Positions 1-39,330 of a DNA stretch of 39,330 nucleotides are shown here, piece by piece (position 1 is the first letter of the stretch; each line of letters begins with the position of its first letter). Both the position numbers and the translations under genes were made by a program. Below the pieces are notes generated by a model. It saw nothing but the letters and a program-made list of their open reading frames with translations. It had not been told where the DNA came from and did no database searches. The stretch is from an uncultured Acidobacteriia bacterium (GTDB lineage Bacteria; Acidobacteriota; Terriglobia; Bryobacterales; Bryobacteraceae). The stretch covers positions 1 through 39,330 of the forward strand of contig CAIYVZ010000142.1 of assembly GCA_903929755.1 (NCBI GenBank), in the 5' to 3' direction.

Positions 1-78
1 CGCCAAGCCATCCGGCCCGATCACTTTCCCGCCACTCGTGGCGATCAACTCGTCAATTATCTCTTTTCTGATTGTCAT
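1..78 (-). CDS. IS256-family (Mutator) transposase, N-terminal 26 residues
   Basis: Only the first 26 codons are inside the window. The peptide runs MTIRKEIIDELIA to IGPDGLA, and this is how many IS256 (Mutator-type, DDE) transposases begin: an acidic helix followed by a GPDGL-type segment ahead of the Lys-Gln-Leu-Thr region. A ribosome binding site AGGAGA lies 7 nt before the ATG at 78, which supports the start. The DDE catalytic residues lie off the left edge, so it is unknown whether the copy is intact. It marks the left end of the window as accessory DNA. The family call rests on a short N-terminus and could be wrong. Confidence 0.55.
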   Translation of the reverse strand, partial: MTIRKEIIDELIATSGGKVIGPDGLA

Positions 79-140
79 GCCGTTCTCCTATGGTCTTACT
101 CACCGGAGAACCGCGTTTACACAATCCTTTGTACACCCTC
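1..140 (-). mobile_element. End of an IS256-family insertion sequence
   Basis: The window begins inside the element. Its transposase reads leftwards from 78. The upstream leader on the minus strand contains the A+T-rich stretch GTGTACAAAGGATTGTGTAA (about 117-136), which resembles the terminal inverted repeats of IS256-family elements. The outer boundary near 136-140 is therefore an estimate. The other end and the target duplication lie outside the window and cannot be checked. Confidence 0.4.
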
Positions 141-383
141 TGAACTTGCCCTGCTAACGAACTCTTCGGAAGTTCTGGTTGAAGGCTACACTGCCACTCG
201 TTTTGCCGGAAACGCCTCAGATCAAGGCTATTTGGACCATGAAGCACCACAACGAGTCAATAACGTTCGGCTCGTGTTCCCCGATTTAGCACTTGCGAAT
301 CGTGTACGTGAAGCCTTTCTGCACGCTGCGGATCTGTGCAGAACGAAAGAACCTTTCTAACGGCTTCCAGATCAGATCCCAAT

Positions 384-656
384 TCATCCCCGTGTCGCAG
401 AGAACACGAACGACTGGGCATCAAAGACGACCAAATAACGTGTCCTCGCACCGGGTCCGACAATCCACAAGTACTTATTCCCTTCGGCATGGAGGGCGTG
501 TTCGTCTAACAGGTCGCAACCCAAGATGCGCCCGTTGAACCTTTCCGGCATATGATCTCGATCAATCTGTTCCAAGTCCAAGGCCGCTGTGAAGTTCCGA
601 ACTTTCCCGTCGTTGTTGACGATGATTTGTACTGCTATCTGAATTTCCATACACAC
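384..656 (-). CDS. Small hypothetical protein downstream of the DUF2971 gene
   Basis: This is a 90-residue acidic-to-neutral protein that I do not recognise. It starts at a GTG (656) with GAGGGAG 7 nt upstream, and it begins 37 nt after the stop of the DUF2971 gene on the same strand, so the two are probably co-transcribed. It has a hydrophobic-patterned N-terminus (IQIAVQIIV), an acidic middle (LDLEQIDRD), and no cysteine cluster or membrane segment. Its stop overlaps the ATG of a further 33-codon frame in ATGA fashion (to about 290), which may be a second tiny cistron or the lost C-terminus after a frameshift. Base composition is more A+T-rich than the backbone, as in its upstream neighbour. 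It could be non-coding; moderate-low confidence. Confidence 0.42.
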   Translation of the reverse strand: MCMEIQIAVQIIVNNDGKVRNFTAALDLEQIDRDHMPERFNGRILGCDLLDEHALHAEGNKYLWIVGPGARTRYLVVFDAQSFVFSATRG

Positions 657-693
657 ATTCTGGCTCCCTCAATTGACAACTTCCAGTCCCTAC

Positions 694-1368
694 TCACGGC
701 AACTCGTATTCAGAAACCATGCGGTCGCTCAAAAGCGAATCTTCACGCCGCCGAACACGAACGTTGCCGTGGCGGTGGCCTTTCATTTCATACGCGACAA
801 CCTGAACGAGCCACGCGGGAGCGAGTGGAGAGATCCAAACCTCATTGAGTAGGGTACTGAGCACAACCGGAACGGCCATCCCCGCCAAATCTTTTTCGGC
901 GACCTTACCTTCGACGAGCACACGTAGTTCTTGCTCTCGTTTAAAATGTCGTCGCTTTTGGAATGCGTAAGACTCTGGTGGACCGGAGGCCCAATCGGTT
1001 CCATACTGAACCCGCTTGATTTTGGCAGGTCTCGATTCTTCGGGCAACGCCAATCGAAGGTCTCCCACTGTGGACTTTATCGCAACCCCGAAGTTGGGTG
1101 CATAGGCAAACCACATCAATTCGGATTCTTCATCGTCAATCGTCCAACAATTTACGAATCCTTGCCGGCGTGTGGCCTGTTCTGCCAGTTGCATGAATTG
1201 ACTCTTGTACGGATGCTCCGAACGGCCTTCAAATGGATCTCTCAGTTGATCCAGCCGCGAGAACCAGAGAGATTCCGTCTGCAAGATCGAAAGAAACGAC
1301 GCCAAATCTCTGTAGTGCCAAATGACCGTTTCGTTTGGAAGGGTTGAATCTGAGGCGTCTGTGCTCAT
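694..1368 (-). CDS. DUF2971 family protein
   Basis: The protein has 224 residues. The N-terminus carries the family signature: an aromatic WHYRDLASFLSILQ helix, then a LWFSRLDQLRDPFEG segment. The middle has FVNCWTIDDEESELMWFAYA, which matches the DUF2971 block in which a Cys-Trp core precedes a Trp-rich helix. A polar QKRRHFKREQELRV segment follows near residue 140. The family is widespread in accessory DNA, often near mobile elements and sometimes in defence neighbourhoods, but has no established biochemical role. No signal peptide or membrane segment is visible, so it is probably cytoplasmic. The start at 1368 is preceded by a weak AAGAAGAG site. It probably leads a two-gene unit with the small ORF at 384-656. 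Low G+C content suggests horizontal acquisition. Confidence 0.75.
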   Translation of the reverse strand: MSTDASDSTLPNETVIWHYRDLASFLSILQTESLWFSRLDQLRDPFEGRSEHPYKSQFMQLAEQATRRQGFVNCWTIDDEESELMWFAYAPNFGVAIKSTVGDLRLALPEESRPAKIKRVQYGTDWASGPPESYAFQKRRHFKREQELRVLVEGKVAEKDLAGMAVPVVLSTLLNEVWISPLAPAWLVQVVAYEMKGHRHGNVRVRRREDSLLSDRMVSEYELP

Positions 1369-1523
1369 ACTCTTCTTTTGTAACGCAATCAGGGGCAGGC
1401 GTCAATAGATAAACCACTTATTATCAGCATTATACGTCTACATTTGGATTACGCGTCAGCCTAGCAGAGTTGCTCTGTTCGAGTTGTGTAGCGGACAGAG
1501 AGAGGCCGTCACGATACGTTAGT

Positions 1524-1566
1524 TTGACCTTTGACTGAATATTCACTACCATGACTGAGTAGTCAT
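1524..1566 (+). promoter_or_regulatory. Promoter with palindromic operators ahead of the TetR gene
   Basis: A candidate promoter TTGACC (1524-1529), 17 nt spacer, TACCAT (1547-1552) lies just before the TetR start at 1571. Two palindromes sit on it: TGAATATTCA (1536-1545) inside the spacer, and ATGACTGAGTAGTCAT (1551-1566, 6-bp arms, 4-nt centre) overlapping the -10 region and leader. This layout fits autorepression by a TetR-family dimer. The palindromes are seen directly; their use as operators is inferred. Confidence 0.45.
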
Positions 1567-1570
1567 TTCC

Positions 1571-2245
1571 ATGACGGCTCAGCCATCTATTCAGCGCAAG
1601 ACGCGCAAAGAACTACTTTCGGAGTGGCGCCATGCGGAAGTGCTGGACGCTGCGGGGCGTATTTTTGCGGCGCTTGGGTACTCTGGCACGAATGTGGAGG
1701 AGATTGCCAAAGAGGCCGGAATGGCCAAGGGCACGATCTATCTCTACTTCAAGTCGAAGGAAGAGATCTTTGCCGAGGTGCTGGGGCGCGATCTGCAGGC
1801 CCTGACGGACAGAACCATTGAAGCCATGTCGGCGGTGGAGGTATTTTCCGAGCAGGTGACGATTTTTCTGAACCTGCGCCTGGAGTATCTGCGGAGCAAA
1901 CAGAATTTTCTGCGGATTTATCTGGACGAATTCGCGAGCCGGAGCGCTCGTCCCAAGCCGGTGGCGGACGCGATGGACCACTCAAGTCGCCCGTCCGGGG
2001 CGCGCTATGCTTCAAAACCTCGTATGTCGCGCAGCCGGGAAGCCCTTGGGGGCCTTAGTCTCCGTAATGGTAGCGGGCGACGAGAAATTCGATTCGGTCG
2101 GGATAGACCTTGTAAACAAGGCGGTGCTCGGCAGATAGCCGTCGCGACCATGCACCACTCAGTTCGTACTTTAAGGGTTCGGGTTTCCCGAGACCCTCAA
2201 AGGGACTGCGCAGGGCGTCTTCGACAAGCGCGAGGAGCCGGATAG
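1571..2245 (+). CDS. TetR/AcrR family regulator with replaced C-terminus (probably non-functional)
   Basis: Residues about 15-65 form a clear TetR DNA-binding domain: helix 1 (EVLDAAGRIFAALGY), then TNVEEIAKEAGMAKGTIYLYFKSKEEIF, the HTH plus the typical YxYFxSKEE segment. The ligand domain begins normally up to about residue 135 (LRIYLDEFASRSARPKP) and then stops resembling the family. From about 1980 the frame runs through non-coding DNA and, after 2055, antisense through the yoeB toxin gene, ending as an Arg/Gly-rich tail. A TetR protein needs about 190-210 residues of real sequence for its dimer and ligand domain, so the gene looks truncated by insertion or recombination of the toxin-antitoxin block. 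The DNA-binding half could still be made. Target genes (often an efflux operon downstream) are absent here. Confidence 0.7.
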   Translation: MTAQPSIQRKTRKELLSEWRHAEVLDAAGRIFAALGYSGTNVEEIAKEAGMAKGTIYLYFKSKEEIFAEVLGRDLQALTDRTIEAMSAVEVFSEQVTIFLNLRLEYLRSKQNFLRIYLDEFASRSARPKPVADAMDHSSRPSGARYASKPRMSRSREALGGLSLRNGSGRREIRFGRDRPCKQGGARQIAVATMHHSVRTLRVRVSRDPQRDCAGRLRQARGAG

Positions 2246-2342
2246 CGAGCTTTCGGTCGGTTGCGATCCAGTGCTTCAGATCCTCCCGAAACTCAGGTCC
2301 GAAAACGGCGGCTCGATCAAGGCTCCGACTCAAGACCCACAT
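2055..2342 (-). CDS. yoeB: YoeB-type mRNA interferase toxin
   Basis: The protein has 95 residues. It matches the Txe/YoeB family throughout: FGPEFREDLKHWIATDRKL at the N-terminus, then DALRSPFEGLGKPEPLKYEL, SGAWSRRLSAEHRLVYKV and the terminal ARYHYGD. The catalytic residues known for YoeB correspond to the Glu of FEGLGKPE, the Arg of WSRR, and the His/Tyr of the C-terminal RYHY, all present. YoeB cleaves mRNA at the ribosomal A site when released from YefM. The ATG at 2342 overlaps the antitoxin end by 26 nt, which fits translational coupling with the antitoxin made first; an in-frame GTG at 2336 is an alternative start. The gene looks intact. Its 3' side borders the truncated TetR gene. Confidence 0.85.
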   Translation of the reverse strand: MWVLSRSLDRAAVFGPEFREDLKHWIATDRKLAIRLLALVEDALRSPFEGLGKPEPLKYELSGAWSRRLSAEHRLVYKVYPDRIEFLVARYHYGD

Positions 2343-2604
2343 CCTGCCGCAGTTCGCTGAGCGTGGACGGGCGAGTTTCCCTCGCATCGGCTCGCTTCAG
2401 TGCCGAATGAAGCCGACGCGCGTTGGCGGGAGAACTCAGCAGGTGTGCAGTCTCCAGAATACTGGACAACTCATCGGCCGGAATCAGAGCGATATCGCGG
2501 CCCTTGCGTCGGCGAACGACGAAAATTTCGTTGTCCGCGTCGGAGCGGGCCAAAATAACGGAGAGATTCTCACGCAGTTTGCTGTAAGTTGTTTCGACCG
2601 GCAC
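2317..2604 (-). CDS. yefM: YefM/Phd-family antitoxin
   Basis: The protein has 95 residues from a GTG start at 2604. The N-terminal DNA-binding part reads VETTYSKLRENLSVILARSD, followed by EIFVVRRRKGRDIALIPADEL. The diagnostic SSILETAHLLSSPANARRL segment is the YefM block just before the toxin-binding tail. The gene lies directly upstream of, and overlaps, yoeB. YefM neutralises YoeB and represses the operon. A longer open frame extends upstream to 2958, but that part encodes the N-terminus of a decayed VapC in the same phase, so the start was placed at the GTG following the operator palindrome. No good Shine-Dalgarno sequence is visible, so the start could shift by a few codons. Confidence 0.83.
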   Translation of the reverse strand: MPVETTYSKLRENLSVILARSDADNEIFVVRRRKGRDIALIPADELSSILETAHLLSSPANARRLHSALKRADARETRPSTLSELRQDVGLESEP

Positions 2605-2612
2605 AGCTTCAT

Positions 2613-2630
2613 TGTACAGGGTTTCTGTAC
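2613..2630 (-). promoter_or_regulatory. YefM-type operator palindrome
   Basis: A perfect inverted repeat, GTACAG-N5-CTGTAC (2614-2630), sits about 10 nt before the yefM start and includes the hexamer TGTACA (2613-2618). TGTACA is the core of the short and long YefM operator palindromes in E. coli. On the minus strand TACAAT, overlapping the palindrome, could be the -10 box. The palindrome is seen directly; its use as an autoregulatory operator is inferred from the family. Confidence 0.5.
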
Positions 2631-2666
2631 GAACAAACCCTGCCACTTTCCCAGGCACACGTCGAA

Positions 2667-2958
2667 CCAAGCGACAAAGGGGGCCACCATCCGGACGCCG
2701 GCATTCCTGAAATCGGGGCGGTTTCGCGTGGCGACGGCAAGGCCATGAACCATGGCCGTCGCCCGCATGGAACCAGTGCCCGGGAGCTGTCCGCTTCCGT
2801 CCGGCAGGCAGGATAAGAATCCCGAACCGGAGTTCGCCGAGAATAACGGGATCCACGGCGATATCCCGCTCGTGCACTCGGACCGAGGCCACAACCAGAG
2901 GGTCGGGGGCGGGTTTCGTTGGCTCGCCCGGAACGTTGGCATCAACCAGATACTTCAT
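2667..2958 (-). pseudogene. Decayed VapC-like PIN-domain toxin
   Basis: The N-terminus is a good PIN domain start: MKYLVDANVPGEPTKP with the first catalytic Asp, followed by HERDIAVDPVILGELRFG with the conserved Glu and then LPAGRKR. The reading frame then changes. The domain's C-terminal part, AMVHGLAVATRNRPDF then NAGVRMVAPF, is found in another frame only a few residues later. About 50 residues of the domain core, including the third acidic residue, are missing by comparison with the usual length of about 130. An internal deletion with frame change therefore inactivated this toxin. It lies 12 nt after an AbrB-like antitoxin fragment and directly before yefM-yoeB. Confidence 0.7.
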
Positions 2959-2970
2959 TTACCGCCCACT

Positions 2971-3144
2971 TCAAAGCGCATCGGTGGACGCAGACTCGAC
3001 CGGGATGAAAAAATCCTTCTCCGGACAGGCGAGTAGCCAGGATACCGTATCGTCGTTGAGAGGAGCGGCACGCCGGACCAGGCGATATTCCCCCAGGTCG
3101 ACACGCTCGAGGTCGAACTCCTGCCCGGGCTCGACACGGTCCAT
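2971..3144 (-). CDS. AbrB/MazE-like antitoxin, probably a remnant
   Basis: This is a 57-residue frame from ATG 3144. It ends in a conserved tail (NDDTVSWLLACPEKDFFIPV and then ESASTDAL) that I associate with SpoVT/AbrB-type antitoxins paired with PIN toxins. The central part, MDRVEPGQEFDLERVDLGEYRLVRR, is the second half of a swapped-hairpin AbrB domain. The expected first strand (a GQ-x-x-x-PAE type segment) is only partly present upstream: LPAEFRR is visible in frame just before the ATG, but the sequence before it does not look like an antitoxin N-terminus. The gene is therefore probably truncated, matching the broken toxin 12 nt downstream. The C-terminal tail normally binds the toxin. Confidence 0.55.
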   Translation of the reverse strand: MDRVEPGQEFDLERVDLGEYRLVRRAAPLNDDTVSWLLACPEKDFFIPVESASTDAL

Positions 3145-3538
3145 GCGCCGGAACTCGGCGGGAAGGGGTGATCGGGAAAAAGAGCGATAGTCGAAAACGG
3201 GATGTACGCCTGCTGCAACGTCATAAAATCGAAAGCCGGATTCAGAGTGATCTCGTATGAGGGGCTTTCGGTCCGGCCTTAAGGTCTGCCTGAAAGTTGC
3301 GACTCCGGCAAAGACGCCTGCCGGTGCCCGGAAAACTGGTTGCGGTGTCGCCCGGACCGATGGCGAATGAGGAGCCGGTTTCACTAACGGACAACAGCGG
3401 ACAGTTGGAGTGCAGTCACCGAGGGTTCCAGAATATTTTGTGCTTCGTAACTGGTTCTGTTTTCTTTGGTTTGCGGGAAGCCGGACCGACGTGGAGGGGC
3501 GGATCTTCTTGCCCAAGCGTGGTATCCGGTAGGCAGAT
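3145..3538. other. Intergenic stretch before the split terminase
   Basis: No convincing gene is seen. A 40-codon plus-strand frame (GTG 3410 to TAG 3532) ends 6 nt before the terminase start and has a protein-like composition (EYFVLRNWFCFLWFAG, then GRIFLPKRGIR), but no ribosome binding site. It could be the end of a lost small-terminase gene or chance. The left part (3145-3290) is probably the degraded leader of the antitoxin on the minus strand. Confidence 0.3.
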
Positions 3539-4384
3539 ATGGTGGACGAGATCAAGCAGATTCGGTGGTCGCAGATGGGAGAGCGGCCGGAGGTTCTTGA
3601 GGGGGTGGGAGAGCCCCCGGATGACGCGGTTGCGGACCCGGTGGAGCTGGCCACGCGGATGGGGTTTGTGCCGGATGAGAAGCAGGCGGCGGTGCTTCGG
3701 TCCGAGGCGAAGCAGGGGATTTTGAACTGCACGCGGCAGTGGGGGAAATCGACGACGGCGGCGGCGAAGGCGGTGCACCATGCGCTGTCGCGGGAGGGGG
3801 CGATGGTGGTGGTGGCGAGCCCTTCGGAGAAGCAGTCGGCGGAACTGGTTCGCAAGGCGGCGGAGATGGTGGCGAAGCTGGGGATTCGCGAGAAGAAAGA
3901 CGGGATTCACCCGATTTCTTTGGTGCTGCCGCGGGGCTCGCGGATTGTGGGCGTGCCGGGGAATGAAGCCACGGTGCGGGGTTTATCGAAAGTGACGCTG
4001 TTGCTGGTGGATGAGGCGGCGCGGGTGCCGGATGCGCTTTACAACGCAGTCCGACCGATGCTGGCGGTGGCGCACGGGACGGTGTGGCTGATGAGCACGC
4101 CGTGGGGGACGCGGGGCTTCTTCTACGACGCGTGGATGCATGGCGGGCCGGAGTGGGAACGGGTGCAGGTGAAGGGGACGGAGTGCGCGCGGATTTCCGA
4201 AGAGTGGCTGGAGAAGGAGCGCCGGCAACTGGGCGGGCGTGCGTTCCGGCGAGAGTATATGGGCGAGTTTCTGCAGGACGATGCGTCGGCATTCGATGAA
4301 GACGTGGTGCGGGCGGCGCTGGAACAGGATCTGGTTCCGATTGAGGTGGAGCTGAAAGAGTTTGCAAGGAGGAAGCTACGGTGA
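3539..4384 (+). CDS. Phage-type terminase large subunit, ATPase part
   Basis: The protein has 281 residues and the ATPase half of a large terminase. The adenine-binding region FVPDEKQAAVLRSEAKQGI is followed by a Walker A-like CTRQWGKST (near residue 65). MVVVASPSEKQSAEL comes next, then GVPGNEATVRGLSKVTLLLVDEAARV with the Walker B Asp-Glu, a coupling motif in VWLMSTPWGTRGFFYDAW, and an EFLQDDASAFDE end. Terminases usually have about 450-600 residues with ATPase and nuclease in one chain; here the chain ends after the ATPase. The stop TGA overlaps the GTG of the next gene (GTGA), so both halves are translationally coupled. No portal, capsid, small terminase or integrase is present. Whether it still packages DNA is unknown. 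Confidence 0.85.
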   Translation: MVDEIKQIRWSQMGERPEVLEGVGEPPDDAVADPVELATRMGFVPDEKQAAVLRSEAKQGILNCTRQWGKSTTAAAKAVHHALSREGAMVVVASPSEKQSAELVRKAAEMVAKLGIREKKDGIHPISLVLPRGSRIVGVPGNEATVRGLSKVTLLLVDEAARVPDALYNAVRPMLAVAHGTVWLMSTPWGTRGFFYDAWMHGGPEWERVQVKGTECARISEEWLEKERRQLGGRAFRREYMGEFLQDDASAFDEDVVRAALEQDLVPIEVELKEFARRKLR

Positions 4385-5001
4385 GCGGGATGTTTACGAT
4401 CGGGCTGGATTTGGGACAGAGGAATGACCCCTCGGCGGTGGTGATGGTGGAGCAGAGGAGGCATCCGTACCGGCAGGGCAATGACCCGGTGTTGCGGGTG
4501 CGGATGGCGGAGAGAATTCCGCTGGGGACGGGGTTTGGGGAAGTGGCGCAGATGATGCGGCACGTGGTGCAGGTGGCGAACCGGGAGGCATGGCAGGTGG
4601 GGGTACGGTCGGCGTGCAAGCTGGTGATTGATGCGACCGGACTGGGGCGGCCGGTGGTGGAGATGGTGAAGGATGCGGTGACGGGGCTGACGCCGGGGTG
4701 TTCGATTATTGCGGTGACGATTACGAGCGGGGATAAGCAGCATTACCGGTCGGGGGAGGGATCGTCAATGAACGTGCCGAAGCAGGATTTGATTGCGGAA
4801 CTGCAATTGGCGCTGGACAGCCAGGAGTTGAAGATTGCGGCGCGGATGCGGGAGGCGGGGACGCTGACGCGGGAGTTGCTGGATATGCGGATGCACCAGA
4901 GGCAGACGGGGTATGTGCGGTATGGGGCGGACGGGACCGGGCAGCACGATGATTTGGTGATCGCGCTGGCGCTGGCGGTTTGGCGGGCGCGGCGGTTTTA
5001 G
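4381..5001 (+). CDS. Phage-type terminase large subunit, nuclease part
   Basis: The protein has 206 residues and an RNase H-like terminase nuclease domain. FTIGLDLGQRNDPSAVVMVE carries the first catalytic Asp, CKLVIDATGLGRPVVEM the second acidic strand, and GTGQHDDLVIALALAVW the closing Asp-Asp. This is the order of the C-terminal nuclease in large terminases. It starts at GTG 4381 by a 4-nt overlap with the ATPase gene, so the two polypeptides should be made in equal amounts and could reconstitute one enzyme. Both halves are intact and free of frameshifts, so the split looks stable rather than recent decay. It could be a domesticated function or a relic of an otherwise deleted prophage. Confidence 0.8.
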   Translation: MSGMFTIGLDLGQRNDPSAVVMVEQRRHPYRQGNDPVLRVRMAERIPLGTGFGEVAQMMRHVVQVANREAWQVGVRSACKLVIDATGLGRPVVEMVKDAVTGLTPGCSIIAVTITSGDKQHYRSGEGSSMNVPKQDLIAELQLALDSQELKIAARMREAGTLTRELLDMRMHQRQTGYVRYGADGTGQHDDLVIALALAVWRARRF

Positions 5002-5133
5002 GCGGCGAGGAAGGCCGGAGCCGGAGCAGCGTTGGGCAGAACTGGACGCCCGTGAGACATTATTGTTGCTACAAACGATTATTTCTGCAAACTGTAACCG
5101 GGTGTTCATGATTTTATCGCTACGCTCGCGACA

Positions 5134-6303
5134 GTGCCTTTACCCCGCGTTGCGTTTTTCACGGATACGTTTGACCAGATTAATGGTGTTGCTCTGACGA
5201 GCCGGATGTTTGTGGAGTATGCGCGGCGGCATGAGTTACCGTTCCTGGTGATCCGGCAGGGGGACAGGACGGAGGTTTTCGAGGACGGGTCCGTGACGCA
5301 TGTTCAGGTGGCGCGGGGAATGTTTTCGGTGACGCTGGATAAGGGGTTGCTGTATGACGCGGGGATGATGCGGCACCTGGGGCTGGTGGGGCGGGAGTTG
5401 CGCAGGTTTCAGCCGGATCTGGTGCATGTGGTGAGTCCGGGGGATATCAGCACGCTGGGTGTCTGGCTGGCGAAGAAGGAGAACGCGTTGCCGATGGCGA
5501 TCTCCTGGCACACGAATCTGCATGAGTTCGGCGCGCGGCGCCTCGATCGGACGCTGGCCTGGTTGCCGGATTCGGTTCGCGGGGCGATGGTGCGAAGAAC
5601 CGAGGCTTCGATTCTGGCTGCCTGTCTCCGGTTCTATAAGTTGGGGGATGTCCTGTACGCCCCGAATGATGAGTTAGTGGATCTGCTGGAGGCGAGCACA
5701 GGGAAGCCCGTGTATCTGATGAAGCGGGGAATCGACACGGCGATGTTCCGTCCGGAGAAGAGGACGGTAAACGACGGGATCCTTCGGTTGGGGTATGTGG
5801 GGCGAATTACTCCGGAGAAGAGTGTCCGGTTTCTGAAGAAGCTGGAAGAAGGCTTGCTGGCGGCTGGCGTTCCTCCGTTTCGTTTTCTTATTGTCGGGGA
5901 CGGACGCGAGCGGGAGTGGCTGCGGCGGGAATTGCGGAGCGCCGATTTGCCGGGGATACGCCGGGGGGCGGATTTGGCGGAAGACTACGCGAATATGGAC
6001 GTGTTTGTGTTTCCTTCGCGAACGGATACGTTTGGGAATGTGGTGCAGGAGGCCTTGGCCTCGGGTGTACCGGCGGTGGTGACGGACGGCGGCGGGCCGA
6101 AGTTTATTGTGCGGGAGGGGAAGTCGGGGTTTGTGGCTTCGAGCGAAGAGCATTTCGTTGCGCTCACCGCACAGTTGTTGCGGGATGCGGAGTTACGGTC
6201 GCGAATGGGGGCGGCAGCGGTAAAGCAGGCAGCGGGGGAGAGTTGGGACATGGTGTTCCGCAGGGTTTATGACGGTTACATGAGCATTCTGGAAACAACT
6301 TAG
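5134..6303 (+). CDS. GT4 family glycosyltransferase (MgtA/SqdX-like)
   Basis: The protein has 389 residues and a GT-B fold. The N-terminal Rossmann domain begins RVAFFTDTFDQINGVAL, typical of mannosyl/glucosyl lipid transferases. The C-terminal donor domain has LRLGYVGRITPEKSV (about residue 217), FLIVGDGRERE, and the EX7E region DVFVFPSRTDTFGNVVQEAL with EALASGVPAVV. The first acidic residue of EX7E is Asp, as in the TDTFGNVV subgroup that includes MgtA-like enzymes. It probably transfers a sugar from a nucleotide donor to a lipid acceptor at the cytoplasmic membrane; sugar and acceptor cannot be read from sequence. The start is GTG 5134, chosen because the family's N-terminus begins there. 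It leads a run of four same-strand genes. An Agt-like role in phosphorus-free glycolipid synthesis is an inference. Confidence 0.85.
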   Translation: MPLPRVAFFTDTFDQINGVALTSRMFVEYARRHELPFLVIRQGDRTEVFEDGSVTHVQVARGMFSVTLDKGLLYDAGMMRHLGLVGRELRRFQPDLVHVVSPGDISTLGVWLAKKENALPMAISWHTNLHEFGARRLDRTLAWLPDSVRGAMVRRTEASILAACLRFYKLGDVLYAPNDELVDLLEASTGKPVYLMKRGIDTAMFRPEKRTVNDGILRLGYVGRITPEKSVRFLKKLEEGLLAAGVPPFRFLIVGDGREREWLRRELRSADLPGIRRGADLAEDYANMDVFVFPSRTDTFGNVVQEALASGVPAVVTDGGGPKFIVREGKSGFVASSEEHFVALTAQLLRDAELRSRMGAAAVKQAAGESWDMVFRRVYDGYMSILETT

Positions 6304-6358
6304 CGGTCCCTTCACGCGTCCCTCACACGATTGCAAAGCAACGTTGCCAGGCTGAAGT

Positions 6359-6916
6359 TTGACGTCATCTTCCACACTTACATTGCGGGCCGCGCTCAGC
6401 AGACTGGTCCACGAACCGGGGGAGTATCTGGTGAGGCGGTGGAACTGGAAGTCGGCGCTGACGAGTTCGCTGACGCGGGGGTTGATCTTTCTGTTTGCCA
6501 ACCTGACGGCTGGATGGAGAGCGGCGGTGGGCGCGATGACGGCGGAGTGGATTTTCCGGGCGCTGACGTCGGGCTTCTACGGGTCGATAACGCAGACGAT
6601 GGGCGAGGTGGAGCCAGCGTGGCAGGGGTCGGCGATGGCAATGATCTTGTTGCCGGTGATCTCGCACTCGATGGAGTTTGGAGTGCATTATCTGCGCGGG
6701 ACGGCGCGTCTGAAAGCGAGCATTTTCGCGTCGATTGTGTTTACGGTGGTTTCGACGCTGTTCAACGTATATGCGATGCGGCGGGGCGCGATGGTGGTGG
6801 GCGCGGGCACACAGTCGTTTGCGGCTGACATGAAGTGTATGCCTCGCGTGATTGGAGGGTTCCTGGCCGCAGTACCGAGGCTGGTGGTGCGCAGTCTGCG
6901 GCGGGGGATTGCGTGA
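6359..6916 (+). CDS. Small integral membrane protein between two glycosyltransferases
   Basis: The protein has 185 residues and I do not recognise it as a named family. Predicted hydrophobic segments lie near residues 38-56 (GLIFLFANLTAGWRAAVGAM), 90-110 (AMAMILLPVISHSMEFGVHY), 120-138 (ASIFASIVFTVVSTLFNVYA) and 165-178 (IGGFLAAVPRLVV), suggesting three or four spans with basic ends. The annotated start at 6359 is a TTG with little support; a start some codons later is possible. Its TGA overlaps the GTG of the following glycosyltransferase by 4 nt, a sign of translational coupling. By position it could help anchor or transport the glycosylated product, but nothing in the sequence proves this. 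Confidence 0.65.
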   Translation: MTSSSTLTLRAALSRLVHEPGEYLVRRWNWKSALTSSLTRGLIFLFANLTAGWRAAVGAMTAEWIFRALTSGFYGSITQTMGEVEPAWQGSAMAMILLPVISHSMEFGVHYLRGTARLKASIFASIVFTVVSTLFNVYAMRRGAMVVGAGTQSFAADMKCMPRVIGGFLAAVPRLVVRSLRRGIA

Positions 6917-8217
6917 AGACGCTGCATCTGACAAATTCGTGGCATGCGGCTTCAGGCGGCATCAGCACGTTCTACCGGGCTGTGCTGGAGGAAGCGAACC
7001 GGACCGGCCATGAGATGCGCCTGGTGGTGCCGGGGGACGCGACGAGGACGGAGGAGGTGGGAGCGTTTGGGCGGATCTATTACATAGAAGCTCCGCGCGC
7101 ACCGTTCAATCCGAGCTACCGGGTGCTTTATCCGCAGCGGTACTTGCTGCCGGGCACGGCGTTACAGCGGATTCTCAACGACGAGCGGCCCGACTTAGTG
7201 GAAGTTTCGGAGAAGTACACGATGCCTTACTTTACAGGCCTGCTGCGAACGGGGCGTTTGCCAGGCGTGCGGTTCCGGCCTACGGTGGTGGGGCTGAGCT
7301 GCGAGAGGATGGATGAGAATCTGGCAGCCTATCTGACTCAGAGTAAGAGGGGCCGCGAGTTTTGCGCCTGGTACATGAAGTGGATTTACTTCCCGATGTT
7401 TGATCACCATGTGACGGTATCGCCGCATGTGGCGGGGGAGTTGGTGGAGGCCTCGAAGGGGCATAAGGTAAGACGGGGAATCTGGACCGCTCCGATGGGA
7501 GTGGACTGCGAGAGGTTTACACCGGGGCTGCGGTCCGAGGCGGGGCGCGAGGAGTTGCGGCTAAAGCTGGGCGCGCCGGCTGGGGCGACGCTGCTGTTGT
7601 ACGCAGGCCGGTTGGCGCGGGAGAAGAATCTACAGTTGCTGGTGGAGACGATGGCGAGGTTACCGGCAGCTGAGTATTGGCTGGCGGTAGCGGGTGAAGG
7701 GCAGTGCCGGGCGCAGTTACAGGAGGAGTTTGGCGAACGCGGAATCAGCAACGTAACCTTCGTGGGCCACGTCGGCGATAAGAGCCTTTTGGCTTCGTAT
7801 TACGCCAATGCGGATATCTTTCTACACCCGAATCCGCGGGAGCCCTTCGGCATCGCTCCGCTGGAGGCGATGGCAAGCGGACTGGCGCTGGTGGCGCCGA
7901 ATTCGGGTGGGGTGACGGAGTACGCGAACGGGCAGAATGCGTGGCTGATGCCCGCGACGGGCGAGGCATTTGCGGCTGCGGTGCAATCGATTCGGGAGCA
8001 GTGCGCGGACACGCGGGAGCGGAGGAAACAAGCGCGGCTGACGGCGGAGAAATTCCGGTGGGCTGCTGCAGCGGCGAGGTATCTGCAGCTCTATCGGGAG
8101 ATCCATGAGATCACGACAGGACGGCGGAGCGTGGAGAACTCAACCGCCATTTGGTCCACGGCTGGAAATGCTTTTGGACGTGAAACGAAATCCAACGAGA
8201 TTGTCGTCTCCCTGTAA
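6913..8217 (+). CDS. GT4 family glycosyltransferase
   Basis: The protein has 434 residues from GTG 6913, which overlaps the previous stop as GTGA. The frame is open to 6835, but the segment before 6913 lies inside the previous gene, whereas the family N-terminus (KTLHLTNSWHAASGGISTFY) begins at the GTG. The donor domain shows LLYAGRLAREKNLQLLVE, then GHVGDKSLLASYYANADIFL, then the EX7E motif in PREPFGIAPLEAMASGLALV with both Glu residues. TNSW-x-x-x-x-GG is the glycine-rich loop expected in GT4 enzymes. About 35 residues after the last helix (GRRSVENSTAIW onwards) form an extra polar tail. It likely adds a second sugar in the same glycoconjugate pathway as the gene at 5134; substrate unknown. 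Confidence 0.85.
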   Translation: MKTLHLTNSWHAASGGISTFYRAVLEEANRTGHEMRLVVPGDATRTEEVGAFGRIYYIEAPRAPFNPSYRVLYPQRYLLPGTALQRILNDERPDLVEVSEKYTMPYFTGLLRTGRLPGVRFRPTVVGLSCERMDENLAAYLTQSKRGREFCAWYMKWIYFPMFDHHVTVSPHVAGELVEASKGHKVRRGIWTAPMGVDCERFTPGLRSEAGREELRLKLGAPAGATLLLYAGRLAREKNLQLLVETMARLPAAEYWLAVAGEGQCRAQLQEEFGERGISNVTFVGHVGDKSLLASYYANADIFLHPNPREPFGIAPLEAMASGLALVAPNSGGVTEYANGQNAWLMPATGEAFAAAVQSIREQCADTRERRKQARLTAEKFRWAAAAARYLQLYREIHEITTGRRSVENSTAIWSTAGNAFGRETKSNEIVVSL

Positions 8218-8239
8218 GACTTAACAGGTACGCTCAGGC

Positions 8240-9379
8240 ATGGACAGTACGAAAAGGTCACGCGTGCACTTCCTCTGGGAGAACAATACGACGTCTGGTT
8301 TTGTGACGGGCGTGTCGCTGCACAGTCATACGTTATTGTCGCGGGAGTCGCTGGACTTCATTCAGCGCGCAACGAAGGGTGTGCCGATACTGTCCGGGGC
8401 CATCCGGCGGCAGGAGAACCGATATCGCCGGTTGACGGGCCGGGAACTGGACATGCGGCGGGGCTGGTGGACGCCGCCCTTATCTCCGCATCAGGCATGG
8501 GATTTGGAAGCCGGGCAGATTGAGAACAAGCTGGGGCTTAAGGCGCTGGTGTCGCTCTCGGACCATGACGATATTGAAGCCGGGATGCAACTGCACGTGC
8601 TGAGCGCGGCGCAGAACGTACCCGTATCGGTAGAGTGGACGGTTCCGTTTGGGCAGACTTTTTTCCACATCGGAGTGCATAATCTTCGGCTGGATGATGC
8701 GGTGGCGGTGATACGCGAAATGAGGGTAACAACGGCGGAACCTACGGAAGCCCGGATTGCCGGGGTGCTGGCGTGGGTAACGGAGGAACCTGGAACGCTG
8801 GTGGTGTTCAACCATCCGGCGTGGGATGAGAACCATGTAGGGGCTGCGGTTCACCGGGAGCATGTGGAGCGGTTTCTGGCGCGGTACGGGCACTTCCTGC
8901 ATGCGGTTGAACTGAATGGCTTGCGGCCATGGAAGGAGAATCGCGTGGCTGCCGGGATCGCGTCGGCTGCGGGGATGCCGTTGATTTCAGGCGGAGACAG
9001 GCACGGACGGGAGCCGAATGCGAACGTGAATCTGACGAATGCGGCGACATTTGGCGAATTCGCGGAGGAGATTCGCGAGGGGTATAGCCAGGTGCTATTC
9101 CTGCCTCATTACCAGGACTCGCTGAAGATGCGGATTCTGGAGAATATGCACGATATTTTGCAGGACGATCCGGACCATGCGATGGGCTGGCGGCGGTGGC
9201 ACGACCGGGTGTTTTATCAGACGGATGAGGGAGACGTGAAGTCGCTGTCGCAGTTGTGGGGCTGCAAGTTCCCGTCGGTGGTGAATCAGTTTTTGGGGCT
9301 GATGAGTCTGGTGAAGTCGCGTCGGGTTCGGTCCGCGCTGCGGATGGCGCTCAGCGAGAGCACGGACTTTGTGCTTTAG
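8240..9379 (+). CDS. PHP-type metal-dependent phosphoesterase-like protein
   Basis: The protein has 379 residues. It carries the PHP metal-site motifs in order: GVSLHSHTLLS (His28, His30), LSDHDDIEAG (about residues 105-114), FNHPAWDE (about 188-195) and ISGGDRHGRE (about 248-257). These match the HxH, SDHD, NHP and GxDxH signatures of PHP phosphoesterases. The C-terminal 100 residues are specific to this subgroup and unrecognised. No signal peptide is seen, so it should be cytoplasmic. It follows the second glycosyltransferase by 22 nt in the same operon, so it may remove a phosphate from a sugar or lipid intermediate. The stop overlaps tail-to-tail with the DUF218 gene on the other strand. 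Substrate is unknown. Confidence 0.75.
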   Translation: MDSTKRSRVHFLWENNTTSGFVTGVSLHSHTLLSRESLDFIQRATKGVPILSGAIRRQENRYRRLTGRELDMRRGWWTPPLSPHQAWDLEAGQIENKLGLKALVSLSDHDDIEAGMQLHVLSAAQNVPVSVEWTVPFGQTFFHIGVHNLRLDDAVAVIREMRVTTAEPTEARIAGVLAWVTEEPGTLVVFNHPAWDENHVGAAVHREHVERFLARYGHFLHAVELNGLRPWKENRVAAGIASAAGMPLISGGDRHGREPNANVNLTNAATFGEFAEEIREGYSQVLFLPHYQDSLKMRILENMHDILQDDPDHAMGWRRWHDRVFYQTDEGDVKSLSQLWGCKFPSVVNQFLGLMSLVKSRRVRSALRMALSESTDFVL

Positions 9380-10581
9380 GGGTCGAGAGCGTCCTGCGGG
9401 TCGATTTGCAGGGAGGTTTTGAGGGGCAGAACTTCGAGATCAAAAGGTGAGGTCCGGCCGAGGAGTTTGTAAGGCACGTACCCGAGTTCATCCTGACAGC
9501 GTTTTTGAAACGCCGCGGCTTCGATGTACTGGCTTTGCCCGGCGTCGGTTGCAACCAGCACGGTCTTCGTAAAGGGCATGCCGTAACGGTAGATGAGCCG
9601 CGCGGCGTTGCGCATGTTGGTGGTGGTGTGGCGGGCGTGGGGATCGATGATGACGGCTGCAGCCGGGATGCCGAGGCGGGTGACGAGATCCTTCTTCATT
9701 TCGAGAGCTTCGGCGTATGGCGTACGGTCCGGGTGGACGTAGCCTCCGGAGACGAGAATGAAAGGCGCTTTACCGTCGCGATAGCGTTTGGCGGCGATTT
9801 CGTTGCGCAGTTTCCCGAAGGATGAGAGAGCGAGGCCGGGGCGGTCTGCACCAGCGCCCGGGACGACGATGACGGAGTAGGGGTAGCGGGACCAGACGGT
9901 GGTTTTGATGGCCTTGACGGCTGCGGCGTTCTCCCCTGATTCCAGGGGTTCAAAACGGGCGGCTTCGTCGCGGTGGTTGGTGTTGAGAAGTTCGAGACCG
10001 AAGCGGAGTGACGGCGCAAAGAAAGTGTGGAGACTGGCGCGGTCGTCCTCGATAACGCTCACGAGGGTTTGCACGAGGCGATGCCAGGTGGCGGCTTTCG
10101 GATCGTAGAGCATTCCGTCGATGGCCGGGTAGCGGGGAGGAAGGCCGAGAGCGTAAACATCGATGAGGCGATTGAGGCCGGCGGCACAGTCGGCCCAGGC
10201 TTTGGTGAGGAGGCCTTCCCCGCCTTCCTCGTTGTAGCGGATGTAGGTTTCACTTTGTTTCAGGGGGCCATCGACGAGGGCCTTCAGCGCTGGAGAGGTT
10301 TGGTAGAGCGAGGCGAGTGCCGTGGAGATTTCGGCGGTCTGTTCCGGGGAGAAGCGGAGAGCTTTGGAGTAGCAGGGAACGTCGAGTTGACAGGTGTTTG
10401 CAGCAGTAAGGAGAGCTTCGAGGCGTGCGGTGTGGATTTTGCTCAGGGCAGGATCGGACTGGATAGCGGAAGAGCGTTCCAGCAGAGTGAGCAGGTAGAA
10501 GTTCTTATCCTGGAGAGGGTGCTGCGCGGTCGCTGTAAGAGCGACCGCGAGCAGGGTGGTGGAGAGACGGAGAGAGATCAT
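9376..10581 (-). CDS. Secreted DUF218 (YdcF/SanA/ElyC-like) domain protein
   Basis: The protein has 401 residues. The first 19 form a signal peptide ending TATAQ. Residues about 20-230 are helical and family-specific. The C-terminal part is a DUF218 domain: YSVIVVPGAGADRPG, FILVSGGYVHPD, EALEMKKDLVTRLGIPAAAV, IDPHARHTTTNMRNAARLI and VLVATDAGQSQYI. This is the Rossmann-like order of YdcF/SanA/ElyC proteins, which act in the envelope (ElyC affects undecaprenyl-phosphate metabolism; YdcF binds SAM). It overlaps the S1/P1-type gene upstream by 4 nt (ATGA), so it is the last gene of the receptor-phosphodiesterase operon. The fusion of an exported helical N-terminus with DUF218 is larger than classical 220-260-residue members. 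Enzymatic role unknown. Confidence 0.78.
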   Translation of the reverse strand: MISLRLSTTLLAVALTATAQHPLQDKNFYLLTLLERSSAIQSDPALSKIHTARLEALLTAANTCQLDVPCYSKALRFSPEQTAEISTALASLYQTSPALKALVDGPLKQSETYIRYNEEGGEGLLTKAWADCAAGLNRLIDVYALGLPPRYPAIDGMLYDPKAATWHRLVQTLVSVIEDDRASLHTFFAPSLRFGLELLNTNHRDEAARFEPLESGENAAAVKAIKTTVWSRYPYSVIVVPGAGADRPGLALSSFGKLRNEIAAKRYRDGKAPFILVSGGYVHPDRTPYAEALEMKKDLVTRLGIPAAAVIIDPHARHTTTNMRNAARLIYRYGMPFTKTVLVATDAGQSQYIEAAAFQKRCQDELGYVPYKLLGRTSPFDLEVLPLKTSLQIDPQDALDP

Positions 10582-11579
10582 CGCTTTAAGGCTGGTGCGG
10601 GGGCCGCGGTGCCGGTTTCGGGATTGTAGCCCTGGGCGGTTCGGAGCGTGGGATTGGGCAACTGCTGCAGGGGCTTGGCGCTTTCTATCCAGGCAGTGTA
10701 TGTGAGGTCGCGCAGGAGGGCGGCTGCTTTGGCGAGCTGACCTTTGGCGAGGCGCGCGGCGGGGAGGCTGGCTTTGTCGGCAAAGGCCCCGTCTTTATCG
10801 AGCTGATAAACAGCTTCGACGTGGGTGGAGGCGTCGTCCAGATGGGCAACGATGGCGGCGAAGGGATCGTCGAGGAGCCGTGCCTTCTCCATGAGCGGCG
10901 TCAGGTCTGCGTCGGTGAGTTGAATGAGATCAACGAAGGAGGACTCAAAGCGGCCATGAATGCGGGGGTCGGTGGTGTACTGCTTCGGGTTGGGACCGAG
11001 CCAGCCATCATGGTGAATGGTGTCGTGGAGGGGTTGGGCTCCATCGGCAGTGTAGTGACCGAGCCAGCCCATGTAGAAGGCGATGTCCTGCGCCTGGTAT
11101 TTGGCCTCCTGTTTGGCGTCGGGAGTATCGGTAGCGATCAGACGTCGATAGAGGCGCATGGCGGACTTCATGCGGTCGTAGTTCTCGATGGCGGCATAGG
11201 GCATGGTGCCGGTCCAGCGAACGTTGGTGAGAGCGGCGCGGTCGGCGTCCTTGTCTTTGAGCCGGAGGTACTCGTCGTAGAGCCGCAGGACGAATTCGTA
11301 GCGGTTGCGGGGGATGACGGTCAGGAAGGCGAACTGCTCTTTGAACCAGCCGTGATTGGGATCTTCGAAGATCTTCGAGTAAGGTTCCGAGCCACCGCGC
11401 CAGGAGTCCGGAACGGGGCCGGTTTTGGCGATCCAGTCTTCGTATTCGGCGAGGAACGCGGGACCACCTTGCGGGAGGCCCTTAACGGCAGCGCGGTTGG
11501 CGCTTTGGTGTCCGCGAGGACCCCAGGCGCCGGTGGCGAGGACAGCGAGTGTGATGAGGAGGAGGGAACGAATTCGCAT
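10578..11579 (-). CDS. Secreted S1/P1 nuclease / phospholipase C-like zinc hydrolase
   Basis: The protein has 333 residues with a signal peptide (MRIRSLLLITLAVLATG). The predicted mature protein begins AWGPRGHQSANRAA, and an N-terminal Trp followed by a His is the hallmark of the trinuclear zinc site in S1/P1 nucleases and bacterial phospholipase C. Further metal ligands appear in FYMGWLGHYTADGAQPLHD and DPRIHGRFESSFVD (the HxxxE-type pair), and in IVAHLDDASTHVEAVY. Known family members hydrolyse phosphodiesters in nucleic acids or phospholipids; which one applies is not decidable here. It begins 8 nt after the Oar-like receptor stop and is coupled to the DUF218 gene, so it is likely periplasmic and feeds or processes what the receptor handles. 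A loss of some histidines relative to fungal P1 cannot be excluded. Confidence 0.75.
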   Translation of the reverse strand: MRIRSLLLITLAVLATGAWGPRGHQSANRAAVKGLPQGGPAFLAEYEDWIAKTGPVPDSWRGGSEPYSKIFEDPNHGWFKEQFAFLTVIPRNRYEFVLRLYDEYLRLKDKDADRAALTNVRWTGTMPYAAIENYDRMKSAMRLYRRLIATDTPDAKQEAKYQAQDIAFYMGWLGHYTADGAQPLHDTIHHDGWLGPNPKQYTTDPRIHGRFESSFVDLIQLTDADLTPLMEKARLLDDPFAAIVAHLDDASTHVEAVYQLDKDGAFADKASLPAARLAKGQLAKAAALLRDLTYTAWIESAKPLQQLPNPTLRTAQGYNPETGTAAPAPALKR

Positions 11580-11587
11580 GGTTTTCC

Positions 11588-14464
11588 TTAGAAGACGAAC
11601 TTAAAGCCGAATTGTACGTTGCGGGCACTGCGGGCACTGGTGACGCGACCGAAGTCGACGGCGGTAGCGGTATTGACGACGGCGCCGGTGCAACCGCCGG
11701 CGGTGCTGCAGTTGGCGTTGGTGTGGTTGAGAGCGTTTTCGGCTTCGAGGAGAGCGACGACGCGGTATTTTTCGCGAATCACGAAAGTGCGCTGCAAGCG
11801 GGCATCGATCTGGGTGAGACCGGGGCCGCGGGCATCGTTGCGGGTTCGGTAGAGGGGGCGGTCGTTGCTGTTGCCATCGTTGTTGAGGTCAACACCGGAG
11901 ACGGCGTTGACGGGGTAGCCGCTGTTGAGGAAGATCATGGACGAGACTTCGAAGCCGTTGATCCATTTCAGACCACTGGCGCGGAAGGTGGGTTCGTAGA
12001 GCCACTGGCCGACAAAGTAGTGGCGAAGGTCGTTATCGGCATTACCCCAGTCGCGGCGGAGGTTGGTGGGATCTGTGATGGCACCACCTTCGCCGAGGTT
12101 GTTGGCGAAGGCGTGGGACCAGGTATAGGAGGCCTGGAAGAGGAGGCCCGCGCTCATGCGTTTCTGGAGGGAGAGGAACATGGCGTTGTAGTTGGTATTC
12201 GCGCCGGACTGGATGAGGTTGATCTGGGCGAAGGCCTGGTTGGGACGGAGGGCCGCGCCGCCGAACACGGGACGACCGTCGGCCAGGAGGCTGACGGGAT
12301 TGCCGAGGTTGATGTTCTGCGAGTAGAGGCCGTGGCGCTGGGCGGCGTAGTTATAGCCGAGGGTCAGGTTGAGGTTGCGGATGAGTTCGCGCTGGACCTG
12401 CATGTTGGCCTGAAGCTGGTAGGTGTTTTTGAAGCCAGGGGCGAAGGCGGTGATATTGGGCTTCACGACAAATGCGGCGTCGGTAAGGGTGGGGACGGCG
12501 GGGAAGACAGGCGCTTTCGGGTCGGTACCAGCGATCTGGTAGCTGAGGAAGCGGTGGCCGTTGACTTGGGCGGCGTTGTAGAAGATGGACAGCGCGGGGA
12601 CGTCATAGAAAGTACCGAAGGCTCCGCGAACAACTGTCTTTGAATCGCGGGTGGCAAGCCAGTTGAACGAGATACGGGGCGCGAAGTTTGTCGGGTCGCC
12701 ATCGATCTTGCGGGAGAGTGAGAAGGGAGCTTCCTGGTCAAGAGCCGGGAAGAGAATGCGCTCATAGCGGAGGCCGGCGTTGATGGTGAAGCGCGGCGTC
12801 AGGCGGAATTCGTTCTGGACGAAGAAGTTGACGAAGTTGAAGCCGATGGCGAGCGCGGGGTCGCCACCATCTTCGGCAAAGGTGGAATAGGTATAGGGTT
12901 TGCCGGTGGCTGTGTCGGTGGCACCACTGACGGTATTGAGGTACTGGTTGAGGGCGCTGACGGCAGCGCGGCCGGTGGAAGCGGAGAGGCCACCGAACGT
13001 GTAAGTGACGTTACGGGCGCGGAAGATATCGAAGGTAGTGCGCTGGTAGTCGATACCGGCCTTCCAGGTGCTGCGGCCGTTGGTAAAGGTGATGTTATCG
13101 ACGATCTGGTGGGAGATTTCGGTGGTCTCGGTTTTGGCGAGAGGGTTGAAGCCGATGTTGGCAACGCCGGTGATGTTGATGGCGGCGGTGTAGGGGTTCG
13201 CCTTGCCTACGGGCGAGTTGGCCTGCGTGCGCTGGATGGCGCCATAGCGGACTTCGTTGAGGAGTGACGGGGTGAAGACGGTAGCGAGCTGGATGCCGCC
13301 TCCGTTCATGTGGTCATCGAAGTTATTGCCGCGGTTGGGGATGGTGAGGCCGCTGGCGTTATTGGGCTGAAAGTTGGTGAAGCGGGCGTAACGGATGTAA
13401 CCGCTGTTTTTGTCGTTGAGGCGAAAGTTACCCTTGCCGACGAAGGTATCGTAGATTTCGCCGAAGGGCGCAGTGCCCTGCTGGTCGGCTGGAAGATTGA
13501 GGGCGGCGGCGTTGGAGGCGAGGACGGTGAGCGCATTCGGCCGGGTGTAGGGGTTGTGTTCGTACTGGGCGAAGAAGAAGAGGCGGTCTTTTTTAATGGG
13601 GCCACCGAAGGTGACAGCTTCGTCGTACCAGGTGCCGGGAGGATTCACAGCAGCCAGCGAGGGCCGGGCGAGCCAGGCGTGAGGCCGATAGAGGTAAAGT
13701 TCGGAGCCGTGGTAGCTGTTGGTGCCGGACTTGAGGATGACGTTGACCTGACCGCCGGCGGCCCGGCCAAATTCGGCAGAGTAGCCACTGGAGAGGACCT
13801 GAACTTCTTCGACCGCTTCCGGGGTGGTGATGACCATGCGGATCTGGCGAGAGCCGCCCCGCTGGGTGTTGTCGAGACCATCAAGATTCCAGCTGGAACG
13901 TTCATTGCCACCGAAGGAGAATTGCGTGGTGCCAAAAGTGGAACTGGCCAGGCCCTGGACACCTGGAGCGAGGAGCTGGAAGTTGTAGACATTCCGGGAA
14001 ACGATGGGGAGGTCCTGAATCTCTTTGGCGGAAACGACGCCTCCGACGGCGGAGGAACCCGTGTCGGCAAGAGAGATGGAGGCGTCGGCGGTCACTTCGA
14101 CGGTATCTGCGCGGGAACCGACCTGCATATTGATATCGACACGGATCTTCTGGCCGGCGGCAAGGGGAACTTCGGGCTGAGTGAAGGTCCTGAAGCCTTC
14201 GGCCTCGGCGGTGAGCTTGTAGGTACCAACCTGAACGAGGGGGAAACGGAAGTAGCCTTCGGCGTTCGCTTTGGTCTCGGTGAGAACGTTGGTGGCCAGA
14301 TTGCGGACCGACACCTTTGCTCCGGAGATGGCACCGGCGGTGGTATCCCGGATGTATCCTTCCACTGCGGCATCAATGGCGTTGGATTGCGCGTGCACGT
14401 TGGCAGCGGTCGCGGTAAGGAGGAGGAGTGCCGTGAAAAGCTTCGATTTGGTGAATGCGGACAT
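11588..14464 (-). CDS. Oar-like TonB-dependent outer-membrane receptor
   Basis: The protein has 958 residues. After a signal peptide ending NVHAQ, residues about 30-115 are a carboxypeptidase-regulatory-like beta-sandwich (VEGYIRDTTAGAISGAKVSV through GYFRFPLVQVGTYKLTAEA). A plug domain follows (LPIVSRNVYNFQLLAPGVQG, then SWNLDGLDNTQRGG and SAEFGRAAGGQVNVILKSGT). A long beta-barrel then ends in the outer-membrane signature NVQFGFKFVF with terminal Phe. This is the architecture of acidobacterial Oar/TonB receptors, which import or bind large substrates using TonB energy. It heads a minus-strand operon with the S1/P1-type hydrolase (8 nt later) and the DUF218 gene. It is divergent from the membrane regulator at 14691. 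Substrate unknown; a phosphorylated polymer or nucleic acid is suggested only by its neighbours. Confidence 0.85.
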   Translation of the reverse strand: MSAFTKSKLFTALLLLTATAANVHAQSNAIDAAVEGYIRDTTAGAISGAKVSVRNLATNVLTETKANAEGYFRFPLVQVGTYKLTAEAEGFRTFTQPEVPLAAGQKIRVDINMQVGSRADTVEVTADASISLADTGSSAVGGVVSAKEIQDLPIVSRNVYNFQLLAPGVQGLASSTFGTTQFSFGGNERSSWNLDGLDNTQRGGSRQIRMVITTPEAVEEVQVLSSGYSAEFGRAAGGQVNVILKSGTNSYHGSELYLYRPHAWLARPSLAAVNPPGTWYDEAVTFGGPIKKDRLFFFAQYEHNPYTRPNALTVLASNAAALNLPADQQGTAPFGEIYDTFVGKGNFRLNDKNSGYIRYARFTNFQPNNASGLTIPNRGNNFDDHMNGGGIQLATVFTPSLLNEVRYGAIQRTQANSPVGKANPYTAAINITGVANIGFNPLAKTETTEISHQIVDNITFTNGRSTWKAGIDYQRTTFDIFRARNVTYTFGGLSASTGRAAVSALNQYLNTVSGATDTATGKPYTYSTFAEDGGDPALAIGFNFVNFFVQNEFRLTPRFTINAGLRYERILFPALDQEAPFSLSRKIDGDPTNFAPRISFNWLATRDSKTVVRGAFGTFYDVPALSIFYNAAQVNGHRFLSYQIAGTDPKAPVFPAVPTLTDAAFVVKPNITAFAPGFKNTYQLQANMQVQRELIRNLNLTLGYNYAAQRHGLYSQNINLGNPVSLLADGRPVFGGAALRPNQAFAQINLIQSGANTNYNAMFLSLQKRMSAGLLFQASYTWSHAFANNLGEGGAITDPTNLRRDWGNADNDLRHYFVGQWLYEPTFRASGLKWINGFEVSSMIFLNSGYPVNAVSGVDLNNDGNSNDRPLYRTRNDARGPGLTQIDARLQRTFVIREKYRVVALLEAENALNHTNANCSTAGGCTGAVVNTATAVDFGRVTSARSARNVQFGFKFVF

Positions 14465-14647
14465 ATGGCGGATTTTTCCCTCTGTGAAGGTTTGAGCGTA
14501 GAGTTTTTTGGCGCGGCTGGGGAGTAAGTTTGGGGAGTAAGGCGGGCGATCGGGGCGCTTAATCTCTGACAGGTCAACAAGATGAGAGACGGGGAGATTT
14601 CCGCTTGCAGAAGGGGGTAAAATGGGAGTAAGATCAGTCTTAACTTG

Positions 14648-14673
14648 CTGTAAATAAAAGACTTACATTACAG
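14648..14673. promoter_or_regulatory. Inverted repeat in the receptor/regulator divergent region
   Basis: Perfect arms CTGTAA (14648-14653) and TTACAG (14668-14673) are separated by 14 nt, with another TTACA inside. The site lies 18 nt before the regulator start at 14691 and about 185 nt before the receptor start on the other strand. It is a candidate operator for the regulator itself. The arms are seen directly; the function is inferred. Confidence 0.3.
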
Positions 14674-14690
14674 TCCCATGACAACTTGAA

Positions 14691-15917
14691 ATGAGTATGA
14701 CAGCGGAGTTTCGAACGCATGTGGTGAAGTCGCCGCAGCAGGGTGGGTGCTCGGAGGCGGAGGTTTTGGCGTGCCTCCAGAGAATTGTTGCGAGCGAGGG
14801 ATTTGCCGGATCGGCGCAGCTGGTTCGCTTTCTGCAGTATGTGGTGGGCAGTTGCCTGCGAAACGAAGCCGGGCTCCTGAAGGAGAGTTCCATCGGGGTG
14901 GCGGTGTTCAACCGTGGCGGCGGGTATGACCCGAAGACGGACCCGATTGTGCGGGTGGAAGCCCGGCGGTTGCGGGTCCGGCTGACTGCGTATTACGAGA
15001 CGGTGGGTTTGGGGGAGAGCCTGCGGATTTCGCTGCCGAAAGGAGGATATTCTCCGGCGTTCGAGAGGGTGGTGGAAGTGCCGCCGGCGCAGGCGGTGAG
15101 GTCCTGGCGTGGCCGGCGATTCGGGGCGGTAGTTGCGGGGCTGGTGGCAATAGCAGCGGTTGGCGGAGCGTACTACCGGGCAACTGCGACGGAGAGGCTG
15201 GTGGCCCTGTTCTGGCAGGCCTTATTGGCTGGCGAGAAACCAGTGGTGATGGTGGCGGCGGACAGCGGGCTGGTGATGTACCAGGATGTGACGCACCGGG
15301 CGGTATCCCTGTCTGAATATGTTTCGGGCGAGTACCGGGCGGGGGCTGCGATGGCATCCCGAAGATACACGTCGATTGCGGATCTGGAATTTGCAGCCAG
15401 GCTCTCGGGGCGGCCGGAGGCAGCGAAACTCGGCGTGCAGCCGCGATACGCACGAGACGTGCGGATGGAGGATTTGCAGGGCGGCAGCGTCATTTTGCTG
15501 GGGGCCCGGCACAGTAATCCATGGGTGGAGCTGTTCGAGAAAGACGCGACTCTGCGGCTGGCACATGACGAGGTGTCGAGGATATTCCGGGTAGTGAACA
15601 CGACGCCGAAGCGAGGTGAGGCGGCGGAGATCACGGTTTCACCGGAGGAGTTGAAGCAAGGAATCTACGGGATCATTACGTACCACCGGAATCGGGAAGG
15701 TCCCGGCAAGGTGTTGGTAGTGGCGGGGACCTCAGTGGCTGGCACGGAAGCGGCCGCGAATTTACTGCTGGACCCGGCGAAGCTGCGACCGTGGCTGGAG
15801 AAGGCGTCGAAAGACGGCACAATCCGGGGTTTTGACATGCTGGTGCGGGACCGGAATCTGGCGGGCAGCGCTCCCCACGCGGAGGTGGTTGTTTTCCACG
15901 TGGAAGGATCGCGCTGA
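14691..15917 (+). CDS. One-TM regulator with acidobacterial DNA-binding-like N-terminal domain
   Basis: The protein has 408 residues. Residues about 20-122 form a domain common at the N-terminus of acidobacterial and some rhizobial proteins: LVRFLQYVVGSCL, LKESSIGVAVFNRGGGYDPK, DPIVRVEARRLRVRLTAYYE, then SLRISLPKGGYSPAFE. This resembles a winged-helix output domain but is poorly characterised. A single hydrophobic span follows at about 143-162 (FGAVVAGLVAIAAVGGAYY), then about 245 residues outside the cytoplasm with no recognised fold. The layout is ToxR/CadC-like: cytoplasmic DNA-binding domain, one TM segment, external sensor. Divergence from the Oar-like receptor operon suggests it controls that operon. 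An SD-poor ATG at 14691 was kept; ATG 14697 is an alternative start. Confidence 0.65.
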   Translation: MSMTAEFRTHVVKSPQQGGCSEAEVLACLQRIVASEGFAGSAQLVRFLQYVVGSCLRNEAGLLKESSIGVAVFNRGGGYDPKTDPIVRVEARRLRVRLTAYYETVGLGESLRISLPKGGYSPAFERVVEVPPAQAVRSWRGRRFGAVVAGLVAIAAVGGAYYRATATERLVALFWQALLAGEKPVVMVAADSGLVMYQDVTHRAVSLSEYVSGEYRAGAAMASRRYTSIADLEFAARLSGRPEAAKLGVQPRYARDVRMEDLQGGSVILLGARHSNPWVELFEKDATLRLAHDEVSRIFRVVNTTPKRGEAAEITVSPEELKQGIYGIITYHRNREGPGKVLVVAGTSVAGTEAAANLLLDPAKLRPWLEKASKDGTIRGFDMLVRDRNLAGSAPHAEVVVFHVEGSR

Positions 15918-15979
15918 AGGCAACAGTTTCTGAATCCGGTTGTCATCTGGTTGAAGCGGAAACAACCTAACGTGAATAT

Positions 15980-17710
15980 GTGGTGTTCTCTGAACTTCCC
16001 TCCAACCGGCTGCCGGCTCCGTTTGCCAGCGCGGTGAATCGTTTTCTGAAGATTGATGAACTGGTGCGCCTGTATGAGAGATCGCGCACAGAAAAGCCCC
16101 TGGCGGGCGAGATGCTGCGGGAGTTGAACGTTACCGTTCAGGTGTCTGACAAAGACGTGGCGCGGGTACCGAAGAAGGGTGCCGTGATCGCGGTCTCGAA
16201 CCACCCGTTTGGGTTGCTGGACGGGGTGATATTGACGGACCTGCTGACAAAGATGCGCAGCGATGTCCGCATCCTGACGAACGGCATGCTGGGGCAAGTG
16301 GCGGAGCTGGCGCGGATCTGCATTTTCATTGATCCGTTTGACAGGCCGGAGAACAAGTCAGCAAACGGGCGGGCCTTGCGCGAAGCCATCGTGCATGTGC
16401 GAAAAGGCGGGATGTTACTCATCTTCCCGGCTGGCGAGGTATCGCACTTTGACCCCAGGGGCGGGGCGATCCGCGATCCGGAGTGGCGGGCGACGGCAGC
16501 GCGTCTGGTACGGATGACGAAGGCCCGTGTGGTTCCGATCTTCGTGAGTGGCGCGAACAGTTTGCCGTTCCAGATGCTGGGGATGGTGCATCCGCGACTG
16601 CGGACGGCGGCCCTGCCGGGTGAGTTCTTGAATAAGCGTGGCCAGGTGGTGGAAGTCCGGCTTGGCAACGTGATTGAACCGGTTCGAATGGAGGCGTTTG
16701 CTACCGACGCGGAGGCGATCGGTTACCTGCGGCGGCGGTCGGAGTGGCTGGCGCGGCGGGGCGAACGGGAGGCGGGCAAGCCGGCGCAGGCGATGGAGGT
16801 GGCTGCGCCGGAGGAGCCTGGAGGACTGGGTGGAGAGGTGGAGCACTTACCGTCTCTGTGCCGGATCGCGAGTGTTGGGGAGTTGGAGGTCTACGCGGCA
16901 GAGGCGCAACAAATTCCGCGAGTGCTGCGCGAGATCGGGCGGCTGCGGGAGGTGACATTCCGCGCGGCGGGCGAAGGAACCGGACGAGCTTTGGACCTGG
17001 ACCGCTTCGATCAGTATTACCTGCACGTCTTTGTATGGCACCGGGAGCGCCGGGAAGTGGTGGGCGCGTACCGGGTCGGCGATGTGCCGCGGATCCTGCT
17101 TCGCTACGGAGTGGAGGGTTTGTACACAAATACCCAGTTCCGGTTTGACGGCGAGTTTTTCCGCAGACTGGGACCGGCTCTGGAGTTGGGGCGTTCGTTC
17201 GTGCGGGCCGAGTATCAGCGGCAATTTCTGCCGCTGGCGCTGCTGTGGCGGGGGATTTGCGGGTGGATTGCGCGGCGACCGGAGTACACAACACTGATCG
17301 GCGCGGTGAGTGTGAGCGGGCAGTATTCGCGGTCGTCCCGGGAATTGATTGCAACCTACTTCGAGGGCCAGAGACGGGCCGGAGAAAAAGGGCACGTGAA
17401 GCCGCGGCGGCCCCTGCGCGGGAAGGTGGCGGCGGGCGCCATGCCGCAGGGGATGGAGGAGCTTTCCGAGTGGGTTTCCGATGTGGAAACAGACGGGAAG
17501 GGCCTGCCGATTCTGGTAAAGCAGTATGTGAAGCTGGGCGGACGAATCCTGGCGTTCAGTATCGACCCGGACTTTGGAAATACCCTGGATGGTTTCGTGA
17601 TGATGGACCTGCGGGGCGCACCACGGGAAGCGATGGAAAAGCACATGGGCAAAGAGGGCTCGGCGGCGTTTTTTGCGTGGCACCGGGTGGCGGCACAGGC
17701 CGCGGCGTAG
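15980..17710 (+). CDS. olsF: Bifunctional acyltransferase, OlsF-like (ornithine lipid synthesis)
   Basis: The protein has 576 residues and two acyltransferase domains. The N-terminal one (about 60-240) is PlsC-like: VSNHPFGLLDG with the HX4-5D pair His75 and Asp81, then LLIFPAGEVSHF, then VVPIFVSGAN. The C-terminal one (about 290-555) is the GNAT-like hemolysin/OlsB family: EVTFRAAGEGTGRALDLDRF, then YLHVFVWHRERREVVGAYRVG, then ALELGRSFVRAEYQ. This order matches OlsF of Serratia, where the C-terminal domain N-acylates ornithine and the N-terminal domain adds the second acyl chain. The product would be phosphorus-free ornithine lipid in the inner membrane. The start is a GTG pair at 15980 without a clear ribosome binding site. 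The stop TAG abuts the ATG of the response regulator, so lipid enzyme and two-component system share a transcript. The acceptor amino acid is inferred. Confidence 0.75.
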   Translation: MVFSELPSNRLPAPFASAVNRFLKIDELVRLYERSRTEKPLAGEMLRELNVTVQVSDKDVARVPKKGAVIAVSNHPFGLLDGVILTDLLTKMRSDVRILTNGMLGQVAELARICIFIDPFDRPENKSANGRALREAIVHVRKGGMLLIFPAGEVSHFDPRGGAIRDPEWRATAARLVRMTKARVVPIFVSGANSLPFQMLGMVHPRLRTAALPGEFLNKRGQVVEVRLGNVIEPVRMEAFATDAEAIGYLRRRSEWLARRGEREAGKPAQAMEVAAPEEPGGLGGEVEHLPSLCRIASVGELEVYAAEAQQIPRVLREIGRLREVTFRAAGEGTGRALDLDRFDQYYLHVFVWHRERREVVGAYRVGDVPRILLRYGVEGLYTNTQFRFDGEFFRRLGPALELGRSFVRAEYQRQFLPLALLWRGICGWIARRPEYTTLIGAVSVSGQYSRSSRELIATYFEGQRRAGEKGHVKPRRPLRGKVAAGAMPQGMEELSEWVSDVETDGKGLPILVKQYVKLGGRILAFSIDPDFGNTLDGFVMMDLRGAPREAMEKHMGKEGSAAFFAWHRVAAQAAA

Positions 17711-18388
17711 ATGCGGGATGCGGTGCTTGTAGTGGAAGACGACCCGGAAATGGCCGAGGTCCTTCGCGAGGGGTTTGAACAGGACAACCTGGAGGTGCAC
17801 CTCGCGCGGGACGGTGGCGAAGGCCTGAGGCTTGCGCGTCAGGGAAAATATCAGGCGATTGTCCTGGACGTGATGTTGCCTGTGATGCACGGGTACACGG
17901 TGGCGCGGGAGCTGCGGTCGGACGGGGACCGCACGCCGATCCTGATGCTGACGGCCCGTGACGAAGTGGCCGATATCGTGCATGGTCTGGATTCGGGAGT
18001 GGACGATTATTTGACGAAGCCGTTCTCGTTTCTGGAGTTGTCAGCACGGGTCCGGGCTTTGATTCGACGGGGCGCGCCGAGGGCCACGCAGCTGGAATTG
18101 GGCGACCTGGCAATGAACCTGGCGACGCACGACGTACAGCGGGGCGACCGAAAGATCCATCTCACGCGGACCGAGTTTCAGCTGCTGGAGATGCTGATGG
18201 TGAATTGCGGACACGTAGTCCGGCGGGGGGAGCTGTTGCGGGCAGTTTGGGGATCGGGAGCACACGTGGAAGAGAACACGCTGGATGCGGCGATCAGCGC
18301 GCTGCGCAGCCGAATTGAGTTGCCGCAGACGCCGCGTTTGATTCACACGGTACGCGGCTTTGGGTATCGGATGGACCTGCAGGAATGA
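17711..18388 (+). CDS. OmpR/PhoB-family response regulator
   Basis: The protein has 225 residues. The receiver domain has the acidic pocket VVEDDPEM (Asp10, Asp11), the phosphoacceptor in AIVLDVMLPVMHGY (Asp53), the conserved Thr in LMLTARDE and Lys in DDYLTKPFSF. The C-terminal winged helix (about 130-222) includes LTRTEFQLLEMLMVNCGHVV, TLDAAISALRSRIE and the terminal IHTVRGFGYRMD. This is a typical OmpR-class transcription factor, which binds 11-bp direct repeats as a dimer after phosphorylation. Its ATG directly follows the stop of the acyltransferase gene, and its own TGA overlaps the kinase ATG (ATGA). A matching direct repeat lies just after the kinase gene, before the PepSY gene. Confidence 0.93.
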   Translation: MRDAVLVVEDDPEMAEVLREGFEQDNLEVHLARDGGEGLRLARQGKYQAIVLDVMLPVMHGYTVARELRSDGDRTPILMLTARDEVADIVHGLDSGVDDYLTKPFSFLELSARVRALIRRGAPRATQLELGDLAMNLATHDVQRGDRKIHLTRTEFQLLEMLMVNCGHVVRRGELLRAVWGSGAHVEENTLDAAISALRSRIELPQTPRLIHTVRGFGYRMDLQE

Positions 18389-19797
18389 AGCTGGCACAAC
18401 AAGCCCGACCAAGCCGAGCCTGGCCCCTCCGCGTCCGGCTGACGGCGACATACACGGCGATTTTGATGGTGGTGATTGCGGCGCTGGAAATAGCCGGGTA
18501 CGTGAGTGTACGGGCTGCGATGAATGCCCTGATGGATCACGAAATGACTACCCGGCTGGCAGGGATTGAGGACCACATGGCGCGACACCTGGAGCGCTAT
18601 GGCTGGCCACGGACGGGCGCGGACCTGTCGCTGCACCCGGCGTTTCAGCCTGGGCTGCTGGTGATTCGGGATGCGGCGGGCGCAGTTCTGTTTGCGGGCG
18701 AGGGGATGAGCGGGGCTTCGGGCAAGGGGGATTTGCTGCGACTGCTGTCAGTCCGGCGACAGATCCACGGGCAGGCATACTCACTGGTACTGGGCACCGA
18801 TCTTCGGGTGGCGTCGGCAGTGCTTCAACAGTACTGGGTGATGCTGATGGTTGCACTGCCTTTTCTGCTGGTGCTGAGCGCGGGGGCCGGGCACTGGATG
18901 AGTGGGCGGGCCATGGCGCCCATCCGCAACATGATGGCAGCCGCGAGGCAGATTGATTCGCAGAACCTGAGCGAGAGACTACCTGTACCGGCAACCGGGG
19001 ACGAAGTTCAGGGGTTGGCCGAGACATTCAACGGGATGCTCGAGAGGATCGAGAGCGGCTTTCAGAAGATGCGGGAGTTTACAGCCAACGCGTCTCACGA
19101 GTTGAGAACTCCTGTAGCGATTGTGCGGGCTACGGCGGAGATAGCGCTGCTGAAGTCACGTGCGACCAGCGAGGACTACCGGGTGGCCCTGGAGAGGGTA
19201 CTGCGGGAGTCGGAGCGCAATAGCCTGCTGATTGAGAACATGCTGGAGCTGGCGCGTGCGGACACGGGATTGGCGGTAAGAGAGAGGGTCTGGCTGGACC
19301 TGAGTGACGCCATACGGGGGGCCTGTGAACAGGTTGCGCCGCTGGCGCTGGCACGCGGCATCGAATTGCGGCCACCGGAACGCGGGAGCCGGCAAAGCGT
19401 ATGGGGAGACGGGGAGCAGTTGCGGCGACTGTGGCTTATTCTGCTGGACAATGCGATCAAGTACACGCCACCGGGTGGAACAGTTTGGGCGGGATGCGGC
19501 AGCGATGAACGGGGCCAGGCGGTGGGGGAAGTGGGGGACACAGGGATTGGCATTTCGGGGGCGCAGACGGGCCTGATATTCGAGCGATTCTATCGGGTGG
19601 ATCAGGCGCGCGGCCGGGGGATGGGCGGTGCCGGCCTGGGGCTGGCGATTGCGAGGGAAATCGCGGCTTCTCATGAAGCGATGTTAGAGGTGGAGAGTGA
19701 AACGGGCGTGGGATCCAGGTTCTATGTTACGTTCGCGTCAACACCAGACCAGGATGTTACCGAGAACGTGGAGAGCGAGCTACAAACTGTCAGGTAA
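18385..19797 (+). CDS. Membrane sensor histidine kinase
   Basis: The protein has 470 residues. TM1 is at about 28-50 (TYTAILMVVIAALEIAGYV), then a periplasmic sensor of about 100 residues, TM2 at about 150-172 (VMLMVALPFLLVLSAGAGHW) and HAMP (MAPIRNMMAAARQIDS to LAETFNGML). HisKA follows with ANASHELRTPVAIVR (phosphorylated His238), then the ATPase: N-box LLDNAIKYTPPG, G1 VGDTGIGIS, F-box FERFYRVDQ, G2 GGAGLGLAIA. All catalytic boxes are present. There is no PAS domain, so this is not a classical PhoR; the layout is of the CusS/QseC type. It is coupled by ATGA to the response regulator. The signal sensed is unknown; the context suggests an envelope or nutrient cue. Confidence 0.92.
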   Translation: MKLAQQARPSRAWPLRVRLTATYTAILMVVIAALEIAGYVSVRAAMNALMDHEMTTRLAGIEDHMARHLERYGWPRTGADLSLHPAFQPGLLVIRDAAGAVLFAGEGMSGASGKGDLLRLLSVRRQIHGQAYSLVLGTDLRVASAVLQQYWVMLMVALPFLLVLSAGAGHWMSGRAMAPIRNMMAAARQIDSQNLSERLPVPATGDEVQGLAETFNGMLERIESGFQKMREFTANASHELRTPVAIVRATAEIALLKSRATSEDYRVALERVLRESERNSLLIENMLELARADTGLAVRERVWLDLSDAIRGACEQVAPLALARGIELRPPERGSRQSVWGDGEQLRRLWLILLDNAIKYTPPGGTVWAGCGSDERGQAVGEVGDTGIGISGAQTGLIFERFYRVDQARGRGMGGAGLGLAIAREIAASHEAMLEVESETGVGSRFYVTFASTPDQDVTENVESELQTVR

Positions 19798-19824
19798 TTC
19801 TCAGGTTCCACTAATCCTATTGTA
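19788..19824 (+). promoter_or_regulatory. PhoB-box-like direct repeat and promoter before the PepSY gene
   Basis: CTGTCAG (19788-19794), 4 nt, TTCTCAG (19799-19805) form a 7-4-7 arrangement with 11-bp periodicity; TCAGGT is repeated exactly at 19790 and 19801. Both spacing and sequence resemble the Pho box bound by OmpR/PhoB-family regulators. A possible -10 box TATTGT (19819-19824) lies 13 nt downstream, and the PepSY ATG is at 19853. The repeat is seen; regulation by the two-component pair just upstream is inferred. Confidence 0.45.
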
Positions 19825-19852
19825 AGACGGCGCTGGTAGCTTAGGTTCATCC

Positions 19853-20995
19853 ATGTCAGAAGCCAGTTTTGAGTTACGCCGCAAGCTACGTAAGGTTGTT
19901 TATTGGTCACACCGCTGGATCGGGTTACTGGGCGGGGTCTTTATCTGCCTCCTGGCAATTAGTGGAGGGATAGTGACGTTCCGGCCACAGATTGCGAACC
20001 TGCTGTCTCCGGCGGCAGTCACAGGGAATTGCGTCGCGCAGGTGGACTGGAATCAGGCCGAGCGGGAGATTGAAGCGTTCGGGCATTCGAAGATCAATCG
20101 GGTGTATGCGCCGGCGGCCCCGGAGACGCGGTATCGCTTCCGCATGATGACGGCGCAGAACTCGATCTTTGACCATGTGATTTACGATGGGTGCGCCGGA
20201 AAGGTAACGGGCACCGCGAACCTGGGCTGGATGGACTGGCTGGTGGATTTCCATCACAATCTGCGCGCGGAGAAAGCGGGACGAACGGCGGCGGGCTGGA
20301 TTGGTCTGCTGCTGTTCCTGAGTTCGCTGGGCGGGTTACTGCTGTGGCTGCTTTCGAAGCCGGGCGTAATGCGGTTGCTGCGGATACGCGGTGGCCTGCT
20401 GATGCAGAAGGATCTGCACACGACGACTGGTCTGGTGTCGGTTCTGTTGCTGCTCACTGCCTCCTTTACCAGTCTGTGGCTGTGCTTTCCACAGACGATG
20501 CGGGGTGGCCTCGCGTACTTTACCTCTTTGCCGAAAGACTCCCGGGTGCCGCGGGCGAAGAAGCCTGGGGAGGAGACTCCCCTGGCGGGTCTGGGCGACA
20601 TTATGAAGGCAGCTGAAACGAAGATTCCGGATGGCTCCATCCGCGAGATCCGCTTGCCGGAAGGCTATGGCAATGTGCAGGTGCGGATGTGGCGCGAGGG
20701 CGATTTCCGGTCTCTGGGCAACAACGTTGTGACGGTGGACCGCGCGACGGCGACGGTGATGGCAACGAATCTGTACGAGACGAAGCCGACTGGTGACCGC
20801 GTGGTCCAGGCGATGGCGGGCATGCACTACGGCGAGTGGGGCGGGCTGTTGTTCCGCAGCCTCTACGGTCTGGCGGGCTTCGGGGCCGGCCTGTTGTTTG
20901 TTACCGGGTTCTTATTGTGGTGGCTGCCGAAGCGGCTGGCCGCGGCTCGTGCCTCGAAGACGCCGGCGCGCGATGCGGTAACAGCGGCCGCTTAA
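19853..20995 (+). CDS. PepSY-associated transmembrane protein
   Basis: The protein has 380 residues with four TM spans in the order typical of the PepSY_TM family: YWSHRWIGLLGGVFICLLAI (about 18-45), GWIGLLLFLSSLGGLLLWL (about 143-165), KDLHTTTGLVSVLLLLTASF (about 187-210) and SLYGLAGFGAGLLFVTGFLL (about 337-360). Conserved histidines lie at the membrane faces (SHRW, DFHHN, DLHTTTG and MHYGEW). Between TM3 and TM4 a periplasmic PepSY-like section carries IREIRLPEGYGNVQVRMW. Related proteins sit beside TonB receptors and are thought to act in ferric or haem-type reduction, or as protease inhibitors; the function here is not proven. It leads the PepSY, Oar-like receptor, acid phosphatase run. 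Confidence 0.8.
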   Translation: MSEASFELRRKLRKVVYWSHRWIGLLGGVFICLLAISGGIVTFRPQIANLLSPAAVTGNCVAQVDWNQAEREIEAFGHSKINRVYAPAAPETRYRFRMMTAQNSIFDHVIYDGCAGKVTGTANLGWMDWLVDFHHNLRAEKAGRTAAGWIGLLLFLSSLGGLLLWLLSKPGVMRLLRIRGGLLMQKDLHTTTGLVSVLLLLTASFTSLWLCFPQTMRGGLAYFTSLPKDSRVPRAKKPGEETPLAGLGDIMKAAETKIPDGSIREIRLPEGYGNVQVRMWREGDFRSLGNNVVTVDRATATVMATNLYETKPTGDRVVQAMAGMHYGEWGGLLFRSLYGLAGFGAGLLFVTGFLLWWLPKRLAAARASKTPARDAVTAAA

Positions 20996-21040
20996 GCGAG
21001 TTTCCTTTTTAACATTTTTGGCGATCTGAGGAGGATCATT

Positions 21041-23956
21041 ATGATTCGCAGGACAGGTGTGTGTGTATTCGCTGTCGCCATGGCGGCGATGGCGCAGGTA
21101 GACCGGGCCACGGTAACGGGAACCCTGCACGACCCATCGGGAGCGGTGGTTTCGGGAGCGCTGGTAACGGTAACGTACGGGGCCACGGGCCTCCACAGAA
21201 CGGTTCCGTCAAACGGGTCAGGAAACTTCGTGCTTCCCGGGTTGCCGATAGGACATGCAGTCGTGAACGCGATCGGAACCGGCTTCCGGCCCGTGCAGTT
21301 CGAGACGGATCTGAATGTAGGTGAAACGAAGACGCTGGATCTGACGTTCGAGGTGGCCAGTGTGGACAGTTCGATTCAGGTGGTGGGTGAGGCGGAACTG
21401 GTAAAGGACAGCGCTGCGATTGGCGCGTCGTTCCAAAATGCCCAGATCGCCAAGCTGCCCATCAATGGCCGCAACTACCGCAACCTGATGGCCCTGGTGC
21501 CGGGCGCGGTGGATACGGGCGGCTCGAACATTCGCTTCCTGGGACACGGGGCGGACGATAACAATCTACGGATCGACGGCGTGGATGCAACTTCGGTCCG
21601 GAACCAGACGCAGACGAGCCGGTTGCTGATTTCGACCGATGCGATTGCGGAGTTTCGGGTGAATACGGCGATGTATACAGCGGAATCGGGCGGGGCTCCG
21701 GCAGGGCAGATTGAGCTGGTCTCCAAGTCCGGGAGCAACGCTTATCACGGAAGTCTCTTCGAGTATTTCCGGAACAGCGCGCTGGATTCGCGGAGCCCGT
21801 TTGACGGCACGAAGCTGCCGGCGTTCCGGCTCAATCAGTTTGGCGGGACGGTTGGCGGAAAGGTGATTCAGGACCGGACGTTCTTCTTCGGGTCCTATGA
21901 AGGTCTGATTCAGCGCCAGGGAAAGACGCAAATCGGCCTGGTGCCTTCCGACGCGTTCCGTGCCAGGGCTGCTGCCGCCGTGCAGCCGATTCTGGCTGTG
22001 TACCCGAAAGGCCAAACCTCAGCAAATGCGAATGTGGACAACTGGATCGGCGTGGGCAGTTCTACGCAGGACGAGCACGTGGGTCTGATCCGGGTGGACC
22101 ACCGTTTCAGCGATAAGCTGAGTGGCTATTTCCGGTTCAGCAAGAACTCGACGGATACATTCGCGCCGAACGCGGCGTTGCCCATTGGGACGGCCAATCA
22201 CGATCAGCCGACGAGCGGCCTGTTTGAGTTCTTGCAGATTGTGAATCCGCGGACGACACATGAATTCCGGTTGGGGGCGAATTATGCACAGCCGCTGAAT
22301 TCGACTTCCACATCGCCGATTGATATTGCGGTGGCCGTGCCGTCGCTTTCGGCGTTGCCGGCGGGCACGAAGCGAATCGCGTTCGGGCTGACGCAGAATC
22401 TGATTGATCAGTGGACTACCTTGCGCGGGTCGCATTCGATAAAGTTCGGAGCGGAGCTGCGCCGGATGCAGCTGGTGATTCATGATTTCGCGAATGCGCA
22501 GGCTGGGACCCTGACCTATGCGAGTCTGGCGGATTTTCAGGCGAACAAGTTGACGACAGTGGAATATTCCGGCGAGCTGCCGACGAAGCAGATGCGCAAG
22601 ATTGAGTACTTCGGGTATGTGCAGGACGAGTGGAAGATCCGGCCGGACCTGACGGCGAATCTGGGCCTGCGGTATGAGTTTTACAACGTGTTCACCGAGA
22701 TTCACAATCGGGCGATTCCGTTCGATATTCAGACGTGCGGCGGGTATTGCCCGGCTGGTTCTGATTTCGCGTTTCCGGATACGAACAACTTCGCGCCGCG
22801 CGTGAGCTTCGCGTGGTCGCCGAAGAAGCTGAAGGACAGGACAGTCATCCGGTTCGGGGGCGGGATCTTCTATGGCGATGCGCAGATGGGCGACGCGTAC
22901 AGCCCGGCAAATAATGATTCACTGCGGTTCACATTGTCATCCGCGACGACGCCGGGTCTGGCATTCCCGATCAATCAGTATCTGAACCCGAATGCATCGT
23001 CGGCGACGGCGCCGAGATCAATGCCCCGGAATAAGCAGAATCAGGTTTCGCAGCAGTGGGGCCTGACGGTGCAGCAAGCTATCCGGAAAGGCGTGACGTT
23101 TGAGGCAGGCTATAACGGCCAGCAGAACTACCACGTGTTCAACCGGAACTATGTGAATGTGATCAATCCGGCGACGGGGCTGCGGCCTCTGCCGACGATT
23201 GACCAGGTGGACGTGCGCGGAGAAGACGGCGTGGCGAGCTTCCACGGTTTGATCAGCTCGCTGCAGGTGAATAACTTCAAGGGTTTGCTGCTGCGTGCGA
23301 ACTACATGCTCTCGCATGCGATTAACGATGGGTCTTCGGGGGGTGGTGGCGCGGATGGCGCGCCGCAGAATGTGGCCTGCCGGGCGTGTGAAAAGGGCAG
23401 CAGTTCCATTGATGTTCGCCATGTGTTCACGACGAACTTCAACTACCAGATTCCGGTGTCACGGACCAGGTGGTATGGCGGTTGGGAGTGGAGCGGGATT
23501 GCGACGGCGCGGACGGGGCTACCTCTGAATGTGTCGATCACGCGGGCGGCAACGGCGGTAAAGGATGGCAATACGCTGTCCGTGCAGAGGCCGAATCTGG
23601 TGCCGGATGTACCCGTGTACCTGGACTATGGGACAACTGGACGCTGGCTGAATCCGGCGGCGTTTTCTATTCCGGCGGCGGGGACGTGGGGCAATCTGGG
23701 CCGGAATGCGTTCCGCGCTCCGGGACTCTTCCAGATGGACACGGCGATTACGAAGCAGACGCGGCTAACGGAGAAGGTGGGAGTGCAGATCGGGCTTCAG
23801 ATCTTCAACCTCATGAACCATCCGCAGCTGGGGGCGCCGGCGAGCAATTTCAGTTCGACCGCAAATTTTGGGAAAATTACGGCGCCGATCAATACGTCGC
23901 CGGTGGGCGCGGGAACTCCGCGGCAGATGCAGTTGCTGATGCGCGTGACGTTTTAG
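21041..23956 (+). CDS. Oar-like TonB-dependent outer-membrane receptor
   Basis: The protein has 971 residues. A short signal peptide (MIRRTGVCVFAVAMAAMAQ) is followed by the regulatory-like beta-sandwich (TVTGTLHDPSGAVVSGALVT to about residue 105). The plug domain has LPINGRNYRNLMALVPGAVD, NNLRIDGVDATSVRNQ and IELVSKSGSNAYHGSLFEYF. A beta-barrel follows, ending RQMQLLMRVTF with terminal Phe. A strong GAGGAGG ribosome binding site precedes ATG 21041. It follows the PepSY gene by 45 nt and precedes the acid phosphatase by 10 nt, so all three are likely one transcript. The barrel contains two Cys pairs (TCGGYC and ACRACE) that may form extracellular disulfides. Substrate unknown; the phosphatase suggests a phosphorylated compound. 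Confidence 0.87.
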   Translation: MIRRTGVCVFAVAMAAMAQVDRATVTGTLHDPSGAVVSGALVTVTYGATGLHRTVPSNGSGNFVLPGLPIGHAVVNAIGTGFRPVQFETDLNVGETKTLDLTFEVASVDSSIQVVGEAELVKDSAAIGASFQNAQIAKLPINGRNYRNLMALVPGAVDTGGSNIRFLGHGADDNNLRIDGVDATSVRNQTQTSRLLISTDAIAEFRVNTAMYTAESGGAPAGQIELVSKSGSNAYHGSLFEYFRNSALDSRSPFDGTKLPAFRLNQFGGTVGGKVIQDRTFFFGSYEGLIQRQGKTQIGLVPSDAFRARAAAAVQPILAVYPKGQTSANANVDNWIGVGSSTQDEHVGLIRVDHRFSDKLSGYFRFSKNSTDTFAPNAALPIGTANHDQPTSGLFEFLQIVNPRTTHEFRLGANYAQPLNSTSTSPIDIAVAVPSLSALPAGTKRIAFGLTQNLIDQWTTLRGSHSIKFGAELRRMQLVIHDFANAQAGTLTYASLADFQANKLTTVEYSGELPTKQMRKIEYFGYVQDEWKIRPDLTANLGLRYEFYNVFTEIHNRAIPFDIQTCGGYCPAGSDFAFPDTNNFAPRVSFAWSPKKLKDRTVIRFGGGIFYGDAQMGDAYSPANNDSLRFTLSSATTPGLAFPINQYLNPNASSATAPRSMPRNKQNQVSQQWGLTVQQAIRKGVTFEAGYNGQQNYHVFNRNYVNVINPATGLRPLPTIDQVDVRGEDGVASFHGLISSLQVNNFKGLLLRANYMLSHAINDGSSGGGGADGAPQNVACRACEKGSSSIDVRHVFTTNFNYQIPVSRTRWYGGWEWSGIATARTGLPLNVSITRAATAVKDGNTLSVQRPNLVPDVPVYLDYGTTGRWLNPAAFSIPAAGTWGNLGRNAFRAPGLFQMDTAITKQTRLTEKVGVQIGLQIFNLMNHPQLGAPASNFSSTANFGKITAPINTSPVGAGTPRQMQLLMRVTF

Positions 23957-23966
23957 GAGGAATGAG

Positions 23967-24707
23967 ATGAAAACGATTCAAATAGTTGCGTTGCTGGTGC
24001 CGGGTTTGCTGCTGGCGCAAGCTCCGGGTGGTCGCGCGCCGCGCAAGCCGGTATTTGTAACACCGGAGCAGGTAAACGCTTCAGGTATGCTGCAAAGCCC
24101 GCCCAGGAACGATTCGTGGAAGACGCTGGAAGAACTGGCGGAACTCCATAAAATCCAGGAGACGCGAACGGCGGCTGAAGTAGCGCACGCCCAGGCGGAC
24201 GACAGGGAGGAGAGTTTCTTCGCGTTTGCGGATGTTCTGGGGCCGAAGTTCCAGAGGACCACGCTGCCGCTGACGGCGCTGTTATCGGACCACATCAAGA
24301 ACGATGAGGGTGTGATTGTGAACCCGGGCAAGAACTTCTTCAAGAGACCGCGGCCGTACCATTTGGATGGCACGCTGAAACCGGTCTGCAAGACGACAGA
24401 GAACCGGGAAGACTATGCGTATCCGAGCGGGCATGGGACCACGGGGTTTGTTTCCGCGCTGGTGCTGATCCAGATGGTGCCGGAAAAGCGGGACGCGATT
24501 CTGGCCCGGGCGGACGACTATGCCCATAGCAGGGAAGTTTGCGGCGCGCACTACGCGAGCGATGAGCAGGCGAGCAAGAATCTGGCTTACGCCATGATGG
24601 GCGTGATTGCCAATCATCCTCAGTTCCGGAAGGAACTGGAGGCGGCCCGGACTGAGACGAGGGCCGCATTGGGATTGCCGGCTTTTGAGCCGATGGCGAT
24701 GAAGTAG
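23967..24707 (+). CDS. Class A non-specific acid phosphatase (PAP2 superfamily), secreted
   Basis: The protein has 246 residues with a signal peptide ending LLLAQ. It carries the complete PAP2/vanadium-haloperoxidase signature: KNFFKRPRP (Lys122, Arg129, Pro130), YPSGH (Pro153 to His156) and SREVCGAHYASD (Ser188, Arg189, His195, Asp199). The spacing fits class A bacterial acid phosphatases (PhoN-like), which are periplasmic and release phosphate from many monoesters through a phospho-histidine. The ATG has AGGAGG 8 nt upstream and lies 10 nt after the receptor stop, so expression is linked with the receptor. Size and motif order match the family well. It is the strongest single link of this region to phosphorus acquisition. 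Confidence 0.9.
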   Translation: MKTIQIVALLVPGLLLAQAPGGRAPRKPVFVTPEQVNASGMLQSPPRNDSWKTLEELAELHKIQETRTAAEVAHAQADDREESFFAFADVLGPKFQRTTLPLTALLSDHIKNDEGVIVNPGKNFFKRPRPYHLDGTLKPVCKTTENREDYAYPSGHGTTGFVSALVLIQMVPEKRDAILARADDYAHSREVCGAHYASDEQASKNLAYAMMGVIANHPQFRKELEAARTETRAALGLPAFEPMAMK

Positions 24708-24732
24708 CGCGTTTCAGGCGGTGGCTGGCTCT

Positions 24733-24748
24733 CCGCCGGGTTTGGCGG
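24733..24748 (+). terminator. Possible hairpin after the phosphatase gene
   Basis: CCGCC (24733-24737) and GGCGG (24744-24748) form a 5-bp stem with a 6-nt loop, 25 nt after the phosphatase stop. No T-run follows, so it may be an RNA-stabilising hairpin or chance in G+C-rich DNA. Confidence 0.25.
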
Positions 24749-25186
24749 TCAGGCGAAAGCAGGTGGCCAGGTGACTCAGGGGCCTCAGGCGGCCGTGCAG
24801 CATTGGCCCCCGATACCACAAACGGGAAGCCACTGTTGGCGATGACGACTGAGCCAAGGCTCCGGATGCCGAGCACTCCGCGCACGATCTTATCGCCGGA
24901 TGCGTAAGGCAGCGTACCCGTTCGAGCCATCCAAACCGGCCCCCGGAGCCATAGAGCAGAGGATACGGGAGCTGGGTTACGACCGGTTGCTGAGACGCGT
25001 GGAAAATGATCCGCTATTACCTGCCGAGAGCCGCCATGAATCTGCGACACGGTATCGTCGGAACCGGTGGGAGCGACAATCGGGCCACCCAGGTCTTATG
25101 GGTGTTCCGGGCCAGTACCGGCGCACAAGCGACGGCGATACAGAATGGCACGACAACATGATTGGTACCTACGTTGTTTCCCTCAA
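24749..25186. other. Intergenic region with possible beta-helix repeat remnant
   Basis: No intact gene is supported. On the minus strand, fragments in different frames resemble a right-handed beta-helix repeat unit: LIEGNNVGTN directly after the stop of the receptor gene at 25187, then GGPIVAPTGSDDTVSQIHGG followed by SRQVIADH (about 25010-25080). The order fits the IxGNxIGT ... TIGGxxxGxRNVI pattern, broken by frameshifts. The region may be the wreck of a secreted repeat protein; this is weakly supported. Confidence 0.25.
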
Positions 25187-28100
25187 TCAGAACGTGAACC
25201 GCCCCACGAGTTGACCGTTGCGCGGCTGGCCGTTGCTGTTCATGTTGATGAAGCCGAAGCCTCCCGTGAGGTTACCGGCCTTGTCGAAAGTTGTGGTCGC
25301 GGTGGGACTGGTGGCGGCCGGGGCGGCGTAAACCGTCCGGTTGAACACATTAAAGAACTCCGCGCGGACGGAGAACTGCTTGTTTTCTTTGATGCGGAAG
25401 GTGCGTCCGACGCTGATCTGCTCATCCGGGATACGCTGCGTGCGGTACCCGTTGTAGGCCGCCGCAGTAACTCCGTAAGTCCCGGGAGCCGCGTCGGTCC
25501 AGGCTTTGGGATTCAGGACCAGATCCTTGTTGGGATCGAAGCAGTGGCAGTTGAGGTCCTTTGTGTACAGCGGTTGATCCGGCACGCGGTTGAAGACCGT
25601 ACCCTGAAAAATCTGGCTGTTCAGCAGATTCGCCGAAACGGGAATGGCGATAACCGTGCCGCTGCTGTACCGGATACTGCCGCTGAAAGTCCAGCCCGCA
25701 GTGAGCAGCTGGAATGTCTTGTTTTGCGTCCATTTCTGGGTTTCATAGCTGAACCCGGTACTAAAGACGAAGGGTTGGGCGCCGGCGGAAAGCCGTTTCT
25801 GATTCTCACGATTGAAGGCATCGTTGTAGGCCGTGGTGCGATCGAGGTCCTTGGCCCAGGTGAAGGCCACTGTGTAGTCGAGACCATGGGAGTAACGCTG
25901 GGTGATCTTGGTCTGAAGCGAATCGTACCAGGAACTGCCGAGCGACGCATTGCGGGCGGTCAGGGCTGAGTTGAACTGCGGATAGGGCCGCAGCGATTGT
26001 GCCAGCGTATTGGAAAGCGGGAAGCCGGCATAGGGTGCTTTGAAGCCGCGGGCAACCACGGCGGGGCTGTCCATGCGGGAAGTCAAGAGGGTTCGATCCG
26101 CAGCGTTCGAGAGGTTCAGGCCCACCGACGCCAGTTTCTCCGGAGTCAGGGTATTGGGAGCAGCCAAACCCGGACCATTGAGCCAGACTCCGCGATTGGC
26201 GACATAGGTTCCTTCGACTACGAGGTTGCGCAGAATCTCCCGCTGGATGCCGATGCTCCACTGGTTGATGCGGGGAGGGCGGCCCCAACTTGGGTCGATG
26301 ATGACGGCAGGTGCATTGTTCTGCCCGGCAACCGGCAGCAGGCCCGAACTCAGACTGGCCTTGTAGAGATCGGGCAGGTTGTACTGCAGGCCGTTCCTGA
26401 GGACGATGGCGGGATCACCCTGGCCGGGAGCATTCCACGTGACGGAGTTGAAGCCCACGCCGTTCCAGACCTGATTTGTAATGTAGTTCAGGCCGGCAAG
26501 GTTGCCGTAGGAAATGCCCCAGCCACCCCGGATGACGGTTTTCGGATTGAGTTGATAGGCAACGCCCAGGTGGGGTCCGAGGGCGAAAGGATACCGCGGG
26601 GCCATATCGCAATTGCAGCGGCCGGGACCGTTGCCTGCATAAATGAGCGCGCCATTCAGCCCGCCTGCGCTCGGATTGGGAGTACTGAAGCCGAGGGTGC
26701 TGACGCGGTTCCAGATCTCATGGCCGGCGGCCTCATAATCCCAGCGGATTCCGTAATCGAGCGTCAGTTTCCGGGTGATCTTCCAGGTGTCCTGGATATA
26801 GAAACCCCACGACGTTTTGCGCCATTGTGGATCCTGCACCGCATTGACGCTGGCACTATCGGCCAACCCCAGCAGGAAGCTGGCATAGTTCAGGCCCACG
26901 CCGGTGCCGCCCGGCAAACTCAGGCCCTGTGTCGCCGGAAGGCCCGTTTGGCTGTTGCTGAAAGCCAGAACACCCTGCGCTCCGCGCGAGTTCCGGTCAG
27001 TAAAGATATCGACCCGCATCTCGCCGCCCGCCTTGTACGAGTGATTACCCCGGACATAGTTCACGCTGGCAACCGACGTCCACTTGTCGTTGTAGTAGTA
27101 GTTGGCGTTGGCTGGCCCCATGCCCAGACTCATGCCTCCGAAGCTGGAACTGGTGCCGGTGCTGAGGCCGGTGATGCGGGGGAAGCCCCCGGGATTGGTG
27201 GCACTGCCGTTGAAGCCAATCCCTTTGGCCGCGTCATACTGCAGGACGTCCGGCGCGGCGCTGTCCGGATTCAGATAGCGAAGGAAGCCCGAGCCGGCGT
27301 GGAAGAGTACGGTGGGCGAGAAGGTGCGGTCGAAGCTCAGCCGGGAGGTGTGGGAATAGATGTACTGGTAGCGAGTCGCCGTGATGGGTACGGGAAGGCT
27401 GTCGAAGCCGCTCTTCTGCACCGTGGTGAGGTAGCCGTAATAGAACGACAGCCTGTCGTTCGGACCGAGAGTGTGATCGATTTTGAAGGCCGGGGCGGAT
27501 TGCGACTTCACGTAAACGCCGTTTTGCTGCCAGTTATTGCTGAGGCTGGTGTTGATGGGAGACGGGATCAGCTTCTGTATGGCGAGAGCGACCGGATCTA
27601 TGCGGGAAGCGGGGATCCTGTTGCCCGGGAAGACGTCGCGATAGACAACGCCGCCAACCGTGCGGTTGGTCTGGGGATCGTAAACCGAATTCTCCAGAAC
27701 GGGCCGACCCAGACCATCGGTGGCAAGAGTGCGGTTGGTAAGCGCCGCGCTGAAGTCGCCATTGCGGTAAGCCTCGCTGGGGACCGTCTGGAAGACACCG
27801 GTGCTGGCGGTCTTGTTGCGGAAGTACTCCCAGTTGAAAAAGAAGAACGTCCTGTCCTTGCCGTTATAGACTTTCGGGATGCGCACTGGACCGCCGAAGG
27901 TGCCACCGAAATCGTTCTTGCGGGAAACGGGAAGCACGCGGGTGGTGGCAAGCGGCTGCCGGGCATTCAAGGCTTCATTGGTGAGGTACTCGAAGAGCGA
28001 GCCGTGATAGTTATTGGTGCCGGAGCGGATGGTGAAGTTAAAAATACCGCCCAGAGCCTGGCCGTATTCGGCAGAGAAGTTCGAGGTCTGGAGCGTAAAC

Positions 28101-28747
28101 TCTTCAATGGCCTCGACGGACGCCTGAGTCTCGTCGACGCGCGCCTGGGTATTACCGCTGGTCGTGTCCTGGCCATCGATCATGACGCGGAAGGTGTTGC
28201 CTGCGAAGCCGTTGATGCGGGCACCGGTGCCTGATCCCGAGACGCCCGGCGACAGGACGGCAAACGCCATCTGGCTGCGAATGGCGCCGATGCTCCCCGC
28301 GCCGCCGCCGAAATTCAGAGGCAGACTGTTGATGCGGTCTCCGGTAATGTTCACGCTGGATTCGGCGTTCTCCGTCCGCAGCATGGCCGCTTCGGCCGTC
28401 ACGCTGACGGTGTCGGAAGTAGCGCCGATCTTCAGGGTCACGTCCAGCCGAACCGTAAGGGCTACCTGCACGGTGATACCCTGCTGAACCGCCTTGTTGA
28501 ACCCCGGAGCCTCCACGCTGACCTCATAGGTGCCCGCCTGCAGCGATGCCAGCGTGAAATTTCCGGTAGCGGTGGTGACGGTTTGAGTTTGCGCTCCCGT
28601 CTCCATATTCTTCGCCATAACCGCCGCCCCGGGAACAACTGAGTTGGCGGGATCGGACACCGTTCCGGTTATGGTACCCCGATCGCTCTGAGCGAACAGG
28701 AGCATGGCGATAAATGGCAGCAGCGTAAGTTTGTGAATCAATCTCAT
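25187..28747 (-). CDS. Large Oar-like TonB-dependent outer-membrane receptor
   Basis: The protein has 1186 residues from ATG 28747, chosen because AAAGGAG lies 10 nt upstream and a signal peptide (MRLIHKLTLLPFIAMLLFAQ) begins there; the frame is open further upstream. Residues 25-110 are the regulatory-like beta-sandwich (GTITGTVSDPANSVVPGAAV, then GNFTLASLQAGTYEVSVEA). The plug has MAFAVLSPGVSGSGTGARIN, FRVMIDGQDTTSGNTQ and FSAEYGQALGGIFNFTIRSG. The long barrel ends NGQLVGRFTF, again with terminal Phe. It has the same architecture as the other two receptors but is about 220 residues longer, mostly in barrel loops. No partner enzyme follows it; the downstream side is degraded DNA. Substrate unknown. 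Confidence 0.87.
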   Translation of the reverse strand: MRLIHKLTLLPFIAMLLFAQSDRGTITGTVSDPANSVVPGAAVMAKNMETGAQTQTVTTATGNFTLASLQAGTYEVSVEAPGFNKAVQQGITVQVALTVRLDVTLKIGATSDTVSVTAEAAMLRTENAESSVNITGDRINSLPLNFGGGAGSIGAIRSQMAFAVLSPGVSGSGTGARINGFAGNTFRVMIDGQDTTSGNTQARVDETQASVEAIEEFTLQTSNFSAEYGQALGGIFNFTIRSGTNNYHGSLFEYLTNEALNARQPLATTRVLPVSRKNDFGGTFGGPVRIPKVYNGKDRTFFFFNWEYFRNKTASTGVFQTVPSEAYRNGDFSAALTNRTLATDGLGRPVLENSVYDPQTNRTVGGVVYRDVFPGNRIPASRIDPVALAIQKLIPSPINTSLSNNWQQNGVYVKSQSAPAFKIDHTLGPNDRLSFYYGYLTTVQKSGFDSLPVPITATRYQYIYSHTSRLSFDRTFSPTVLFHAGSGFLRYLNPDSAAPDVLQYDAAKGIGFNGSATNPGGFPRITGLSTGTSSSFGGMSLGMGPANANYYYNDKWTSVASVNYVRGNHSYKAGGEMRVDIFTDRNSRGAQGVLAFSNSQTGLPATQGLSLPGGTGVGLNYASFLLGLADSASVNAVQDPQWRKTSWGFYIQDTWKITRKLTLDYGIRWDYEAAGHEIWNRVSTLGFSTPNPSAGGLNGALIYAGNGPGRCNCDMAPRYPFALGPHLGVAYQLNPKTVIRGGWGISYGNLAGLNYITNQVWNGVGFNSVTWNAPGQGDPAIVLRNGLQYNLPDLYKASLSSGLLPVAGQNNAPAVIIDPSWGRPPRINQWSIGIQREILRNLVVEGTYVANRGVWLNGPGLAAPNTLTPEKLASVGLNLSNAADRTLLTSRMDSPAVVARGFKAPYAGFPLSNTLAQSLRPYPQFNSALTARNASLGSSWYDSLQTKITQRYSHGLDYTVAFTWAKDLDRTTAYNDAFNRENQKRLSAGAQPFVFSTGFSYETQKWTQNKTFQLLTAGWTFSGSIRYSSGTVIAIPVSANLLNSQIFQGTVFNRVPDQPLYTKDLNCHCFDPNKDLVLNPKAWTDAAPGTYGVTAAAYNGYRTQRIPDEQISVGRTFRIKENKQFSVRAEFFNVFNRTVYAAPAATSPTATTTFDKAGNLTGGFGFINMNSNGQPRNGQLVGRFTF

Positions 28748-28950
28748 ACGAGGAGACTCCTTTGGGGTGCAGGCTCTGAAGCACGCGTTGAGGCGCAGCA
28801 TATCATAATTCCCCGGAGGATGATGCACTCACGCGGGGCTGTATTGGGTTGTCGGGCCTGTTGTCGTAGCGCTTTAGCTCCGTCCGCCGGGCCCATTCCC
28901 ACAACCTTTACGCGGTAAACTTTTGGCCGCTTCATTCCAATGTTGAGCCC

Positions 28951-29349
28951 GTGCAGTACGAACCCTCCGTCGAACACCTGGTCCGCTATCTCCTGTTCGC
29001 CAAAGAAGCGAAGCTCGAAGGTCCCGTCAACGATGGCTCCGGCTATGCCGAGCAGTTCGCCGCCAGGGGTCCACGCGATCCCAAAGGTCGGTCCCTTCGC
29101 GACTTCGATCTCAAGACCAGAATCTTCAGGTACCCCTGCAGTTATTTGATCCACTCGGAAACCTTCGACAGTATTCCGGGGCCGGCCAAAGACTATATCT
29201 ACCGCCGGTTGTTTGAAGTCCGCAGCGGTCGCGAGCAGGGTCCCGATCTCGCGTCGCTGGCACAAGAAGATCGCAGGGCAATCCTCGAAATTCTCGTGGC
29301 CACCAAACCGGGTCTTCCGGCCGAGTGGAAGCAGTTCATCATCAAGTAA
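28951..29349 (+). CDS. 5'-truncated conserved acidobacterial protein of unknown function
   Basis: The frame encodes 132 residues from GTG 28951, but coding-like sequence in the same frame extends back to a stop at 28867-28869 (HNLYAVNFWPLHSNVEPV just before the GTG). The N-terminus of the original protein therefore seems to be missing. Visible blocks are YEPSVEHLVRYLLFAKEAKL, FAARGPRDPKGRSLRDFDL, FRYPCSYLIHSETFDSIPG and AILEILVATKPGLPAEWKQF. I recall similar C-terminal segments in longer secreted acidobacterial proteins but know no function. No ribosome binding site is seen before the GTG, and no signal peptide remains. The break lies in the leader shared with the divergent receptor gene at 28747. 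It is probably a pseudogene. Confidence 0.5.
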   Translation: MQYEPSVEHLVRYLLFAKEAKLEGPVNDGSGYAEQFAARGPRDPKGRSLRDFDLKTRIFRYPCSYLIHSETFDSIPGPAKDYIYRRLFEVRSGREQGPDLASLAQEDRRAILEILVATKPGLPAEWKQFIIK

Positions 29350-29373
29350 TAAGAACAACAGAGGAGCAAAGTA

Positions 29374-29469
29374 ATGAAAGTTCTGCGCCGTAATGGCCTT
29401 CACGCAGGCGCCTCCCCCCAGGAACAGCCTGCGGCCGGAGCCCCGAACTTCAGGACTCAGGTACCATGA
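29374..29469 (+). CDS. Possible 31-residue ORF with strong ribosome binding site
   Basis: GAGGAG lies 8 nt before ATG 29374, one of the best ribosome binding sites in the area, yet the frame (MKVLRRNGLHAGASPQEQ onwards) stops after 31 codons. It follows the truncated gene by 24 nt. It may be the surviving 5' end of a deleted gene, a tiny peptide, or chance. Similarity to anything known was not recognised. Confidence 0.25.
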   Translation: MKVLRRNGLHAGASPQEQPAAGAPNFRTQVP

Positions 29470-29497
29470 TTCTTGCCCTTTCCTCATACCGGAACCA

Positions 29498-29920
29498 ATG
29501 ACCAGGACGCTTGAGGTTAACGACGAACTGACTGAGGTTCGTCGCGTTCAGGAGGCGTTCAGCGCGATTTGCGCCGAAACGGAACTCTCGGAAGAGCTGG
29601 AACACGTGGTCGCGCTGGGGCTGGAAGAGATTCTGACCAACGTCCTGCGCCACGGCACCGCTGCGGGTCTTTCAAAAGAGATTCGGGTCCGGTTTCAGGT
29701 TGACGAGACGGGGTTTGGCTTCGAGGTTTCCGACGCCTGCAGGCCGTACAATCCTCTTTTACGGCCGGACCCGAATGTGCACCTGCCCCTCGAAGAGAGG
29801 CGTCCGGGGGGACTCGGGGTTTTTCTGGTGAAAAAGCTGGCTGACGAGCTTTCGTACGAGTGGCGCGACGGCAGAAACCATCTTTGGTTTCTAAAGCACC
29901 GGTTTCTAAAGCACATTTGA
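29498..29920 (+). CDS. RsbW/SpoIIAB-like anti-sigma factor serine kinase
   Basis: The protein has 140 residues from ATG 29498, a small stand-alone GHKL ATPase. The N-box is LEEILTNVLRHGT (about residues 43-55), the G1-like segment is FEVSDACRPYNPL (about 74-86), and the G2 box is RPGGLGVFLVKKLADEL (about 101-117). This is the HATPase_c_2 arrangement of RsbW-type kinases, which bind a sigma factor and phosphorylate an anti-anti-sigma STAS protein. No STAS, PP2C or sigma gene is adjacent, so it is an orphan here. The 3' end has a 15-nt tandem duplication (29886-29900 and 29901-29914) that repeats the RFLKH pentapeptide. The frame is open further upstream to 29393, but the family N-terminus starts at 29498. 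Confidence 0.8.
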   Translation: MTRTLEVNDELTEVRRVQEAFSAICAETELSEELEHVVALGLEEILTNVLRHGTAAGLSKEIRVRFQVDETGFGFEVSDACRPYNPLLRPDPNVHLPLEERRPGGLGVFLVKKLADELSYEWRDGRNHLWFLKHRFLKHI

Positions 29921-30020
29921 CACGCAAAGCGGCTTTGCGCCCGAAGCAGGCCGGACCCTTCCCGCCGAGGTTATAGCAGAGCAAACGGAAACGCTCCGGA
30001 AAAGATCGGCGAGAACCGAG

Positions 30021-30803
30021 TTGTGCTTTACACCTGAGTACCGGGAGACACTTCGAGCGAGCCTGCTGAAATGGGCCGAAGCGGAGCCGACCCTTGTGGC
30101 TGCAGCAATCACCGGTTCCGGGGCCGGTGGCGGGGAAGACCGGTGGTCCGATATCGATCTGGCGTTGGCTGTGCGGGACAGCGTGGAACTGAGCGGTGTG
30201 CTGGCGCAGTGGACGAGTCTGATGTACGCGGAATACGGTGCCGCGCATCACATGGATATGCACGCGGGACCGTGGATCTACCGGGTTTTCCTGCTGGCCA
30301 ACACACTACAGGTGGATCTGGCGTTTGTGCCAGCGGCGGAATTCCGCGCTTTAGCTCCCACGTTTCGGTTAGTGTTCGGGGAAGCGCAGGTGGCCCGGTA
30401 TGTTCCACAGCCGGCGGCAGCGGACCTGGTCAGTTACGGGTGGCTGTATGCGCTGCATGCGAGGAGTTCGATTGCCCGCGCGAAGTGGTGGCAGGCGGAA
30501 CACATGATTCGCGGCGTGAGGGATCAGGCTCTGGCATTGGCGTGTTTGCGGCATGGCGTTCCGGCAGCACACGGGAAGGGCTTCGATCTGCTGCCCGCGG
30601 AACTGCTGGAGCGCTTCCGGGAAGCTGCGGTGGGGCGCATGGACGGTATGGAAACCACACGGGCATTCCGGGTCGCTCTGGGAGCCCTGGCCGACGAACT
30701 CCCGCTTCTGGATCCGGCTTTATTGGACCCGGTTCTGGCGGAGCGTCTGCGGGGCCCGCTGGCAGAGCTGGTTAACTGGACGCAAGTCCCCCCCCCCTGC
30801 TAA
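30021..30803 (+). CDS. Nucleotidyltransferase-domain protein
   Basis: The protein has 260 residues. Residues about 25-50 hold the pol-beta-type nucleotidyltransferase motif ITGSGAGGGEDRWSDIDLAL: Gly-Ser, then the Asp-x-Asp pair that binds metal. A third acidic strand, LQVDLAFVP, follows near residue 97. The C-terminal 120 residues are helical (ARAKWWQAEHMIRGVRDQAL), as in antibiotic adenylyltransferases and related proteins that act on small molecules. It could modify an aminoglycoside-like substrate or an unknown target. The start is a TTG at 30021 with weak support. Ten consecutive C residues (30788-30797) sit just before the stop, making the last residues sensitive to slippage or sequencing error. 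It overlaps the trxC stop tail-to-tail. Confidence 0.7.
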   Translation: MCFTPEYRETLRASLLKWAEAEPTLVAAAITGSGAGGGEDRWSDIDLALAVRDSVELSGVLAQWTSLMYAEYGAAHHMDMHAGPWIYRVFLLANTLQVDLAFVPAAEFRALAPTFRLVFGEAQVARYVPQPAAADLVSYGWLYALHARSSIARAKWWQAEHMIRGVRDQALALACLRHGVPAAHGKGFDLLPAELLERFREAAVGRMDGMETTRAFRVALGALADELPLLDPALLDPVLAERLRGPLAELVNWTQVPPPC

Positions 30804-31231
30804 GAGGCCAGCCAGCGACGCATTTCGGCGCGCGCGGTAACGCCGGCTCGCTGCAAGGCAGGCTGCCCATTTCGAAAGACAATAAAATACGGAATGGACT
30901 GGACCTGAAAGCGGGCCGCAAGCCGAGGTTCCGCTTCGGTATCCACCTTCAGTACCAAAGCCTGACCAGCCACTTCGCCGGCTAACTGATGCACCTCGGG
31001 AGCGGCCATTCGGCAGGGTCCACACCACTCGGCCCAGAAATCAACCAGCACCGGAACTCTGGAAGTGCTGACGATTTCGTCGAACTCCGCCTGATTCACA
31101 TTAAGGGGCACACTCACTGGCGAGAGCGGTAACTTACAAGCCCCGCACCTGCCGGTATCGGCGAGGCGAGGGGCAGGAATACGGTTTTTGGCACCGCACC
31201 CGGAACAGACGGAGATAGCACTGAACGCCAT
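30800..31231 (-). CDS. trxC: Thioredoxin 2 (TrxC)
   Basis: The protein has 143 residues. The N-terminal zinc-binding extension has two CxxC pairs (Cys9, Cys12, Cys29, Cys32), which distinguishes TrxC from TrxA. The thioredoxin fold then has FWAEWCGPCRM (active-site Cys70 and Cys73), LVLKVDTEAEPRLAARFQVQ and the cis-Pro loop SIPYFIVFRNG. It reduces protein disulfides in the cytoplasm, and the zinc finger is known to modulate redox potential. It starts 7 nt after the baeRF gene, so both share a transcript. Full length and intact. Confidence 0.93.
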   Translation of the reverse strand: MAFSAISVCSGCGAKNRIPAPRLADTGRCGACKLPLSPVSVPLNVNQAEFDEIVSTSRVPVLVDFWAEWCGPCRMAAPEVHQLAGEVAGQALVLKVDTEAEPRLAARFQVQSIPYFIVFRNGQPALQRAGVTARAEMRRWLAS

Positions 31232-31238
31232 ACATCAT

Positions 31239-32333
31239 TTAATAGCGCAGAATGGCAGCCAGGGGTTGACCATCGGGCATTAAGTGGGGCGGCAACATGA
31301 AAACTTCGCCGTTAAAGCGCAGAGTTTCCACCACGGCAAGATTCACCGGGTCATCACCCGACGCTGTGTTTGGCTGGAAGTTATCCGCAGCGCAAAGCTG
31401 ATGGATCCGGCCCGCGCGAGCTGCCTCCACAATAGCTGGTGCCTCGAGGAGCACCTTCTCGCGGTGACGCATTTCGCGGAGGTTGCGCAGCACCAGGTCT
31501 CCGCAGAGGCGGTAGTGGGCCAGGGAAGCGTCCGCGGCGAGCACACCAATTTCCGTCGGCGAAAGAAAATCGATGTTTCCACCGATATCCGTCTCGAGGA
31601 TATTGATGGTGGTGGCAATGCGGCGAAATGCCGCAAGGTCTTCGTGCACGCCGGCAAGCATAAGCGGCGAATCACCGAGCAGCGGCTTCAGACCGCGATC
31701 AACGATGAGGAAGTAATGATGGAGATACTCGGCGGCCGATTCTTTATCGGAAGACGTTCCGAACTGAATAGCGCGGCCCGCGCCGCTGCCGTGACTGGAG
31801 CCGGAGCGACCTTCCAGCAGGTGATCGGGCACGTCGAAGGCGAGCGCGGTCTCCATATCGGCCGGAACCCCGGCAGGCAGGGGCGTCGGTTCACACACAC
31901 CGTTCAGGTAGTGGAACAAGTGCAGATTCTTGCGGTGAAGCGCAAGAATATAGAACTCCTGCGGCGCAAGACTTGCTGTTGCCAGAGGTGCGAGGGCGAA
32001 GTAGTTCCCCCGAATCACAGCGCTCGCTTTCAGGCCAGGAACAGTGACGGCCGCGAAATAATGGGGTGAGCGAAATAACGCAACTCCGGGTCCGCCGGCT
32101 TCGTCTTCAAACTGGGAGACGAACTCCTCTACGGGATGCAGCGCCTGCTCGCCAAGAAAGCTGGCGGGCGAGGAGCGGAGCATGCCGCGCAAGGTAGCGG
32201 CGCGTGATCCGCTGTCCCCGGCTCCAGTGGCTCCGGGAATCAAAAAAGTAGTACAAGGGCCTTGCTGAGCAGCAAGTTCTTTCAGAAGTGCAGAAGTTAG
32301 AAGTTGTGGACGGGTTGCTGGCATGGGAATCAT
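31239..32333 (-). CDS. Bacterial archaeo-eukaryotic release factor (baeRF)-like protein
   Basis: The protein has 364 residues from ATG 32333, chosen because GGAGGA lies 7 nt upstream. The N-terminal part contains LFRSPHYFAAVTVPGLKASA. The central part reads EFYILALHRKNLHLFHYLNG, the strand pair typical of baeRF proteins, where a short loop replaces the GGQ region. The C-terminal part (DRGLKPLLGDSPLMLAGVHE to about residue 300) resembles the domain 3 of eRF1/Pelota relatives. These proteins are proposed to act on stalled ribosomes or in stress, mostly from comparative genomics. The assignment is from overall pattern rather than a single strict motif. It is followed at 7 nt by trxC, suggesting a joint stress function. 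Confidence 0.65.
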   Translation of the reverse strand: MIPMPATRPQLLTSALLKELAAQQGPCTTFLIPGATGAGDSGSRAATLRGMLRSSPASFLGEQALHPVEEFVSQFEDEAGGPGVALFRSPHYFAAVTVPGLKASAVIRGNYFALAPLATASLAPQEFYILALHRKNLHLFHYLNGVCEPTPLPAGVPADMETALAFDVPDHLLEGRSGSSHGSGAGRAIQFGTSSDKESAAEYLHHYFLIVDRGLKPLLGDSPLMLAGVHEDLAAFRRIATTINILETDIGGNIDFLSPTEIGVLAADASLAHYRLCGDLVLRNLREMRHREKVLLEAPAIVEAARAGRIHQLCAADNFQPNTASGDDPVNLAVVETLRFNGEVFMLPPHLMPDGQPLAAILRY

Positions 32334-32428
32334 TTTGATTTCCTCCGCAAAACGTATGTGCATGGCGAGGGCCAAAACCGAATACCCCAGCGAAAATACC
32401 CCCCGTGAATCCCCCCCCACGAAAGTAG

Positions 32429-33487
32429 CGCCACAGCTTTACCGTTGCTTTACACTTTCCCCTTCATCGCCAACGCGGGCTTTACACGCAGCTGATTCAA
32501 TAAGATCATGAGCTGTTCTCTTCCGACCTGTTTTTTACCGCTGTCCTACGGCTCCATAGCACCGGGCGCCATTGCCGCGGCATTCCCCATGTTTGGAACG
32601 ACGAATGCGGCATCCACCGCAGCGGCAACTTCGGCGGACTGGCCTGCAACGCTGGGGAGGCTGGCGGTAGCGGTGGTGGATTCCGCAAGAATCTCCCGCC
32701 CCGCTCAAATCACCTACGCTTCGCCCACCCAGGTGAATTACGTGGTCCCCGCCGGGACCGCCGCAGGCAAGGCAACGGTTCGGTTCACGGTGAACGGGAC
32801 AACGGCGACCGGGAGCCTGAACGTGGTGGCAACGTACCCGACTCTGTTCCCAGTGAATGCCCCGGGCCTTGCTGGGGCATACGTCCTGCAGTCTGTTTAG
32901 CATCAAGTGACCACGGTTTATCAGGTCCAGAGCGGCAACGTGGTGGCGCAGCCGAAAGGGCCGCCGCAGCTTTACCGCTACCTTACACTTTCCCCTTTAT
33001 CTCCAACGCGGGCTTTACACGCAGCTGCTTCAATAACCTCATGAGCTGTTCTCGTCCGACCTGCTTTTTACCGCTGTCCTACGGCTCCATAGCACCGGGC
33101 GCCAGTGCCGCGGCATTCCCCATGTTTGGAGCGACGATTGGGGCATCCACAGCAGCGGCAACTTCGGCGGACTGGCCTGCAAGGCTGGGGGGGCTGGCGG
33201 TAGCCGTGGTGGATTCCGCAGGAATCTCCCGCTCCGCTCAAATCACCTACGCTTCGCCCACCCAGGTGAATTACGTGGTCCCCGACAGGACCGCCAGGGG
33301 CATGGCAACGGTTCGGTTCACGGTGAACGGGACAACGGCGACCGGGAGCCTGAACGTGGTGGTAACGTACCCGAATCTGTTCCCAGTGAATGCCCCGGGC
33401 CTTGCAGCGGCGTACGTCCTGCGGTCTGTTTCGCAGCAAGTGACCACGGTTTATCAGATTGAGGGCGGCAAGGTGGTGGCGCAGCCG
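32429..33487. repeat. Tandem duplication of a 533-bp unit
   Basis: Copy 1 (32429-32954) and copy 2 (32962-33487) align at a constant offset of 533 nt, for example the ATGs at 32508 and 33041 and the shared ends at GCGCAGCCG. Many substitutions but no length change separate them. Each copy begins with a leader (CAGCTTTACCG onwards) and encodes a TIGR03437-like domain. Copy 1 carries a stop where copy 2 has TCG and lacks the domain's end. Confidence 0.8.
32508..32900 (+). pseudogene. TIGR03437-type domain, truncated first copy
   Basis: The frame encodes 130 residues. The block APGAIAAAFPMFGT, then ITYASPTQVNYVVPAGTAAG, then VRFTVNGTTATGSLNVVATY is the core of the Solibacter C-terminal domain TIGR03437, normally found at the end of long secreted beta-propeller or Ig-like proteins. 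Here no such protein precedes it; an in-frame TGA lies 12 nt before the ATG. The copy ends in TAG at a position where copy 2 continues with SQQVTTVYQ. After the stop the homology goes on to 32954 and then runs into the second copy. Lack of signal peptide, host domains and ribosome binding site suggests it is not a functional gene. Confidence 0.6.
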
Positions 33488-33742
33488 GTCTCGGCGGGCA
33501 CATCGGCGGACCCTGCGTATCTGGTGCTGGTCGGTTCGTGCCTGGGCTCCGCCAGTTCCGCGACGGCAACGATTGGCGGGGTTTCCACTACCGTCAGCTA
33601 CGCAGGCACTCAGCTCACCTACAAGGGCCTGGACCAGTACAATATTCTGATTCCGGCATCTCTGGCGGGCAGGGGTTCGGTGGATGTGGTGGTGACGGTG
33701 GCGGGCAAACCTTCCAACGTTGTGAACGTCACGATTCAATAA
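33041..33742 (+). CDS. Orphan TIGR03437-type (Solibacter C-terminal) domain protein, second copy
   Basis: The protein has 233 residues and the full TIGR03437 domain: APGASAAAFPMFGATIG, then ITYASPTQVNYVVPDRTARG, then NLFPVNAPGLAAAYVL, PAYLVLVGSCLGSASSATAT, GLDQYNILIPASLAGRGSVD and the closing VAGKPSNVVNVTI. In known proteins this domain is C-terminal and follows a secreted propeller; here it is alone with the N-terminus MSCSRPTCFLPLSYGS and no signal peptide. It is the downstream copy of the 533-bp duplication and keeps an intact end. It may be a leftover of a larger gene rather than an expressed protein. Function of the domain is unknown. Confidence 0.6.
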   Translation: MSCSRPTCFLPLSYGSIAPGASAAAFPMFGATIGASTAAATSADWPARLGGLAVAVVDSAGISRSAQITYASPTQVNYVVPDRTARGMATVRFTVNGTTATGSLNVVVTYPNLFPVNAPGLAAAYVLRSVSQQVTTVYQIEGGKVVAQPVSAGTSADPAYLVLVGSCLGSASSATATIGGVSTTVSYAGTQLTYKGLDQYNILIPASLAGRGSVDVVVTVAGKPSNVVNVTIQ

Positions 33743-33809
33743 AGGCAATCCAGAAGTGACCAGAGTGCAATATCATGGTTCAGGCGCGCTGGCCCGGCGC
33801 CTCTGAACT

Positions 33810-34652
33810 ATGCGGATCAATCCAGATAAATGCGTCGCCTGCGGCAACTGTACGTACGTTTGCCCGATGGAGGCGATTTACATCGACCCCATCAAGAAAC
33901 GCGCCACCATCAAGCGCGATGAGTGCGTAGAGTGCTACGCCTGCTTCAACGGCCTGAGCCAGGAGCATCTGAACCCAACGATTGTGCGCACCACGCGCAA
34001 GTTGTTCTCGTTGCTGCGGATTCGCTTCGAGCCGGAACCCGACGTCTGTCCCACTTCGGCGTTTGAGCCTGAAGAACTCGAGTGGCCACGTGTGGTGCGT
34101 CGCGCGTTCTCTGATCCGCGAGTGCCGCATGAATCGACCGGCGTGGAAGGTCGCGGTACAGAAGAAGTGAAAACGAACGATGTAACCGGCCGTGTGAAGG
34201 TGGGCGAAGTCGGATTCACGATCGAGTTCGGGCGGCCAGGCGTGGGTGCCTGGTTCACCGAGATTCAGGAAATGTGCTGGGCGCTGGCGAAGGTTGGCGT
34301 CTCGTTCGAGAAGAAAAACCCGATTACTTCGCTGATGAGCGATGTGGCAACCGGAACGCTGCGCGCGGACATCCTGAATGAAAAAGTGATGTCCGCCATC
34401 GTGGAGATCAAAACGTCTGTGGACCGCACGGAAGAGATCATCCGTCTGGTTTGGGACGTAGAGAAGAACCTGAAAACCGTGATCGCCATCGGGGTGGGTA
34501 CCCGCTGCGACGAGAACGGCGAAGACCTGGTGGTGGAGCCTATTCTGGAACGCCTGGGTTATAAACTACAGCGCGCCAAGACGAATATCGGGCTCGGCCG
34601 CTTATCCCCCGCGCAACAACCCGCTGCGGCTAAGGAGACTGTCCACGTATGA
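33810..34652 (+). CDS. Ferredoxin-like protein with interrupted second 4Fe-4S motif and unknown C-terminal domain
   Basis: The protein has 280 residues. The first cluster motif is complete: Cys8, Cys11, Cys14 and Cys18-Pro. The second has Cys39, Cys42 and Cys45 in CVECYACFNG, but the closing Cys-Pro (Cys80, in DVCPTSAF) comes only after a 34-residue basic segment instead of three residues. Residues about 125-260 form a separate domain (VGEVGFTIEFGRPGVGAWFT, then IRLVWDVEKNLKTVIAIGVG) that I cannot name. No signal peptide is seen, so cytoplasmic. It overlaps the next gene by 4 nt (ATGA), so the two proteins are probably partners. Electron transfer is the likely role; the redox partner is unknown. 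Confidence 0.75.
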   Translation: MRINPDKCVACGNCTYVCPMEAIYIDPIKKRATIKRDECVECYACFNGLSQEHLNPTIVRTTRKLFSLLRIRFEPEPDVCPTSAFEPEELEWPRVVRRAFSDPRVPHESTGVEGRGTEEVKTNDVTGRVKVGEVGFTIEFGRPGVGAWFTEIQEMCWALAKVGVSFEKKNPITSLMSDVATGTLRADILNEKVMSAIVEIKTSVDRTEEIIRLVWDVEKNLKTVIAIGVGTRCDENGEDLVVEPILERLGYKLQRAKTNIGLGRLSPAQQPAAAKETVHV

Positions 34653-35323
34653 CCAACACCCTGCACCGTTTTGGGGACGCGGAAAGCTTCCGCGACGATT
34701 TCGTAATATTTGCCATGGCCTGCAAGGGCGGTAACGATGCCGATTCGCTGCCGAAGTTGCGCCGTTTTCTGGAGATCGCAGCCGAGTATAAGCCGGTGAA
34801 TCTTGGCGATGCGCGCCACGGCGGGGCCTTGCGGCCGTCGAAGGCGATGAATCCGACCGCGCACTGGAACCGGGATATGACGCCGGATTTCCAGAGCGTG
34901 ATTGACGGTCTGGATAAGCCCACCACCTGCGCCGCGGTGTTCGATAACAAAGTGGCGGCCGAAGATTTTGTAAAGCGGATCAAAGAGGAGGACCTGGGGC
35001 TGAGCATCAATATCTCCACCTCTATTGATGGTGCGGAGCAGTGCTGCCACCATGCCGGGATTCCGCGCCACAGCGTCGGGTATTCGCTGGGCTTTGAGGG
35101 TGCCACGGAAAACCTGCCCGCGGCTCAGGTGATGATGCTCTCCACTATGTGTGGCCACGGCATGGTGAGCCATTCCCTGGCCAAGAAAATGACGGACTGG
35201 GTAAAGGAAGGCCGCCGGAATCCGGCTGAAGCCGTTACCTATATGGCCCGCTTCTGTTCCTGCGGCGTGTTCAATCCGGCTCGCGCGAAACGAATTCTTG
35301 AGGGTGTTATTGATGCGAAGTAG
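34649..35323 (+). CDS. Uncharacterised Cys-rich partner of the ferredoxin-like protein
   Basis: The protein has 224 residues and I cannot assign it to a named family. Ten cysteines include a CC pair in GAEQCCHHAGIPRHSVG, Cys in MLSTMCGHGMVSHSLAKKM, and CxC in MARFCSCGVFNPARAKRIL near the C-terminus. Together with nearby histidines these could bind a metal or Fe-S cluster. Nothing suggests a signal peptide or membrane segment. Its start overlaps the ferredoxin-like gene by 4 nt, and its end overlaps the amidohydrolase start by 11 nt. The tight coupling suggests a complex with the ferredoxin-like protein. Enzymatic role unknown. Confidence 0.65.
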   Translation: MTNTLHRFGDAESFRDDFVIFAMACKGGNDADSLPKLRRFLEIAAEYKPVNLGDARHGGALRPSKAMNPTAHWNRDMTPDFQSVIDGLDKPTTCAAVFDNKVAAEDFVKRIKEEDLGLSINISTSIDGAEQCCHHAGIPRHSVGYSLGFEGATENLPAAQVMMLSTMCGHGMVSHSLAKKMTDWVKEGRRNPAEAVTYMARFCSCGVFNPARAKRILEGVIDAK

Positions 35324-36620
35324 CTTAATAGCTGTTGTTGCCGCTCTGGTGGCGCTGCCGCTGGCGGCGGAAGTGAAGGTCCTGAAGAACTTCACGCTGA
35401 TTGACGGTACGGGCAAAGCGCCCGTAGCAGCAGCCGCGATGATTATCGACAATGGCAGGATTTCCTGGGTCGGTACCACCGCGCAACTGAAAGCTCCCGC
35501 CGGCGCTGACGTGGTGGACCTGGCCGGCAAGTTCGTGATGCCCGGCATCATCAACCTGCACGGGCATTTAGGAGCCGTCGTCGATCTGACGCAAAGCGCC
35601 GACAACCTGACCGAAGCGAATCTGGAAAAGAACCTGAAGGCCTACGCCTCGTACGGTGTCACTTCCGTGCTGAGTATGGGCACCGATAAGGATCTGGTGC
35701 TGGCGGCGCGCGACAAACAACGGCTGGGGCGGCCTGGCGAGACCCGGATCTTCTCGGCGGGTAAAGGCTTCATCTTCAAGGGCGGCTACGGCGGTCTGGC
35801 GGGTGTGAACGAAGGTATTTCGAGTCCGGCGGAAGTTCCTGCGGTGACGGCAAAACTGGTGAGCCAGAAGGTGGACACCCTGAAGTTCTGGTTCGACGAT
35901 CACAACGGCGAAATGAAGAAGATGCCGTTCGATATCGCGAAAGCCATCGTCGAAAGCGGCAAGAAGAACAAAGTAATGGTTTCGGCCCACGTCTTTTATC
36001 TGGACGACGCCAAGGAAATCGCGCGCTACGGCGTGACTGGTTTCGCGCACAGCGTCCGCGATAAAGCGATCGACCAGGACCTGATCGACACCATGAAGAA
36101 GAACGGCGTCTGGCAACTGGCCGCGACGCTGAGCCGCGAGGCTTCCATGTTCGCTTATGCGAAGGACGCACCGTTCCTTTCCGATCCGTTCTTCACGCGC
36201 GGTGTCTCGCAGAATGTGCTCACCACGCTGAAGTCGAAGGAATACCAGAAATCGCAGGCTGGCGACCCCCACTTCGCGCATTACCCCGACTATCTGGAGA
36301 TGGCGAAGAAAAATTTCAAGAAAATGGTGGATTCGGGCATCAAGTACGGCTTCGGGACCGATTCCGGGCCTCCGGGACGCTTTCCGGGCTTCTTTGAGCA
36401 CTGGGAAATGGAACTGCTGGTGGAAGCGGGCTTGACGCCCATGCAGGTTATCCAGGCGGCCACGAAGAACTCGGCGGAATACCTGAAGGCGAAGGATCTG
36501 GGGACTCTGGAGAAGTCGAAATGGGCCGATCTGCTGGTGCTGGATAAGAGCCCGCTCGAGAACATCCACAACAGCCGCCTGATCGACTCGGTTTATATCG
36601 CTGGCAATCGCGTAAAGTAG
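35313..36620 (+). CDS. Secreted amidohydrolase-superfamily enzyme
   Basis: The protein has 435 residues from ATG 35313, preceded by GAGGG at 8 nt and starting with a signal peptide (MRSSLIAVVAALVALPLAAE). It has the superfamily layout: an N-terminal beta-sandwich (LIDGTGKAPVAAAAMIIDNG), then KFVMPGIINLHGHLG with metal-binding His83 and His85. VMVSAHVFYLDD and GVTGFAHSVRD supply the later histidines, and KYGFGTDSGPPG the catalytic Asp. Such proteins resemble imidazolonepropionase-type hydrolases and exported dipeptidases; the substrate cannot be told. Export contrasts with the cytoplasmic ferredoxin-like pair just upstream, so co-transcription does not prove joint function. Confidence 0.83.
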   Translation: MRSSLIAVVAALVALPLAAEVKVLKNFTLIDGTGKAPVAAAAMIIDNGRISWVGTTAQLKAPAGADVVDLAGKFVMPGIINLHGHLGAVVDLTQSADNLTEANLEKNLKAYASYGVTSVLSMGTDKDLVLAARDKQRLGRPGETRIFSAGKGFIFKGGYGGLAGVNEGISSPAEVPAVTAKLVSQKVDTLKFWFDDHNGEMKKMPFDIAKAIVESGKKNKVMVSAHVFYLDDAKEIARYGVTGFAHSVRDKAIDQDLIDTMKKNGVWQLAATLSREASMFAYAKDAPFLSDPFFTRGVSQNVLTTLKSKEYQKSQAGDPHFAHYPDYLEMAKKNFKKMVDSGIKYGFGTDSGPPGRFPGFFEHWEMELLVEAGLTPMQVIQAATKNSAEYLKAKDLGTLEKSKWADLLVLDKSPLENIHNSRLIDSVYIAGNRVK

Positions 36621-36749
36621 CGAGCTAAGGACCTCCGCCAGTGGTGGAAACAAGGGGGGCAGGTTTCCTTTACCACGGGCGGAAGCCTCCCGATCACCAC
36701 CGACGGTTCGCGGTTGCGCCTGTGTGGGGGGATGAGCCACAGTGCGCGA

Positions 36750-37388
36750 TCAGAGGGCGGGTTTGCCTTTGTCCTTCATGTCCGCCAGATGAAAGCGGGT
36801 CTTAATGTGGACCTCACCGTAGATGGAGTCAAAGAACATGTCTTTTGGCTCGGGTGCCAGAGGTTCTGCCCGATCGGAAAATCCGGCGCGGTCGAAAAAG
36901 AAGAGGACTAAAAGGGCATCGCCGGCCGGGAGAACGACTACGTCAATTGGGGTGAGGGGTGGGCCACTATCGGGCGTCAGAGTGGTTGTTCGTCGTATCT
37001 CTTTGCCTGCCCGGGCCAGCTCCGCGTTGGCTGCAGCGGAGTGTTCGGGCGGAGGCGGGCCGATGCCAGTCACCGGCAGTTTTGGGTAGTTACTAATGCT
37101 CAGAATCCAGAAATGCTCAGCCATCTCCGTGAATTTCTTCTCCAGGCCGGAGAGATACAGGAGCTTGGAAGCGCAGGAGAACAGATATTTTTCCATACCC
37201 CCCTGAGCACATGCTTCAATGACGGGAGCTGCACTCTCCCACCGGACGGTGACGGGAGCGCCATTCAGCGCCACCTGTTTGGCCCAGGGCGAGTTCGTGA
37301 CTATGTCTTTGATCTGCTGATCAGTCCACTGGCCGAAAAGAGGTATGGTGCTCAGGGTCAGGAGCAGGGGTACGATCCACAGGCGCAT
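36750..37388 (-). CDS. Secreted hypothetical protein
   Basis: The protein has 212 residues from ATG 37388, where a clean signal peptide begins (MRLWIVPLLLTLSTIPLFGQ); the frame is open upstream to 37427 but that would bury the signal. The mature N-terminus WTDQQIKDIVTNSPWAKQVA is a pattern I have seen in exported acidobacterial proteins of unknown function. A proline-rich stretch (GIGPPPPEHSAAA) lies in the middle, then a likely beta-rich C-terminal domain (IDVVVLPAGDALLVLFFFDR). Two internal Cys (EACAQGG and FSCASK) may form a disulfide. It is divergent from the methyltransferase-like gene, with only 37 nt between starts. Role unknown. Confidence 0.65.
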   Translation of the reverse strand: MRLWIVPLLLTLSTIPLFGQWTDQQIKDIVTNSPWAKQVALNGAPVTVRWESAAPVIEACAQGGMEKYLFSCASKLLYLSGLEKKFTEMAEHFWILSISNYPKLPVTGIGPPPPEHSAAANAELARAGKEIRRTTTLTPDSGPPLTPIDVVVLPAGDALLVLFFFDRAGFSDRAEPLAPEPKDMFFDSIYGEVHIKTRFHLADMKDKGKPAL

Positions 37389-37425
37389 GGCACAATCAGT
37401 TCGCGTCCAGTATATATTGAGCCTC

Positions 37426-37959
37426 ATGCGATCAATCGTCTGGTCTGTCGGACTTGTCGGCCTGCTGCTGTGCGCCCAGAATCAGCGGATCGAAAATCTG
37501 GCGCCTTATACGCCCACTCCGGATGTGGTGGTTGACAAGATGCTGGAACTTGCCGCGCTGAAGCCCGGTGAGCGGCTGTTCGATTTGGGGTCGGGGGATG
37601 GGCGGATCGTGATCCACGCGGCCCGGAAGTATGCGGCTAAGGCTACCGGCGTTGAATTTGATGAAGCGCTGTATCGCCAGAGTACGCAGTTGATTCGGAG
37701 CCTGGGGCTGGCAGGAATGGCACAAATTATCCTGGGCGATCTGATGCGGCAGGATTACTCGGATGCGGATGTAATTACGGTCTATCTGCTACCTGTCGCA
37801 AGCCTGCGTCTGGCACCGATGCTGGAGAAGCAATTACGGCCGGGGGCTCGCGTCGTGTCACATAATTCGACGTTTCCCGGGTGGAAGGTACGGCAGGTCC
37901 TGGATATCCCCGATGGCGGGGATGGCAAGACTCACGTGGTCTATTTGTACGTGCGCTGA
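37426..37959 (+). CDS. Exported class I SAM-dependent methyltransferase-like protein
   Basis: The protein has 177 residues from ATG 37426. The N-terminus MRSIVWSVGLVGLLLCAQNQ looks like a signal peptide. The rest is a Rossmann methyltransferase: PTPDVVVDKMLELAALKPGE, then motif I LFDLGSGDGRIVIHAA, motif II acidic residue in ATGVEFDEALYRQS, then ILGDLMRQDYSDADVITVYL and LEKQLRPGARVVSHNSTFPG. Motif IV is not a classical substrate-binding site, so the target is unknown. Export is odd for a SAM-dependent enzyme because SAM is cytoplasmic; similar exported proteins exist in acidobacteria and planctomycetes. The signal sequence may instead be an anchor. The leader has a TATATATT element between the divergent starts. 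Confidence 0.72.
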   Translation: MRSIVWSVGLVGLLLCAQNQRIENLAPYTPTPDVVVDKMLELAALKPGERLFDLGSGDGRIVIHAARKYAAKATGVEFDEALYRQSTQLIRSLGLAGMAQIILGDLMRQDYSDADVITVYLLPVASLRLAPMLEKQLRPGARVVSHNSTFPGWKVRQVLDIPDGGDGKTHVVYLYVR

Positions 37960-37988
37960 TCTTCTTTAGCAGTTTATCCATTTGAGCC

Positions 37989-38017
37989 TTGACTCCGATG
38001 GGTCGGACTGATAGAGT
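37989..38017 (+). promoter_or_regulatory. Sigma70-like promoter of the mutarotase-like gene
   Basis: TTGACT (37989-37994), a 17-nt spacer and TAGAGT (38012-38017) match the vegetative consensus well. The ATG is at 38029, so the 5' leader would be only about 5 nt, implying a nearly leaderless transcript; no ribosome binding site is visible. Seen directly; activity inferred. Confidence 0.45.
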
Positions 38018-38028
38018 CTCCACACTTC

Positions 38029-39156
38029 ATGCAAGCTAAATTGCTTAATACGCAGCGCTGCACTTTGCCCTTCGTTCTTCTCTTCACCTGCCTGACCACG
38101 AGCGGTCTGTCGGCTGCGGAGCCTCCGCACGCGGAAATCAGCAACGGTCACATCAAAGCGAAGATCTATTTACCGGACCCGGCAAATGGGTTTTATCGTT
38201 CCACGAGATTCGACTGGTCGGGCGCAATTGGCAGTCTGGTGTACAAGGGACATAACTTCTATGGACCCTGGTTCTACCGGACCGATCCGACTGTCTACGA
38301 TCTGGGCTATGACGAAAAGGGAGTTGTCTCGGCTCCGTTCACCGCTATGGTTGGTCCGTCCGAAGAGTTCGGTACCGATGGCGCCGCGCTGGGCTTCGCC
38401 GAGGCAAAGCCCGGTGGGACCTTCGTGAAGATCGGCGTTGGGATCCTGCGTAAACCGCAGGCTGGCGAACCACCCATGCCGCCTCCGCCTCCGGCCCGGG
38501 GCAACGCCGGGCCCGGGGGGCGTGGGGGCCCCGACCGATACGACCATTCGCGAACGTACACGCTGGTGGATCCCGGTAAGTGGACAACCAAAAAAACACG
38601 GGATTCAGTGGAGTTTACCCAGGAACTGAACGATGCCGCGGATGGCTACGGGTACATATATCGCAAGGTGATTCGCCTCGTCCCGGGCAAGGCGCAAATG
38701 GTAATTGAGCACAGCCTGAAGAACACCGGGAAGAATCCAATTCAGTCGACTGTTTACAACCACAACTTTTTCGTGCTGGACAACGAAGGGCCGAGTCAGG
38801 ATTTCACGATTACGGTGCCCTTTGAAATTAAGTCACCCCGCCCGCCTACTGCCGGTCTGCTGGAAGTGCGTGGGAATGAGCTCGTGTACCTGAAGACGCT
38901 GACGGGCGAGGACAGGGCGACCGCCACGCTCGGCGGATTCGGCGATACCGCTAAAGACTACGACATTCGCGTCGTGAACAGGAAGCTGGGTGTGGGCTAT
39001 CACGTAGTCGGAAACCGGCCGCTCACAAATGTTGCTGTCTGGTCCATCCGCACCGTCAACGCGGTTGAACCATATATCGCAATGTCCATTGCGCCTGGCA
39101 AGGATTTCACCTGGACGCTCACGTACGACTACTTTACAACTCCACCCGCCATCTAA
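38029..39156 (+). CDS. Secreted galactose-mutarotase-fold-like protein
   Basis: The protein has 375 residues with a signal peptide ending GLSAAE. The sequence is beta-rich: EISNGHIKAKIYLPDPANGF, then STRFDWSGAIGSLVYKGHNF, then VIRLVPGKAQMVIEHSLKNT, then STVYNHNFFVLDN and IAMSIAPGKDFTWTLTYDYF. The order fits the aldose-1-epimerase / carbohydrate-binding beta-sandwich superfamily, which contains mutarotases and glycoside-lyase-like proteins. The His in VYNHNF could be a functional residue, but classical GalM catalytic residues were not confirmed. A Pro/Gly-rich linker (about residues 148-170, PPPPPARGNAGPGGRGG) interrupts the fold. Substrate unknown. Confidence 0.65.
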   Translation: MQAKLLNTQRCTLPFVLLFTCLTTSGLSAAEPPHAEISNGHIKAKIYLPDPANGFYRSTRFDWSGAIGSLVYKGHNFYGPWFYRTDPTVYDLGYDEKGVVSAPFTAMVGPSEEFGTDGAALGFAEAKPGGTFVKIGVGILRKPQAGEPPMPPPPPARGNAGPGGRGGPDRYDHSRTYTLVDPGKWTTKKTRDSVEFTQELNDAADGYGYIYRKVIRLVPGKAQMVIEHSLKNTGKNPIQSTVYNHNFFVLDNEGPSQDFTITVPFEIKSPRPPTAGLLEVRGNELVYLKTLTGEDRATATLGGFGDTAKDYDIRVVNRKLGVGYHVVGNRPLTNVAVWSIRTVNAVEPYIAMSIAPGKDFTWTLTYDYFTTPPAI

Positions 39157-39207
39157 AACCGTGAGACACGAGGCTCCGCCAGAGAGTTTCCGTAACAGTT
39201 CAGCCCC

Positions 39208-39330
39208 CTACTTGAAGGTTTCCGGCACGTCGAAAGGGTACTCGAAGAAATCTTTAAGAATCTTCACTTTAGACCTGGCGCTTTGGAACAAGACCTGGCA
39301 AGCTGGATAGTTGGGTGCTTCGAACGGCCA
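39208..39330 (-). CDS. C-terminal end of an unrecognised gene at the right edge
   Basis: The last 40 codons of a minus-strand gene are present (FEAPNYPACQVLFQSARSKV to the end PFDVPETFK, then TAG at 39208). The composition is protein-like, but the rest lies outside the window and no family is recognised. It converges with the mutarotase-like gene, leaving 51 nt between stops. Confidence 0.55.
   Translation of the reverse strand, partial: WPFEAPNYPACQVLFQSARSKVKILKDFFEYPFDVPETFK

Follow-up and report, generated by a model that had tools for sequence, protein, structure and literature searches.

A putative phosphorus-free lipid gene set beside two receptor-phosphoesterase units in an uncultured member of the Bryobacteraceae

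Genes for phosphorus-free lipids lying close to genes for phosphate release raise the question of whether they form one phosphate-controlled island or are separate units that happen to be neighbors. We have addressed it for a 19.6 kb interval (positions 5134–24707) of a contig from an uncultured member of the Bryobacteraceae; the window is the whole stretch of 39,330 nucleotides that was analyzed. Acidobacteriota are common soil bacteria, and in the literature that we searched their synthesis of phosphorus-free membranes is barely covered. The first-pass annotation had proposed a single phosphorus-economy island, and all the gene types that it named are present, i.e., two GT4 glycosyltransferases, a PHP enzyme, an S1/P1-like enzyme, an OlsF-like gene, an OmpR-type pair, an acid phosphatase and two Oar-like receptors. 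Its list lacked a DUF218 gene (9376–10581), a PepSY_TM gene (19853–20995), a membrane protein gene (6359–6916) and the gene at 14691–15917. The proposed unity of the whole 19.6 kb was not borne out, as relatives split it into three. We consider it probable (roughly 60%) that the stretch is a three-unit composite in which phosphate control is unsupported: a phosphorus-free lipid unit (unit 1, 5134–9379 plus the OlsF-type gene at 15980–17710), a receptor/zinc phosphodiesterase unit on the minus strand (unit 2, 9376–14464) and a receptor-reductase-phosphatase unit (unit 3, 17711–24707).

Unit 1 starts with four genes on the plus strand. Both glycosyltransferases, GT4a (5134–6303, 86 bits) and GT4b (6835–8217, 103 bits), match PF00534. 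The label MgtA/SqdX-like, proposed for one of them, was not confirmed, the matches being to GT4 enzymes in general, and the best NCBIfam match of GT4b was the GlcN-PG synthase model, at 141 bits against a cut-off of 480. The homologs of GT4b begin near KTLH, so that its true start is probably around 6916. Between the two lies MemB (6359–6916), a protein of 185 amino acids that looks like a small membrane protein by eye and had no match in Pfam. The last gene (8240–9379) had no match in the Pfam and NCBIfam searches. Its assignment as a PHP-type phosphoesterase stands on metal-site His, Asp and Glu residues conserved across 38 homologs, and on a predicted model (pLDDT 92.9) for which Foldseek returned the PHP domain of RNase AM and other PHP structures, these matches being partial in their coverage (TM by query 0.31–0.42).

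The PHP gene was detected in 144 of the 299 sampled genomes of the class, and its neighborhood is recurrent. GT4a was found within 6 kb of it in 58 of the 80 loci (named-record loci), MemB homologs within the same distance in 20 and GT4b homologs nearby in 11. The PHP-GT4a pair is present in records of Edaphobacter lichenicola, a cultured relative. Clustering of the neighbors at the 80 loci placed GT4 enzymes in 61, MemB in 18, a family-less protein (median 321 aa) in 14 and OlsF in eight, the relevance of the last three clusters being our own judgment. An Oar cluster was present in 19 of the loci, besides several smaller clusters. The closest known arrangement is PlcP-Agt, which remodels lipids under phosphate starvation. 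PlcP is of the metallophosphoesterase type, whereas the window enzyme has a PHP fold and is not PlcP. The likeness lies in the gene order, since in marine bacteria and Agrobacterium the phosphoesterase gene adjoins that of the glycosyltransferase and, in many of the strains covered by the source, genes for phosphorus-free lipids are nearby (PMC4796936). The four genes are probably a phosphorus-free lipid module resembling PlcP-Agt, with a PHP enzyme in place of PlcP.

The OlsF-type gene (15980–17710, plus strand), for a putative bifunctional aminolipid (ornithine-lipid) synthase, has the expected domain order, an N-terminal O-acyltransferase domain (PF19576) followed by a C-terminal N-acyltransferase domain (PF13444). 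This resembles the OlsF of Serratia and Bacteroidota, described as PF19576 at the N-terminus and OlsB-like at the C-terminus (PMC11631085). Unlike those proteins, it scored 370.7 bits with the equivalog model NF052615 (cut-off 620) and also matched the GlsB and GlsA models; because the cut-off was not reached we refer to it as OlsF-type. Among 200 genomes of the family, OlsF was present in 99, PHP in 109 and both in 71 (Fisher odds ratio 4.2, p = 1.3e-6, a value that is too small because kinship among the genomes is uncorrected). In 10 of these 71, belonging to eight genera, the two genes lie within 7 kb of each other, when about 0.26 would be expected under random placement. The gene orders and strands vary among these close pairs; in two of them the adjacent OlsF is interrupted by frames or stops, and in a third it is a partial match. 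In the remaining 61 genomes the two genes are far apart or on separate contigs, and around the OlsF of seven other genomes of the genus we found no GT4 or PHP match. Outside the family, 11 genomes of the class had OlsF, four of them with PHP as well, and the two genes were on separate contigs in all three for which places were listed.

A neighborhood so far above chance is consistent with the shared role in phosphorus-free lipids that had been suggested, and establishes OlsF as a recurrent partner of the GT4/PHP genes; the substrates and the division of labor that follow are our inference. The most likely product of unit 1 would be phosphorus-free envelope lipids. The OlsF-type enzyme would acylate an amino acid, ornithine or another one, twice and so yield an aminolipid; sugars may be transferred by the GT4 enzymes onto a lipid acceptor such as diacylglycerol, and the PHP enzyme might remove a phosphate or phosphoester headgroup, supplying or trimming that acceptor. 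An unlikely alternative is that the GT4-PHP genes make part of a surface polysaccharide or lipopolysaccharide, and that OlsF is linked to them only through a common role in the envelope. GT4a and GT4b do show weak matches to many models of polysaccharide glycosyltransferases, and in the rest of the class, beyond the family, PHP is frequent and OlsF scarce, indicating that the core job of PHP does not need OlsF. However, no polysaccharide-export or sugar-nucleotide gene was recognized in the top 28 neighbor clusters (from the first 60 residues), and the repeated linkage to OlsF points to lipids. The lipid gene set is recurrent and looks real, if partly uncharacterized, with both PHP and the neighboring MemB standing outside any Pfam family, and the PHP-OlsF link is a concrete lead to a phosphorus-free lipid pathway.

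Unit 2 separates the two parts of unit 1. It contains, all on the minus strand, a DUF218/YdcF-type gene (9376–10581, PF02698, 54 bits), a gene for an apparently secreted (by eye) enzyme of the S1/P1-nuclease or zinc-phospholipase-C type (10578–11579) and the Oar-like outer-membrane receptor A (11588–14464, PF25183, 346 bits). The S1/P1-type assignment is sustained by nine candidate ligands picked by eye (W19, H24, D58, H76, H175, D179, H185, H208 and E212), W19 being the N-terminal Trp of the mature protein if the cleavage site and numbering are as we take them to be. The spacing was examined for the last five. The H-D-H-H-E spacing of P1 occurs in four of 4622 distinct frames, three of which are the window gene and its two orthologs, and only these three have W..GH ahead of it. 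Pfam gave no match for this protein, and sequence searches of the PDB returned annexins and other chance-like matches, none of S1/P1 type; an AlphaFold model built from three sequences was unusable (pLDDT 38). The three genes were found beside OlsF in the window and its two closest relatives only, G194, whose alignment covers 7636–17706 and stops where OlsF ends (78.7%), and G179, whose alignment covers 9539–17806 (84.3%). Both also conserve the plus-strand gene at 14691–15917, which had no Pfam or NCBIfam match and may be a regulator of DNA-binding type. Unit 2 would pair an outer-membrane receptor with a zinc phosphodiesterase that is secreted, and is placed beside OlsF in the closest relatives only.

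Unit 3 is on the plus strand. The OmpR-type two-component pair (17711–19797) was borne out by profile matches, and consists of a response regulator (17711–18388) and a histidine kinase with HAMP (18385–19797). They are followed by a PepSY_TM inner-membrane protein (19853–20995, PF03929, 148 bits), a candidate FoxB/PiuB-like reductase with seven His residues in contexts such as HRWIG, DFHH, DLHTTTG and GMHYG, by the Oar-like outer-membrane receptor B (21041–23956, PF25183, 527 bits) and by a class A acid phosphatase (23967–24707). The last was verified by PF01569 and by matches to PhoC/PhoN structures in the PDB (down to E 7.6e-31), and by eye its translation contains K-X6-RP, PSGH and SR-X5-H-X3-D, which we take to be the class A signature. 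It differs from PhoC/PhoN in directly following an Oar-like receptor and in its score with the NCBIfam PhoC model (73.7 bits, cut-off 430). As had been noticed, an Oar-like receptor precedes both the S1/P1-type gene (gap of 8 bp) and the phosphatase gene (gap of 10 bp). An Oar neighbor is weak evidence, since this genome encodes at least 65 such receptors (66 barrel model matches from 65 scored of 125 candidates).

The regulator, kinase, PepSY and receptor B genes are contiguous in four other loci (in one of them in fragments), two of which include the phosphatase (PAP2) as well, and seven of 10 further genomes that we looked at have an Oar-type receptor adjoining PAP2. OlsF was seen in none of the 11 PepSY loci; in G194 this block is not beside OlsF, and searches of G179 and G194 for PepSY and PAP2 gave no match at E 1e-15. 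Neighbors not conserved together had been named beforehand as an outcome that would refute a single island, and this is what the right half shows, being conserved separately and without OlsF; GT4/PHP and OlsF/PHP do recur as neighbors. Elsewhere unit 3 is a separate operon, resembling siderophore-reductase loci. Like the hiuABC or FoxB-type ferrisiderophore loci, in which a PepSY protein is described together with a TonB-dependent receptor (PMC13001220), it combines a receptor and a PepSY membrane protein; unlike them, it has a receptor of the Oar-like kind and additionally includes a two-component pair and a class A acid phosphatase. Unit 3 is probably controlled by its two-component pair, and its receptor, its reductase-like PepSY protein and its acid phosphatase most likely serve to take up a metal-bound nutrient that may be phosphorylated. 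It is a second lead, to joint metal and phosphorus uptake.

We give little credit to chance as the explanation of the whole, i.e., common families lying side by side and grouped only by theme. The abundance of Oar barrels and of PhoB-model matches in this genome (63, mostly lone receiver domains) speaks for it, as does the restriction of unit 2 with OlsF to the window, G179 and G194, but the proximity of OlsF and PHP is well above random and unit 3 is conserved as a block. Chance is thus disfavored for units 1 and 3 singly, and is the best account of their adjacency to each other.

Phosphate control of the locus was not supported. PhoU had no match in this genome (the control was positive in 13 of 14), and PstB did not pass the cut-off in it nor in four other genomes including G179 and G194, while it did in 13 of the 19 genomes of the genus and was split across two contig edges in another; of the Pst-PhoU genes the searches covered PhoU and PstB, in incomplete assemblies. 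The Pho-box-like repeat that had been pointed out reaches at best 13/19 in the interval, equaled in 501 of 2000 mononucleotide shuffles (25%). It was scored against an E. coli-type consensus, which could miss a lineage-specific box, since the pst promoters of two relatives score just 11 and 12. These absences also set the locus apart from PlcP-Agt. For the regulator the heavy-metal type gives the best score (220 bits) and PhoB a lower one (195 bits), both under the cut-off, and it ranks eighth of 13 full-length PhoB-model matches in the genome, all of them below cut-off. With a kinase lacking a PAS match, we rejected a PhoB-PhoR identity for the pair. No pst gene was recognized, by eye and from start sequences, next to the genome's best PhoB-like pair. 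A phosphorus-economy island, all of whose units would be induced by phosphate limitation, with glyco- and ornithine lipids replacing phospholipids and secreted phosphatases scavenging, fits the gene types, the run from 14691 to 24707 with all internal gaps of at most 62 bp, the rise of ornithine lipids in Vibrio cholerae at low phosphate (PMC12186959) and the induction of plcP by phosphorus starvation in marine bacteria, often near a glycosyltransferase gene (PMC4796936), but the evidence above, the separate conservation of the right half and the enzymes named phosphate-irrepressible among the PDB relatives of the phosphatase make it quite unlikely, and as a single phosphate-controlled island we have rejected it.

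A more speculative extension of the three-unit composite, which we rate as very unlikely, is that the PHP-GT4 genes of Terriglobia (with OlsF in this family) perform lipid remodeling, PHP taking the place of PlcP through phospholipase C or phosphatidate phosphatase activity. The low-phosphorus membrane of this clade would then be a standing one, not induced by starvation, without Pst-PhoU sensing, and the adjoining receptor operon would couple the release of iron and phosphate from metal-organophosphate complexes.

As for transcription, the annotation had counted at least four transcripts; the sequence does not force that number, and gene orientation requires three. Scans of 5000–24990 gave six promoter sites (shuffle mean 4.9) and 11 terminator sites (shuffle mean 16.5), and so are useless for fixing transcript limits; an Rfam search of the window at gathering threshold matched nothing. 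There is no gap between the end of OlsF and the regulator, and in G179 OlsF is still followed by the initial 96 bp of the regulator gene, so that units 1 and 3 may now share a transcript.

The genes and boundaries in the first-pass annotation were borne out by gene calls, domain and profile matches and PDB relatives; the window is one whole contig (C142 of its genome, 39,330 bases, in an assembly of 6.86 Mb, 212 contigs and 97.9% completeness). Four genes missing from its list matter here: MemB (6359-6916), which a profile scan left without a family, a DUF218 protein (9376-10581), a PepSY_TM protein (19853-20995) and gene 14691 (14691-15917), which carries no label. For the two GT4 proteins (GT4a, 5134-6303, and GT4b, 6835-8217, plus strand), the MgtA/SqdX-like type was not distinguishable from other GT4 enzymes by profile matches. 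OlsF (15980-17710, plus strand) has both defining domains, but its score of 371 bits falls short of the 620-bit cut-off. PMC11631085 assigns the OlsF N-terminus to PF19576, and passages of PMC12493201 name Proteobacteria and the CFB group, and not Acidobacteria, as carriers of OlsF. The PHP label (8240-9379, plus strand) held up even though no Pfam or NCBIfam model matches the protein: D108, H109, D110, E132, H143, H192, D253 and H255 are invariant across 38 sequences, with H28 and H30 nearly so. Its structure model is confident (pLDDT 92.9) and matches 11 PDB structures with E-values of 0.001 or lower, headed by the RNase AM PHP domain, all of which we take from their titles to be PHP enzymes or polymerase PHP domains; they span part of the model alone (TM by query 0.31-0.42, identity 12-18%).

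Among 200 genomes of the family Bryobacteraceae, OlsF was found in 99, PHP in 109 and both in 71, a co-occurrence with a Fisher odds ratio of 4.2 (p 1.3e-6, kinship uncorrected). In 10 of these 71 the two genes lie at most 7 kb apart, where random placement would give about 0.26. The ten are the window's genome and G194 (one genus), G119 and G186 (one genus), G009, G011, G056, G069, G120 and G181. Their order varies, being codirectional in G069, G119, G186 and G056 and divergent in G011 and G181; the OlsF copy adjoining PHP is disrupted over frames or stops in G119 and G120 and was matched partly in G009. Against the link stand the other 61 genomes, with OlsF and PHP far apart or on separate contigs (G179 is counted here, both genes being on contigs that end beside them), and seven other fetched genomes of the genus, with no PHP or GT4 match near OlsF. 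A class sample of 299 genomes contained PHP in 144 and OlsF in 67. Among class genomes from other families PHP is common; OlsF was found in 11 of them, 4 of which also have PHP, and the three that could be checked showed no co-location. PHP, common where OlsF is rare, therefore has a role independent of OlsF, and in this family OlsF is added to it.

In the best 80 loci of named records, no more than 6 kb separates PHP from GT4a in 58, from MemB in 20, from GT4b in 11 and from OlsF in 7. The PHP-GT4a pair is present in both Edaphobacter lichenicola records and was not found in two Granulicella loci. Some relatives have a protein of about 300 aa directly 5' of PHP (L085 7594-8511, L087 3575-4537, L162 5017-6078), whose cluster appears in 14 of the 80 loci and which had no Pfam family in the two copies scanned; it is absent from the window cluster, where 22 bp separate GT4b and PHP. 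Locus L228, from a record titled Arcobacter and perhaps a mislabelled bin, has a PHP-GT4-MemB order resembling that of Bryobacterales loci. Directly 5' of the GT4 genes in the window lies a phage-type terminase large subunit (3539-5001) split over two overlapping genes, the ATPase part matching PHROG 7579 (176 bits) and the second, presumably nuclease-like, PHROG 27743 (108 bits); the sole further PHROG match among seven scanned proteins was a Phd-like antitoxin (2317-2958).

Beside the gene families, order and recurrence observed, we propose that OlsF would produce a phosphorus-free aminolipid, that the GT4 enzymes would glycosylate a lipid and that PHP might supply the acceptor by removing a phosphate group, as PlcP does. 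In marine bacteria PlcP, adjoining Agt, plays this acceptor-providing role according to PMC4796936, and we liken that pair to PHP beside GT4, where PHP would act similarly. In a limited literature collection, none of the listed titles on ornithine lipids, OlsF, PlcP and Acidobacteria reported a PHP-GT4-OlsF module, and nothing appeared on a PHP domain combined with glycosyltransferase, glycolipid and phosphoesterase.

The genes between PHP and OlsF, on the minus strand except for gene 14691, form a second unit. In the neighbourhoods compared (33 of OlsF and 40 of PHP), DUF218, the S1/P1-like gene, receptor A and gene 14691 adjoin OlsF in G179 and G194 and are absent from the rest of the OlsF set, and neither DUF218 nor the S1/P1-like gene occurred in the PHP set. 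The candidate S1/P1 label rests on residues chosen by eye (W19, H24, D58, H76, H175, D179, H185, H208, E212). Among 4,622 distinct reading frames, 4 have the last five residues at precisely this spacing, taken from P1 numbering; this gene and its two orthologues account for three of them. The structure model failed (pLDDT 38), and PDB sequence searches with the protein gave no S1/P1-type match.

The first-pass annotation had read the stretch 5134-24707 as one candidate phosphorus-economy island, a unity not supported by the block at 17711-24707 (response regulator, histidine kinase, PepSY, Oar receptor B and class A acid phosphatase), which occurs elsewhere on its own. OlsF was absent from all 11 PepSY loci fetched from relatives. 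Regulator, kinase, PepSY and Oar are contiguous in four of them (L117, L118, L120 in fragments, and L125, whose PepSY is just 31% identical), with the phosphatase next in L118 and L125; L121 has PepSY-Oar-phosphatase on a contig that stops beside PepSY, L116 has Oar and PepSY alone, L119 has PepSY without partners, and the PepSY relatives of L122, L123, L124 and L126 are weaker and differently arranged. Thirteen other family genomes have phosphatase matches at E 1e-15, and an Oar-type receptor adjoins the phosphatase in 7 of 10 examined (G199, G041, G192, G058, G102, G153, G095; none in G142, G187, G065). The window's genome has 125 Oar candidates, of which 65 were scored; these gave 66 matches to the Oar barrel model, including two fragments of receptor B but not receptor A. 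With at least 65 Oar-like receptors in this genome, an Oar neighbour is therefore weak evidence of a common role. By its separate conservation the block is a unit of its own. The alignment of G194 with the window reaches the end of OlsF and that of G179 extends 96 bases into the regulator beyond it before diverging; neither genome had a PepSY or phosphatase match at E 1e-15. We infer that the common ancestor of the window and G179 carried the block beside OlsF and that G179 has since lost it, unless the G179 contig is misassembled. A 392-base piece of the window (28953-29344) is found inverted and 88% identical on that contig, 3' of its OlsF.

The window PepSY protein carries histidines, in contexts that we take to be typical of the siderophore-locus PepSY family. 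In Caulobacter a PepSY protein and a TonB receptor serve iron use from siderophores (PMC13001220), a pair to which we liken the PepSY protein and Oar receptor here. As a guess, the acid phosphatase suggests that the ligand would be phosphorylated or phosphate-bound; passages of PMC6438641 contained nothing decisive on phosphatase regulation.

PhoU had no match in the window's genome (control positive in 13 of 14 genomes). Of the 19 genus genomes, 13 have PstB above the cut-off; G000 (the window's own), G179, G194, G171, G206 and G199 do not, and in G199 the gene is split across two contig edges. The remaining five, which include the window's genome and its two closest relatives, have apparently lost high-affinity phosphate uptake. 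The window regulator scored 220 bits with the heavy-metal-type model and 195 with the PhoB model, each short of the cut-off, and ranks eighth of 13 full-length PhoB-model matches in its genome, none of which exceeds the cut-off. The Pho-box-like repeat that had been assigned to the island did not stand out: its score of 13 of 19, against an E. coli-type consensus, was matched when its interval was shuffled in 501 of 2,000 trials, and the best score in the window lies elsewhere (14 at 26531). The pst promoters of two relatives score just 11 and 12 against the E. coli-type box, and the test is therefore compatible with a different box. A baeRF-type bacterial release-factor-like protein (31239-32420) adjoins a thioredoxin gene. 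At 14540-14690, 5' of gene 14691, conserved blocks around CTGACAGGTCAAC and ACTTACATTACA were found in three genomes and may represent an operator or another kind of promoter.
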